The notes under the pieces: model-generated | Database searches by the model: none | The model's input: only the letters and a program-made list of their open reading frames with translations | What the model was told of the DNA's origin: nothing | Position numbers and translations under genes: made by a program | Shown: in pieces, positions 1 to 64,000 of the stretch | How the letters are laid out: the number at the start of each line of letters is the position of its first letter | Position numbering within the stretch: position 1 is the stretch's first letter | Source: Dioscorea cayenensis subsp. rotundata | Lineage: Eukaryota > Streptophyta > Magnoliopsida > Dioscoreales > Dioscoreaceae | Assembly (NCBI RefSeq): GCF_009730915.1 | Contig: NW_024087032.1 | Span: 1 to 64,000, forward strand | Reading direction: 5' to 3' | DNA length: 64,000 nucleotides

Positions 1-444
1 AAAAAAAATTCTTTTTAAACTACAAATCCAATTATACTTTAAATGTAAGTCAAAAGATTAAAAATAAAATAAATTCATAGTAAAAAATTTATTGTTCAAA
101 AGTTCAATTTTTTTAAATTTATGAACAAAAAAAATGTCAAAAGATAATATTAGTTCAAAGATTAATTGTGTAATTACTCATTATATATAATTAAGGCTTA
201 ATTATCCCTACGAGAGGAAAAGCAACAAAGCAATGTAAAGTCTTTTAATTACCAAAGATTGTAATTACAATTGCCAACCATAATAAGATTTTATTATACA
301 ATATTGATCATTAGTTTGTTTGCTTCATATTGATTAAAAATATTGAATAAAATTCAACACCTAGGATCCTATACTTAATTTTAAAGTATAAATAAATAAA
401 CCATAGTTGAATCCCAACAAAAACTTAAAATACTAAAATAAAAA

Positions 445-483
<39 letters not shown>

Positions 484-694
484 CAAATCTTAGATAATGT
501 CTTGTGAATGTGTATTGGTGGCAAACATGATGTGGTATGGGATAGATAAAAATTAAATTATGGTTTGGTCAAGATGTGATTGAAGCCATTTTGGTTTGGT
601 TGGTAGGGTGGGGAGGGGGACTCACTAATTTATTGCCACATCTTAACCTCATTCAAAGTATCCAAACTTTCTTGTCTTTTCTTACCAGTTTTAT

Positions 695-739
<45 letters not shown>

Positions 740-1900
740 TTTTTGGATCTATGACAGTTGATAGAAAACAAAATTTATGCATATATATATATATATATAT
801 ACACTTATAAGTGACTTTCTCTTAATCAATTAGATCTTTAATTATTTTATAAAAACACAACTTTTTAAGTAACAAGAAATGCTTATATAGTTAATATGTT
901 TAATCCACTCCTAATAATTATCACGAGGATGATATTAGTCATTTTTTTAGTAAATCATCAATGTTTTCTTTCACTACATTTTATTTTATTACTGATGATT
1001 ATGTAGCATATTTCTGTATTGTTAGTGTTTTATGTTTTTGTTTTGTTTATAATTATTATATAATTATCTAATAAAATTGTTGTTTGTTTATTTTTTTAAA
1101 AAACATATGTTCTCATTTAATTATTATTTTTAAATATTTTTAAAAAATCAACAATGTATTTATGTCTGATTTTTATATACGATGATGTTTTGCACTCAAA
1201 CCATCAATTATGTGGCACATAATATTAAGATGATATTTCAGTGGTGCAGATCCATTTGTATTACTATGTCATATATTTACCTATTAATTCGGTGCAATAG
1301 CACATGCAAACCTTTGTATTTAAACATACACATAAAAAAAAACTGATATATATATATATATATAATTGAACCAAATTTAATTTAAACTGTTAATATATAA
1401 AACAAAAATATGTGGCTCAAGTGAGTTGGTGGCCCAACCCAACCACCTCAAAACAAAAAAAGTGAGAAACATTTCACCGAAAAAGCACATGCAATTGTGT
1501 TTCAACGGTTGTTGGACTCATGGACCATTCCAATGGACCGACTTCAATTGGGTTCAGCTAATCAAATCTTTTCCAAATAGTAAAAGCAAAAAAACAAAAA
1601 TAGAAAAAAATAAATTTTATTGGCAAGGGAAATAAACATTTTGTATTTTGTATTGATTACTATATTTTCTCTAGTTAACAAAGTTAATTAAAATTAATTT
1701 TAAAAAACCATTTCCTTTTTCTATTTTTTTACTCTAATTTAACTTACAATAGAAAAAAAAAAACTATAAATTTTTTATAAATATAAATTTGTAAATATAA
1801 ATATATATATATATATTTTGTAAATATAAATTTTAATGGGTGTATATATGCAAATTTCCCTCGCAATCAGCGGATTCAGAGGTTCCCTTGGAGTGAATCA
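1..1900. other. Intergenic AT-rich DNA upstream of the TMX2-like gene
   Basis: I see no gene here. The stretch is AT-rich and carries simple repeats: an (AT)n run at about 450-478, an (ATT)n run at about 698-738 and another (AT)n run at about 780-800. The short open frames at 576-761 and 1426-1635 have repeat-driven or lysine-rich translations with no family resemblance. The last 100 bases before the ATG at 1901 become less AT-rich and are the probable 5' UTR and core promoter of the next gene; I could not pick a convincing TATA box. Confidence 0.7.
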
Positions 1901-4900
1901 ATGGCGACGGCGACGGCGACGGCGACGGCGAATGGTCAGAGCTCACGCGCTCTGCTTCCATGGCTGAACCTAATGGCGACGGAGCCCTTTTACATTCTCC
2001 ACATCGCGGCCTTCTCGTCCTACTTCGCCGCTCGCGCCTCCGCTTCGCCTGATGTCTCCCACCGTCTCCTCCAAAGGGTATTAGTGATTCTTCGTGGTTT
2101 AATTTTTTTTTCTATTGATTGAGATTTCTGATTGATTGTTGTTTGATCTCTTGATGTGCAGGAGATTCAAGCGATCCTTGCCTTCTCAGTGCTGGCTGTG
2201 GTGAAGGTATGGTGATTTATAAGGTTTAATCCTGTTTATTATGTGAAGAATATTGATATATTTTGTGATTTTAGCTAGGATTTGGATTTCCTTTATGATG
2301 ATTCTCAATTGGTGGATCTCTTGTTGCGAGTATATTTTGGAATCTTGTTTGATGAATGTTTGGGTGGTTGGGCAATGAGCATTGATTGGTATTGATTGTG
2401 TCTTATATAATTGTATCCAATCTAAGATGAGTAGTTGTTTCTCCTTGTTCTCCTTAAGATTTTGGGCATTGTTTACCATTTTTGTTTTTTTTTTTTCTTT
2501 TTCTTTTTGTCTCATCTCTTAGGATAGCATTTTATCAAGTATTGGGATGATAGGGCTTGCGTTTTTTATTTGATATATGGGTCTGCATATGCAATGAGCA
2601 TTCTTTCACTATGTCAACATAGTTGAATCATATTATGAACTCTCATTTATAATGCTAAGTTCTATAAAAATTGTCTTTGTTAGGGTTGCAAGGAGAAAGT
2701 CCACATTGATACCTAGAACAGTCATACTTCTCTATTATTTTTTTAAAGAAAGGTTCTTGGTTTCAGACTTGCAAATAGTTACATGAACAATAATCCAGGG
2801 TAGGACTAAGTCGATAGCATTTTAAAAAACCAGCCAAGAGAGCACTAGGCTTCTGCAATTGGAGGCTGGAGTCTATATATTAATGTTTCATCAAGCTTGT
2901 AATTTTTATGAAGACTAGATATAAAACTATTTCATCAGGCTAAAAGAGCGTAGGTTTAAAAAAGATAATTTAAAGCTAACAACAATGGCATCTAGCTATT
3001 TTATTGGTTTTTTGATTGGAAGACCTAGAGCTAACTATTAAGACTTTGGACCATCCGGACACTTTATTCATGAAATGGTTTATGCATCCTTGTAACTCAG
3101 CGCAGTAAGATCAAGTTAGTTAGTGTTTCATATTTGTATTGGTCTGCATGATTTATGATCATAGAGGGCCCTCTTTACCATTTTTACAAATAGACTATTC
3201 TATTTGTATAGATATGTTAGAGAGGCATCTTTCAATTTTGTGTTAACCAACAATCTGACAATCTTCTGCATGTTGATTTACAGAAAATCCATGTGGAAAT
3301 CAAATTATTGCACAATTCTCCATCGTCATAAGTGAGAGATAGTTTTAATTTATAATATCTTATTGCTAATGTTGCACAGATGGTCAAAGAGGAGACATGG
3401 GAAGCTTTCATTGCTGATACATTTTTATATGCCAAGGTGTGTACTTTCAATCTCTTCTTTTAAGATGAGATGATGACACGTGATGTATGTATTCTCATTT
3501 TGCTTCCCTTATTTGTTGATTCCTGCAACTAAAAATAGTTGCGATCTAAATCATTATAACGGAACATTCAACAACACTTGTATGGAGATTTGCTTTTAAT
3601 AGTTTTTTTCATGCTTAATAGTAGTATTTCCTTTCTAATGTTTCCATTATTTTTCTTCTTTTGCTTTGCTTTTTCCAGGGCTTTCTTTTCGCTCTTGCTA
3701 TGGTGATCAACCATAATGTGGCAATTTGTTACCTAGTGAGTTTTCTAGGTATCCAATTATACTATCCTTTTTCATAAAAATTAAGTTGGTGACATCAAAT
3801 GTTTTATAGATAAACCAAGAAATAAGTACATGGATTGAACAAAACATCAAAGGAGTGACAGGATAAATAGTGACTGACAATTTGGTCATGCTTCCTCTGA
3901 CTTTTTTTATTTAATTGACTTTCATTTTTAGTTAGTTTATGAAACTTTATATGACTAAAATGTAGTTTAATCATTTTTCTCGGTATATATCTTGATATGC
4001 TTAACAATTTGCAAATGTTAACATGCCTGCATTTCTATATCAGAGTCCCTCATAATTAACCAATACTACCTTGTTATTGTTACATAGAATCAAGAGACAT
4101 TAGAGTGTTGTTATGCTTAGATCAAAAACTGACTATGCAACCCACCATAAAAATGGAGTTACATATGACATTAAGTGATCTGTCTTTCCAATATTACACA
4201 TAAACCATCAGATTTCAAGCCCCACAAATGTGAGATATGTAATTTCTAGCAATGGCTTTTTTCCTTTTTCTGTTTCGTTGGAGCTCCCTTGGCAAATTAA
4301 ATTTGTCTTTTGAAAATTTAATGTAATTTTTTCCTGATTAATTGGCCAAACTTTAACTGTCCTCTTGAGTTTCTGAATGAAAGAGTATGGTTTTTGTTTC
4401 GGTTTACTTGGTTTCAACCTCCTCTCTCTCCCCTTCTTCTTCCCTTTTTTTTTTGTGAGTTTCTGAACAGTTTTTATTTAATTTTTAGTCAATCTTTCTG
4501 AGACTCTGTTATCATTCTCTATTAGTAATCCAAATCTAGAAAACATTGATAAACCTTGTCATCTGGATATCTTTAAGGGTTGTTTAGATGCCCTAATGCT
4601 CTATTAATCTATTATTATAATGGCTTCATAGGGTAATGAGGGATTGACTTTACTATGAAGAGGCATACACAGACGTAACATAACATAAGGAAACTAACTG
4701 TGATGTTCAATTGTGTTACCCAAGTCTATTATTGCTTGCCTTTATCATCCTTATGCAGCATGTGAGTAATAGTCCAACCACTTTGCCACTGTGTTAGAAT
4801 GAGGGATGCTTATTTTTTAGGTCAATTGAAAGTCTTGTATGTTGCACATGAAGATCCCAATTGCTATGATACATTTAAACGTGTTTGTCAGTAAAATTTG

Positions 4901-7900
4901 ACTGACAATATCTAGCTGTTGTGGTGCTTAAATTTATATAACTTTGCCTTTCATTCTGTTGAGTTCTATGTTTGTTTTTGAGCCACCAATATGAATTTCT
5001 TCTATATCTTCCATGTATGCCTCAATTTGATATTCGCTTGCCCTTTCTTTTGGATATTGCTAGTATGATTAAGATGGAAGTGGAATGCGCTTGCTTTGGA
5101 TTGATAATTTTTATATTCCTGTACACTATTGAATGCTTTTACTAAACTATGGAAATAATCTAACCGGTTTGCTTGTTCTCGATTTGCAGTTATTTTTGTT
5201 TTAACTCAACAACCACCATATGATGGTGCAGGTATGGCTGAACCTTATGTTGTTTCCCTACCTTTCTTTTTTCATTAATTCTTAGAATTACTCAAATTAG
5301 TGCTTGTTTGGGATGCTACATGCCCATTCATGGATGAGTGTTACATGCCATAATAGTTTGTGAAAATGTATGAGGTGCTGAATGCATGCCTTCTTTTTCT
5401 TCAAAACCCATTTGAGCTTTCTGAATTATCGGGTGACCCCTTAACAAATGCATTTTCTAAAAAGTTAATATTGGAGGATAAAAACAGATTTGGGTAGATT
5501 TTTTGGCAGGGCACCAACCTATGGCATTTTCTCATTTTGGGGTCCAAGCTCCAATTTGAATCAAAATGGTTACCCAACTTCATTTTTGTTTTGCCAGGTG
5601 ATTATTTAAGAGATTCCGGCATTTTTTTGATAATGTGGATGCCGGAAATTCTCTATCAGGACATACATGACATAGTCCCCCTAGCTGGCAATTTTATCTC
5701 ATTTTCTAATAGAGAATTTCTAACATTAGATTATCAAAAATAGACCGAATTCTCTCGGGTGACCACTCAGTGAAATTAAATTAAAGTTGGGTAACCATTT
5801 TGTTTAAATTGAAGTGTGGACTCCAAAATGAAAAAAAGCCCATAGTTTAGTGCCCTATTAAAAAATTTTCCCAAATAGATTTCATAAAGTTCAGACAGAG
5901 CAAAAAACTGAAACTCCTTTCGAGAACAATCACTACCGCACTTTTGTCATCCACTTTTAAAAGTTGGGCAAGGTGCTGCATTGTTCAGTAGCTAGGAACT
6001 TTGATGGATAATGATTTGGTGCTTTCTGAATATAATTTTGTAACTAATATTTTAGGTGATGCAAGTCAAATGACTCCTTTGCAGCTGGAAACTGTATTGA
6101 CTGAAGGGACTATATCAAGATTTTGGCTGGTTAGTTTTGCATGCTTATCTTTCCACTTTCTATTTTAATGGAGGCCTTTAACCTTTGATCTTTGGAGTGT
6201 ATTTTATCAGATCTCTCTCTTCTTTTCTGTTATTCTTATATTGCAACAAATTTTTGTTCAAGATGTGTTGACACAGGCTTAGAAAGGGAGGGAATAACCA
6301 TCATGATTAGAGAAAGTAAAAAGATTTGGTGGACGGAACGAGGCTAGGCATAAAGCAACTCTGTAACTTTCCACTTAAACATTATAGCTTACTTGCATTC
6401 ATAGAGGTTAAGACATCTTATACCAATATAAGAAGGTTACAGCACAAGAGATCTAGCTTTAGTACTTCAAGAATTGTATGACCTTCTGTAGATGTCTGCT
6501 TTTGGTTAGAGAATAAGCATCATGATTAGAGAAAGTAAAAGATTTGGTGGATGGAATGAAGCTGGGCATAAAGCAACTCTGTAACATGCAGCCCAATATT
6601 TAGAGCTTACCTGCATTCATAGAGGTTAAGACATCTTGTACCAATATAAGAAGGTTACTGCACAAGAATCTTGCTTTAGTACTTCAAGAATTGTATGACC
6701 TTCTGTAAATGTCTGCTTTTGGTTTTTCTAAAGTCAAAATATTAATGAGTAATATTGAACTGTAGCCATATTTATTCAGAATAACCATGAAAATTATGAA
6801 ACACACTTAGTGTAATCTTATTAGTATGCCTCAAGGTGTTTCAGGTGCTCATGGACATGACTGAGATGTCAGCATTGAATAAGCTGTAAACTTAGTGAAA
6901 CATATTTACTTTACCATATTACTAATCCAAGGTGTTTTGAGTGCCCATGTACATGAATGGGAGGTAACTCGGTAAGCATAAAATGAACTGTGGAAATAGT
7001 GGCATGCTCTTAGTATAATCATATTGGTAAGTTTAAGATACTTCAAGTGGTCATGTCCATGTGAGAGGTTAACACAACTGTGAAAATACTCAGTATAATT
7101 ATATTGTTAAGCTGAAGGTATTTCAAGTGGTTATGTCCATGCGAGAGGTAAACACACCTGTGAAAAATTTGTGAAACAAGGTGTTTCAGGTGCTCCTGTC
7201 CATGAATGAGAGAGAAACATTAAATAAGTATTTGTAGAAGTTTTCAGATTGATGTTGGAGTGCTGTATTATGCATTTCTTTATTCTATGTATTCAGACAT
7301 TTTGGTTTTCCTTGAGTTCAATGTGTTCATTGTTGGAATTTCTACTTGGTTTATACACAGGTCATTAGTGTTCTCGTTTGCATTGTGAAACATTTTTTTT
7401 TATTTATATATTTTAAGTTTAGCTTAATGATTAGATACTGAAACAGTCAAATTATTCATTGACCTTTCTCTTTTCATGTATTTTTGATATTTTCAGCATA
7501 TTTTTCACAATTCTGACATGCAACATATTTATTTAAATATTTCTCTCAGCAACAGAAAACATCTGCCAGAACCATTGAGGATAGCATGCTTTGTCTATGA
7601 ATTATGAATCGATCTCTTATTTTTTTTCATTCGACATTACTCACATTTAGAAGTTATTATGTCTAGATTGAATTTCGATCTGCGTGCTCTCCATCTTGTA
7701 TACGGACAAGTCGCGTATTTCATGATCTATCCACCATGTAAGTTTCTTACTCTAGGTGATTAAATTATGCAACATCATCCCTTGTGCCAGGCTCTAGATT
7801 TTTCATGACAGATGCTATCTGTATTCAGTGTTTGTGAGTGTAATCCACTGCTTAAAGATTTGTTGTTAATGTGATATCCAAGGAGCAACATAGTTGTATT

Positions 7901-10900
7901 GTTGGATGCCATTCTTTTATAATGAATGATGTGACAGAAAATTCCATATCTCAATTGCTTCTTGTTTAATTATATCAATTTTTCTGGCAGATACTCTAAC
8001 AAAAGCATATCTTTTGGGATTGTTGATCTTGGGCACTTCCCAGGCGTTGCAGAAAAAATTGGAATACAATTAGGTGATAAATTCTTTTGCTAGATTTCTT
8101 CCACAGAATTTACCATTTAATGTTTTTAAATTTAATATATTTCAATTTGAATTTTGACATGATATTTGAGCATAGTAATAGTGACAAAGTTCAAAGTTTT
8201 TTGTCTTTGGACAGCATGATACCTTTTAGTCTAAAAGATATCATGTAGAACAACAGTATATGGTTCACCGCTTGGTGTTGGTTTATTTCCATGCAATTCT
8301 TTCCTGATCATTTGCAAACCGAGAAGTTGAGAAATGAGTTTTGTTAATCTTACCATCTTCATTGTGTTTAAACTATGCCTCCCTCATTTTGGATGTTCAA
8401 ATGCAGGTCAGCTTCCTACTTATATATTATTTGATAATGCTGTGGAAGTTGCTCGATTTCCATTTTTATATAGTGAAGGGAAAGGTTCGACTCCAACCAT
8501 CAGCAAGGTATTTCCCTTTTGAACCTAAACATTGCATGCTCGCTTTAAAAGCTCATTTCATTTTGGGCGCTTAAATATTCTTCTGTACAAGATTTCATGA
8601 TATACACAAGCTTCCATTAGCCTGGATATCTTGTCTACCAGTAAATCAATTCATCTTCAATTGTTTAAGTATTTTGACATCCAAATTTTGATTGTTCTAA
8701 AAACTTTTGAGAACTCTAAATTAGTTCACGTGATAGCATTTGCATTATCAAGTTTTCAGGTTTTCAACATGAAATAGGTCTCCATTCTTCATAAATGCAT
8801 TCATGATACATGTTATGGTGTTGGAATTCTCACAAGCCTTCTTTTTTAATCTTGCTTTAACTGTATCCTTGTCAAGTGTTATGGTTTCCAAGAATTGGTA
8901 ACTGGTTTAGGAAAAGCACTATTATGCATTTTACATTGTCCTTTTCTGTAAAAGCTTGTGAAAATCTTGGCCTCTGCAATGGATGTTACCTACAAGACAG
9001 GTTGCTTTTCTGCTTCCTCTTGGCATGCGACAAATAATGAATGCATTTTGACCTCATTCGTTAACAACCCCCTTATGATGTTATCTAGTATTCATAATCC
9101 ACTCTTATCTCCTGTAACCCTTTATCTGATAAACCTATCATCCATAGTTTTATTATCACTCTCAAGTGGCAACTTCTATTGTTTTATCTTCAGTTCTTCA
9201 CACCAGTACCCCATCCTTGTTCTTTGTTTCACAGCTGGATATTGATGTATTTGCCATGTTTTAATGTCTTAATACTGGTTAGAAGCGGTGTTTACCAGGT
9301 TTTTCCTTATGGTGCTTGTTGGTCTGAAGTTATAAGTCACATTTCATTTCACTGCCTATGACTTTCCCATCTTGATTTGAGTTTTCTTACATAATTACAA
9401 TTGCCTTAGACTTGCCCCCTGATAACTTTTCTTTGAGGTGATCCATCTAATTCAAATAATGATCCCTCCTTGCTTCTTCTCTCTGTTTGCTTTAGAAGGT
9501 GAGATGTGTGCCCATCCTTCAAGTAATACTCTTTGCTTGCTCTATCTGATTTCTTCGGAAGGCAAGATGTATCCATCTTTGAAGTAATACTCTACTTATT
9601 CTCACTTGTTTCTTTGGAAGGCAAGATGTACCCATCCTCCAAGTAATACTCTTTGCTTATTTTCACTAGTTTCTTTGGAAGGCAAGATGTACATTCAAGT
9701 AATGACCACTCTTTTCTTGTTCTTGCCGGTTTTTTTTGAAAGGCAAGATGCGCTCTATCTTCCAGCATTGTCATCCAATTTTAGGTAGTGCCTTTGTTGT
9801 TACATACTCATTAGTACTAGTAAAAGTCTCAAAGCAGCTCTATATTGACATTGTTTACTATCCTTTTCTTATGGCACCCTCTTCATTACTAATCTAGCTG
9901 AGATTTTCTGGCAAGGTATCTTTTATCGTCCAACATTTTTCATTCAATGTCAACTAGCTTGAGATCAGCATTGTTTGCTACCCTTTCTTTTGCACCCTAG
10001 CCGGAATATTTTAGCATCGATCATTGATGGTCTCTTAAGGGTCATTATTCATTTTGGTCCTTAAAGTAAAGATGTGTTTGTTTTGGCCCTTGAACTTGTC
10101 TAATTTGTTCATTTTGCCCTGAAAGCTAACATGAGAGCAGATATCCTGGATATGTGTCACTTATTCATAAGCATAAGGGCAAAAATAAACAAATGTGTGT
10201 TGTTTAAGAACCACAATAAATTATTGATTTCATACAAAGGAAGAAAGAATAATCACCCTAACCCTACTTCAGTATCACCAGTGACTTTAAAACCTAAATT
10301 TTAACTTCACCTATCATCAGTTTTTTCTCCTTTTATGCTTTTCAATTTCTATATGAAGGACATTTCAGTGATCTTATATCCCCAAATCCTTCTTCTTGAT
10401 TTACTGTCTTCTCTTTCAGCTTTGTCACTTTTGGGGCAAAATATGCTCTAATTTCTTATATACCCATGGCACAAAATACTGTTCTACCTTGTATGTGTAT
10501 ATATATATATATATATTTGCCCCCTGCTTCTTGTCTGATTGGACCCTGTTTTTGTAAACCCTATGAATTGAATGTTTTTTAATTTCTTTTCTGCAACTGG
10601 AACACTGGCACTCATTTTCCAATCTTAAAAGCTTGTTTAACTAAGATCAGAATGATAGCATATTATATTGATCCTGATACTGATACCGGGATGGGAGCAC
10701 ATGCATTTTAGGAGACCATCCATCAATCAATGCTTAGAACCAGAACCCCATTTCCAAAATTTTTACTTCTCTCTTGTTGTTTCTTATGCATTTCTTATGC
10801 TTTTCTGATAGTTTTTCCATCAATCAATGTTTAAAACATAACCTCATTTCTAATTTATTTTTTCTTGCTTTGTACTTCACGTGCTTTTTTTATGGACCTT

Positions 10901-11029
10901 ACATAAAAACAATTTTCAGAACCATAACCTCATTTCTAAATTTCTTATTATGCTTTTCCTTCACAGAGTACTCTTTGTCGTCATTTCGATCTAGACCGAC
11001 GTCTCATCGAATATATATCAGGAAAATAG
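1901..11029 (+). CDS. Thioredoxin-related transmembrane protein 2 (TMX2)-like protein, 10 exons, 260 aa
   Basis: Exons: 1901-2077, 2162-2206, 3380-3436, 3679-3748, 5190-5231, 6056-6129, 7667-7737, 7991-8073, 8407-8507, 10967-11029. They join in frame to 783 nt including the TAG stop, with GT-AG borders throughout. The product matches plant TMX2-like proteins. It has hydrophobic segments near residues 20-40, 60-74 and 94-125, the TMX2 hallmark MVKEETWEAFIADTFLY (from residue 75), then a thioredoxin-like domain from about 150 with FGIVDLGHFP, a cis-proline loop GQLPTYILF (from 207) and the tail CRHFDLDRRLIEYISGK. TMX2 proteins are ER or endomembrane proteins with an atypical redox site; here the equivalent region reads ACSPSC (C162, C166), not CxxC. 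Exon 1 starts with a (GCGACG)n tract giving an Ala-Thr repeat. No frame damage is seen. Membrane location is inferred from the family. Confidence 0.9.
5492..5872. mobile_element. MITE with long terminal inverted repeats (Mutator-like) in TMX2 intron 5
   Basis: The first and last roughly 85-120 bases are inverted copies of each other. The left end GGGTAGATTTTTTGGCAGGG pairs with the reverse complement of the right end, GGGAAAATTTTTTAATAGGG, and the match continues through the words CATTTTGG and AAAATGGTTACCCAACTT. Flanks are AAACAGATTT (5482-5491) and AAATAGATTT (5873-5882), a 10-base direct repeat with one mismatch. Long inverted ends with a 9-10 bp target duplication point to a non-autonomous Mutator-type element. 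It carries no coding capacity. Confidence 0.8.
6287..6725. repeat. Two-copy tandem repeat, about 219-bp unit, TMX2 intron 6
   Basis: Two head-to-tail copies, starting near 6287 and 6506, share the words catgattagagaaagtaaaa, cataaagcaactctgtaac and cattcatagaggttaagaca in order. The spacing is about 219 bases. It lies wholly in intron 6. Confidence 0.85.
6829..7240. repeat. About five diverged tandem copies, 65-105 bp unit, TMX2 intron 6
   Basis: A motif of the type caaggtgtttcaggtgctca followed by tccatga and a GAGAGGTAA-like word recurs near 6830, 6927, 7031, 7111 and 7178. Copies differ by many substitutions and small indels, so this is an older array than the neighbouring 219-bp duplication. 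Confidence 0.7.
9480..9760. repeat. Five-copy tandem repeat, about 60-bp unit, TMX2 intron 9
   Basis: The word ggaaggcaagatgta with a following catcctccaagtaatactct recurs near 9495, 9557, 9616, 9677 and 9738, giving a 60-62 base period. Short open frames on both strands at 9592-9788 are by-products of the repeat. Confidence 0.8.
10041..10226. mobile_element. Short MITE in TMX2 intron 9
   Basis: The left end gtcattattcattttggtcc and the reverse complement of the right end, caataatttattgtggttct, stay similar for about 45 bases, converging on ttttggccc and tttttgccc. About 186 bp long and non-coding. The exact ends and target duplication are uncertain. Confidence 0.6.
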
Positions 11030-11120
11030 ATCAACTGACAGTGTGAATTTATCTTTTTACATTTGCTTCCAGTTTATTTTATGTAATCTTTTGTGATGTA
11101 TTTTTTTTTAAATTTTTTTA

Positions 11121-11549
11121 TTTGTATATTATTCTCTACGCATGATTTGAGATGGACTGATGTCATCTTATTTTGTATTTTCTGGTACTAAGGTTTTACG
11201 TTGTTACAAACCAAAAAAAAAAAGAATTCTCATTTTTTTTAATTACACAAAATATATCAAATAGTAATTTCACGAGATATCTCTTATTTTCAAATGAAAA
11301 TAAGTATAGTTATTCTCTTAAAACAAATATTTTTTTATTTGTAAATTATTCTCTACGCATGATTTGAGATGGACTGATGTCATTTTTGTATTTTCTGGTA
11401 CTAAGGTTTTACATTGATACAAACCAAAAAAAAAAAAAGAATTCTCATTTTTTTTTAGTTATATTGAATATGTCAAATAGTAATTTCACGAGATATTTCT
11501 GATTTTCAAATGAAAATAAGTCTAGTTATTCTCTTAAAACAAATATTTA
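11121..11549. repeat. Two-copy tandem duplication, 217-bp unit, just 3' of the TMX2-like gene
   Basis: Copies start at 11121 and 11338. Both contain attctctacgcatgatttga, gatggactgatgtcat, an A-run followed by gaattctcat, and aatagtaatttcacgagata. The array starts 92 bases after the stop codon, so it could lie in or just beyond the 3' UTR. From 11550 to 11918 I see only AT-rich DNA with no feature. Confidence 0.85.
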
Positions 11550-12389
11550 GGGTAGCACATGATTAGGAATTTATATTTGTGAACTGTATGTTTATTTTCT
11601 GTTTTGATGATTTATTGCAAGTGCCGAAGATGATAAAGAATAGTGAATAATAATGAATAAATAAATAAAATAAGTAACAAAATAAATAGAGTACATAACC
11701 CTTGCCAAACGCATCATAAGGTGAATGAATCAGGTGTCCTTGCTTTGATGAATAGAAACAATGTGAGGGATGATCTTCAGGCCAAAATGTTAACAAGTAG
11801 AAAGAAATTACTAATATATCTATTCTTAATTTTTTTAAAAAAATTTGGAGAAAACATACAAAGGCTGTAGGGATAAAAAAAATGTAAAAATATAATCTCA
11901 ACCGCTGTTAATCATCTTATAAAGTGATTAACCTTTATTGACTCTCTGGTCTCCAAAATTTTCTTAAATGAAGCTCAGAAGTTAAAAACCAAAACTATAG
12001 CTATCTTCATGAGTCACTTGGGAAATAATCCCCTCTAGTAAGGATGAAATTATCAAACACCAATGATCAAGTGGTCTATTGATAGATGGGTCTCTATTAG
12101 AACTCTTTATAAGTAGAGAGCTCGAATAACAGATGAGGGCACATTTATGAGAATGTGTAGTAGTTATGTATAGGTGGTTCTAATGCCACGTGTGTGTAGG
12201 CTCCACCTTCACTTGCTTAACTGAGATTTGTGCATACCCTTGTCTTTCTTAGTGACTTAGTTGCTCATATTGAAAAAAAAAGAGAAAAAAAAGAAAAGAA
12301 AAGAAAGGCACTATCAAATACTTGGAAAAAGTTGTGTTCTTTCCAAATGGCAGATTTACCTAATGGGTACAAATTTATAAGCATGATTC

Positions 12390-13131
12390 CATAGTTGTCA
12401 AAGGCGTGCCTCGGGCGTACAGGTTCAACAACTTGCGCCTTTATAAGTGTCAGGCGGACACTGTTAAAAAGGTGTGCGTCTAGGCTCGATGCGTAGGCCT
12501 AAGCGCGCCTTCATAACATTAACAAATTAATTTGTTTTTTTTTTTAAATATTTAGTTTAACTTTTGACCTTATCCACACATCTTGATGATTGAAAATAAA
12601 AGAGGCCCACATACAATCAAAGCCGTTTAAAATTAGAGTGACCAACACACAACCAACCAAGCAGAATCAAAACTTCATCTCTCCTCTTCGGGCCGATTCA
12701 CTATTTAGATGAAGAGAATGATAAATTTGAAGAGAAAATTGATGATGTCAGTAGTGATGATAATGATGATGGACTTGATGATTTTGATGATAATCACTAA
12801 AATCTAGATTCTATTATACAAGTTAGGATTTGGACTCAATGCATGTATTATATCATATTATCGCATTTTGTATTCAACGTTTGAAGATTAATTTGCATGT
12901 TATTATGTACGTTTATTTTTCTAATGTCTGATTCTCTTCTATGATATTAATTTTTAAAACATTTTAAAACTTTAATACAAAATAATATTTGATACAACTA
13001 TTTCTGATTTTTCAATTTTTTTTAAGTGGTGACTAGTGCGCCTAGTGTCGATCGGGCACGCACATGCATCTTGCGCTTAAGTCCCAGGATCCCCTTACAT
13101 CTAGATGCGCCTTACACCTATGATAACCTTC
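12390..13131. mobile_element. Non-autonomous hAT element, deletion derivative of the element at 46950-51847
   Basis: The left end catagttgtcaaaggcg resembles the big hAT terminus caaggttgtcacaggcg, and the right end gcgccttacacctatgataa resembles its other terminus. Internally the derivative keeps a diverged copy of the 3' end of the transposase frame (Asp-rich tail near 12715-12800) and the following downstream sequence, but not the rest. The flanks share CATGATTC (12382-12389 and 13135-13142), an 8-bp target duplication with three extra bases at the right end. Copy B shows the empty site near 52020-52035. Confidence 0.75.
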
Positions 13132-13619
13132 TTACATGATTCACAATGGATCATGGAGGTGACAAGATGAATAGGATTCACGTTTCAGTTTATTGTTATA
13201 AGATGTAATGTATTCCCTTAACTAATAATACTCTTAATCTTAAAAAAAAAAAAAATTCCATGTTCTAGTAGTTCTAATTTTGCTTGTATTTGTTTCGACT
13301 CCCATGTTTAAGAGGAGCCATGTTGAGCAATATTGTTAGTCACATGAAATTAATCAATCCTTGGTAATGAAGGTGCTTGTCTAAGAGGAAACCATGCTAC
13401 TTGAGGCATGTGGGCATGTGTGGGTTACTACCTTAGAAAACGTCCCAACTGGTAACACGGATGTCTTGTGTTCTTTCTCATCAACTTATGCCTGCTCTTA
13501 CCATTTCTTCTTATCCATTTTATGAATCATTGGTCATTTGGTTGGTCTACGTCTGTTGCTATTTTTGTTCTTATCTTTTTTGTCTATTCTTCTGTTATTA
13601 ATTTGCTTGCCATTATTTA

Positions 13620-14065
13620 AGAAGATCAAACAGTTATTTCATGCAAGTCAAGTCAAAGTTCCCAACCCATCTAACGGTCAATGAGATCTCCTTTCTCTTT
13701 TTCATGCATTAAAACCATTTGGTTCTTATCAGATGAATACTTCAAAACGAGTAAAAAACACACACACACACACATCAAACAGTTAGTTCATGCAAGTCAA
13801 GTCAAGTTAAGTTTGCAACTTGTCCAACGGTCAATGACTACTCCTTTTCTCTTGCTCATGCATTAAAACCATTTGGTTCTTATCAGATGAATAAGTTAAA
13901 ACGACGCGTAAACACAAACACATCAAACAGTTAGTTCATGCTGGTCAAGTCAAGTAAAGTTCGCAACTTGTCTAACGGTGTACTCCTTTTGTCTTGCTCA
14001 TGCATTAAAACCATTAATTTGGTTCTTTTCCAGATGAATAAGCTCACACGAGTACTAAACACACA
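13620..14065. repeat. Three-copy tandem repeat, about 147-bp unit, upstream of DUF1677 copy A
   Basis: Units start near 13627, 13778 and 13924. Each holds tcaaacagttagttcatgca, a following caagtcaagt, gcatgcattaaaaccatttg-like text and tcagatgaata. A short (AC)n run separates units. The matching site in copy B (52488-52770) has only two units, so array length changed after the duplication. Confidence 0.85.
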
Positions 14066-14141
14066 CAATAAACTCTACTCGATCTTAACTTTTAAAAATA
14101 AATTTAATCCATGTTTTATACCATTAGAAATTTATCATTTA

Positions 14142-14612
14142 GGGCTTGTTTGGTTGCAAAATAAAAAAAATATGGCATGATTTTATTATGTAGGAATTGT
14201 AAGTGATTATTACAGAAATTGTGGTATATTTTATTCAGAATGAGTGTTCGGTTAACAAAAAAAAAAATTATGGAGACTGATTGATGGGTGACCGGACCAC
14301 TGGTGGACCTTCGGTGTGTCATCGGAGGCCAACCAGCTAGTGGCCGGACCATCAATGGATCTGTGGCTTGGAGCCAGAGGTCAGCCAGACCACTGGTGGA
14401 CCTCCGGCATGTCACCAGAGACCGCCCAGCCGGTGGCTAGACCACTGGTTGATGGAGGCCGGCCAGACCACTGGTGGATCGATGGTCGGTGGTTAGATCG
14501 AAAAAGAGACTTTCACAATGAAAAAACATTTCTCTTAATAGAATATTTTTTATGCCATAATACCTATATTATGCCATAATTTTATATTTTAAAATAAGTA
14601 CCAAAACAACCA
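14142..14612. mobile_element. MITE-like insertion with a GC-rich core, copy A only
   Basis: Copy B lacks this segment, so it is an insertion or a loss in B. The left end is gggcttgtttggttgcaaaa and the right end, near 14601, reads ccaaaacaacc, roughly its inverse. The middle (about 14285-14490) is unusually GC-rich and repeats the self-complementary word CCACTGGTGG within gaccactggtggacc-type units. The ends are approximate. The open frames on both strands here are products of the repeat, not genes. Confidence 0.55.
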
Positions 14613-14949
14613 ATATGACATAATTTTCAGAAAATATTAAATTATAGTATATTGTACAGATTATACCATAATTTTGGACAAATCACCTTTTTTGTTTCTT
14701 TTGTTTTATTTATTTATTTATTTATTTATTTTGGATAAATCACCCTACATATTTTTTATTATTTCAGCTCAATTATACATTGGAAGGAAATCAAACTCTC
14801 AACTTCTTACATGAGTTAACTGTTTTACTGTTCAGCTATTGCGGTAATGACAACTTATAAATTTTCTAAAATTAACTTATATAAAAGAAAAACCTTTTGA
14901 TATAGACTCAAGTATATATATATAAGTCTAAAATTAACTTATACACTAA

Positions 14950-15837
14950 GGGGCTGTTTGATTACCTGCAACTAGCTGTAAGTAAGCAGTAATGTAGTCG
15001 ATTTTTTACATGTAAAAATCTTTGTTTGGTTTCTTTGTGAAATCGGTTTTACGTATAACAGATTTTTGCGATTTTAGTGTCTTTTCTCTGCATTTCAACT
15101 TTCTGACGAAAAATTTTTTCACTGTAAGTTGAAATGCAAAGAAAACATTTGATCTAAAATCACCATTCTTCACTCTCCAAATTATGTATTAAAAGAAAAT
15201 GAAAAACTTACATGTAATCAATTGTTAATATAATTAAACTTATACTTATTTATATTTTATTAAATTTATTTTTTTATTTAAAATATACCAATTTGTATTT
15301 AATTTTAATTAAAAAAATATTTTTTTATATAAAATTAAAGAATTTTATATATTTTTAATTTAATAAAATTATTATTAAGTTAATTAATTAATTAATTTAC
15401 ATTAGTGTTAAGAGTAGATGGGGAGAGTTAAATTAATTATTTAGAGTTAGTATTTAATTATTTAAGTTTCTTATTATTATTTGGCTTAGTTATTTGAGTT
15501 TCTGATTATTATTTTTAAATGTAATAAATACTTTATTAAATCATTTAATTTAATTTAAAAATTAAATTAGATTAAATTAAATTAATTATTTTAGTTTAAA
15601 TTATTTTTTTAAAATGCATTAAATAATTAATAATAATACAGTATATTGGGGGTAATCTCACCCCTCTACTTACATGGTGACCATATCTTCTAACTTACAT
15701 CAAACCAAACAAATTAAAAGTAATGCAGCATTTTCAGTTACAACAAACCAAACAGCAGTGATATAAATAGAAATGCAACATTTTCACTTACATTATAATT
15801 TCACTTACATGTAATTTCACTTACAGACAACCAAACA
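14950..15837. mobile_element. PIF/Harbinger-type MITE (TAA target duplication)
   Basis: Starts ggggctgtttgattacctgc and ends ttacagacaaccaaaca, flanked on both sides by TAA (14947-14949 and 15838-15840). The ends and the subterminal words (tttcacttacat, ggggtaatctcacccctcta, acatcaaaccaaac) match, in inverse orientation, the ends of the Harbinger element at 37383-42566. It is therefore probably a non-autonomous relative. The interior is almost pure A/T and non-coding. Confidence 0.75.
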
Positions 15838-17283
15838 TAAATTGGAATTAGGATCTTATACTACCAAGGACTCAAAAATTTCGCCGGACTACACGTGGGC
15901 AAGATCAGTCCCAAAATGTGAACCAACTTTTTTGATTTTGATTGTTTATTTGCCACAAAATGGTAATATACTAAGTCTTTATTTGCTATTCCTATTTATT
16001 TTATTTTATATTATATTGTTTAAAATTTTATGAGAGGCAGAAGCAATATATATATTGACAAAATAGATAGCTATAGCATTCTACATTGTCACCGAACAAT
16101 GAACATCATAGCCCATAAAGAACTTATCAAGGTTATACGCAATTTTTTTAAATATTATTTGCACACTCACCTTGTGCCCGCAGAGATTCAATCCTCATCA
16201 CCCGAATCAAAGAAATTTTGGTATTAATAGGCTATAAAACTATTGGTGCAATAAATATTTTCACTTCTCTAAAACTACCATCATAAATAGTTCACCTCTA
16301 TGCTTCCACTTCAACACAAAAAAACATGTACTCGTAACTACAAATACATAGATAATCAAATAAGTTTTTCATCTTAATCATAATCCAACTTTTTTTATTT
16401 TTTTCTTTCTTTTTACAAATGCAACAAGCATAATTAGTCTGGAGTGGGCATATAGACGAGAATTGATTGTCCCGGCCAAACACCCTCGCCCAACGACACA
16501 TATTTAGACTACAAACCCAAATCTACAACCAAAAATCTGTTGCCACTACTACATGTAAAAGAATTTAAACCCAAATCACTTAAAAAATTCCACATCACAC
16601 TTTTCACAATTGAGCCAATACCATTGAACTAATGAATCCTTTTGGCATAATCCCACATCATTCCTTATATGGTTGAAACATCTATATTATTATATTTGAA
16701 ATTTGTTGAAAGAAAAATACAATTAAAATCGGTATTACTACAAGGGTATACACATATAAAATATTATATATATGTATGTATACACACAATATATACATAT
16801 AGATATATAGATATATATGAAATTTGTTACAAGGATATACACACACACAATATATACAAGGATAAGCAAGTAATATCAATATTTCATAGTGGTCTATATG
16901 TAACAAAACCCAGTGCCCTCTTAACTCCCAAAAGCTTGAAAAAACTCAGCATGTGACTGATCACAAGCCGCAATATCCAAAAAGAGCAAAATATTTATTC
17001 CATGCCTTCTTACAACTCACAAGCAACATGTTCTTCAAGGCTCTACTATCCCCTATTACATGCAAATATATCCATTATTGAAGCACATACACAACTAAAC
17101 CTAGGTGTCAATCCAAGGTTCCCTGCATCTCACTCCACTCATGTCTACTTGCCATTTGCAAAACCCTAACCACAAACCCTAACTAAACAAAAGTTGATCA
17201 TATTAATTGGAGATCCACAAGCACCCTATCCACAAATTAATCATCCTCTCAACTTTTATAATCCACTTGTCTTACTAATATTC

Positions 17284-17290
17284 TATAAAA
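17284..17290 (+). promoter_or_regulatory. TATA box of DUF1677 copy A
   Basis: TATAAAA lies 55 bases before the ATG at 17339, which predicts a very short 5' UTR of about 20-25 nt. The same box and context (tataaaagggtgggttttca) are preserved in copy B. Confidence 0.7.
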
Positions 17291-17338
17291 GGGTGGGTTT
17301 TCATGCAAAACCCTAGTTCATTAAACTTGCAAGTACAC

Positions 17339-17936
17339 ATGCAGTCCAAAATGATCAACCATGAAGAACAGCAAGTGCCACACAAGGTAAATGAAAACTC
17401 ACCATTGACACTTAATGGTTTGATTTTGAGCATAAGAAACTTACTTTATCTCTGCATGATCACTTGCATAGAATGATCAAGTCCTTAGAAGAGCCTGCTC
17501 TGATGTTGTTACTGAGGCTGGTAAGCTCATCAATGGCTTTGACATCAGCTTAAGCTTGAAGATTAACAACAATGAAGTTGAAATGGTGGAGTGTGAGTGT
17601 TGTGGATTGTGCGAGGAATGTACTCCTACTTACATAATGAGTATTAAGGACTCCTTTGGTGGGAAATGGATCTGCGGGCTGTGCTCGGAAGCTGTGAAAG
17701 AGAAGATGAAGCGAAACCTGGGTCTTGCCATTGATGGAGCACTGGAGAATCACGGTGCTTTCTGCAAGCAGTTCAATCAGACCATTAGGATCAACCCTAA
17801 GCTCTCACTTGCTGGTGCAATGAGGGATATTGCAAGGAGGAGCTATCAGAATAGGAACTCTACTAAGGATTTTTGTGAGTCTAAGATTGCCAGAACTATG
17901 AGTTGTGTCAAGGTCCGGAGATCATCTTTCCAATAA
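17339..17936 (+). CDS. DUF1677 family protein, copy A, 2 exons, 170 aa
   Basis: Exons 17339-17386 and 17472-17936, GT-AG intron, phase 0, stop TAA. The protein starts MQSKMINHEEQQ and has the cysteine-rich core of the plant DUF1677 family: VECECCGLCEECTPTYI (Cys 57, 59, 60, 63, 66) and WICGLCSEAVKEKMKR (Cys 84, 87), which looks like a zinc-binding module, though that is inference. No biochemical role is known for the family. The first ATG follows the TATA box closely and both exons join without a stop. Compared with copy B (54456-55067) it has about a dozen base differences, one extra C-terminal Gln, and lacks six residues near the C-terminus. The frame is intact, so it may be expressed. Confidence 0.85.
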
Positions 17937-18262
17937 TATATATATATATATATATATGGCAAAATTTGACACCTATTTTACAACAGCAGCAGTCAGCTTT
18001 TAACTGAAAAAAAAGTCAGATGGTAAGAAAGAAGTATATGATATGCCAATATCAACATTATTGATAACTCATAAACAGAAAAAGAACTTTATAATTAAAT
18101 GCGCGGCCATTGTGCACACTTGATGCCCTTCTGGATCAGCCTGGTTTTCAATTCTACCTCATCCTTGAACCTGAATCCACAAGCAGTAGAAATTCAACAA
18201 TTAAAAGTTTAAAAATTACAAGATGCACAAATGATTATTCTACCTTGATGAGCAGATCGAGG

Positions 18263-20423
18263 TTAAGATTTTAAATATTCTTCCCAGCTTTCACGCTCAA
18301 GTTTCTCTGCTTTTGTAAGTACAGTCTCTTTCATGTCTTCTTGGTATTTTACAACTCTATATATTATATGACATTAGATTAGAAGGTGTTGAAAATCATC
18401 TGTTTGACCATAATTACAAGACTAACAATACCTGTACCATAACTTAGCATCTCCATTTGCCAAAATCCTAACTGCTAACAAGGCTGCATTGGCTGAATTA
18501 CCAATTGCAACGGTGGCCACTGGGATTCCTTTCGGCATCCATGATTTCAAATGAAAAATCAATTGGTTTTCAGTTTTCTCACACATTCAAGGTGTCAGGT
18601 GACGTATTAGCCAAAAGAAATCTAAACATGATTAGGTCACAAACATCTTACAAGTTTGTTACATTGTTAATTCTTGCCAGAATTCTTCATATGTTTGAGT
18701 CTTCAATACTTCATGAAAAGATTTTACATATGATTACTACTTATATATGCATGTGGGGGATCTCATTCAATATAAATCTTCTCTTTCCTTTACGGTGTTA
18801 ATGGAGGTAATATCTATGGTAATACTTATTGTGCTTAAAACCTTCAACCCAGGCTAACATGGAATCCTCGATCGTATTATTTTAATTTTCTTTTGGCATC
18901 CTTGTTTTTGCAAAAAAGCTATGATTAATCTATAATGGAAAGAGAAACATGTCAGATACACTTGCCTTATACTTAAGTAGCACTAGCCTTTCAGTATGAA
19001 GTTCTAAACCAACATTACTCAGAACCACCAAGGGCCATCAGAATTTTATATCCCTTGAAAGGAAGAAGCTTAAGTATGACTTGAACTGAAAGAACTTAAA
19101 ATGACTGCAAACCCTTACCCACATATTCATTTCTTCCATTCTATACAAGGCAAGTAAAGGAATGCAATAAATGTAACAGAAAGTAAAGAAAAAAAAATTG
19201 CTTAGCTTACCTCGACAATGGATAAGAGGGAATCAACTCCATCCAGTGAAGCAGTTCTAATGGGGATGCCAATTACAGGCAAAGATGTCAATGAGGCCAC
19301 CAAACCTTAATAATAATAATACAATATCAATTGGTAAAACAACAGAACTATTGCAACCTTTAACTACTTCATATAATCTAGCAAAATTAACCTGGTAAAT
19401 GTGCTGCACCACCAGTACCAGCAATGATGACATGAATTCCCTTGTTCTTTGCAGATGAAGCAAAAGAGTACATCCTATCAGGGGTCCGGTGTGCCGAAAC
19501 AATAATTACCTGTAAATTTTTTTATACATACAGACACTGTGTTAAATAAGATGTCTAATGATAATTCAAAATTTTCCACAAATGTTATCTCCAAACCATA
19601 GCTCAACCTCAAATGGCACATCAAAGTTCTTCAGGACCACAGCTGCATCCTTCATTATAGGAAGGTCTGAATCAGAGCCCATGATTATGGCAACTTGAGG
19701 AATGACTGCAGACACACAAGATTGACATTATCAACTTAATATGATTTGGTCAGAAGTACTGTTCTGCACATGTTGTTCATTATTAACATAAGAGAAGGGA
19801 AGGCCATGTAGCCATGAAGAACAATCCTGTAAAGAGTAAACTCAGGAATCCAAATAAATTTCATTACATGGCAAAAAGTTTGCATGTATCACAATGGGGA
19901 TATCAGAGTAAATTGTCTCTCCTAACCTTGACCATTAAGACTAGGTTACCGGTTAATTAATCAAGGACAAATGCAATTGTTTTACATGAAAAAAGAAAAA
20001 GAAAAGAAAAGAACAAGGACATAATGACAGAAAATGAAAATTTCAGCTGAACAAATCACAATAAGGTCTACAACTAAAATGCATGTATTAGAATGAGCAT
20101 TATGATAACCAGCCTAATGTTGAATGTCAACAATTATTCCTTACAGGACACACGAATAAAGATGATACCAAGATATAAAATCAATGTGATTAAAAGGATG
20201 CATCAAGCGTTCTCCCCAATGAAAAGATGAAAGGAAAAATTTCTCAAAACATCATATGAGGCATAAGGAAAAGGAATATATTATATTTCAGAATTGAAAT
20301 ATGATATAAGACCTGCAGTTTGGCTCTGATCATTGTTCTGTATGGAGTTTACGCGTGATTTCACAATGTTCATGGAAGATCCTGTGATTGTTATATGGCC
20401 CATCTTTCGTAGCTTCCACATAT
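18263..20423 (-). pseudogene. Truncated AIR carboxylase fragment: exons 11-16 only, PurE part
   Basis: Six blocks match the 3' exons of the full gene at 55387-61212: 20313-20423, 19608-19705, 19392-19509, 19211-19305, 18431-18537 (approximate) and 18263-18356. They encode most of a PurE domain, including [14 protein letters not shown] and SAHRTP. Everything upstream (transit peptide, PurK/ATP-grasp part, exons 1-10) is absent because the duplication breaks off at 20438. The splice acceptor of exon 15 is GG instead of AG (tcatGGatgcc here, tcatAGatgcc in copy B). The normally invariant [11 protein letters not shown] loop reads [11 protein letters not shown], and Gln at the end of exon 14 is Glu. 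No start codon or promoter is evident. I call it a pseudogene, although no in-frame stop was seen in the exons I read. Confidence 0.85.
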
Positions 20424-20654
20424 CTGAGCATTATTACATATAAGCTGCTACAACAATTAGAGTCATCACATTACTGCTGTATCTTCAATCCATTTCCATT
20501 AATAAAAATTCTGCCACAGATTGTTGAATGTTGATACAGCAAAACCATGCCAAAGAATACAATATGTTGCTGTCTTTTACAGCTGAAAAAGCACAATAAA
20601 TAACAGCTCTGAAACTGGATAGAAGTAGCCGTGGGAAAGTCTGTTATGGATAGA

Positions 20655-23600
20655 CTATCTGATCTTCTTCAGAGTCTTGACTTTTTCAAAATCCAGAGCG
20701 ATGTAGTTCTTCTCTATCTCCCATGCCAAGTGAGACATGGAGTTGAACGATGATTTCACACCCTTCTCATCTGTGACTTCACTAGGAAATGGGATGCGGA
20801 CTGCAAACACACTGTCGCCAGAATATACATACAAGTCAAAGCCTAGCCGGTCAACCCATATCATCTTTGTGTCTCTAACCTGCCATGTGGAGATTATGCA
20901 TCATTTTTGCAAACGGTTTCAGGATCAATCACAGAGTGAAAAATATCATGAAAGATGGCCCATATAAATGTGCAACTTAGTTTACTTATGCTTGTCTAAA
21001 TATGAGCTTGTTCTTTGAACATGTTCCCTATTGGCAAACATAATCGAAGGATATTTTGTGAAACTATCAGTAATTATTGTTGTTTCCAGGCTCTTGCTAA
21101 TAAAAGCTGCAAGACTCTGAGAAAATACTCTCCAATCACATATCATCCTGCACAATGGCAAAGCTTTAGAAATAGATAGACGTATTAACTGATGCAAACC
21201 TGAAATTCTGTGTCCACATAAATGTTGCACAATCGGCGGACTTCTTCAGAATGTACAGAGTTCATTTCATTGACGATCTTTGCAGCAAAGTTCCTAAGTG
21301 GATCAGGTTCAGCATTTATATATTCCAATGAGTTTACCCAGAGGCCACCCTGGAAAAAGAAGGCCCATAACAGTTTTTAGGAATATCTGGGTTGTTCACA
21401 AATTAAGTAAACATTCCCGCTGACAATCTACTGAAAATTTAGCTTATCAGAAGAAGTAACAAGCACAAATAAATCATTGAACTCTCAATACGATGGATGA
21501 CAAATTTATGTAAGTGTATATGAGCAGATTTTGATTAATAAAACTTCCAATGGTACTTAAAAATTAGAAATATCGAACTACATCAGCGTGTCTTGATTAT
21601 GTTTGTTCTAATTTTTAAATAAGTAATGATTTAATTAGTAAGTAGCATAAATACACATAACCGAAGTCGATTACAACCAGAAAGGCAAAAAGGGGAAATG
21701 CTTGAAGCTGTGAGCAAAGAAACAAAGTACAAGAAAATAAATTCAAATGTGCTCCTAACACATGGTAGCAAGAGCAGAAAAGTTAATATTGAATTCACCA
21801 TGTAATGATTCTACATCAAACATTAGCTATACTTAATTCACTGTGTTTGGATTTCTACATCAAAAATTAGCTACACTAGTATGAAAAAAATATACTTGGT
21901 GAAGATTTTATCTGGGCCTGGTAGCTTCAGGATGCAGTTTCACCAACTTTCTTGAGCATTTTATATACATATATATAAATTTTTTATTTCCCATGTTATG
22001 CAGTTCAATACCAAATTTAAAATTCTTACTGCACTTGCTCATCATACTTAAAACACATAATGAGCAATTGGATATTGTCTGAATTTCCTCAAAAAAAGAG
22101 TATGGGACCAATTCAATTACTATTGAGAAAACCAAAATATCCTTTCATTCCAAGCATACCTCATTGAAATTTTCCACCTGAAGGACACGTTCAACTGAAA
22201 TCACATACAAAAAGTCCTTATCCACTTCTTCACCAAACTTTCTTTCCCATTTCGTGCAAAGCCTCTGCAGGAAAATCCTGTTTAATCTCTCAAGATGCTA
22301 AAATGCAAACTGAAGAAAATATTCTGAACATTACTATAAAGTTAAGCAACATGAAAAAGAACCCACTTTATGTCGAATGACAAACATTTTCGAGTACCAA
22401 ATCCTTAGTGACTTGTTGACTTCTCTAAAACCACCAAGGGCATTACCTTCAAGAGCGATTCATCCTCAGTTTTGTTTAAGCTCCCCAAAATAGTGCATTG
22501 TGGGGTGCGCAAACCACTCTGCTCAAACTGTTGTTCGAAGTTGCACATAAACAAAATTATCAATTAGTGAAAACTAGAACAATCACTCAATGCTAAAGTT
22601 GAAACATGGCATAATAAAAGAAGCAACCAATGAATAAAAAGAAATCCTTCACCTCTCCAAATAACAAAACCAAATCACTGACAAGATATGTATTTCACCC
22701 ATGTTTCCAAAATTCAGAAAAATTGTCAAGCAATTAACTTTATGCAAACCACATAAGAATTCTCGGAAAGATGAGTAAAGAGAAATCCTTCACCTCTCCA
22801 AATAACAAAACAAAATCACTGATAAGAAATGTATTTCACCCTTAATTCCATAATTTAGAAAAAATTTCAAGCACTGCAAACCACATAAGAATTCTCAAAA
22901 AGATCCCCCACCCTTCCCTGCTTAAGGTGTTCATGTCTTGTTAAAGAAGGGGGTTCGAAGCTTAGCTTGTGCAACAGTGCAAGGTGAGGGCACATGTATT
23001 GTTGAGTTTGCTATTGCAAACTCCACGCATGTGCCCGCCCTGACATTTCCAGAATTCATTCAAAATCCTAACTTGAAGTATTCATACACTAGAGAACACA
23101 AAAATCTCTAAGTAATTAACCTAAAAAATCTTCCACCAAATTCTCACAATTTGGCAAACCATAATTACAAGCTCTATCTATCCGTCAGTGTCAGTAGACA
23201 GCATAAAAATCGCAACATTAGTATAAACTCATATAAAATTGCTCAAAAATGAAATCAAAATTCACAAATTTCTTAATTCGACATAGTAGGCATACAGAAA
23301 GAAAAAGAAAGGGTCAATCTACGACCCCCTAAAACTTGCCAACAAAATCAAAGCTTGAGAGTCATTACCCCAACATGAAAACTTGACTTTCCACAAGCCT
23401 GGAAGAACCTCTCGCTGTCATTCAAGCACAGAGCCGGCAGTCCCTGGGCGTCAACGACGAACCGAGCTCCAATACCGAGCGGCCACCCATCGTCAACCGT
23501 GGTTGACAGCGTTCCAACAGAGGCGAGTTCCATAATAGTCCTGGAGACCTCCGCAAGAGAAGGTTTCACATGGCGTTCTTGATCTTCTTTCAAAGGCGAA

Positions 23601-23785
23601 GGCGAAGGCGAAGGCGAAGGCGAAGGCTCGGTGGCTATACAGAGAGAACATCTAGTGAGATGCAGGGAAAATGAAGAAATTGTGGCAGAGTTTGGAAGTG
23701 GGAATTTGGGGATTGTGGGGAGAGGAAGGCGAGAGGCAGCAGCTGATAGTGACAAGGAAGTGGAAAGCATGGTCGCCGAGGACAT
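20655..23785 (-). CDS. Glutamyl-tRNA reductase-binding protein, chloroplastic, 5 exons, 325 aa
   Basis: Exons in transcript order: 23785-23369, 22527-22447, 22264-22160, 21349-21200, 20879-20655; all junctions are GT-AG and phase 0. The N-terminus is Ser- and Leu-rich like a plastid transit peptide and holds a (Ser-Pro)n tract from a GAAGGC-type hexanucleotide repeat. A split-barrel FMN-binding-like domain follows (EVSRTIMELASVGTLSTTV, GWPLGIGARFVVDAQGLPAL), then a DUF2470-like C-terminal part (EYINAEPDPLRNFAAKIVNE, VRRLCNIYVDTEFQ, MIWVDRLGFDLYV, VRIPFPSEVTDEKGVKSSF). This order matches the plant GluTR-binding protein (also called PGR7), which binds glutamyl-tRNA reductase and helps control 5-aminolevulinate supply for haem and chlorophyll. 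No damage is seen. The truncated AIR carboxylase exons begin 232 bases beyond its stop on the same strand. Confidence 0.9.
22641..22905. repeat. Two-copy tandem repeat, 141-bp unit, intron 1 of the GluTR-binding protein gene
   Basis: Copies start at 22641 and 22782 with gaaatccttcacctctccaa and both contain gtatttcaccc and caaaccacataagaattctc. The second copy has a few small deletions. Confidence 0.8.
22988..23036. repeat. Nested perfect inverted repeat (hairpin-forming), intron 1
   Basis: The outer arms GGGCACATG (22988-22996) and CATGTGCCC (23028-23036) enclose inner arms GAGTTTGC (23004-23011) and GCAAACTC (23016-23023) with a 4-base TATT loop. It is preceded by GGGGGTTCGAAGCTT, which resembles a pol III B box. 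It may be the end of a SINE-like element; there is no direct evidence of function. Confidence 0.6.
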
Positions 23786-23985
23786 TCAGACCTTAGACCT
23801 TGAGAAAGAGAGAGAGAGCGCGAGCGAAAGAAGAAAAGGGACCTTGAAGTTCTCGTTACTGTTATTTAGGGATGGGATGGGATGGAATGGAATGGGATTG
23901 GGCGCGCCAAAGCAACCGGGCTGGGAGGGTCAGTACTTGGAGGAAAAAGACCGAAGATTTCACATAATAGTACTTTTTACACATG

Positions 23986-24013
23986 ATCATTGAAGAGCTA
24001 GCTCTTCAATGAT
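23986..24013. repeat. Perfect 28-bp palindrome 5' of the GluTR-binding protein gene
   Basis: ATCATTGAAGAGCT followed directly by its exact reverse complement AGCTCTTCAATGAT. It lies 201 bases upstream of the start codon at 23785 (gene on -), next to an A-run. It may be a regulatory site, the relic of a fold-back element, or chance. Confidence 0.85.
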
Positions 24014-25285
24014 TCTTTAAAAAAAAAAAAATGTTTTATAGGACTAGAGATGAGAACAATATTAGTGTTTAGTTGAAGATAAAAATAAAAGAAGGTATAG
24101 AAATAGAAGAGAAATTGGGTCAAATGACTTTTATACCGTCTAATATTTTAATCAATAATATGTTTTTTAAAAATAGTTATTAAATTATTTTAATTTCTAC
24201 TGTACAAAATAATTTTACTGAAAAATTTTAAAATTAATTTCTATTCATTTTCTAATTTAGTTTTTAAATTTATATATTTTAATTTAAGAATATAATTTAA
24301 TTATTTTTACTTAAAATAAATAAATATTCAAGTGAGGAAATTGCACTTGAATTCTTAGAATGAGAGTTTTTCCTTTGACATCAACTCATAAAATAACTAA
24401 TATTATTTTAAAAATTAAAGATAAAATTTGCGGGGCAGAATAAATATGATTTTATCTAATCATTTCACATTAGATAAACATCTAAATAAAATTAATTATG
24501 TTACAAAGATGCAACCCGTGTGCTAGATTACTAACCCACTATCACTAAAAAGACATTAGACTTTTTCTTTTTAATTTTTATGTTGGGGTTAATAGTAACC
24601 CCAATCTCAGGTTAACCTCGATGCTAACCCCAATGCCGGGGTTACATCCTTGTAGCATCGGGTTACCTTTGTAACCTCGACAATGGGGATTACAACAATA
24701 ACCCCAATGCATTGTAACCCCCGCATGGGGTTATTAATCCCCCATCTTTTAGATTTTTTATTTTTTATTTTTTATTTTTATTATGTGCGTCTTTTATGCA
24801 ATGTGGTGATTGTAGTTATTATCTCAAAATAATGTTATTCTACTTATGACAATTTGTAAATTTAATTTTGTGAAATAGAAGATATTTTTTTTAAAAAAAA
24901 TTAACGGTTAAAAATATTTTTAAAAAAATATTAAATTTTTTATATTTAATAAATAGTTTATTAAGTTAAATTAATTAAATTATTTTAGATTAAATTAATT
25001 TTAAAGTATAATATTAAATAATTAGTAATAATAATAGATAAGGAGGGTGTTCTCACCAATTAATTAAATAATTAGTTTTTAAAATTAATTTTTAAGTAGT
25101 AATAAGTGGTTAATTTAATTTTAAGTAGAGTATTAATTTTTAATTAAATGTGCAGTTTGACATAACATGATGGATACATGTGGCATTTGGTAATTTAAAT
25201 CATGTCATTTCTTTAGTTGTTAGGGGTAATAAAGTAATTATATTACCTAGGCACGTCCAATCCCCCCAATTTTGAGGGAACCGTT
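24014..25285. other. Intergenic AT-rich DNA with a cluster of GGGGTTA/TAACCCC words
   Basis: No gene is visible. At about 24586-24745 the local base composition changes and the words ggggtta and taacccc recur in both orientations, about ten times. They form short inverted repeats such as aataaccccaatg (24700s) with catggggttatt, and gctaacccc with gcatcgggttac. The rest is A/T-rich without structure I can name. Bases 25286-25290 (GTGCT) are probably the left target duplication of the copia element described below. Confidence 0.6.
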
Positions 25286-25452
25286 GTGCTTAGGCCATCT
25301 CCAACCCAAAACTCTATATTTAGCGCTTCAGTACTCAAAAATACAGCTTCTACAGTGAAAGTTTCTCCAACCATCATCTCTATTTTTAACTCTAAAATAG
25401 AATATTCTATGAATATTCTTTTTTATTTCACAATTTATATATTCATACTATC

Positions 25453-26509
25453 TAGAGATGGCAATTTGTACCCTACCCGATCGAGGTATCAGACATGCAT
25501 CTTGGCGAAAGAGGGTATTACCTCTTCGATCGGACATGCACGTGAGTGAGTACATCAGATTAGTTTTTGAGCGAGTGCAGGGTCGGGTAGGGCATGCCCT
25601 CACCCTACACCGCACCCTTACCCTTACCCATTGAAGAGGAGTGCGGGTGAAAACCCCTCACCCTGACCCTTACCCTTTCATATATATATATATATATAAT
25701 TTTTTTATTAAACTAAACATTTACTCAATATCTATTTTTCATGGTGATTAATTTTGAAAATAATACTTCAAATTTTCTCTTAATATATTATTTTTAAATT
25801 TTTATTTAATTTCTATATTTATATTTGATAATATTATCAAAAATTGAATTTTTAGATATATATTAAAAAAATCATAATTAAATTTAAAAATAAACAAATA
25901 TAAAAATAATGTTATAATAATTTATTCTATAAATTATAAAAACATCCCCGAAAAAAATAAGATACTAATAAAAAAATCAATCGGATATAACTTATGAGAA
26001 TTACTTATAATATTTTTATATTCAAAAATCTTACTAGATATTTATAAAAATTTGAAGCTATATAAAAATATAAATAGTAGATATATGAAAAAAATTTAAA
26101 ACAAAAACCAAGATAGTTAAACATGAACAAAAACAAAAAGGTAGAGTTACCATTGAGTTCTAAATAAATGTCATTTTTTTATGTGATTATATAATTTAAG
26201 ATAAACAAATATATATCAACTTGTAATTTTTGAATTTATGGACATGTGTTTAAAGATTGTAATATAATGTATAATTAATTTATTTTTTTATTATTATTTA
26301 AATTTAATTCGATAATTTGAACAATGGGTAACAACGGGTAAGCGGGTGCACTGCAGGGTATACCCAGTACTCTGGCAGTAAGGGTAAGGGTATGATTTTT
26401 TTTATCCTGAAGGGTACGGGTGAAGAAATGCGGGTATGGGGTAGGGGTTACGGTGCACGGGTAAGGGTTTTGGCATACCCTACCCATACCCTACCCGTTG
26501 CCATCCCTA
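25453..26509. mobile_element. hAT-type MITE nested in the Pong-like element (8-bp target duplication)
   Basis: Ends TAGAGATGGCAA and, inverted, TAGGGATGGCAA, flanked by ATACTATC on both sides (25445-25452 and 26510-26517). Subterminal regions are dense in ACCCTACCC and GGGTAGGG words on opposite strands, and the centre is A/T-rich. Non-coding. An 8-bp duplication with TAGGGATGGCAA-like ends is typical of hAT-derived MITEs. Confidence 0.8.
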
Positions 26510-26759
26510 ATACTATCCACAAATTTAATCATCTTTAAATCTTTTCCACTTTTAACCAATGAATTATTTAAAATTTGATTTTAATTTTTATAATTATTAT
26601 AAATATTTATTAAATATAAAATAAAAATTCAATTGGTTAAAAAAATGCAAATACAAAAAAACAAATATTACATTAATTACTTAATAAAAATATAACATAC
26701 AAACAAGCACCATTGGTAAAAACAACACATTATTGGAAACTAGAGTAACACACAAGTTT

Positions 26760-28135
26760 TTAATTATCTTCGTTATTTGCATAGCGCAACCATAAATGTT
26801 CAATCAATGCATTGCGAAGTGCAATATGAGCGTCTTTGTCCTTAATTTGCTTGTAACGACCAAGAAATTGTTCAAATCGAGCATCTTCATCTTGTACCAA
26901 TTCAACTACTGGGGTCGTCACTTCTCTTACATCCACGATTGGTGCATTGATATCTCGTTCATCCTCGACTATCATGTTGTGCATTATAATGCATGCAGTC
27001 ATTATGTCGTGTAAAACATTTTTACTCCAAAACCGTGCAGACCCTCCCACAATTGCAAAACGAGATTGTAGAACACCAAATGCTCTCTCAACATCTTTTC
27101 GGCATGCTTCTTGTCTCATTGCAAAATATTTTTTCTTCGGAGTTCGTGGTTGATGAATAGTTTGTACAATAGTAGACCATTTTGGATATATGTTATCAGC
27201 TAAATAATATCCCATATTGTATTCATTTCCTTGAATGATATAATGAGCAGGAGGAGCAATACCTTGTGCTAGGTTGGAGAGCAAATTAGAAGACTCCAAA
27301 ATGTTTATGTCATTGTCGGTGCCCGCATACCAAAAATAAGCATGCCATATCCAAAGATCATAATTTGCTACTGCTTCAAGAATAATGGTTGGGCATCCAT
27401 ACCTTTCTCTATATTGTCCAAACCCCATGCTCGTGGGACAATTTTTTTCCACTTCCAATGCATACAGTCCAAACTTCCTAACATTCCTGGAAAGCCACGT
27501 TGTTCTCCAATGTATAAGAGTCTTGCAATATCATTAGCATTAGGTGATCTAAGATATTGCTCAGTGAAAATCTCTACGATTGCTCGACAAAATCTTTTGA
27601 AGCTTTCAATTGCAGTTGATTCACCAATTTTGATATATTACGTCAGCATAGCATCGGCAGTAAACCATATGCCAACATTCGAAAAGCGAGTAATTTTTTG
27701 CAAAAGTAGATAACCCACCTCGACCAAGACCATCACAACGTTGTTGAAAGTAACTATCATGGTTCTTAACTGCCCCAACAATGCGAAGAAATAAACTTCG
27801 TGACATCCGATATCTTCGATCGAAACATTTCAAAGATTATATCGTGGGTTCTCCGAAAAAGTAATCATTCCACAAATTGCCATCTCCGCTTCTCGATTAC
27901 GATTGATAACAACATGGCCTGGAATAGAGCCACCATGGGATCGACGGTTGTTCAAATGACTAAGGGTTAACTCTAATATCATGCTATTATTTTGAATAAC
28001 CCGATGCATTGCATCTTCTTCCATTGAAAAGAGATCATACATCCATAACATATTGTCATTATCATCATCATCAGAAGATGATGATGACAATATGTTATTT
28101 TCAGTATTTGACGGTCCTCCAATGTTGTAACTCAT
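26760..28135 (-). pseudogene. Pong-type transposase gene (DDE), disrupted
   Basis: The open pieces on the - strand read as a Harbinger/Pong transposase. The start MSYNIGGPSN with an acidic Asp-rich stretch is at 28135-27830. A middle part with RMSRSLFLRIVGAVKNHDSYF follows at 27833-27621, then RIGESTAIESFKRF-like and LRSPNANDIARLL-like segments. The long C-terminal part at 27458-26760 has PTIILEAVANYDLWIWHAYF, YYLADNIYPKWSTIV, CRKDVERAFGVLQSRFAIV and ACIIMHNMIVEDERD. The Asp and Glu of the DDE triad fall in recognisable contexts. The frame is broken near 27832, near 27640 (frameshift plus TAA) and in an A-run near 27445, so no complete protein can be made. It diverges from ORF1 across the 212-bp repeats. 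Confidence 0.85.
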
Positions 28136-28202
28136 TTTGTGTATATATTTATGGGTTCTATAGATGGAAAAACTTATAAAATTGTCAATTTATAAGAAAA
28201 AG

Positions 28203-29190
28203 TTTGATATGATGAACTCAAATCCAACGGTTTTGATGTGGATGAAATCCATCCGACGGTTGATAGAAAGATAAGGTGGTGCATTATTGAGTTTGCTTGT
28301 CTTCTTGCATTGAGAAGTGTCTCATTATTCAAATTGTTTATCTTCTTGTATTGGGAAGTGTCACATTATTTAAATTGCTTATCTTATTGTATTGGAAAGT
28401 GTAATGAGATAGGGTTTGATATGATGAACTCAAATCCAACGGTTTTGATGCGCAAGAAATCCATCCGACGGTTGATAGAAAGATAAGGTGGTGCATTATT
28501 GAGTTTGCTTGTCTTCTTGCATTGGGAAGTGTCTTATTATTCAAATTGTATATCTTCTTGCATTGGGAAGTGCCACATTATTTAAATTGCTTATCTTATT
28601 GTATTGGAAAGTGTAATGAGATAGGGTTTGATATGATGAACTCAAATCCAACGGTTTTGATGTGGATGAAATCCATCCGACGGTTGATAGAAAGATAAGG
28701 TGGTGCATTATTGAGTTTGCTTGTCTTCTTGCATTGAGGAGTGTCTCATTATTCAAATTGTTTATCTTCTTGTATTGGGAAGTGCCACATTATTTAAATT
28801 GCTTATCTTATTGTATTGGAAAGTGTAATGAGATAGGGTTTGATATGATGAACTCAAATCCAACGGTTTTTGATGCTGCAAGAAATCCATCCGACGGTTG
28901 ATAGAAAGATAAGGTGGTGCATTATTGAGTTTGCTTGTCTTCTTGCATTGGGAAGTGTCTCATTATTCAAATTGTATATCTTCTTGCATTGGGAAGTGCC
29001 ACATTATTTAAATTGCTTATCTTATTGTATTGGAAAGTGTAATGAGATAGGGTTTGATATGATGAACTCAAATCCAACGGTTTTGATGTGGAAGAAATCC
29101 ATCCGACGGTTGATAGAAAGATAAGGTGGTGCATTATTGAGTTTGCTTGTCTTCTTGCATTGAGGAGTGTCTCATTATTCAAATTGCTTA
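28203..29190. repeat. Tandem array, about 4.7 copies of a 212-bp unit, between the two Pong genes
   Basis: The word tttgatatgatgaactcaaa recurs at 28203, 28415, 28627, 28839 and 29053, a 212-214 base period. Each unit contains about three diverged 41-bp subunits ending in ttgggaagtgtcacattatt-like text. Units 1 and 3 resemble each other, as do 2 and 4, so there is also a 424-bp higher-order period. The long overlapping open frames on both strands across this region repeat with the array and are not genes. Confidence 0.9.
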
Positions 29191-29305
29191 TATTCTAGCA
29201 CATTATTCAATTATTGTGTTGCCTATATATAAACAACTTCATGTCATCTCTCATTTCAACCATTATTATCAAAAAATCTCTCTTTCATTGTAACCCACGA
29301 AAAAA

Positions 29306-30310
29306 ATGTCTAAACAATCTCGTAGTTCGAGATACTCTCCTTATGAAGATGTCCACCTTTGTGAAATTTACATGGAAATGACTCAAGACCCCATTATTGG
29401 TACGAACCAGTCCTTAGAACAATTATGGGCTCGAGTTGAGGAAAAATACAATCTGACAAGAGATAAAGCTTGGGTGGAGCGTTCTGCTCGGTCTTTACAA
29501 TGTCGAATGCAAACAATAGAAAAGGCGTTGAAAAATTGAGCGGATGTATTCGACAGTGGAAAAATTTGAATCCAAGTGGTGCATCAGACCAAGATATTGT
29601 AAGTATTTTATATATTTTATTCTTCAAAAGTTTATATTTTTACAAATACATAACTCTGAAATCATTTATAGATGAATCGAGCAAAGAGGATGCTTTTGGA
29701 TGATCCTAACTACAAGAAAGGGTTTAAGTTTGATCATGTGTGGCACATTGTGAGGAACTTTGAGAAGTTTAAAGATAATGTCATGACATCTAGACAAATT
29801 TCTCGAAAGCATGCATTTGACTATTTATCATCAGAATCTGAAAATCCCACGCCAGAATCGCATGCACCGGAATCTCCTGGACTTTCTCAATTTTCTCTTA
29901 ACTTAGATGATAGTGTTGGTGGCTCACCTTCTGAACGCCCAATCGGACAGAAGAAAGCCAAACTGAAGAAAAAAATGGATGACGAAGTGACAACTTCTCT
30001 TAGTCGTCTAAAAGATGATAACTCTAAGATTATGGAGATGTTAGAGAAGACTAATGCTGATCGACAAATGTTCATAGAAATGCAGAATAAAAATCTTGCT
30101 TTTCAACAAATGAAATATGAGGACAAAATCTTGATGCGAGATTTGAATTCTATCACTGATCCAAATATTCGTGCTTGTATACAAGCACAACAACAAGAAA
30201 TTTTACAGAAAAGAGGGCATTTTCAACAACCACCTCCTTCTGGATCTAATATGTTTAATGACATCTTCGGCAATATTGGTGGAAGTGGCGATAACATGCC
30301 GGACTATTAG
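29306..30310 (+). pseudogene. Pong ORF1-like Myb/SANT-type protein gene, 2 exons, one frameshift
   Basis: Exon 1 29306-29598, intron with GTAAGT donor, exon 2 29672-30310. The product begins MSKQSRSSRYSPYEDVHLCE, a trihelix/Myb-like N-terminus, and continues with FKFDHVWHIVRNFEKFKDNV, a Ser/Pro-rich linker, a KKAKLKKKMDDEV basic patch and a coiled C-terminus. This matches the NAM-associated C-terminal domain seen in ORF1 of Pong-family transposons. In Ping/Pong elements ORF1 acts with the transposase and is needed for mobility. A one-base deletion near 29530 moves the frame (translation stops after IEKALKN, while the expected CIRQWKNLNPSGAS continues in another frame). A sequencing error is possible, but the transposase partner is also broken. 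Confidence 0.8.
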
Positions 30311-31131
30311 CCCCATCTACTTCAAACTTTATTTTGGGTGTTGTAGTTTTTTTTTTAATATATCGCTAATAGTATATGTTTTAAGATTATTTTCTATGTT
30401 TTTATCTTATAGCTTATGTAATTTTCGTTAATTTAATGAATTTGTAATTCGTAAATTATTTTCTTTAATTTGATATGTCGTTATTAATTAAAAAATATAA
30501 AATTAAATTATAACTTTATAATTTAATTAAATTATAAAGTTATAAATATAAATTGTAAAGAAATAAAAGTAAAATTTAAAAAGAATTAAAAAATAGAAAA
30601 TCAAAACTGAAAATCAAAATAGAAATAAAAAATAAAATAAAAAATATAAATTTAAAAAATTAAAAGCAAAATTAAAAACAAAATTAAAAAAGAATTAAAA
30701 ACAGAAAATCAAAACCGAAAATCAAAACAAAAATAAAAAAATATAAATTTAAAAAATTAAAAGCAAAAATTAAAAAAACAAAATTAAAAAAAGAATTAAA
30801 AACAGTAAAAATCAAAAACCGAAAAATTAAAAACAAAAAAATAAAAAAATAAAATAAAACATATAAATTTAAAAAAACTAAAAAGCAAAAATTAAAAAAA
30901 TAAAATTAAAAAAAGAATTAAAAACCGAAAAATCAAAACCGAAAAATCAAAAACAAAAAAATAAAATAAAATAAAAAATGAAAATAACGTTGCTACAGTG
31001 GCGCGCAATATCCTCGCTGCGCCATCAGAAGCGAAATCTCATTTTCGGCGCCAAATTAACGCTTGGTTGGAGAATTTGGGCGCCAAATCCAACCCAAAAC
31101 GTCAAATGTGACGCTGGGTTGGAGATGCCCT

Positions 31132-31240
31132 TATTAGGGTTATTAGAGCACTTGTATATGTTGCATGATATTACTTCTTTACCCACACCTTGTAATATAT
31201 AAAAATCATCATCAATAAGCAATTATCTCCTTCCTTTGCA
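31132..31240 (+). repeat. 5' LTR of the copia element
   Basis: Begins TATTAGGGTTATTAGAGCAC and ends CTTTGCA directly before the primer-binding site. The usual TG start appears as TA in both LTRs. The first two bases overlap the TTA target duplication of the Pong-like element. Confidence 0.8.
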
Positions 31241-32048
31241 TGGTACTAGAGCCCTTAAGGGTAACATAGACTCACTCACGATCCTCACGCCGCATGCCTG
31301 TCAGATTCCATCCAAAGCTCCCCCTCCAACACCGGCAACATCATCAACAACGTCAACGTCGCTATCATCAACCAAGATTTGGCCACCTACAAGCTAGATC
31401 TGGCCATCTTCTCCTTGCCTTCTCTCATCTTTAGATCTGCCCATCTACAAGCTAGATCCGACCTCATTCTTGCATTTTCTCTCAAGATCCGGCCATCCTC
31501 ATTCTTGTCTTTCCCACCATAATCCTCTCAAGATCCGATCATCTCCTTCTAGATCCGGCCATCAACAAACTAGATCAGGTCATCCATTCCGGTGCCGTCA
31601 ATCTCCACTATCGGTAGACATAGGGTTTGAAGTCTCCTAAAAAAGAAAAAGAAAAAAAAAGAAAAAGAAAAGAAAAGAAAGAAAAAAAAAACAAAAAAAA
31701 TCAATTTTCTTTCTATCTTCCTCTATTCCAGTCTTATATATATTTCTATATATAATTTTGTTTCTTCTTTTCATGTATGTTTTTCTCCTTGTTCAAAATA
31801 TTTAGGCCTTCTTTAAGGAGACAAATATATATTAAGTTGTTGCACTTCAGTGTATCTTACTAGACATTATACTGTCATAATGTCTTATATTCAAAACATA
31901 GTGTTCTGCTATTGTCTCTTCAATTTCTTCTATCTTCTCCACTTCACAGGATCAGCAACATTCCCTCATTGCTATCAATGTCAGTGCTCAGGCTCTTCTC
32001 AAGCTTACTTCTACAAATTATACTACATGGTGTGCTCAATTTAACTCT

Positions 32049-35000
32049 TTGTTAATTGGGTATTATCTGTTGGGCTTTGTTGATGACACACATCCATGTC
32101 CATTTGCCACTGTTACAAGTTCTGATTCCACTTCACCTGTACCTAATCCAGTTTTTGCACTCATGGTTCGTCAAGATCAATTACTTCTGAATGCCATCAT
32201 TGAATCAATCTCTCCTGCCTTAGTACCATTTATTGCATCCTCTTCCTCTACACGTGATGCTTGGAAAATCTTGAAAAAAACTTACGCTTCTCCATCTCGT
32301 GGTTGTATCATGGAACTTCGCACTCGTCTTGCTAACCTCTCGCAAGGCACTCAGACGATCACTGCTTATATGCAGGACATCAGAACCTGTATTGACTCCC
32401 TCGCTCTTATGAACAAGCCCGTTGACTTTGATGATTTCTCAATCTGCATTCTTAATGGGCTTGGTCTAGCATACTCCAATCTATCTCATGCTCTTCAAGT
32501 TCGAGATTCACCTCTTGAGTTCGAAGAACTGTTTGAAATCCTACTCAACTATGAAACTCAATTACGACTTCTGAATCGGCACCAAGTTACTCCTGCCACA
32601 GCTTTCACTACTTCTACCAGGCCATCACACTCCAACCCTTCGCGCTCTGGATTCCAACATCGGTCCACTCACACTCCTAGACCTCAGTTCCATTGGTCAT
32701 CACCATCAGGTCTGACTTCATCATTTTGCTCACCAGTGCAGTGTGGGACTCATCCTCCTATTGCATCACCTGGGTCAACACCACGGAGATATCTTGGTAA
32801 ATGTCAGATATGTGGCACTGTTGGTCACTCTGCTTGCCAATGTTCATTTATACCGCAGTCTGCCTGGGCTTCTCTACCTCCTACTCCATGTCGCTTGCCA
32901 ATGCGGTCTTAACCACAGGCTAACACAGCTACTTATTATTCGCCCGTTACTTCATTCGACTGGGTACTGGACTCTGGTGCTTCACACCACATCACAACGA
33001 TCTAAGCATTTTCTCTTTGCATTCCCCTATTTAGGTTCTGACAGCATTGTCCTTGGTGATGGTACATGTCTTTCCATCACTTACTCTGGCACTATATAGT
33101 TACCCATCTCTTCTACAACACTTATTTTGGATAAAGTTTTGCATGTCTCAGCTATGTCTATGAATCTACTCTCGGTGTCTGCTTATGTGCTACTAATGAT
33201 GTGCCTATTGCATTATTTGATGATTGCTTTCAGGTGCAGGAAAGTCGTAGGGGACAATTATGGTCACGGGTCAGCGCCATGATGGTGTTTACCTTTGGCC
33301 CAAATCATCTTCTCACTCATCTACCACCCATCAGTATTCAGTTTATCATCTGTCGTATCATCCTCTTTTCTTTTGCAATGTCACAACCATTTGGGGCATC
33401 CTTTCGTTAAAGTTCTTAAGAAAATGTTGTCTTTGTTTAATGTTTCTTTTCCTTAGTCTGTTTTTAAAAAATTCTCTTGTTCTTCTTGCAATATTAATAA
33501 AAGTCACAAGCTTCCATTTACTTCATCTTCTATTACCTCTTTTGCTCCTCTTGATGTCATTTATTATGATGTTTGGACTTCACCTGTTCTTTTTGTTGAT
33601 GGATATAGATACTATGTTATTTTTGTGGATCACTTTACCAAATATATTTGGTTTTATCCCCTCCAACATAAATCTGATGTTTACTTTATTTTTATTACCT
33701 TTTAAGCTCTTGTTGAAAATTATTTCTCTTCCACTATCGAAACCTTGTTTACAGATGATGGCGGAGAATATGTTGCTCTTCGCTCACTCCTTTCCACTAG
33801 TCGCATCATTCATCTCACCACTCCATGCACATACACCTGAACATAATGGCTACTTTGAACATCGCCACCGATACATTATTGAAATCGGCCTTGCACTATT
33901 ACATCGTGTTTCTCTCCCAATAACATTTTGGTCCTATGCTTTTACCACAAGTGTATATCTCACTAATTGAATGCTCGAGGAGAACCTCTTTTTTCTGTCC
34001 CCCTTCCAAAAGCTCTTCAACAAACAGGTGTTGTCCACTAAATTTTTGAGTTTTTGGTAGTCTTTGTTTTCCATGGTTACGTCCTTACAGTTCTCACAAA
34101 CTATCTCCTCGGTCTCATCCTTGTCTCTTTCTTGGCTATTTTCTCACTCAGAGTGATTTTCTATGCTTTGATCTTTCTGATCATCACGTTTTTGTTTCTA
34201 GACATGATCAGTTTGTTGAACATGAGTTCTCATATCCATCTTACCAATCATCCTCCTCCTCCACCCCGGACTCCCTACTCAATGCTATCTCATGGCTTCC
34301 AGTACCACACTTGTCTTCGTCTAACTGTTTGGCACCAAGTGATCTGACACTTCCTTCTCCAGTCACATCAGCCGTGGGTGCTGAGTGTGCCTTATCTGAT
34401 GCTTCCCCATTTTCCATCATTGTTCCTCTGGCTTCTCCTACTCTTGACACCTCTAACTTGGATCCCACACCTTCTTCTTGTGAGAATTCTCATCCTATAA
34501 TCACTAGACTCAAGAATTCCATCGTGAAGCCTAATCCCAAATATGGTCTTTTCTACTTTAGTTTCTGGTGACACTAAGCCTTTTACTGTCTCCCAAGCAA
34601 TGCAGAATCCACTGTGGGCATAGGCCATGCATGATGAGTATCACACTCTTCTTCGGAATCACACTTGGGACCTTATCTCTCCGGTACTAAACCAAAATCT
34701 TGTTGGTAACAAGTGCGTTTTTCGTATCAAACATCATTCTGATGGCTCCATTGATAAATACAAGGCCCGACTAGTTGCCAAAGGATTTCATCAGCATCCT
34801 GGCATCGATTTTCATGAGACCTTCAGCCCGGTTGTCAATCCTGTTACCATCCGTACAGTCCTCTCTATCACCCCACACTATCAGTGGCCTCTTAAACAAC
34901 TGGATGTCCATAATGCTTTTCTTAATGGGCATCTTACTGAAGAGGTGTTTATGGAACAACCACATGGTATGATTGATCCTCAATTCCCTCACCATGTCTG

Positions 35001-36111
35001 TCGCTTACGCAAAGCTCTCTATGGCTTTAAACAGGCTCCACGTGCTTGGTATAATGAACTGACGGGCTTTCTTCACACTCTTGGTTTTGTTGCCTCTCGG
35101 GATGATACCTCACTATTCATTCTCATGCGGAATCATCACATAATCTACTTTATGGTCTATGTGGATGATCTTATTATTACAGGCATTGATTTATCCTTGG
35201 CCGACCACATCATTCATCAGTTGCATGCCAAGTTTTGTATAAAAGATCTTGGCACTCTTAGCTACTTCTATGGTATTGAAGTTCTCCCAACTTCTATTTG
35301 TTTACTTCTTACTCAGCACAAGTACCTTATTGATCTCCTTTTGCGACATAACATGCTTGATTCCAAACCAGTTCCTACACCTATTGCTGTTGGTGCCTCA
35401 TTATCCATATCTGATGGATCTCTAGCTACTGATCCCACTCATTTTTGACAGGTTATTGGTGGTCTTCAATATCTTTGCATGACTCAACCGGATATTGCTT
35501 ATGCTGTGAATAAACTCTCTCAGTTCATGCATGCCTCATCCGAAACTCATTGGGGTGTTGTTAAGCGTCTTCTTCGATATCTTAGTGGCACTCAAAATCT
35601 TGGGATTCGCTTATTATCTGACACACCTCTTACACTTTATGGTTACTTGGATGTTGATTGGGCTGGTGATCCTAACGACCGTACCTCTACTGGAGCTTAT
35701 GATATGTTTCTTGGTGCCAATCCCATTTCTTGGCGCTCCACCAAACAACCCACCATTGCCCGCTCTTCTACTGAAGCTGAGTATCATGCTATTGCTGCTA
35801 CCATTGTTGAGTTACAATAGATTTGATCCTTACTTATTGAGCTTAAGATCCCTATGTTACATGTGCCTACTATCTACTCAGATAATCTTTGGGCTACTTA
35901 TTTGTGTGCTAATCTAGTCTTCCACACTCGGATGAAACATTTGGTTGTTGATTACCACTTTGTTCGTGATCTTGTTCAGTCTTCAACACTTCGCATTGTT
36001 CATGTCTTTTCTGTTGATCAACTTGCAGATGCTCTCACCAAGTATCTCCCATGGCCTAAACTAACTATGTTTTGTCACAAGATTGGTGTTACAGAATGTA
36101 CACTATCTTGA
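32049..36111 (+). pseudogene. copia gag-pol remnants (gag, protease, integrase, RT, RNase H)
   Basis: 32049-32912 is a gag piece (UBN2-like, ALMVRQDQLLLNAIIESISP) ending in a zinc knuckle CQICGTVGHSACQC. Around 32965 is the protease motif DSGASHH. Integrase-like text follows to about 34000 in shifting frames. 34627-35448 is the copia-type reverse transcriptase with KARLVAKGFHQ, QLDVHNAFLNG, LRKALYGFKQAPRAW and the catalytic YVDD. 35479-36111 is RNase H with TEAEYHAI and a QLADALTK end, interrupted by a TAG near 35818. Many stops and frameshifts separate these pieces, so no polyprotein can be made. Confidence 0.85.
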
Positions 36112-36118
36112 GGGGGTA

Positions 36119-36227
36119 TATTAGGGTTATTAGAACACCTGTATATGTTACATGATATTACTTCTTTACCCACACCTTATAATATATAACAATAATCATC
36201 AATAAACAATTATCTCCTTCCTCTACA
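36119..36227 (+). repeat. 3' LTR of the copia element
   Basis: Same length as the 5' LTR (109 bp), begins TATTAGGGTTATTAGAACAC and ends CTCTACA; preceded by the purine-rich tract gagggggta. Confidence 0.8.
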
Positions 36228-37382
36228 ATGCTAGGTTTGAGGGGAGTATATATTTCTCCTCCATGCCTTTCCCATGCCATTTGATGCATCCCAAATATGG
36301 GCATGCATCAAAAGGAGTCTCCTTGAATCCAAATGGGTCTTATAGTTCATATTTATACAAATTTATGTAAATTAAAAATAAAAAATAAAAAATTATATTT
36401 ATATTTATATTTAGAAAACAATCAAATTTTGACTTAAATAAAATTTTAAATTCAAAATTAAAAAATAAAATACAAAAAAAAAAAATCTCCGATCTCTTGT
36501 AACAAGAGCGGAGATTTATGTAAAAAAAAAAAACAAAAACAAAACAAAAACAAACAAACAAACAAACAAACAGTGTTGGTGAACAATTATGAATGGGAAG
36601 ATGACTTGTGAAAAATAGAAAGGAAAAAATAAATAGATAGCAAAATAAAATGAAGAGGGAGAAGAAGAAGAAAAAAAAAGACATTGCTAAGAGGGAAAAA
36701 AAGAAGACTTAAAGAGGAGAAAAGGAAGAAGAGAAGACTCAAGGAGGATGAAAATCCTAAAGAGAAATAATGCTCGAGAGAGGAGACGAAGATCAAAAGG
36801 ATTAAAAAAAAGCCATATAGGATAGGAGAGAGAAAAAAAAGGAGAAGGAAACATAGTAAAAAAAATCAAGAGGAAAAAGAAAAGAAGAAGAAAAGTTCAT
36901 AAGAGAAGAAGAGCAACTGAGATGAAAAGAGGAAAACTTGAAACTTAAAAAATAGGGAGAAAAGAGAGAAAACAAAAAAAAATTAGGGAGAAGGAAATCC
37001 AACATAGACGATCCGAGAGAAACAAATAAGAAGAGACGAATAAATCTAAAAAAGGAAAAAGATAAGAAGAAAATGAAATTAGACACAAAAGAGAAGGAAA
37101 TGAAATCAAAGACAAGGAGATTGGATTGAAGAGAGAAATGAGAGAAGGAGATCATATAAAAAAAGAGATCAACTAAAATACTGGATAATCAACTAGTTCA
37201 TGATTTTTTTTTCCTTCCTTTTCTTTCCCTTTTCCAGTTTAAGAAATCTATGAACATACATCTTGTGAGCATGCCACGACTATACAATACTCCATGAATT
37301 CTCATGTAATCATTTCAGTACTTGATGTGTTAGAGTTAATATTTGGCCATGTATGATTTCAGTGTAAGTCAAACTACATGTA
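36228..37382. other. Purine-rich, gene-free stretch
   Basis: Between about 36590 and 37160 the + strand is dominated by A and G (gaagaagaag, aaaggaag, gagagaaa words) with few C or T. This generates Phe/Ser/Leu-rich open frames on the - strand, which I reject as genes. A (caaa)n run lies near 36540-36570. Nothing else is recognisable. Confidence 0.7.
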
Positions 37383-38161
37383 GGGGTTGTTTGGTTACCT
37401 GTAAGTGAAATTACATGTAAATAGAATTACAGTGTAAGTGAAAATCATGCATTTCAATTTACATCATTTTTGTTTGATTTGCTGTAATTGAAAATGTTGC
37501 ATTTACTTTTTTTTTTTGGGTTTGATGTAAGTTAAAAGATACGGTTATTATGTAAGTGAAGGGGTGAGATTACCCCTATTATTATTATTATTATTTAATT
37601 AATTAATTAATTAATTAATATTTTTCATAAAAAATAATTTAAACTAAAATAAATAATTTCATTAAATTAATTATTGAAACTAATAAGTTGATTTAATAAA
37701 TTAGTGATTACATTTAAAAAAATACATAAATTATTTATTATTCATTATTACTTAATTAATACTTTATATATAAAAAATAATTAATTAATTTTATTTTGAT
37801 TGTTCATCCAAAATATGATATTCAACATTCATAGTTCAAATATAACATGACAATTGTCCATCTAACAACAACAAAAAATAAAAATTAAAAATATGGCATT
37901 CAACATTCATAATACACATCAAAATAATGATACACAAAAACACAAATATGAAGCCTTGTTCTTCCAAAATACGACATTCAACATTCATAGTTCAAATATA
38001 ACATGACAATTGTCCATCCAACAACAAAAACAAAATAAATAAATAAATAAATAACAAAGACATCATCTCATGATACTTGTACAATTAAAACAAAACATAA
38101 CATTGTCCAAAGACATCATCCCAAGTTAAGATAAAACAACATGATATGGTGTTATAACAAC

Positions 38162-39176
38162 TCATGCTCGACGACCACCCCTTAATTGATCAATAAAATC
38201 ATCCATCCAAAAGCAACAAAGTGAATGAGTTTTATTCATAAACCCGTTTGCTAAAGGAAGATTTTGAAGCAAATAGTCATATGCCAGTCCAAGACCATAT
38301 TCGGTGTAGTGCTCACTTAAAGTCATAATCTCATCAAGCAATTGCTTACTAATAAATTGACTCTTGTCTCCCTCTAATGCATTTGCAATTCTTCCTAATT
38401 GATGCTCAACATTTCGCATGATTTCTTCATCCGCTTTAGCACTTTTTTCTCGTTTTTTACCATTTTTGGCTTAGGAGGTGGAGCTCATCGGTGTGTCATT
38501 TGTAGGAGGTTGAGTTTGTCCAATGTCGTCAAAATCATCGAAGCCTTGACTTTGGCCATCAAAATTGATTATTGGCGTTTGTAGTGGTGGTTCCATTTGT
38601 GTGCCTAGGCTTCTAGAACTTTGAGCACCTGTTCTCGCAAAAGATCCCGTTACTTGATCATTTCCACATACAATTGCCATCTCTTCATAGTCCTGAATTG
38701 GCTTATTAATATAAATCTCTTCCCCGGTGTGGGCCTACGAAGATAAATACGCATTCTCTAATTAAAGTCAATGCACAAATATTGAAAATATATTATAAAA
38801 ACTCTAAGTCACTACTTACTTGTATGTATATTCGGCATTCCTCCTCTCCCATGATTATTTTTTTCTCCACATCATCCCATGATACACCACTTAAATTCTT
38901 AATCTTCTTTATTATTAGCCATATTTTTCTTACATACCTAAGCCGATTGAAAACATGTGTGTCACTTATGGCTAAATTGAACCTTTCACCCACAGCCCTA
39001 GCAACAACATTTATGGCAACACTTTTAAATCCCTTGTCAAATTTAACGCCAAAATTTGCTTGCTCAACCAAAGATGCCAACATGAAAGATGTCATGATAG
39101 CTGTCCATCAGAAATTAGTTGATGTTTTCCTTCCAATAGAGTCATGGCTTTCTTGTGTTAAGTCTTGAGACTCCAT
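38162..39176 (-). pseudogene. Harbinger-associated Myb/SANT-like DNA-binding protein gene, disrupted
   Basis: Two exons: 39176-38820 and 38734-38162, GT-AG, phase 0. The product starts MESQDLTQESHDSIG, then a Myb/SANT-like domain (GFKSVAINVVARAVGERFNL, FNRLRYVRKIWLIIKKI, LSGVSWDDVEKKIIMGEEE). After a Ser/Gln-rich linker comes a helical C-terminus (NVEHQLGRIANALEGDKSQF). Such proteins accompany PIF/Harbinger transposases and help bind the element ends and import the transposase. There is a TGA at codon 23 (39108-39110), where the family has a basic residue before Trp, and a TAA at 38471-38473. Two nonsense changes make this a pseudogene. Confidence 0.75.
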
Positions 39177-39421
39177 CTGTATCACATAATTAGCATTGAA
39201 GTAATTATTTCAAAATTGATCTTATCCAATAATGGGCAATGTATAACAAACTCATTTAAAAAATGTAAGGAGGCATTGAATAATATCACAAACGAAAACA
39301 ACACATAAACAAGTTTCACCACAAGATTTGTTTTGTATAATTAAACAACAAAATTTGGATAACATATAGCGTTCCATAAGCCCACAATTTTTTTCCTTAA
39401 GAAAACATAGGAAGTTAGATT

Positions 39422-40670
39422 TTATCTATTAATCCGCATATCATTCATAATTGTTTCTCGTATTGCACACCATTCCCTTGTTTCTTCACGATCTTGGGCT
39501 TGCGTTCTCACCTCGTGTACATTTGTGTTTGGTTCCCAATCTTCAATATTTGGTACATATATATCATTACCTCTTTGTAAAATGTGATTATGAAGTATGC
39601 AACACGCAATGACAATATCCACTTGTGTTTGAAATGAGAAAAATGATCTAGATGTTAGAATTTTGAACCAATTTTTTAAAGCACCAAAGGCTCGTTCCAC
39701 TGAAGTACACAAAGAGAAATGCCTATAATTTAACAACTCCTTGCTATTTGATGGAGTTCGTGCACTAAAATCCTTGAGATGGTATCGGACACCACGAAAT
39801 GGTGATATAAAACCGGGTAGGGTGGAGTTTCCAGGGTCTAATAGGTAGTATTTGCCTATAACAAAATAGACACAATCTATTAATTACACAATTGTATTAG
39901 ATTAACTATGTTAATTTTGAAATAATTTTATGATACCTTCCGGCACTACAAGCCCATCTTCTCTTTCCAAAGCATTCCGAAGGACAAGTGCATCATGTGC
40001 TCAACCTTCCCAACCGGCTAGTACATATGTAAACTTTAATTCAAAATTAATTACCGCTAATACATTTTGATTAGGGTAAGGCTTTCTTCCACGGAAACGA
40101 GCTACAATATCGTGTGGAACAGATGCGTGAATATGTGTACCATCAAGTGCTCCAATGCAATCCTATTAATTAATGAAAAATTATTAACACCTTGCATGTA
40201 TTAGTTAAAAAATTATTTAGAGTTAAATCTATATTTCTTACCTTAAAGTATGGCATAAACCTTGGATCTTGAGTGATGATTGGACTTGTGGCTATATTAG
40301 GTAGTTGGATTAATTCACCCCGAAGTTCTCCAATAGCATACAAGACATGATTGAAATATCGACTAACTGTTTCTCCCGATCTTAGAAAATTAACTCCAAT
40401 GACCCTATTTCTCACATTATGACCAACTATGTGAAGAAACATAGCCACTTGCTTTTCCACACTTACATGTAAAGTATTGTATAGAAATCCTTTCGCTTTT
40501 AAAAGATCACACAATCCAAAAAATAATGTTCTTTTCATTCTCAACATAGATATACTAGCCTCATCAGAGCTATATATTATTCTTAAAATATAATTTGCTC
40601 GTTGTGCATCTCTATTGTAATAAGGCTCCCATGGCAAACTAAGGTTTCTTCTCCTAAACCACATTAACAC
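39422..40670 (-). pseudogene. PIF/Harbinger DDE transposase gene, one in-frame stop
   Basis: Three exons, 40670-40242, 40162-39937 and 39855-39422, join in phase to 1089 nt. The N-terminal part carries the helical region before the nuclease (FLHIVGHNVRNRVIGVNFLR, SGETVSRYFNHVLYAIGELR). The nuclease part has DCIGALDGTHI (first Asp), FELKFTYVLAGWEG followed by AHDALVLRNAL (second Asp), KYYLLDPGNSTLPGFISPFR and VERAFGALKNWF (Glu). This is the DDE_Tnp_4 layout. The only break found is TGA at 40001-40003, where relatives have Ser in GWEGSAHDA. It is close to intact. Confidence 0.85.
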
Positions 40671-40791
40671 AAAGATGGTGGTAAATAAAGTGGAAGAAAT
40701 TGCGGCATATTAATCTTCAGACTTTGACTCCATCTATAAGTCATATTGAAATAGTCATTTAAATAAGATAATTAAAATAATTAAAATAATT

Positions 40792-40794
<3 letters not shown>

Positions 40795-40836
<42 letters not shown>
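40795..40836. repeat. (AT)n microsatellite, about 42 bp
   Basis: Pure alternating A/T, directly after an (aattaaaat)n stretch, between the transposase gene and the captured exons. Confidence 0.95.
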
Positions 40837-40839
<3 letters not shown>

Positions 40840-41153
40840 TATCACCATGCAAAGAAAGAATCAATACGTCCAAGTATGACAAATCTTAATGAAAGAATAG
40901 TGGGATTCTATTGAACTTTTTTGCAAATTTCATTGGAATAATAGTCTTGATCCTAGCAATAAACAGGTATCGTAATTGGCAATACCAAATAAAAATAAAG
41001 AAAATAATATAGGATCATTTATGGTTAGCAAATAATTCCCACTAGTAAAATGACATAGTAAAATGAAGTGCTTTTTTTTTTTGTGGGTTTCGGGGTGGGT
41101 GTGTTTAGTTTAGCTTTGCATATAGTTCTATATCTTATACTATATGAATCACA

Positions 41154-41672
41154 GGTTTTGCCAACCAATTAAAGTTAATTGGGCATATGCCAGTGGGTTT
41201 CTGGTATTAACTTTTTATTACTTTCAGACCAGAATATTGATGATGTTACCCAAATTAATGGGTATGCTTATGACTTTCCTAAAATATTTGTTATCATATA
41301 AAGGTCATTTTAACATCAATGATTTTAGTTTGTGCAATATAAAAGATATTCTTATTTTAATGGGTATGCTCATTCAGGCTAAATATTAGCAATGGCTATT
41401 CTTATTTTATTTAAAATGGAATATATTTATTGGTCTGACTTATGCTTTGTATATGTTGCAGAGATGTAAGGGTCATGTGGGATCAAAAGACTGGTCATTC
41501 TAGAGGATTTGGTTTTGTTTCCTTCAGAAACCAGCAAGTGTATTGATGGATTTTCCAAAAACATAACTTTTGTTCCACTACATTTTTTTTTGGGTGGTTG
41601 TACCTGGTGTTGGCTCTTAATCTTATGCTTTTAGTTTTTAGGATACACAAAATGCCATAAATGAGCAAACAG
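41154..41672 (+). pseudogene. Captured exons of a UBP1/TIA-1-like RNA-binding protein gene
   Basis: Three separated pieces match consecutive parts of plant oligouridylate-binding protein 1 (UBP1). 41154-41203 encodes CQPIKVNWAYASG with an AG acceptor before it. 41462-41537 encodes [20 protein letters not shown], the RNP1-containing part of RRM2, up to FRNQQ with a GT donor. 41642-41672 encodes DTQNAINEQTG with AG and GT borders. A degenerate GHFNI-like piece sits near 41303. Introns are kept, so this is a DNA-level copy, not a retrocopy. It contains only about half of one RRM plus a linker and has no start or stop, so it is a gene fragment inside the Harbinger element. Confidence 0.8.
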
Positions 41673-42600
41673 GTATGTTGCATAACCCACTAAAGTTCTA
41701 ATTTCTCTATGCATATCCATACCTTTGCATTTGTTTAATGGCTTGTAATAGCTAAATACTGGTTATAACTTATAACTATAGCTAAAATATCAGTTGTTAG
41801 ACATCCTGTGTAATACCAGCTTATTGTTTATGCTTGTAATTAAAAGAGCAAGAAGCTAGCAACCAAGTGAAGATCCACATGCCTCTCTTCCAATTAAATG
41901 AAATCAAGGTAAATAGAGTTATATATACTTTTAAAAGCTTAAAAGGGATACAGAAAAGCTATGAAATTTCAAAATATTCTCTTGAGATTCAAGCAACAGG
42001 ATAAACAAAGTGAGAAGATCGGCTAAATCAAAGGAACAAACACCAAGTGAACAAGTAGCAGGATAAATTTTTCCACCTCAAACTAGCCATCAGAATAAAT
42101 TTATCCTCAAACCGTACAGATTCAAGAAAAAAAAAAGCAAACATTTAGTTTCTCCCAGGTATGCATTACATGTTTTCACAGTCAAAATGTCCCAAAAGAG
42201 GTCGAGCAAAGATTGAGGCCAAATCTAAAGGGCAAGACAGGAGGAGTACCTTACCGGAGAGAGAGGCGGGACTGGAGCTCAAGGCTGCCGGAGCGGTGAG
42301 CTTTTCGGTGGGGCTGGTCAAGCAAGAGAGCGGAAAGTTGAAATGTCATGCTTTTTGTTAAAAAGAAAGTGACTTTAACCAAGTTATTTTGCAGGATTTC
42401 AACTTACAGCAAAAGTTGCTATAAGTTGAAATCCTGCAATAGTACAATAACATGTAAAATATTTTACATATAAAATGCTTTTCATAGGTAACCAAACAAT
42501 GTTTTACATGTAACTCCACTTGCAATACAGCTAGTTGCAGCTAGTTGCAGGTTACCAAACAACCCCATAATTGAAATTACTGTATTTTCACTTACATCAT

Positions 42601-44151
42601 GGTTGTTTGGTTGCCTGTAAATGAAAATGCTGCATTTTTTTTTTCAAGTGTTTGGTTTGATGTAAGTTGTGGGTTAGAATCATCATGTAAATTAAGTGGT
42701 GAGATTACCCCTATTTTCAAAATTTTTTATAATTTATAATTTACTTTAATATTTCATTTAAAATTTGTTTATTTATTTAAGTTAATACATTTTATTTAAA
42801 TAGATTTAAGTTAATGAATTTTATTTATTTAAATTTATTTTATTTTTTAAATTAATTATTTAATATTCTTGAATTTAACCTACTAATACATTTCCTTGTT
42901 ATTGTCTTTAGAATTTTTTTGAGTGGTACACATAAAAAAAAAAAAGGATCAGTTTTTACTCATTCACATGGTATGGTTTGTGTTATGAAATGCCAGCAAT
43001 CCCCACAACCCAACATGCAAGCTTTACAAGTAAGGCATCTAAATTACCACCACCAATTAAAGCATCTTAAGAAAATGGTTAAAAGAAAAGTGAGCACAAA
43101 TAAATTTTATCCTGATAAATAACTTCAAAAACAAAAAGGCTTCAGAGAAGTTTAAGAATACTGAAGGATATAAGAATGCAACCAATAAAACAAATTAAAA
43201 TTTAAGTTGAACTCTTATCTACATCCAATAAAATGCCATGACACCTAGCTTTAGTTAGGAATCAATTCTATTCTTTGAGTTAAAGGATGGTCCTGAAATG
43301 AAAGGTCCCACACCACCTAGATTTTTACAAGATAAATTTTATATTTGACCAAATTGACTAAAAATTAAAACCAATCATCAAAACTAAGAAATTCACAGAA
43401 GTTGTCAAACATGAGAAAAGTCCGTAAAACAAGAATCTTATCAATGAAGAAACATAGAAATCATGGGCAACGAGAGCATTAAGATTGTGAAATAAAGCCC
43501 AATTACAAAATGAGAATCAAACAAACCATCACAATAAATCTTGAAGCTTGTAAATACTAAGATCTATGAACATTAATCCACAGATTCAATCAAACTCTCT
43601 CTCAGCTTTGATCAAATAATAATTAACATCCAAAAAAATGAGAATATTATGAATAGAGTCCCATAATTCAAAGAAAACCCAAAGAAACAAAGAAAAAAAA
43701 AGATGGAAATAGATCAAAGAACCTCTTTAGATCTAGAAAAACTCCTCTTTTCCTTCTTCTTCTCCTTCTTTCACCTTGTCAATGGACCTGAGAGAGATGG
43801 GATTGCAAGAGCAACGGCGAGGCAACGCGAGGGAGATGAGATCAGAGGAGCGACGGCTGGTGGGCAACGCTTTGAAGAAAGGAGGGCTTGACAACCAAGT
43901 AGCTAGGAATGGAAAAGAGAACGAAGAGGAAGGTCTCACAGGCTTGGCAAAAAGGTGATTTTAATCCAACCCATTCCCTACAGTTTGACTTATGGCCAAT
44001 TTGGCCGTAAGTTCAAATGCAGCAAAAAGCCCAAAATTAGTGATTTAAATCACAACAAATATCCTTTCATAGCAAATCAAATAACCTATGTTGGCATTTT
44101 ACCTGTAAGTCAAATTACATTACACCCACTTACGGGTAACCAAACAGCCCC
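42601..44151. mobile_element. Harbinger-like, probably non-autonomous element abutting the previous one
   Basis: The left end ggttgtttggttgcctgtaa and the reverse complement of the right end, ggggctgtttggttacccgt, resemble the ends of the 37383-42566 element. Subterminal words such as ggtgagattacccctat are shared. The interior has no transposase. A less AT-rich piece at 43740-43930 may be captured host DNA, but I do not recognise it. Its right end meets the start of duplication copy B exactly. Confidence 0.55.
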
Positions 44152-44353
44152 ATAAAGTGATTAATCTTTATCGACACTAAATGCTAGCCTCCAAAATTTT
44201 CTTCTTTAAAACTCAATGAGTTAAAACCAAAACTATTGCATATCTTTATGAGCCACTCTGGAGATTCCCCCCTCTACTAAGGATGACACTATTAAACACC
44301 AATGATCAGGTGGTCTATTAATTTGATAGTTGAATGTTTATTAGAACTCTTTA

Positions 44354-46869
44354 TGTGGGCCCCACATGTTTTTAATTTAATTCATTTAATTTTTACATGC
44401 ATGGTTGTTACGGAAGAGGAATAGAAACCTTCATTTTTATTAAATTTTATTTTTTTCTTAATCTTTATATTTTATTAGGTTTTCAAACCCTAGCCGCCAC
44501 CTCTTTGTTTCTCCCGATATAGATTTTCGTTTGGACCAAGAAAGAGGGAGAGATCTTGCCTCTTTCCTCTTCTTTTTTTACTTTTTGGTGTGTGGTGCCG
44601 GCGGCGAGAACGGAGATAGGCCTCTTCGTCAAGGGTAGTGTTGTCATCGTTGTGAGGTAAGCGTTCTCTTCCTAGATCTAGGGTTAAGGGTGTAATTTTA
44701 TTTCCTCGATCTTGTTGTGGTATTGTTTAATGTTTTATTTAGGGATTAAGTGGTGGATTGATTTTTTTTTCTTTCATGATGAAACTAGCCATTGAATAGT
44801 AAATTTTCTATATTGATTTGCAAATTGTTGTTGCCTATGTTCATGATCAAATTATGTGTTAAGAATATTATTTTTTATTTGAAAACAAATAATAAAATTG
44901 TTAGTCTTATTTTTTTTTAAATTAATGTGGAATTAATTGGTGCTGGCGTCCACTTTAGCACTCTCAAATTTAACAAAAGTATATATATATATTGAATTTA
45001 TTGGATTGGATGGCTGTGTTCATCATTTTCTATATTTTAGAAGCCATGCTTGATTTCAAGGAGTTCAAGGTTTGGTCGTTAGTAATTATTTGCTACTTGT
45101 GTTTCCAATTAGTTTGTCAACACCATATTATGATAAGGATAATATCAATGATTTTGTCTTTATATGTAAGAAACTATTCTGTGCTTTGTGATCTAAATGT
45201 TGAAATTTTATGTTTAGGATGGTTAGTTGGAGTGTTGTGTGTTTAATTTAACTTGTATAGATATTAAATGGATTTCAAGATTCAGATACTGTGCTTGCTT
45301 TAATTCCACAGGGAATTGTGAAGAAGCTCTGTGCGTGAATAGTTAGCACACACAGATATATATCTATGTAAATATATATATATTGGGTTGTTGGATGTTT
45401 AAGTGTTATGATAGTGTAGAAATTTGATCCACTGTATATTCCTGTGTGTTTGTAGCATGTTTCGCGTTTTAATACATTGGAATGTACTCTCAAATATAGG
45501 GTGTTCTGTGGAAGCCTAATTTCGTGGTGCTTGTAGTTTTGGTGTTAGCTAGTCAGGTAAGTAAACCGCATATAAACCTATATATATGTATATATAAATT
45601 TCTAATTATCGAAATGATTCACATAATTATTTAATTACTTTTGGGTTTTTATTGTTAAAACCATTCATGGTGTTATGTTTAAATGTTTTTGGGTTAAAAA
45701 TCATCGTATCTACCATTATCTTCGAATTTATAGATTTTTTTATTTATATATTTATTTGTTTATTTAATTGATTCTAAATTTGATCGCCATTGTTACGTTA
45801 ATATATTATATATTCTTGTTTTTATTTTTACTTTGAACTTCTAGAGACAATGGCTATTTAAAGATTGAAATGGTTGCATAAATCTTGATTTATAATTTTT
45901 AAATATCCATTCTGTTATGGATTACTTATATTTTTAAATAATGTGGTTACCCGCTTTTATTAAATTTTTACTTATTCTTACCACATATTGGCATCTAATT
46001 CATTTTGAAATAATTAGAATTATTTTTCATTAGAAAAAAAGCAGGGATCACCAAATTTCATTGTTGTGTTGACTGATAATTTTTGGACATGATATTTTTT
46101 TGTATAGAAATTCATAGTCCCCCAATTAACAATGCAATAACCCACGTCACATCGGGGGTTAAACACTGACCATGTCGACACGTACTTCTGACATAGAAAC
46201 TATAGTTTCGCACCGTTCCGTCGGTGAAGAATAACGGCTTATGATATTCTGGCTCGGGTCACCGAGGGTAAACCTATGAGTTCTGAAATCCGACTCGGGT
46301 CACCGAGTTTAAATAAATGAGCTATGATATTTTGTTTTGGCATTAGTTGTTTGAGGGACATATATGCTTGTTATTTTGGTAAACTAATCCTGTTATGATT
46401 TAATTCTGATTTCTGGATTTCACTTTGATATTTATTTCGCTTTGTTACATTTTGTACACTTTTAGAAACTATTGAACATTTTTGTGATCCCGATATTTTT
46501 AGTGGTTGCTTATTGGGCTCCCAAGCTCATTAAGTTGTTCTCTCTATCTTTCAGATCAGGAGTAGGGTTGGGTGGTGGATAGTTTAGCGGGGTCGTTGAG
46601 CAAGTCGCCGCCTAGTTATATTTCAAGTTAATAAACTTTCTTGTTGTGAACCTAGAACTTATGTCTTATGTTTAATGTCTTGTGAGACACTTGTTACTTG
46701 CTTCCATTATATATCGGGCATTGTGCCTCTATGTTGTCTTAAAGTTAATGTCTTTGTTAAAGGTTATTTTATCTAGTGTGAGACAGGTTTTGAGGCTTTG
46801 CGTGCCTACTTGGTCACGACCTTGTAGGTACGCGGCCGTTTGTCAATGCTCCAGGTTCGGGGCGTGACA
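44354..46869. mobile_element. Solo LTR, 2516 bp, probably Ty3/gypsy, TSD CTTTA
   Basis: Starts TGTGGGCCCC and ends GGTTCGGGGCGTGACA, the TG...CA form of an LTR. The 5-base repeat CTTTA flanks both sides (44349-44353 and 46870-46874). Copy A has the unfilled site at 12105-12109. There is no primer-binding site, gag-pol or second LTR, so it is a solo LTR. The length and the GGTTCGGGGCGTGACA terminus fit long-LTR plant gypsy elements (Tekay/Del type), which is inference. Small open frames inside are not genes. Confidence 0.8.
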
Positions 46870-47961
46870 CTTTATAAGTAGAGAGTTCGAATAACAAGTG
46901 AGGACACATTTTTGAGAATGTGTAGTGGTTATGTACAGGTGGTTTCAATCAAGGTTGTCACAGGCGCGCCTGAGGCGCCAGGCGCACGAGGCTCACCCAT
47001 GTGCGCCTTTATCCACATGAGGCGGGCGGTGTCAAGGAGGTGCGCGCCTCTGAGCCCAGGCGCCAGGCGAAGGCCTAGGCGCGCCTCCATGATATGCAGT
47101 AGGTTTTTTCCCATTCATTTCTACTTTAAATCATGGCCACACATCTTGTTTTAAAGTTTTAATCTCATCCACATATTTGCATCTTGATGATTTAAATTGG
47201 AGAAACCTAATCTAATCCACATATCAACAAATCAACCAATCAACCAATCTTATCCATAGAAAATCTCCAAACCCTCGTCACTCCTCTCCTCTCCCTTGCA
47301 TTTGGCTGGATCAGCACCCCGAATTATCCCTTGAATCTGGATTCTAGATCAGCACCGCCACCTCTCCCTTGGATCCAGATCAGCACTGCCAGGTCCGCCA
47401 CCTCTCCCTTGCATCCGATTGAATCAGCACCGCGGCACCGTCACCTTTCTCTTGCATCCGATTGAATCAGCACCGCGACACCGCCTCATCTCCCTTACAT
47501 CTCACTTGCATCCGGCTGGATCAACACCACCTCCTCATCTGAGATTTGTGTAATTGTTGATTTTTTAAATTTAATTTTGTTATAATTTGTGTATTAAATA
47601 TTAAAGAAATATATATATATATATATATATATATTGGTTGATGTTCTCTTCCATGATATGCTGTAGCCTGTAGTTCATCAAATTGTTCTTGTAATACTGT
47701 TGACATCAATAAGATTATGCAGCAAGAAAAATGAAGGGATCTCAACAATTAAGAATTAAAACTAATATATTTCTTTAACTATTTTGTATGATTGTATCTT
47801 AAAGCTTCTTGCATAATTGCATTGCATTAAGTAACAATACAAGTTAGAAGGAATTAATATGAGAATAAATGTGTTAGTTAAATGATTGATGTTTTAGTTA
47901 TACACTTATGCAGTTATACATATATAATTAAATGCTCAACCATTTTATCGTTTATAGGTAC

Positions 47962-50900
47962 ATGGCTTCTTCAAATGAGAAGACTATTTCATCATCAAGT
48001 GGAAAAAGTGATCCATGTTGGAAATATGTTCAATGCATTAATCCAAACAATAAGAATGATTTGAAATGCAACTTTTGCGATAAAGTTACAAAAGGTGGAA
48101 TATTTAGAGCTAAACAACATATTGTGGGAGGTTTTAGAAATACAACCATTTGCCAAAGATGCCCACCACCTATGCGAGAAGAGATTCAATCTTTTATGAT
48201 AAATAAGGTTAATGCAAGCAAGATGTTTGAAGGTAATTTTCCGGATAATATTATTGAAGTAGATGCTTTTGGCGGTGATGAAGAAGATGAAGATGAAAAA
48301 ACCATTATGATGAGCTCGCACCAAGGAAGTAGTAAAAATTTGAATGCAAAGAAACGACAACGACAAAAGGGACCAATAGATTTATACTTCACACAAAATG
48401 CTGAAAATTCAAGAAAAAAGGAAAGAAATCTAAAGCAAACAACAATCAATGATACTTGCAAGAAGGAGTTGCGGGAAGAGCATGTAGAGAAATAGCTCGA
48501 TGGTTGTATGATGCAGCGATTCCATTTAATGTCGTTAAATATCCTCAATTTCAAGTAATGATCGATGCAATTGGTCAATATGGTATTGGCATGAAAGCAC
48601 CTAGCTACCATGAGGTCCGTGTCTCCTTCCTTAATAAAGAAATGGAGGTTAGCAAAAAGATATTACAGTCCTATGAAGAAGAATGGGCACATTATGGTTG
48701 CTCTATAATGGCTGATGGTTGGACAGACAAGAGGAATAGGACATTGATAAAGTTTTTGGTGAATTCTCCAAAAGGAACTGTGTTCTTAGAATCTATTGAT
48801 GCTTCGGGTTATGCAGAAACTGGAGAAAAAATGTTTGAGTTGGTTGATCACATGGTTCAACGTGTTGGAGAGAAAAATGTCATACCAGTAGTTACTGATA
48901 GCGGATCCGTTAATGTCTTTGCAGGTATAGAATTAATCTATCCATCGTATCCTATTACATGTTATTTGATTACTTTATTAACTCAAAGTGTTCATTTATT
49001 TGATGATTTTTGAATTTATTTTCAGGTAAGCGCCTGGAAGAAAAATATAAGAATTTGTTTTGGACTCTTTGTGCAGCACATTGTTTGGATTTGATTTTGG
49101 AAGATATTGGTAAGATATCAAATGTGAAAAGAACTGTACAAAGAGCAATCAGCTTAAACTCCTTCATTTATGTTCGACCGGGCATGGTTAATATGTTGAG
49201 GAGTTTTACCGGTCAAAGAGAACTTGTTAGGCCGGGTGTTACAAGGTTTGCCACGGCATTTCTCACACTTAGGGCTGTAAACGAGCCGAGCCGAGCCGAG
49301 CTTTGCCTTGTTCAAGCTTGGCTCGTTACTATTTAATCGAGCTTGAACTCGAGCCGAGCTTTCTTCGAGCTTCATTTTTTATATTCAAGCTTAGCTCGTT
49401 ACTATTTTAACCGAGCTCGAGCTCTAATCGAGCTTCTTTCGAGCTTCATGCTCGAGCTCAACTTGTTAAGAAAATTCGAAACTTAGACTTAGCTAGCTAA
49501 CTTGATTAAGGCTTGACTATTTTTTTTATATTTTATTTTTTTATTTAGTAAACTTATTTAATGAATCATTATCAAGTGTGACTCAACTCGATTTGGGTTT
49601 GATTATATTAATGATTGTTACAAATAAAATTGTAAATGATACTATAAACGAGCTTTTAATTATACAATAAACGAGTTCTTCACAAGATTTAATGAGCCGA
49701 GTTTGGTGGTGTTCAAGCTTGGCTCGTTTATCTTATGAGCTCATTTAACTTAATGAACTAGTTGACCTGAGCTTTTAATGAGCTTAGCCTTCGAATAGTA
49801 GTTTATAGCCCTATATGTGTAACTCAAATTGACAACAATGACATAGTCACATATACACCTTAATATACATATACATATATATAATGTAATATATATATAT
49901 AAACGAGCTCACAATCGAGCTTATAAACGAGCTTGTTCATGAGCTGTGTTCGCGAGCCAAAACGAGCCTAGCTTTTGGCTGCTCAAGCTTGGCTCGTTTA
50001 TTAATCGAGCTTGAAAATGATGTTCAAGCTTGGCTCGTTTACAATATGAGCTAAACACGAACGAGCCTTTATCGAGCCGAACACCGAGCTACTCACGAAC
50101 GGCTCGGCTCAAATACACCCCTTGACACACTTCAACGAATCCATAAATTGAAGAATTGTTTGAGGAAAATGTTTACTTCTGAAGAATGGGAAAAGAGTAA
50201 GTGGTTAAAGGAAATTGCCGGGAAAAAAACACAAGCTAGTATAATGATGACAAGATTTTGGACAAGCATTGTATATATTTTAAAGATTTTCGGCCCTCTA
50301 GTTAATGTGCTTCGATTGGTTGATGGTGAGAAAAAACCGGCTATGGGATACATTTACGAAGCCATGGATAGGGCTAAGGAAGCTATAGCAAAGTCGTTTG
50401 GAGAAAATGAAGAACCATACAAAGATGTGTTTGATATCATTGACAAACTATGGGAATGTCAACTTCACCGACCTTTGCATGCGGCTGGGCACTATCTTAA
50501 TCCGGAATTTTTTTTATGCCAACCCAATGGAGATTATCAGGACTAGTGAGATAATGGATGGAGTGCTTGAAACTCTAGAGAGATTGGTTCCTGATGCTTC
50601 ATGTCAAGACAAAATCAACAATCAAATGAGTATATATCAAAATGCGGGTGGCATATTTGGAAGAAACTTGGCAATTAGGAATCAAAGTTTGAAATCACCA
50701 GGTACATAAGTTTTGTAACTTTTGTTATAAATTGATAAGATTTAACTTATACTATTGTGTAAGTGTGTAACTAACTTTGTTATTAATTAATTTCATTAAT
50801 AGTCGAATGGTGGAAATCTTATGGAGCCTCAACTCCAGAGTTGCTAGATTTTGCAATCAAAGTACTCAGTCTAACTTGTAGCGCATCCGGTTGCGAGCGT

Positions 50901-51576
50901 AATTGGAGTATTTTTTGAACATGTAAGAATTATACTTATATAATATATTAGATATTGTTGTTTTCCTTTTAATATTGTAGATTAACCCCTAAGGCCCTTA
51001 ACTTTATACTATAATAAATATATAATGTTGTCTTTGTTTTTTCAGGTTCATACTAAAAAAAGGAGTAGACTTGATCAACAAAAGTTGAAAGATTTGGTCT
51101 TTGTGAAATATAACCGAGCACTAAAGCGTCGATATGATGACCGTGATCATATTGACCCCATTTCTTTACAAGATATTGATGATGCAAATGAGTGGTTAAT
51201 GGGTACGCTAGAACAAGAGCAAGGAGATGACGAACTAGTGTTTGGTGATGATGACCTTACTTGGGATGTAGTTGAAAGAGCGGCAGGGGTTGATGAAAGC
51301 GCACATACTACTCGAGGTCGAGGAGGAGGAGAGGGAATAAATACTAGTGCTTCAAGTTCAAGGCCATCAAAGGGGAAAGAGAAGGCAATGAAGCCATCAT
51401 TTGCTAGTTTGAGAACCCCCTTAATTTCTAGAGATGGCAATGATGAGGAAGAAAATCTTGGAGATGATTATTTTGATGAAGAGAATGATGAATTTGAAGA
51501 GAAATTTGGAGTTGGTGATGATGATAATTATGAAGCACTTGATGGTTTTGAATATTTTGATGATGAAAGTCATTAG
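47962..51576 (+). pseudogene. hAT transposase gene (BED finger, DUF659, hAT dimerisation), disrupted
   Basis: The first coding block from 47962 has a BED-type finger (CWKYVQCINPNN, CNFCDK, AKQH). A frameshift near 48456 follows. DUF659 then reads IARWLYDAAIPFNVV, PSYHEVRVSFLNKEM and MADGWTDKRNRTLIKFLVNS. There is an intron at about 48926-49024, then TLCAAHCLDLILEDIGK and FATAFLTL. Here an 854-bp element interrupts the gene, and RIHKLKNCLRKMFTSEEWEK resumes at 50133. One extra T near 50515 and one near 50915 shift the frame, the second just after the dimerisation motif CERNWSIF. The last exon (about 51047-51576) has a basic then very acidic tail. At least three frameshifts plus the insertion leave it non-functional. 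Confidence 0.85.
49271..50124. mobile_element. 854-bp MITE inserted in the hAT transposase gene
   Basis: Starts agggctgtaaacgagccgag. The reverse complement of its right end reads aggggtgtatttgagccgag, so the ends are inverted repeats. Flanks are TCACACTT (49263-49270) and ACACACTT (50125-50132), an 8-bp target duplication with one mismatch that fits the hAT superfamily. The interior is built from GAGCC/GGCTC and caagcttggctcgttta words on both strands. Removing it restores the reading FLTL-RIHK of the host transposase. Non-coding. Confidence 0.85.
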
Positions 51577-52487
51577 TGGCTAGATTTTTATTATGAGTTA
51601 GGAGTTAGGACTCAATGGGTGCATTATATCATATTATTGCATTTTGGTCTTGAACATTTGAACTTATTATGTCATTATGCATGTTGGTGCCTTCTATGAT
51701 ATTAATCTATAGAACAGTTTATAAACTCTTTCATTTTTTTTCTAAGTGGGCCTAGTGTCGCTCGGGCGAGCACTGCACCTTGTGCCTTGCGCCTAGGCTC
51801 CAGGACCCCCTTGCGCCTAGATGCGCCTTGCGCCTGTGACAACCTTGGTTTCAATGCCCACGTGTGCATAGGGCCCACTTTCACTTGCTCAACCAAAGTT
51901 TGTGCATATCTTTGCCTTTTTTAGCGACTTAGATGCTCTCATTTTGGCAAAACAAAAAAAAAGTTGTATCGAATGCTTGGAAAAGGTTGTGTTCTTTCCA
52001 AATGCCTGATTTACCTAATGGGATGATTCACAATGGATCATGGAGGTGACCAGATGAATAGGATTCACATTTCAGTTTATTGTTATAAGATGTAATGTAT
52101 ACCCTTAACTGATCCTTTTAATCTTTAAAAAAAATAAAAATAAAAATAAAAATCCCATGTTCTAATAGTGTTCTAATTTTGCTTGCATTTGTTTCAACTC
52201 CCATGTTTAAGAGGAGCCATGTTGAGCAATATTGTTAGTCACATGAAATTAATCAATCCTTGGTAATGAAGGTGTTTGTCTAAGAGGAACCCATGCTACT
52301 TGAGGCATGTGGGCTCTTGCCTTAGAAAACCTCTCAACTGGTAACACGGATGTCTTGTGTTCTTTCTCATCAACTTATGCCTGCTCTTACTACTTCTTAT
52401 CCATTTATGAATCATTGGTCTACGTCTGTTGCTATTTTTGTTCTTATCTTTTGTCTATTCTTCTGTTATTTGCTTGCCATTTGAGAA

Positions 52488-52770
52488 GATCAAACAGTTA
52501 TTTCATGCAAGTCAAGTCAAAGTTCCCAACTTGTTTAACGGTCAATGAGATCTCCTTTCTCTTGTTCATGCATTAAAACCATTTGGTTTCTATCAGATGA
52601 ATAACTTAACACGAGTAAACACAAACACATCAAACAGTTAGTTCATGCAAGTCAAGTTAAGTTTGCAACTTGTCTAGCGGTCAATGACTACTCCTTTTCT
52701 CTTGCTCATGCATTAAGGCCATTTGGCTCTTATCAGATGAATAAGTTAACACGATTAAACACACACTGAA
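52488..52770. repeat. Two-copy tandem repeat, about 140-bp unit, upstream of DUF1677 copy B
   Basis: Units start near 52490 and 52630 with tcaaacagtta(g/t)ttcatgcaag; counterpart of the three-unit array in copy A at 13620-14065. Confidence 0.8.
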
Positions 52771-54400
52771 CTCTACTCGGAATAAGGAAATTTCCAGGAA
52801 TTTAGATATTAACTTTAAAAATAAATTTAATTCTTGTCTTCTACCATTAGAAATTTGTCATTTAATCTTATTTGTCCCCCATGTTTATGTTGTTTTTGTT
52901 TTTTAACTGTGAACAAATCACTCTATACATTTTTTATTATTTCACTTTAACTATGTATTGAAAAAAAATCAAAATCATATGAGAGTTTTACTGTTCAACT
53001 ATTATGGTAATGACAACATATAAATTTTCTAAAATAAACTTATATAAAAGAGTTTAGAAATACTTTAATATTGACTCGCATCCTCACCTTGCCATTACCA
53101 CAATACTTTTGATATCAAGGTTCATCTATTATTAATAAATATCAAGGTGAGGGGGATTGAACCCCTGATAAGTTCTTTGTGGGTTGGGACATCCATTGTT
53201 AGGTGGTAATGTAGAATGTTCATGAACACAATACTTTATAAAAATATCTTTTGATATTGACAAAATAGATAAACTCTTGATACTGTAGTAATGGCACCCT
53301 CACCTTACGCCTGTAGGGATTCAATCCCTGTTACCCACAAGTCTAAGGAGTTTTGGTACCAATAGTCTATAAAACTGTTGATGCAATAAATATTTTCATT
53401 TCCCTAAAACAACCATCATAAATAGTTCACCTCTATACTTCCACTTCGACACAAAGAAACATGTACTTATAATCTCTATTCTAATAACTGCAAATCCATG
53501 GCCAAACACAATCAAATAAGTTTTTCACCTTAATTATAGTCCACCTTACTCTTCTTTTTTATTTTAAATATAAACATAATTAATCAAGAGCGAACATACA
53601 AACATAAACAAATCATCCAGCCAACACACCCTCACCCAGTGATACACAGTTGGACTGCAAATCCAAATCCACAACTAAAAATCCGTTACCACTACTATAT
53701 TCAGTGAAATTTGAACTCAAGACATTTGAAAATCCCACAACACACTTTTAGCAATCGATCCAATACCATTGGGCTAATGAATCCTTTGACATAATCTTGT
53801 GTCATTCCTTATATGGTTGAATTAACTCTCACGTCTATATATTATTATATTTGAAATTTGTTAACAGGAAAATACAACTAATATCGATATTATTACGAGG
53901 GTATACACATATACAATATTATATATATATATATATATATGAAATTTGTTACAAGGATATGCAAATAATATCAATATGTCATAGGGGTCTAAATGTAACA
54001 AAACACAGTGCCCTCTTAACTCCCAAAAGCTTGAAAAGACTCAGCATGTGACTGATCACAAGCCGCAATATCCAAAAAAAGCAATATTTATTCCATGCCT
54101 TCTTACAACTCACAAGCAACATGTTCTTCTAGATGTTCTTCTAGATGTTCTTCAAGGCTCTACTATCCCCTATTACATGCAAATATATCCATAATTGAAG
54201 CACATACACAACTAAACCTAGGTGTCAATCCAAGGTTCCCTGTATCTCACTCCACTCATGTCTACTAGCCATTTGCAAAACCCTAACCACAAACCCTAAC
54301 TAAACAAAAGTTGGTCATACTAATTGGAGATCCACAAGCACCCTATCCACAAATTAATCATCTTCTCACCTTTTATAATCCACTTGTCTTACTAATATTC

Positions 54401-54407
54401 TATAAAA
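54401..54407 (+). promoter_or_regulatory. TATA box of DUF1677 copy B
   Basis: TATAAAA, 55 bases upstream of the ATG at 54456, in the same context as in copy A. The surrounding 150 bases, including the repeated word aaaccctaac, are also almost unchanged between copies. Confidence 0.7.
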
Positions 54408-54455
54408 GGGTGGGTTTTCATGCAAAACCCTAGTTCATTAAACTTGCAAGTACCC

Positions 54456-55067
54456 ATGCAGTCCAAAATGATCAACCATGAAGAACAGCAAGTGCCACAC
54501 AAGGTAAATGAAAACTCACCTTTGACACTTAATGGTTTGATTTGAGCATAAGAAACTTACTTTATCTCTGCATGATCACTTGCATAGAATAATCGAGTCC
54601 TTAGAAGAGCCTGCTCTGATGTTGTTACTGAGGCTGGTAAGCTCATCAATGGCTTTGACATCAGCTTAAGCTTGAAGATTAACAACAATGAAATTGAAAT
54701 GGTGGAGTGTGAGTGTTGTGGATTGTGCGAGGAATGTACTCCTACTTACATAATGAGTATTAAGGACTCCTTCGGTGGGAAATGGATCTGCGGGTTGTGC
54801 TCTGAAGCTGTGAAAGAGAAGATGAAGCGAAACCCGGATCTTGCCATTGACGGAGCACTGGAGAATCACGGTGCTTTCTGCAAGCAGTTCAATCAGACCA
54901 TTAGGATCAACCCTAAGCTCTCACTTGCTGGTGCTATGAGGGATATTGCAAGGAGGAGCTATCAGAATAGGAACTCTACTAAGGATTTTTGTGAGTCTAA
55001 GATTGCCAGAGCTATGAGTTGTGATCCATTTATGAGTTGTGTCAAGGTCCGGAGATCATCTTTCTAA
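54456..55067 (+). CDS. DUF1677 family protein, copy B, 2 exons, 175 aa
   Basis: Exons 54456-54503 and 54588-55067, GT-AG intron, phase 0, stop TAA. It has the same cysteine-rich core as copy A (VECECCGLCEECTPTYI, WICGLCSEAVKEKMKR) and the same conserved middle (FCKQFNQTIRINPKLSLAGA, MRDIARRSYQNRNSTKDFCE). The C-terminus reads AMSCDPFMSCVKVRRSSF; copy A lacks one of the two flanking atgagttgtg words and the bases between, an 18-bp in-frame loss by slippage. Other changes are N18/R19 in place of D/Q and a few conservative ones. The function of the family is unknown. It lies tail to tail with AIR carboxylase; the two stops are about 320 bases apart. Confidence 0.85.
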
Positions 55068-55291
55068 TAATATATAGAATGACAAAGTTTGACACCTATT
55101 TTACAACAGCAGCAGTCAGCTTTTAACTGAAAAAAAAGTCAGATGGTAAGAAAGAAGCATATGAGGATGATTTGTCAATATCAGCATTATTGATAACTCA
55201 TAAACAGAAAAAGAACTTTATAATTAAACGCAGGGCCATTGTTGATGCCCTTCTGGATCAGCCTGGTTTTCAATTCTTCCTCATCCTTGAA

Positions 55292-55368
55292 CCTGAATCC
55301 ACAAGCAGTAGGAATTCAACAATTAAAAGTTGAAAAATTACAAGATGTACTAATGATAAAATTCTACC
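55292..55368 (-). other. Probable 3'-UTR intron of AIR carboxylase
   Basis: Downstream of the AIR carboxylase stop (55387) the - strand has a good donor, caag|gtagaat, at 55368/55367 and an acceptor, gattcag|gttc, at 55293/55292. The following stretch to about 55240 is well conserved between the two copies and keeps one open frame in both (FRFKDE, ELKTRLIQKGI). The reading frame of the enzyme ends before it with the usual family C-terminus, so I take it as a spliced 3' UTR. Confidence 0.45.
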
Positions 55369-55386
55369 TTGATAAGCAGGTTGAGG

Positions 55387-58300
55387 TTAAGATTTTAAAT
55401 ATTCTTCCCAGCCTTCATGCTCAATTTTCTCTGCTTTTGTAAGTACAGTCTCTTTCATGTCTTCTTGGTATTTTACAACTCTATATATTATATGACATTA
55501 GATTAGAAGGTGTTGAAAATCATCTGTTTGACCATAATTACAAGATTAACAATACCTGTCCCATAACTTAGCATCTCCATTCGCCAAAATCCTAACTGCT
55601 AATAAGGCTGCATTGGCTGCATTGCCGATCGCAACGGTGGCCACTGGGATTCCTTTCGGCATCTATGATTTCGAATGAAAAATCAATTGGTTTTCAGATT
55701 TCTCACACACATTCAAGGTGTCAGGTGACGCATAAGTCAAAAGAAATTTAAACATGATTAAGTCACAAACATCTTACAAGTTTGTTACATTGTTAATTCT
55801 TGTCAGAATTCTTCATATGTTTGAGTCTTCAATTTCAAGAAAAGAATTTACCGATGATTGCTACTAACATATGAACTGTGGGGATCTCATTCAATACAAA
55901 TCTTATCTTTCCTTTATTGTGTTAAAGGAGGTCATATCTATGGTAATACTTACTGCACTTAAAACCTTCAACCCAGGCTAACATGGAATCCTTGTGTTAT
56001 TTTAATATATATTGGCATCCTTGCTTTTGCAAATTTAAGCTATGCTTAATCTATAATGGAAAGAGAAACATGTCAGATACACTTGCCTTATACCTAAGTC
56101 GCATTGGCCTTTAATTATGAAGTTCTATACCAACACTACTCAGTACCATCAAGGGCCATCAGAATTTCATATCCCTTGAAAGGAAGAAGCTCAAGTATGA
56201 CTTGACCTGCATGAACTAATAATAACTGCAAACCCTTACCCAAATATTCATTTCTTCCATTCTATACAAGGCAAGTAAAGGAATGCAATAAATGTAACAG
56301 AAAGTAAAGAAAAAAATGTGCTTAGCTTACCTGGACAATGGATAAGAGGGAATCAACCCCATCAAGTGAAGCAGTTCTAATGGGGATGCCAATTACAGGC
56401 AAAGAGGTCAATGAGGCCACCATACCTTAAAAAAAAAATACATATATATATATAATAAAAATAATAAAATACAACACCAATTGGTAAAACAACAGAACTA
56501 TTGCAACCTTTAACCACTTCATATAATCTAGCAAAACTAACCTGGCAAATGTGCTGCACCACCAGCACCAGCAATGATGACTTGAATTCCCCTGTCCTTT
56601 GCAGCTGAAGCAAAAGAGTACATCCTATCAGGTGTCCGGTGTGCCGAAACAATAGTTACCTGTAAATTTTTTTTATACATACAGACACTGTGTTAAATGA
56701 GATGTCTAATGATAAATCAAAATTTTCCACAAATGTTATCTCCAAACCATAATTTTGTTGAGACAAGCTCAACCTCAAATGGCACATCAAAGTTCTTCAG
56801 GACCACTGCTGCATCCTTCATTATAGGAAGGTCTGAATCAGAGCCCATGATTATGGCAACTTGAGGAATGACTGCAGACACACAAGATTGACATTATCAA
56901 CTTAATATGATTTGGTCAGAAGTACTGTTCTGAAAATGTTCAATTTTAACATAAGAGAAGGGAAGACCATGTAGCCAGGAAAAACAATCCTGTAAAGCCT
57001 TTTAACTCAGGAATCCAAATAAACTTCATTACATGGCAAAAGTTTGCCTATATCACAATGGAGATATCAGAGTAAATTGTCTCTCCTAACCTTGCCCATT
57101 AAGACTAGGGTGATGGTTAATTAATCAAGGACAATTGCAATTGTTTTACATGAAAAAAGAAAAAGAAGAAAAGAACAAGGACATAATGACAGAAAAATGA
57201 AACTTTCAGCTGAACAAATCACAATAAGGTCCATGACTAAAATGCATGTATTAGCATGAGCATTATGATAACCAGCCTAATCTTGAATGTCAACTTATAT
57301 TCCTTACAGAACACAGGAATAAAGATGATACGTAGGTATAAAATCAATGTGATTAAAAGGATGCAACAAGCATTCTCCCCAATGTAAAGATGAAAGGAAA
57401 TATTTCTCAAAACATCATATGAAGCATAAGGAAAAGGAATATATTTTCATAATTGAAATATGATATAAAACCTGCAGTTTGGCTCTGATCATTGTTCAGC
57501 ATGGAGTTTAGGCGTGATTTCACAATGTTCATGGAAGATCCTGTGATTGTTATATGACCCATCTTTCGTAGCTTCCGCATATCTGAGCATTATTACAAAT
57601 ATTTGTGCTATTACAAATAAATAAAGGAATAGACAAAAGTCAATATTCCAATCGAAAAAATAGACAACATTGCCTGACCTGACTTATCATACCAATGAAT
57701 GGAAGCTCCAGGAACTTTTAAAGCTCTTCCAATGAGGTCATGAGCTAACTTGAGCCCTGGCTCTCCCTAAACACAAGGCATGCAAGAACAACTTAAATGG
57801 CAGGTTAGAAATGGAATTGAAATCATTAGCTTGCATCAATTATGATGGTAATATTAGATGGGATTCAAACTTCACAGAATTTAGCCTAATGATTGAGAAT
57901 AATGCAAGAAAACACACTAAAAGAGACAACCAGATGAACAGCTATTATAATCACTGGAAATGAAAAGGTGAAATTTTAAAGTGAAAGGGAAGCAAGTATA
58001 ATGCTCCTCCAATTTCATCACTTTGACATCACAGAACACACAATTGCGTGCATATGCAATGTAAGAAGATCTTATAACGCTGTCAAAGAACAGAGTCCTT
58101 ATTTGAGCACCCAAACTATAGGGCAGCTAAGCAATAGCTAGAATGCTTCACAAAGAAAAAATTTCTGAGTTCTCATGTAACTGTAACCAAAGGAAAATAC
58201 TCTGCAACTTTGACATGAATGGTTGCGTATGTTCAAAAGTAAGAGCTGCTGATAAAATTACCTCATCTTCACCCAATATGTTATACATGATTGCAGCTGG

Positions 58301-61212
58301 TGTTTTCATTGATGAATCACCAAGTGGCAAACCCAAAACAGCACGTAGATGTTGCTCATACTGAGAAGTATAACAAGACTCAATTGTGTGATGTCCACTA
58401 TTATGAGGTCTGGGGGCAACTTCATTCAGCAAAACCTAGATAAGTTTAAAATCAATTAAAAAGGAGTGTATTCTATCAACTAAAAAAATCCTTGAAGGAA
58501 ATAAATAGGAACAAGAAAAACTAGTACAAAACGCATATGAATAAAAAGTCTATATTAAAAATGAATGATTGCATTTGAAGAAAACAAACCTGCCCATCTC
58601 CTGTCAAAAATAATTCAACAGCAAATACACCTGCCCCCTCTAATGAACCGACAGCTTTTTGAGCAACATCAAGGGAAAGCTCCTTTATTTTTTGAGACAC
58701 ATCAGCAGGAGCTTCCACAATGTGGCAGATGTTGTTTCTGCAATAAAAATTTTCTTTTACTTAGGCTTAAAGTTCAAGTACATCATAATACAAGTCGAAC
58801 AAAATAAATGCTACAAAAAGAAACTAAAAGATCCAGTTTACTTGTGGATAGTCTCAACCACAGGATAGCATGAAATACAACCATCTCGGCCCCTCGCTAC
58901 AATGACTGACAACTCCTAGATCAACAATACGAGAATTTTCATTTAGATTATATGAAGTAAAAACAAACTTACTAATATGAAATATCCAATGATAGCATAA
59001 CCCATTTAGTTGTCAGGTATAGAGGTTCTAATCAACTGACCTTCACAAATGGAGTCCACCTCTCAACATATAGGCCCCGGCCAAAGCCCCCCAATGCTGA
59101 AAAAAACAAAAATGAGATGTTTGAAGAGAAACTTTATACCAAAACAAGCATCAAAGATTAGAAATGGCAAATTTACCAGTAAGAGCAGAAGAAAGCTCAT
59201 CTTTGCTATGAGCAACGGCATTGCCACGGCCATCATAAGCTAGTCTCTTACATTTGATCATCAGAGGATAGCCATACAAGCTCCCAGCCTTCTCAGCACT
59301 TTCAATGTTATCTATCTGCGCTTAGATGGTATGAAATCACAATTTTGCGAATCAAGAATGATGAACAACCAACAAGTATATGTAACCTCAAAAAAATCGG
59401 GTAGTGGAATCCCATGCCGTGAAAAATGAACCTTTTGAAGATATTTGTCCTGTAGAAAATGTGAAACACATTAAACTTAATGGGTGTATTCCAATGAATA
59501 GCAAAGAAGGTGGTCAAGAATGTCAAAAGGATTTTTAAAGCAGCAGCATTGCATTATACTAACCAAATAGAATTTAAAAAGTCTAAAAGTTCTGCCCAGA
59601 ACTGAGATGCTTTAGGGTAATATACAATGGAAGCAGTTGACAACGACAAAAGAATTTTACAAGTTTGGAGTTTTGAATGACATGGCATCAGAGAAAAACT
59701 AAAGGTATCGAAGATGGCCAGTATGTCATGTATATATTTGAAGGATGTTAATGAACTGGAATATTGAAAAAATAAGGAAGACCAAAGTATGGATCAATAT
59801 TATAGTCTTGTTAAGTAGATACTTCTATATCAATTTAATGTATTCAATTTGATGAGCAATCACATAATTCAAAAATTGCGCATGCAGTGATGCTCACGAT
59901 TTTTAATGTGCATGTTTCTTCCCCTCAAACAAAGAACTCTAGAAATTCAGAGGAAAGAAGTATATCAAAACAACATTTCATATTATAAACTTGTCAACGT
60001 CAATTTAAAGTGTATTTTATACTATTTAAAATCTAATGCAGGTACAGATCAACTTCTATCTTTTGTAATATTGAAGTTAATGTTACATAAACTGTTTCAC
60101 ACACTTTTCCAAAAAAAGGATCATAGTCGGACAACAAACAGAAAATAACTCCTAAATACCAACAAAAACTCAATTTACAAAGCTGCAATAATAATCCCAT
60201 TATTAAAGTGCAAAACTTACTTGAATTATTCTTATTGTAGAAGCTTTCGGTTGGCAATCTATTCCCTGTTGCTCTAGTTTCTCCAACATAACAGCATCTA
60301 CATGTTCAATTTCCACAGTCACCACATCACATCTACAAAAGTGACATGTCATTCAAAGGCGTATGAATCACTAACTCCTAAAAACACATAACAGATTTAA
60401 AACAAGAGCAAGCATATGTTCTACATTTCAAACAACCTACCTTTTTGCAAAATCACGAACGGCCTCACCATCATTAAAGTCTCCAACAACATGACAATAG
60501 GATATGCCACTGGCAGGGCAATTTTCAAGAGGGTCTAAAGTAAGCACCTTGATAGACATGCACGATGCAGCCTGGCACAACATTTTACCTAACTGACCTC
60601 CTCCCAATACACCAACTTTTGTGCCAGTAACCACATGCATTGGCAAATCATCCTTCCTGCAAGCCAGTAGCATTGGACACCATGAAATAGTCCAATAGCA
60701 ATCAGCAACTATCTTAGAGTACAAAACTGAAGATTGAGAACTCCAGAATAGCGCTAAAGCATATATAGGTGCATCCATGTGCAAAGAAGATGAAAACACA
60801 AGCAACATCATGCAAAAACTCATCTTGGCAACAAAGCACGACTATCAAACTCGAGAGATTTAAAAACAAGCCATACAAAAAAACCCAAACATCCCCAGAC
60901 CTGCACGAAAAGCGTTCGATGAAATGCCTCACTGGAAAACAATACACAAGCCATCACCCAAATTCCACACATTTCCTAAAAACGCCATCAATTGATGTGC
61001 GAAAGAAGAGAATACCTCTCAGATGATATAGTCAAAGCACGAATTTGAGAAGAGCGTGCAGGGGCGGAACTCATACGGAGCTTTAGAGCGGGCAAAGGGA
61101 AAGACCTCCGATTGAAGTTCAAGAAGAGGGTCGCCGAGGCGGAGTGATTCGAGTAGCTCCGGTGATCGCCGAGAGAGGATAAGCAAGCCGCCGATGAGGA
61201 GTGCAAGAGCAT
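55387..61212 (-). CDS. Phosphoribosylaminoimidazole (AIR) carboxylase, plastidic, PurK-PurE fusion, 16 exons, 629 aa
   Basis: Exons in transcript order: 61212-61016, 60656-60441, 60332-60221, 59449-59387, 59315-59177, 59096-59041, 58915-58842, 58737-58590, 58435-58262, 57766-57679, 57582-57472, 56871-56774, 56659-56542, 56425-56331, 55662-55556, 55480-55387. They join in frame to 1890 nt, GT-AG throughout. The product has a transit-peptide-like start ([13 protein letters not shown]). A PurK/ATP-grasp part follows, with [17 protein letters not shown] near residue 78, [47 protein letters not shown] and [12 protein letters not shown] PurE part starts near residue 464 with [20 protein letters not shown] (497-502), [11 protein letters not shown] and a [12 protein letters not shown] stretch. 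In plants this enzyme carries out AIR carboxylation in de novo purine synthesis. The length fits the family and no disruption is seen. Confidence 0.93.
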
Positions 61213-62618
61213 CGTGAGTGGCCGGCGGGTCGGAGGTTTCGAATGTCTTGCTCGCGCGCGATCGAGACCAGGGTTTTCGCGGAGAGATGTCCGCTTCTTT
61301 ACTCTGTTCTTATCGGATTCGGGTTTAAGCACTTATCGGGTCGGATGCAATCTAGGCATTAAAAAAATACTAAAAATGTGGCCAATTTGGGATTTCTTCG
61401 GAATAGGAAATCATGTAAATATCTTTAAATAAAGAAATTTTGGATAAAAAAAACTTTAATGCGTGCATTTGTTTTTGTATATATGATTTGGTCATTTTTT
61501 AACTACACTTTTCAATGTGAGACTGATAATATTAAGATGTTAGAATATATTTCAATGGAGGTTCAAAATTAGAGGATTTTAATAGTTGCTATACTTGAGA
61601 TTAAGATAAATATTGATGATAATAAAGTTGTAAAAAATTACAAATCTTATAATTTCAATTCTAGGGTTTTAATTTGCACGATTATCAGGGGTGAGCAAAA
61701 CCGGGTATAAAACCGGATCGGATACCCGATTTTTTGAATCTACAAAAGCTCGACCTGTATCCAACCCGGTTTAAACCGGATACCGAAAATCCAATTCGAT
61801 GATCCGGTTCAAAGAATTACAAAAAACAATTAAAAAAAAGAACTGCATGAAAATATATGAATATAGAGATATAAATTTGACCACCACTCTCACAGAAGAT
61901 CCCATTCAAATAAGAATTCAATTTTATATCTATAATTATATATATATATATATATATATCAAGTTATCAACAATGATTTTTTTATATGGTTGCTGTAATG
62001 CATTATCAAAGATTTTTTTTGTCAAAATATATATAAAAGAAGTGCACAAATATAAAGTTAATCTCTCAATACATTTGTATCCTCATCTTTACGTGAGTTG
62101 ATGTTCAAATCTGTCTCCTTAGTATAACATAAATACTTTATGTAAAACAATAATAATAATAATAGACAGAAAGTTCAATATCTATATAAGTCTGGTTATA
62201 CACAATTATTAAAAAATGACTGATTAATTTAACAAACTTGTTTGAATGTCAGTGGCAGTTTGTGGAATATCATTTGCCTTCATTTTTTGCTCCACTGGTT
62301 GAAAGCGATGACACATAATGATGATAATAAAAGGCCATTATTGGGGATCAAATCCATAAAGAGACTCCATTTCCTTTTGGATGCTATGCTCTTTATTGGC
62401 ACAATTGAATTTATACTTTTTGTGACGTTGAAATTTGAGGCACCAAATCCCTCCCAATTTCCCAATCAAGGCACTATTTTAACCACAAAGGTCAATAAAG
62501 ACAGGAATACTTTACCCCCTTCATTTGTGGCTATGATTTGTTTGTCCGGCTCAATTCGTTATATAATTAAAAAAATGTAAAAATTATAAATAAAGCATAA
62601 TTATATGAAAAAAAAAAA
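61213..62618. other. Intergenic, 5' of AIR carboxylase
   Basis: The first 130 bases are GC-rich and probably hold the promoter and 5' UTR of AIR carboxylase. At about 61688-61810 a GC-rich block with accgggtataaaaccggat, ggatacccgat and aacccggtttaaaccggata resembles one terminus of a hAT-type MITE (CAGGGGTGAGCAAAACCGGG), but I do not find the other end. An (AT)n run lies near 61937-61960. The small open frame at 62242-62580 has no recognisable product. Confidence 0.55.
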
Positions 62619-62860
62619 TCATCTAGGTAAGTTCCTAGATTTTCAAATCTAGGGATGTTTTAAATCTAAGTCGTTGGATCATCATCCGATGGTTGATTGT
62701 TTACATAAACATTGTACATATTTATACTGTTCATTATCACTGTACAATACTGTAGAACGCGGTTTTTTTTACTGTTCATAATGATAAAAACTATCAAATT
62801 ACCATCCAATAACTACTATGAATATCCTTAGATTTAAAATCTAGAGACGTCCCTAGATGA
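62619..62860. mobile_element. 242-bp MITE with about 37-bp terminal inverted repeats
   Basis: The left end tcatctaggtaagttcctag and the reverse complement of the right end, tcatctagggacgtctctag, continue similar through attttcaaatctaggga and attttaaatctaaggat. The inner part is AT-rich with no coding potential. I could not define a target duplication. Confidence 0.75.
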
Positions 62861-64000
62861 TGGGTCCTCTCTCTATATATATATATATGATTATCAACTA
62901 TAGAAGAGAATCACCCCTTAATCTAAAGCCATCAAGTCCTCAGTGTTTTTATCAAGAAGACGGATTTGAAATTCAACATATGATATATATATATTAATGA
63001 TGGAGAATAAGTTATTTTCAAAAAAAATGTCACACACCTAAACTCAGATATTTTTAATAAAAAAAATAATTTTATTACTTTGTGAAAGGTGGACACTAAT
63101 TATGCTTAATGTAGTTTGGTTGTGTGTGTTTTAAAACCTCTTCCCAAGTATTTATTTAATTGAGCACATGACTTTAATTTTAATTTGTTTTAGACTTTGA
63201 TATGATTCTCAAATCAAATCACCTCAATTATTATAGATTTTTATGTGCACAAACTCCTGGTCCAAGCTAACCCTCAAAATCATACTATATATGATGCCCA
63301 TATTCACTATATATGCTCACATGACATGGGACATTATGAAGGTTTGAAATTAGGCATGACATTTAAAAGTAAATAAATAAAATTTAATTTTCATGATGCT
63401 AATATATATGATTGTCATATGCTTGAATTATGAAAAGGTAAATGATGAACACAAGCAATGATCCCTACTTAGGGATTATTAATTTATTAGTGATTTTACA
63501 TTAAAATTAAAAAAAATAAAGTCATTGACATACAATAACTTACAAAATATGAATAAATACTCCTAAACTGTTTTTATTGCAAAAAATTAATTCTTTATAG
63601 AGTGATGTTGCTATTAAGCAGATCACATGTGGTTTATTAATACAAATCCCCTGTTTATAATATTTATATGCTGATATTTGAATTTTAACTCACTTAAGAT
63701 AAAAACACCGCTCAATTAAAAGATTAATTTTGTGTCTATGCACTATCAAAATGTATCTTATCTATATTTTGTAAATATATATACATATTATTTTTAAAAC
63801 TCCACTTTTGTTTATGTTTAAATATTATTTTATTTTTAAACTGAAACCTTCCTGAATCACTGTTATCATGGAGGAGCGGACCCATGTAATTAAAAAAAGT
63901 TAGAAGGGCATCGCTACACACAATATTTAAATAAATAAATAAATAAATGAATAAATCAAAGTTTCTATAATTATATAAGTTTTGAATGCGCATTTGAAAA
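62861..64000. other. Intergenic AT-rich DNA to the window end
   Basis: No gene or repeat family was recognised. There are short (AT)n runs near 62875-62890 and 62983-62995, and an (aaat)n run near 63931-63952. The open frame at 63736-63993 on - is low-complexity. Confidence 0.65.

Follow-up and report, generated by a model that had tools for sequence, protein, structure and literature searches.

A proximal duplication carrying a DUF1677 gene and the 3′ part of an AIR carboxylase gene in Dioscorea cayenensis subsp. rotundata

The duplicated block and its surroundings

The window analyzed here, a stretch of 64,000 nucleotides from contig NW_024087032.1 of D. cayenensis subsp. rotundata, contains two copies of one block, copy A (11919–20459) and copy B (44152–57619), delimited by direct alignment with each other. 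Direct BLAST of both segments and whole-window self-BLAST bear out the initial annotation, which had described the copies as colinear and in the same orientation, and two such colinear, close-by copies constitute a proximal segmental duplication. Self-alignment, which had been proposed for mapping the breakpoints, placed the left edge at 11919/44152 in all alignments made, and the right edge at 20442–20459 in copy A and 57601–57619 in copy B, varying with alignment scoring. The main block (16153–20442/53286–57601) is 87.6% identical over 4428 columns including gaps in direct BLAST, while alignment of 16153–20475 with copy B base by base gave 290 mismatches, gaps apart. The block had been described as 8–13 kb in size; the block itself stands, but homologous DNA totals only ~6 kb (11919–12367, 13136–14141, 14621–14909, and 16153–20459 in copy A), because insertions swell both copies. 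An Rfam search at gathering thresholds returned no match.

The 13 kb of copy B are swollen by two elements. The first is an LTR-type insertion (44354–46869) that begins with TG, ends with CA, and is flanked by a 5-bp target duplication (CTTTA) whose target is single in copy A; self-BLAST found no long internal direct repeat in it, and it is perhaps a solo LTR. The second is a full-length hAT element (46950–51847) with 18-bp terminal repeats, an 8-bp target duplication (GTTTCAAT), and an open reading frame matching Pfam DUF659, with zf-BED falling under its cut-off; its target is single in copy A, with two base differences. Copy A has insertions of its own. A short hAT-type insertion (12390–13134), with ends 63–67% related to the hAT element of copy B, is flanked by the 8-bp target duplication CATGATTC, and this target is single in copy B, where 14 bp beside it are missing. 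A non-autonomous PIF/Harbinger-like element (14950–15837), recognized by a terminal-repeat match and its flanks, has TAA on both sides and an incomplete 3′ terminal repeat, and part of it (15507–15837) is similar to 37388–37724 by self-BLAST. The block also includes a tandem repeat identified by Tandem Repeats Finder, with three copies of 148 bp in copy A (13625–14068, plus strand) and two copies of 140 bp in copy B (52489–52763). The single-copy target sites opposite three of these insertions, one in copy A and two in copy B, indicate that transposons inserted after the duplication, in agreement with the later separation by transposons suggested from the sequence. The copies are at present 23.7 kb apart, and since several transposons lie in this gap past the first neighboring gene, the original distance was probably shorter than the "about 25 kb" first proposed.

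Different genes flank copy A. To its right lies a GluTR-binding-protein (GluTRBP) gene (20658–23785, minus strand), identified as such by matches to PDB 4n7r (4.3e-17 for the first open reading frame, 3.1e-29 for the last exon) and by a Pfam DUF2470 match. Its stop codon is ~195 bp from the end of homology in copy A, and the gene lies on the same strand as the AIR carboxylase fragment in that copy. The other flank is presumably a TMX2-like gene; Pfam matched none of three open reading frame pieces from it, and one piece compared with PDB gave nothing meaningful.

Divergence and fate of the two genes

Uniform divergence between the copies had been named as support for one recent event. Measured values are not uniform, ranging patchily from 2.6% around DUF1677, through 6.6% in the AIR carboxylase introns (102 of 1534 sites), to 16–18% (at most 17.8%) in several transition-rich stretches that may be due to methylation-driven mutation. 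The direction of G/C-to-A/T decay was considered as a pointer to a silenced copy and abandoned, as no clear bias emerged (42 versus 35 in 16153–16840); the strongest skew was 6 versus 13 in 14717–14888. An artefact of assembly, for example through a haplotype that was collapsed or misplaced, is very unlikely, because introns diverge by ~7%, the two copies differ in their insertions and flanks, and the truncation point is precise.

Both copies contain a DUF1677 gene on the plus strand. In copy A the gene (17339–17936) is modeled with exons at 17339–17386 and 17472–17936 encoding 170 aa, the first exon and the splice being predicted, and the same predicted two-exon model in copy B (54456–55067) gives 175 aa. 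Open reading frames at 17556–17936 and 54672–55067 match Pfam DUF1677 (1.8e-35 and 7.6e-36, respectively), and the frame is open in both copies. Of 504 sites compared, 10 differ between the copies, and copy A has an 18-bp gap in addition. Codon comparison yielded five synonymous and five nonsynonymous changes, when 13.4 nonsynonymous changes would be expected with one free copy (P = 0.008); including a changed codon beside the 18-bp gap, dropped at first, brings the nonsynonymous count to six (P = 0.02). Because these amino-acid changes are fewer than one unconstrained copy would give, both DUF1677 genes appear, from codon comparison, to be retained by selection. Gene conversion, suggested by the low 2.6% divergence, was also considered. 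With small counts, synonymous divergence (5 of 99.8 sites) is close to that of the AIR carboxylase introns, making constraint the simpler reading. Among the matches listed for DUF1677, titles and abstract openings included no publication on this duplication.

The intact AIR carboxylase gene (55387–61212, minus strand) has 16 exons encoding 629 aa, with exons 11–16 within copy B and exons 1–10 to its right. A spliced model whose sole stop is terminal and whose internal borders are all GT/AG supports the earlier description of a complete gene at copy B, and its pieces match Pfam preATP-grasp, ATP-grasp, and AIRC. In plants PurE is fused to PurK, and this fusion is present in the gene at copy B.

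Copy A contains only exons 11–16 (18263–20423, minus strand), and homology ends 19–36 bp upstream of exon 11, placing the breakpoint in the preceding intron as originally claimed. All five introns between these exons align, as in a non-processed duplicated pseudogene. Disablement or loss of constraint shows in the absence of exons 1–10, in the acceptor of exon 15, where AG has become GG, and in amino-acid changes accumulating at the rate of a free copy: 29 of 618 exon sites differ (4.7%), with 12 synonymous and 17 nonsynonymous changes, compared to 15.7 nonsynonymous changes expected for one free copy. A 206-codon frame nonetheless remains open, without an indel, across the PurE domain, which is complete when the protein is joined across the damaged exon-15 splice site (Pfam AIRC, positions 1–147 of 148, 214.6 bits, cut-off 30; NCBIfam TIGR01162 (purE), 214 bits, cut-off 149.6). 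The five donors are all intact, as are the acceptors apart from that of exon 15 (five of six); a candidate donor loss through a 15-bp deletion after exon 12 in copy A was dismissed, as the donor GTTGAG is kept. No exon indels distinguish the copies, whereas 3.8 would be expected from all intron indels if only copy A were free (P = 0.02), or 2.2 when simple-sequence indels are left out (P = 0.11). This hints at a possible past period of constraint on the fragment. The best reading of the copy-A sequence is a decaying gene fragment. Titles and abstract openings among the matches listed for plant AIR carboxylase duplication or truncation likewise included no publication on this duplication.

The change that removed the exon-15 acceptor has a second effect: an in-frame TAG becomes TGG, which extends the open frame by 13 codons upstream, and splicing at an upstream AG would then yield an in-frame variant. 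It is conceivable, though we regard it as a long shot, that copy A is alive, with GluTRBP transcripts reading through into the AIR carboxylase exons and a start codon in exon 11 yielding a stand-alone PurE protein.

Edges of copy A and origin of the duplication

We consider it probable that a single proximal copy-and-insert of B-type sequence produced this arrangement, leaving DUF1677 retained twice and a decaying gene fragment. Copy B is supported as source-like because, among the exons searched, only it has AIR carboxylase exons upstream of exon 11. In this scenario, a B-like source supplied a stretch from left of DUF1677 to AIR carboxylase intron 10, and the copy, its orientation unchanged, would have landed beside the 3′ end of GluTRBP, with the TMX2-like gene on its other side. 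DUF1677 would have been carried whole, its upstream region included, while the AIR carboxylase tail would have arrived without promoter or exons 1–10 and then decayed. Subsequently, hAT, LTR-type, and Harbinger-like elements would have entered each copy independently, and other transposons would have filled the space between. The direction from B to A and the single event are inferred, as is the mode of joining, for which we favor end-joining or synthesis-dependent repair over a transposase.

Several observations complicate this reading. First, the absence of exon indels in the copy-A fragment speaks against it. Second, a larger tandem duplication comprising the whole AIR carboxylase gene, followed by deletions that removed exons 1–10 from copy A and trimmed the left of copy B with a transposon insertion, would leave a nearly identical picture. 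The proximity and shared orientation of the copies would fit such a history, as would the transposon end that borders copy B on its left and the indel-free exons and largely intact splice sites of the fragment, as if it were recently truncated. A further point in its favor is a weak AT-rich match left of copy A that is colinear with copy B (11047–11238 to 42775–42957, 63%, E ~1e-8 with no low-complexity filter). This is the best weak match of that flank and one of 31 such hits, on both strands, of a 77% A+T stretch; we read it as most probably reflecting composition. Conversely, at least two further deletions would be required, and a search of the window for second copies of three GluTRBP pieces and eight of the ten upstream AIR carboxylase exons (1–3, 5, 6, and 8–10) found only short weak matches, the best being 16 residues in a Pro/Ser repeat (E = 0.002). 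One of three TMX2-like queries in this search was in the wrong frame. The search thus gave no trace of a larger tandem unit, and we regard this history as unlikely.

Finally, transposons could have driven the copying. The outer end of a PIF/Harbinger-type terminal repeat (44127–44151, minus strand) coincides exactly with the left limit of homology in copy B; a 17-mer search found four matches including this one, against 0.04 expected. Because copy B begins at a transposon end, the original left boundary of the duplicated stretch may have been lost, a further point against the copy-and-insert reading. Copying could have involved alternative transposition from the end at 44151, or gap filling at a transposon-induced break. 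Work on maize Ac (PMC3744419) and on TIR elements in animals (PMC8277862) describes such mechanisms, and a study of rice describes filler DNA at excision sites (PMC4423477). By eye, however, the right edge has no transposon end and copy A no target-site duplication, and the terminal repeat may be a mere later insertion because copy A has a TAA target motif at this position. Such transposon-driven copying is a doubtful alternative; it is also a variant of the copy-and-insert reading and overlaps with it. Capture of the whole block by a Helitron or Pack-type (Pack-TIR) element was rejected, since inspection of both copy A edges by eye revealed neither Helitron-type ends nor terminal inverted repeats, and the target was not seen to be duplicated.

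Relation to known duplications

Proximal copy-and-insert is an event of a known kind and part of ordinary plant genome evolution. In a paper on plant pseudogenes, end-joining with synthesis-dependent strand annealing is given as one way in which gene fragments are copied (PMC7935947). The copy-A fragment resembles the proximal and tandem duplicated pseudogenes treated there in being non-processed, intron-bearing, truncated, and near its parent; unlike them, a complete neighbor, DUF1677, was carried along and both copies look retained. Another parallel is filler DNA at double-strand breaks, through which genes are inserted non-collinearly (PMC3445842; PMC4423477); there, too, host sequence is copied into a break, and the surroundings are rich in transposons. 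However, the present block is proximal and was ~6 kb before insertions, whereas the rice excision fillers reported there are 1–123 bp (PMC4423477). Alternative (reversed-ends) transposition of maize Ac similarly gives same-orientation local duplications that have a transposon end on one side (PMC3744419). Here the Harbinger-type end borders copy B on the left only, and, in contrast to Ac, the junctions show no 8-bp target duplication and no suitable hAT end pair was found.

GluTRBP lies directly upstream of the duplicated fragment and shares its strand; a gene in such an upstream position is also a feature of Arabidopsis rearranged gene pairs that produce read-through chimeras (PMC6545605), whereas a chimera at this locus is no more than a possibility. 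If GluTRBP read-through does occur, it would serve as a natural test of the ways in which plants keep chimeric transcripts from rearranged gene pairs in check. More broadly, the locus is a well-preserved example of a local duplication sorting its contents: DUF1677, a whole small gene of unknown function, appears to have been kept twice with its conserved upstream region, while the tail of the AIR carboxylase gene drifts.

Extent and divergence of the duplicated block

The initial annotation described an 8-13 kb segmental duplication with colinear copies at 11919-20438 and 44152-57597. Direct BLAST of both stretches and a self-BLAST of the window uphold the colinearity, with all main pieces in the same orientation, but not the length, as the homologous DNA is smaller, totaling ~6 kb within copy A (11919-20459). 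BLAST pairs 11919-12110, 12102-12179, 12175-12367, 13136-13919, 13774-14141, 14717-14888, and 16153-20442 of this copy with 44152-44354, 46867-46944, 51846-52022, 52023-52766, 52489-52864, 52895-53051, and 53286-57601, respectively, of copy B (44152-57619).

Divergence between the copies is uneven, with mismatch from 2.6% to 17.8% by stretch: 2.6% in 16841-17936, 4.6% in 17937-18450, 6.6% in 18451-20459, 16.4% in 16153-16840 (77 transitions, 27 transversions), and 5.1% to 17.8% across the left pieces. The transition-rich stretch 16153-16840 adjoins a transposon insertion, and CG and CHG sites are most often hit per site; DNA methylation may lie behind this pattern. Corrected intron divergence is 0.070. 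General plant rates, not specific to Dioscorea, of ~2.5e-9 to 7e-9 substitutions a year at each site would place the duplication very roughly 5 to 14 million years ago.

Edges and origin of the block

The right edge of copy A falls inside intron 10 of AIR carboxylase; the scoring used places it between 19 and 36 bp upstream of exon 11. Beyond this edge, the first gene encodes a GluTR-binding protein (GluTRBP; 20658-23785, minus strand), identified by matches of its first ORF and of its last exon to PDB 4n7r. This gene shares its strand with the AIR carboxylase fragment of copy A (18263-20423), and its stop codon lies ~195 bp from the edge. The sense strand between this stop codon and the fragment (20460-20657) lacks AATAAA, so GluTRBP transcripts may run into the fragment. 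In the simplest account of the block, B-type DNA was copied once, locally, and inserted at a site adjoining GluTRBP, after which transposons entered each copy independently; break repair with copied filler DNA is offered as an explanation for such blocks in PMC7935947 and PMC3445842. A larger tandem duplication, trimmed later, is a possible alternative. Beyond short weak matches, the window holds no second copy of three GluTRBP pieces or of the eight, out of ten, upstream AIR carboxylase exons that were searched.

On the left, copy A is flanked by a gene that we take to be TMX2-like; three of its ORF pieces had no match in Pfam. The DNA directly left of the block (11850-11918) gave weak matches only, and an AT-rich tandem repeat at 11047-11560 gave 31 weak matches on both strands. 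The top one (11047-11238 to 42775-42957, 63%) is colinear with copy B; we take it to reflect composition, with homology possible. The left edge of copy B coincides to the base with the outer end of a Harbinger-type terminal repeat, and a 17-mer search tolerating up to 3 mismatches found four matches, including this one, against 0.04 expected. Participation of this end, at 44151, in the duplication is possible.

Transposon insertions

Copy B carries an LTR-type element (44354-46869; TG...CA ends, 5-bp duplication CTTTA) whose target is present once in copy A. It also carries a hAT element at 46950-51847 that has terminal repeats of 18 bp and an 8-bp target duplication, GTTTCAAT; here too copy A has the target once, with two base differences. 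This hAT contains a DUF659 ORF and a BED-finger match under the Pfam cut-off. Copy A carries a 745-bp hAT-type element (12390-13134; duplication CATGATTC) whose target occurs once in copy B, where 14 bp beside it are absent. These three insertions postdate the duplication. The two related hATs lie ~200 bp apart in copy A numbering and have separate 8-bp target duplications; they entered the duplicated sequence independently, one in each copy.

A Harbinger-like element in copy A (14950-15837) has TAA flanks and an incomplete far terminal repeat; Table 1 of PMC4423477 gives TAA/TTA and GG(G/C)CC as signatures of Harbinger, and 8 bp and CA as those of hAT. Between Harbinger-type terminal repeats at 37383 and 42566 lies an RNA-recognition-motif exon fragment (41463-41537; Pfam RRM_1, 1.3e-4), possibly a captured piece of a host gene. 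A 212-bp tandem array (28202-29200; 4.7 copies at 95%) sits between a Plant_tran ORF (26760-27458) and a NAM-associated ORF (29672-30310), a region that is perhaps a PIF/Harbinger element. A Copia-type element between the copies (31132-36222) has gag and RVT_2 ORFs and terminal repeats of ~104 bp that are 93% identical.

Fate of the duplicated genes

The DUF1677 domain is recognized in both copies (17339-17936 and 54456-55067, plus strand), in proteins of 170 aa in A and 175 aa in B under an inferred two-exon model; copy A has an 18-bp gap near the 3′ end. Over 504 coding sites there are 5 synonymous and 5 nonsynonymous changes, against 13.4 nonsynonymous changes expected if one copy were free at the intron rate (P = 0.008, or 0.02 when the changed T/A codon beside the gap, omitted from the first count, is included). 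A separate count over 138 codons of exon 2 gave 5 synonymous and 3 nonsynonymous changes. Upstream mismatches (18/648) are lower than those in AIR carboxylase introns (102/1534; Fisher 1.9e-4).

The complete AIR carboxylase gene at copy B runs through 16 exons from 61212 to 55387 in a single 629-aa frame, with GT/AG at all internal borders; its exon 1-2 junction was picked from 15 open candidates. Exons 11-16 total 623 bases in both copies, with 206 open codons, an ATG start, and the whole PurE domain covered (Pfam AIRC scores 214.6 bits for copy A and 226.5 for copy B; NCBIfam purE, 214 and 224.5). The exon 15 acceptor in copy A is GG, not AG; the acceptor-destroying change, within 18539-18580, also converts an in-frame TAG to TGG, opening 13 upstream codons. 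The exons differ by 12 synonymous and 17 nonsynonymous changes (ratio 0.42), with 15.7 nonsynonymous changes expected for one free copy and 31.4 for both. If only copy A were free, 3.8 exon indels would be expected, and none was seen (P = 0.02); leaving out simple-sequence indels lowers the expectation to 2.2 (P = 0.11). This lack of exon indels speaks against simple neutrality of the fragment. Compared with the five PDB alignments displayed, out of 36 matches, copy A has E for the SIVQMP glutamine and L for the methionine following HLPG, both invariant (5/5), and T for an alanine in an 11-residue stretch (4/5). Overall, this is a proximal segmental duplication of an ordinary kind, in which one gene has been retained in both copies and the tail of another is in decay.
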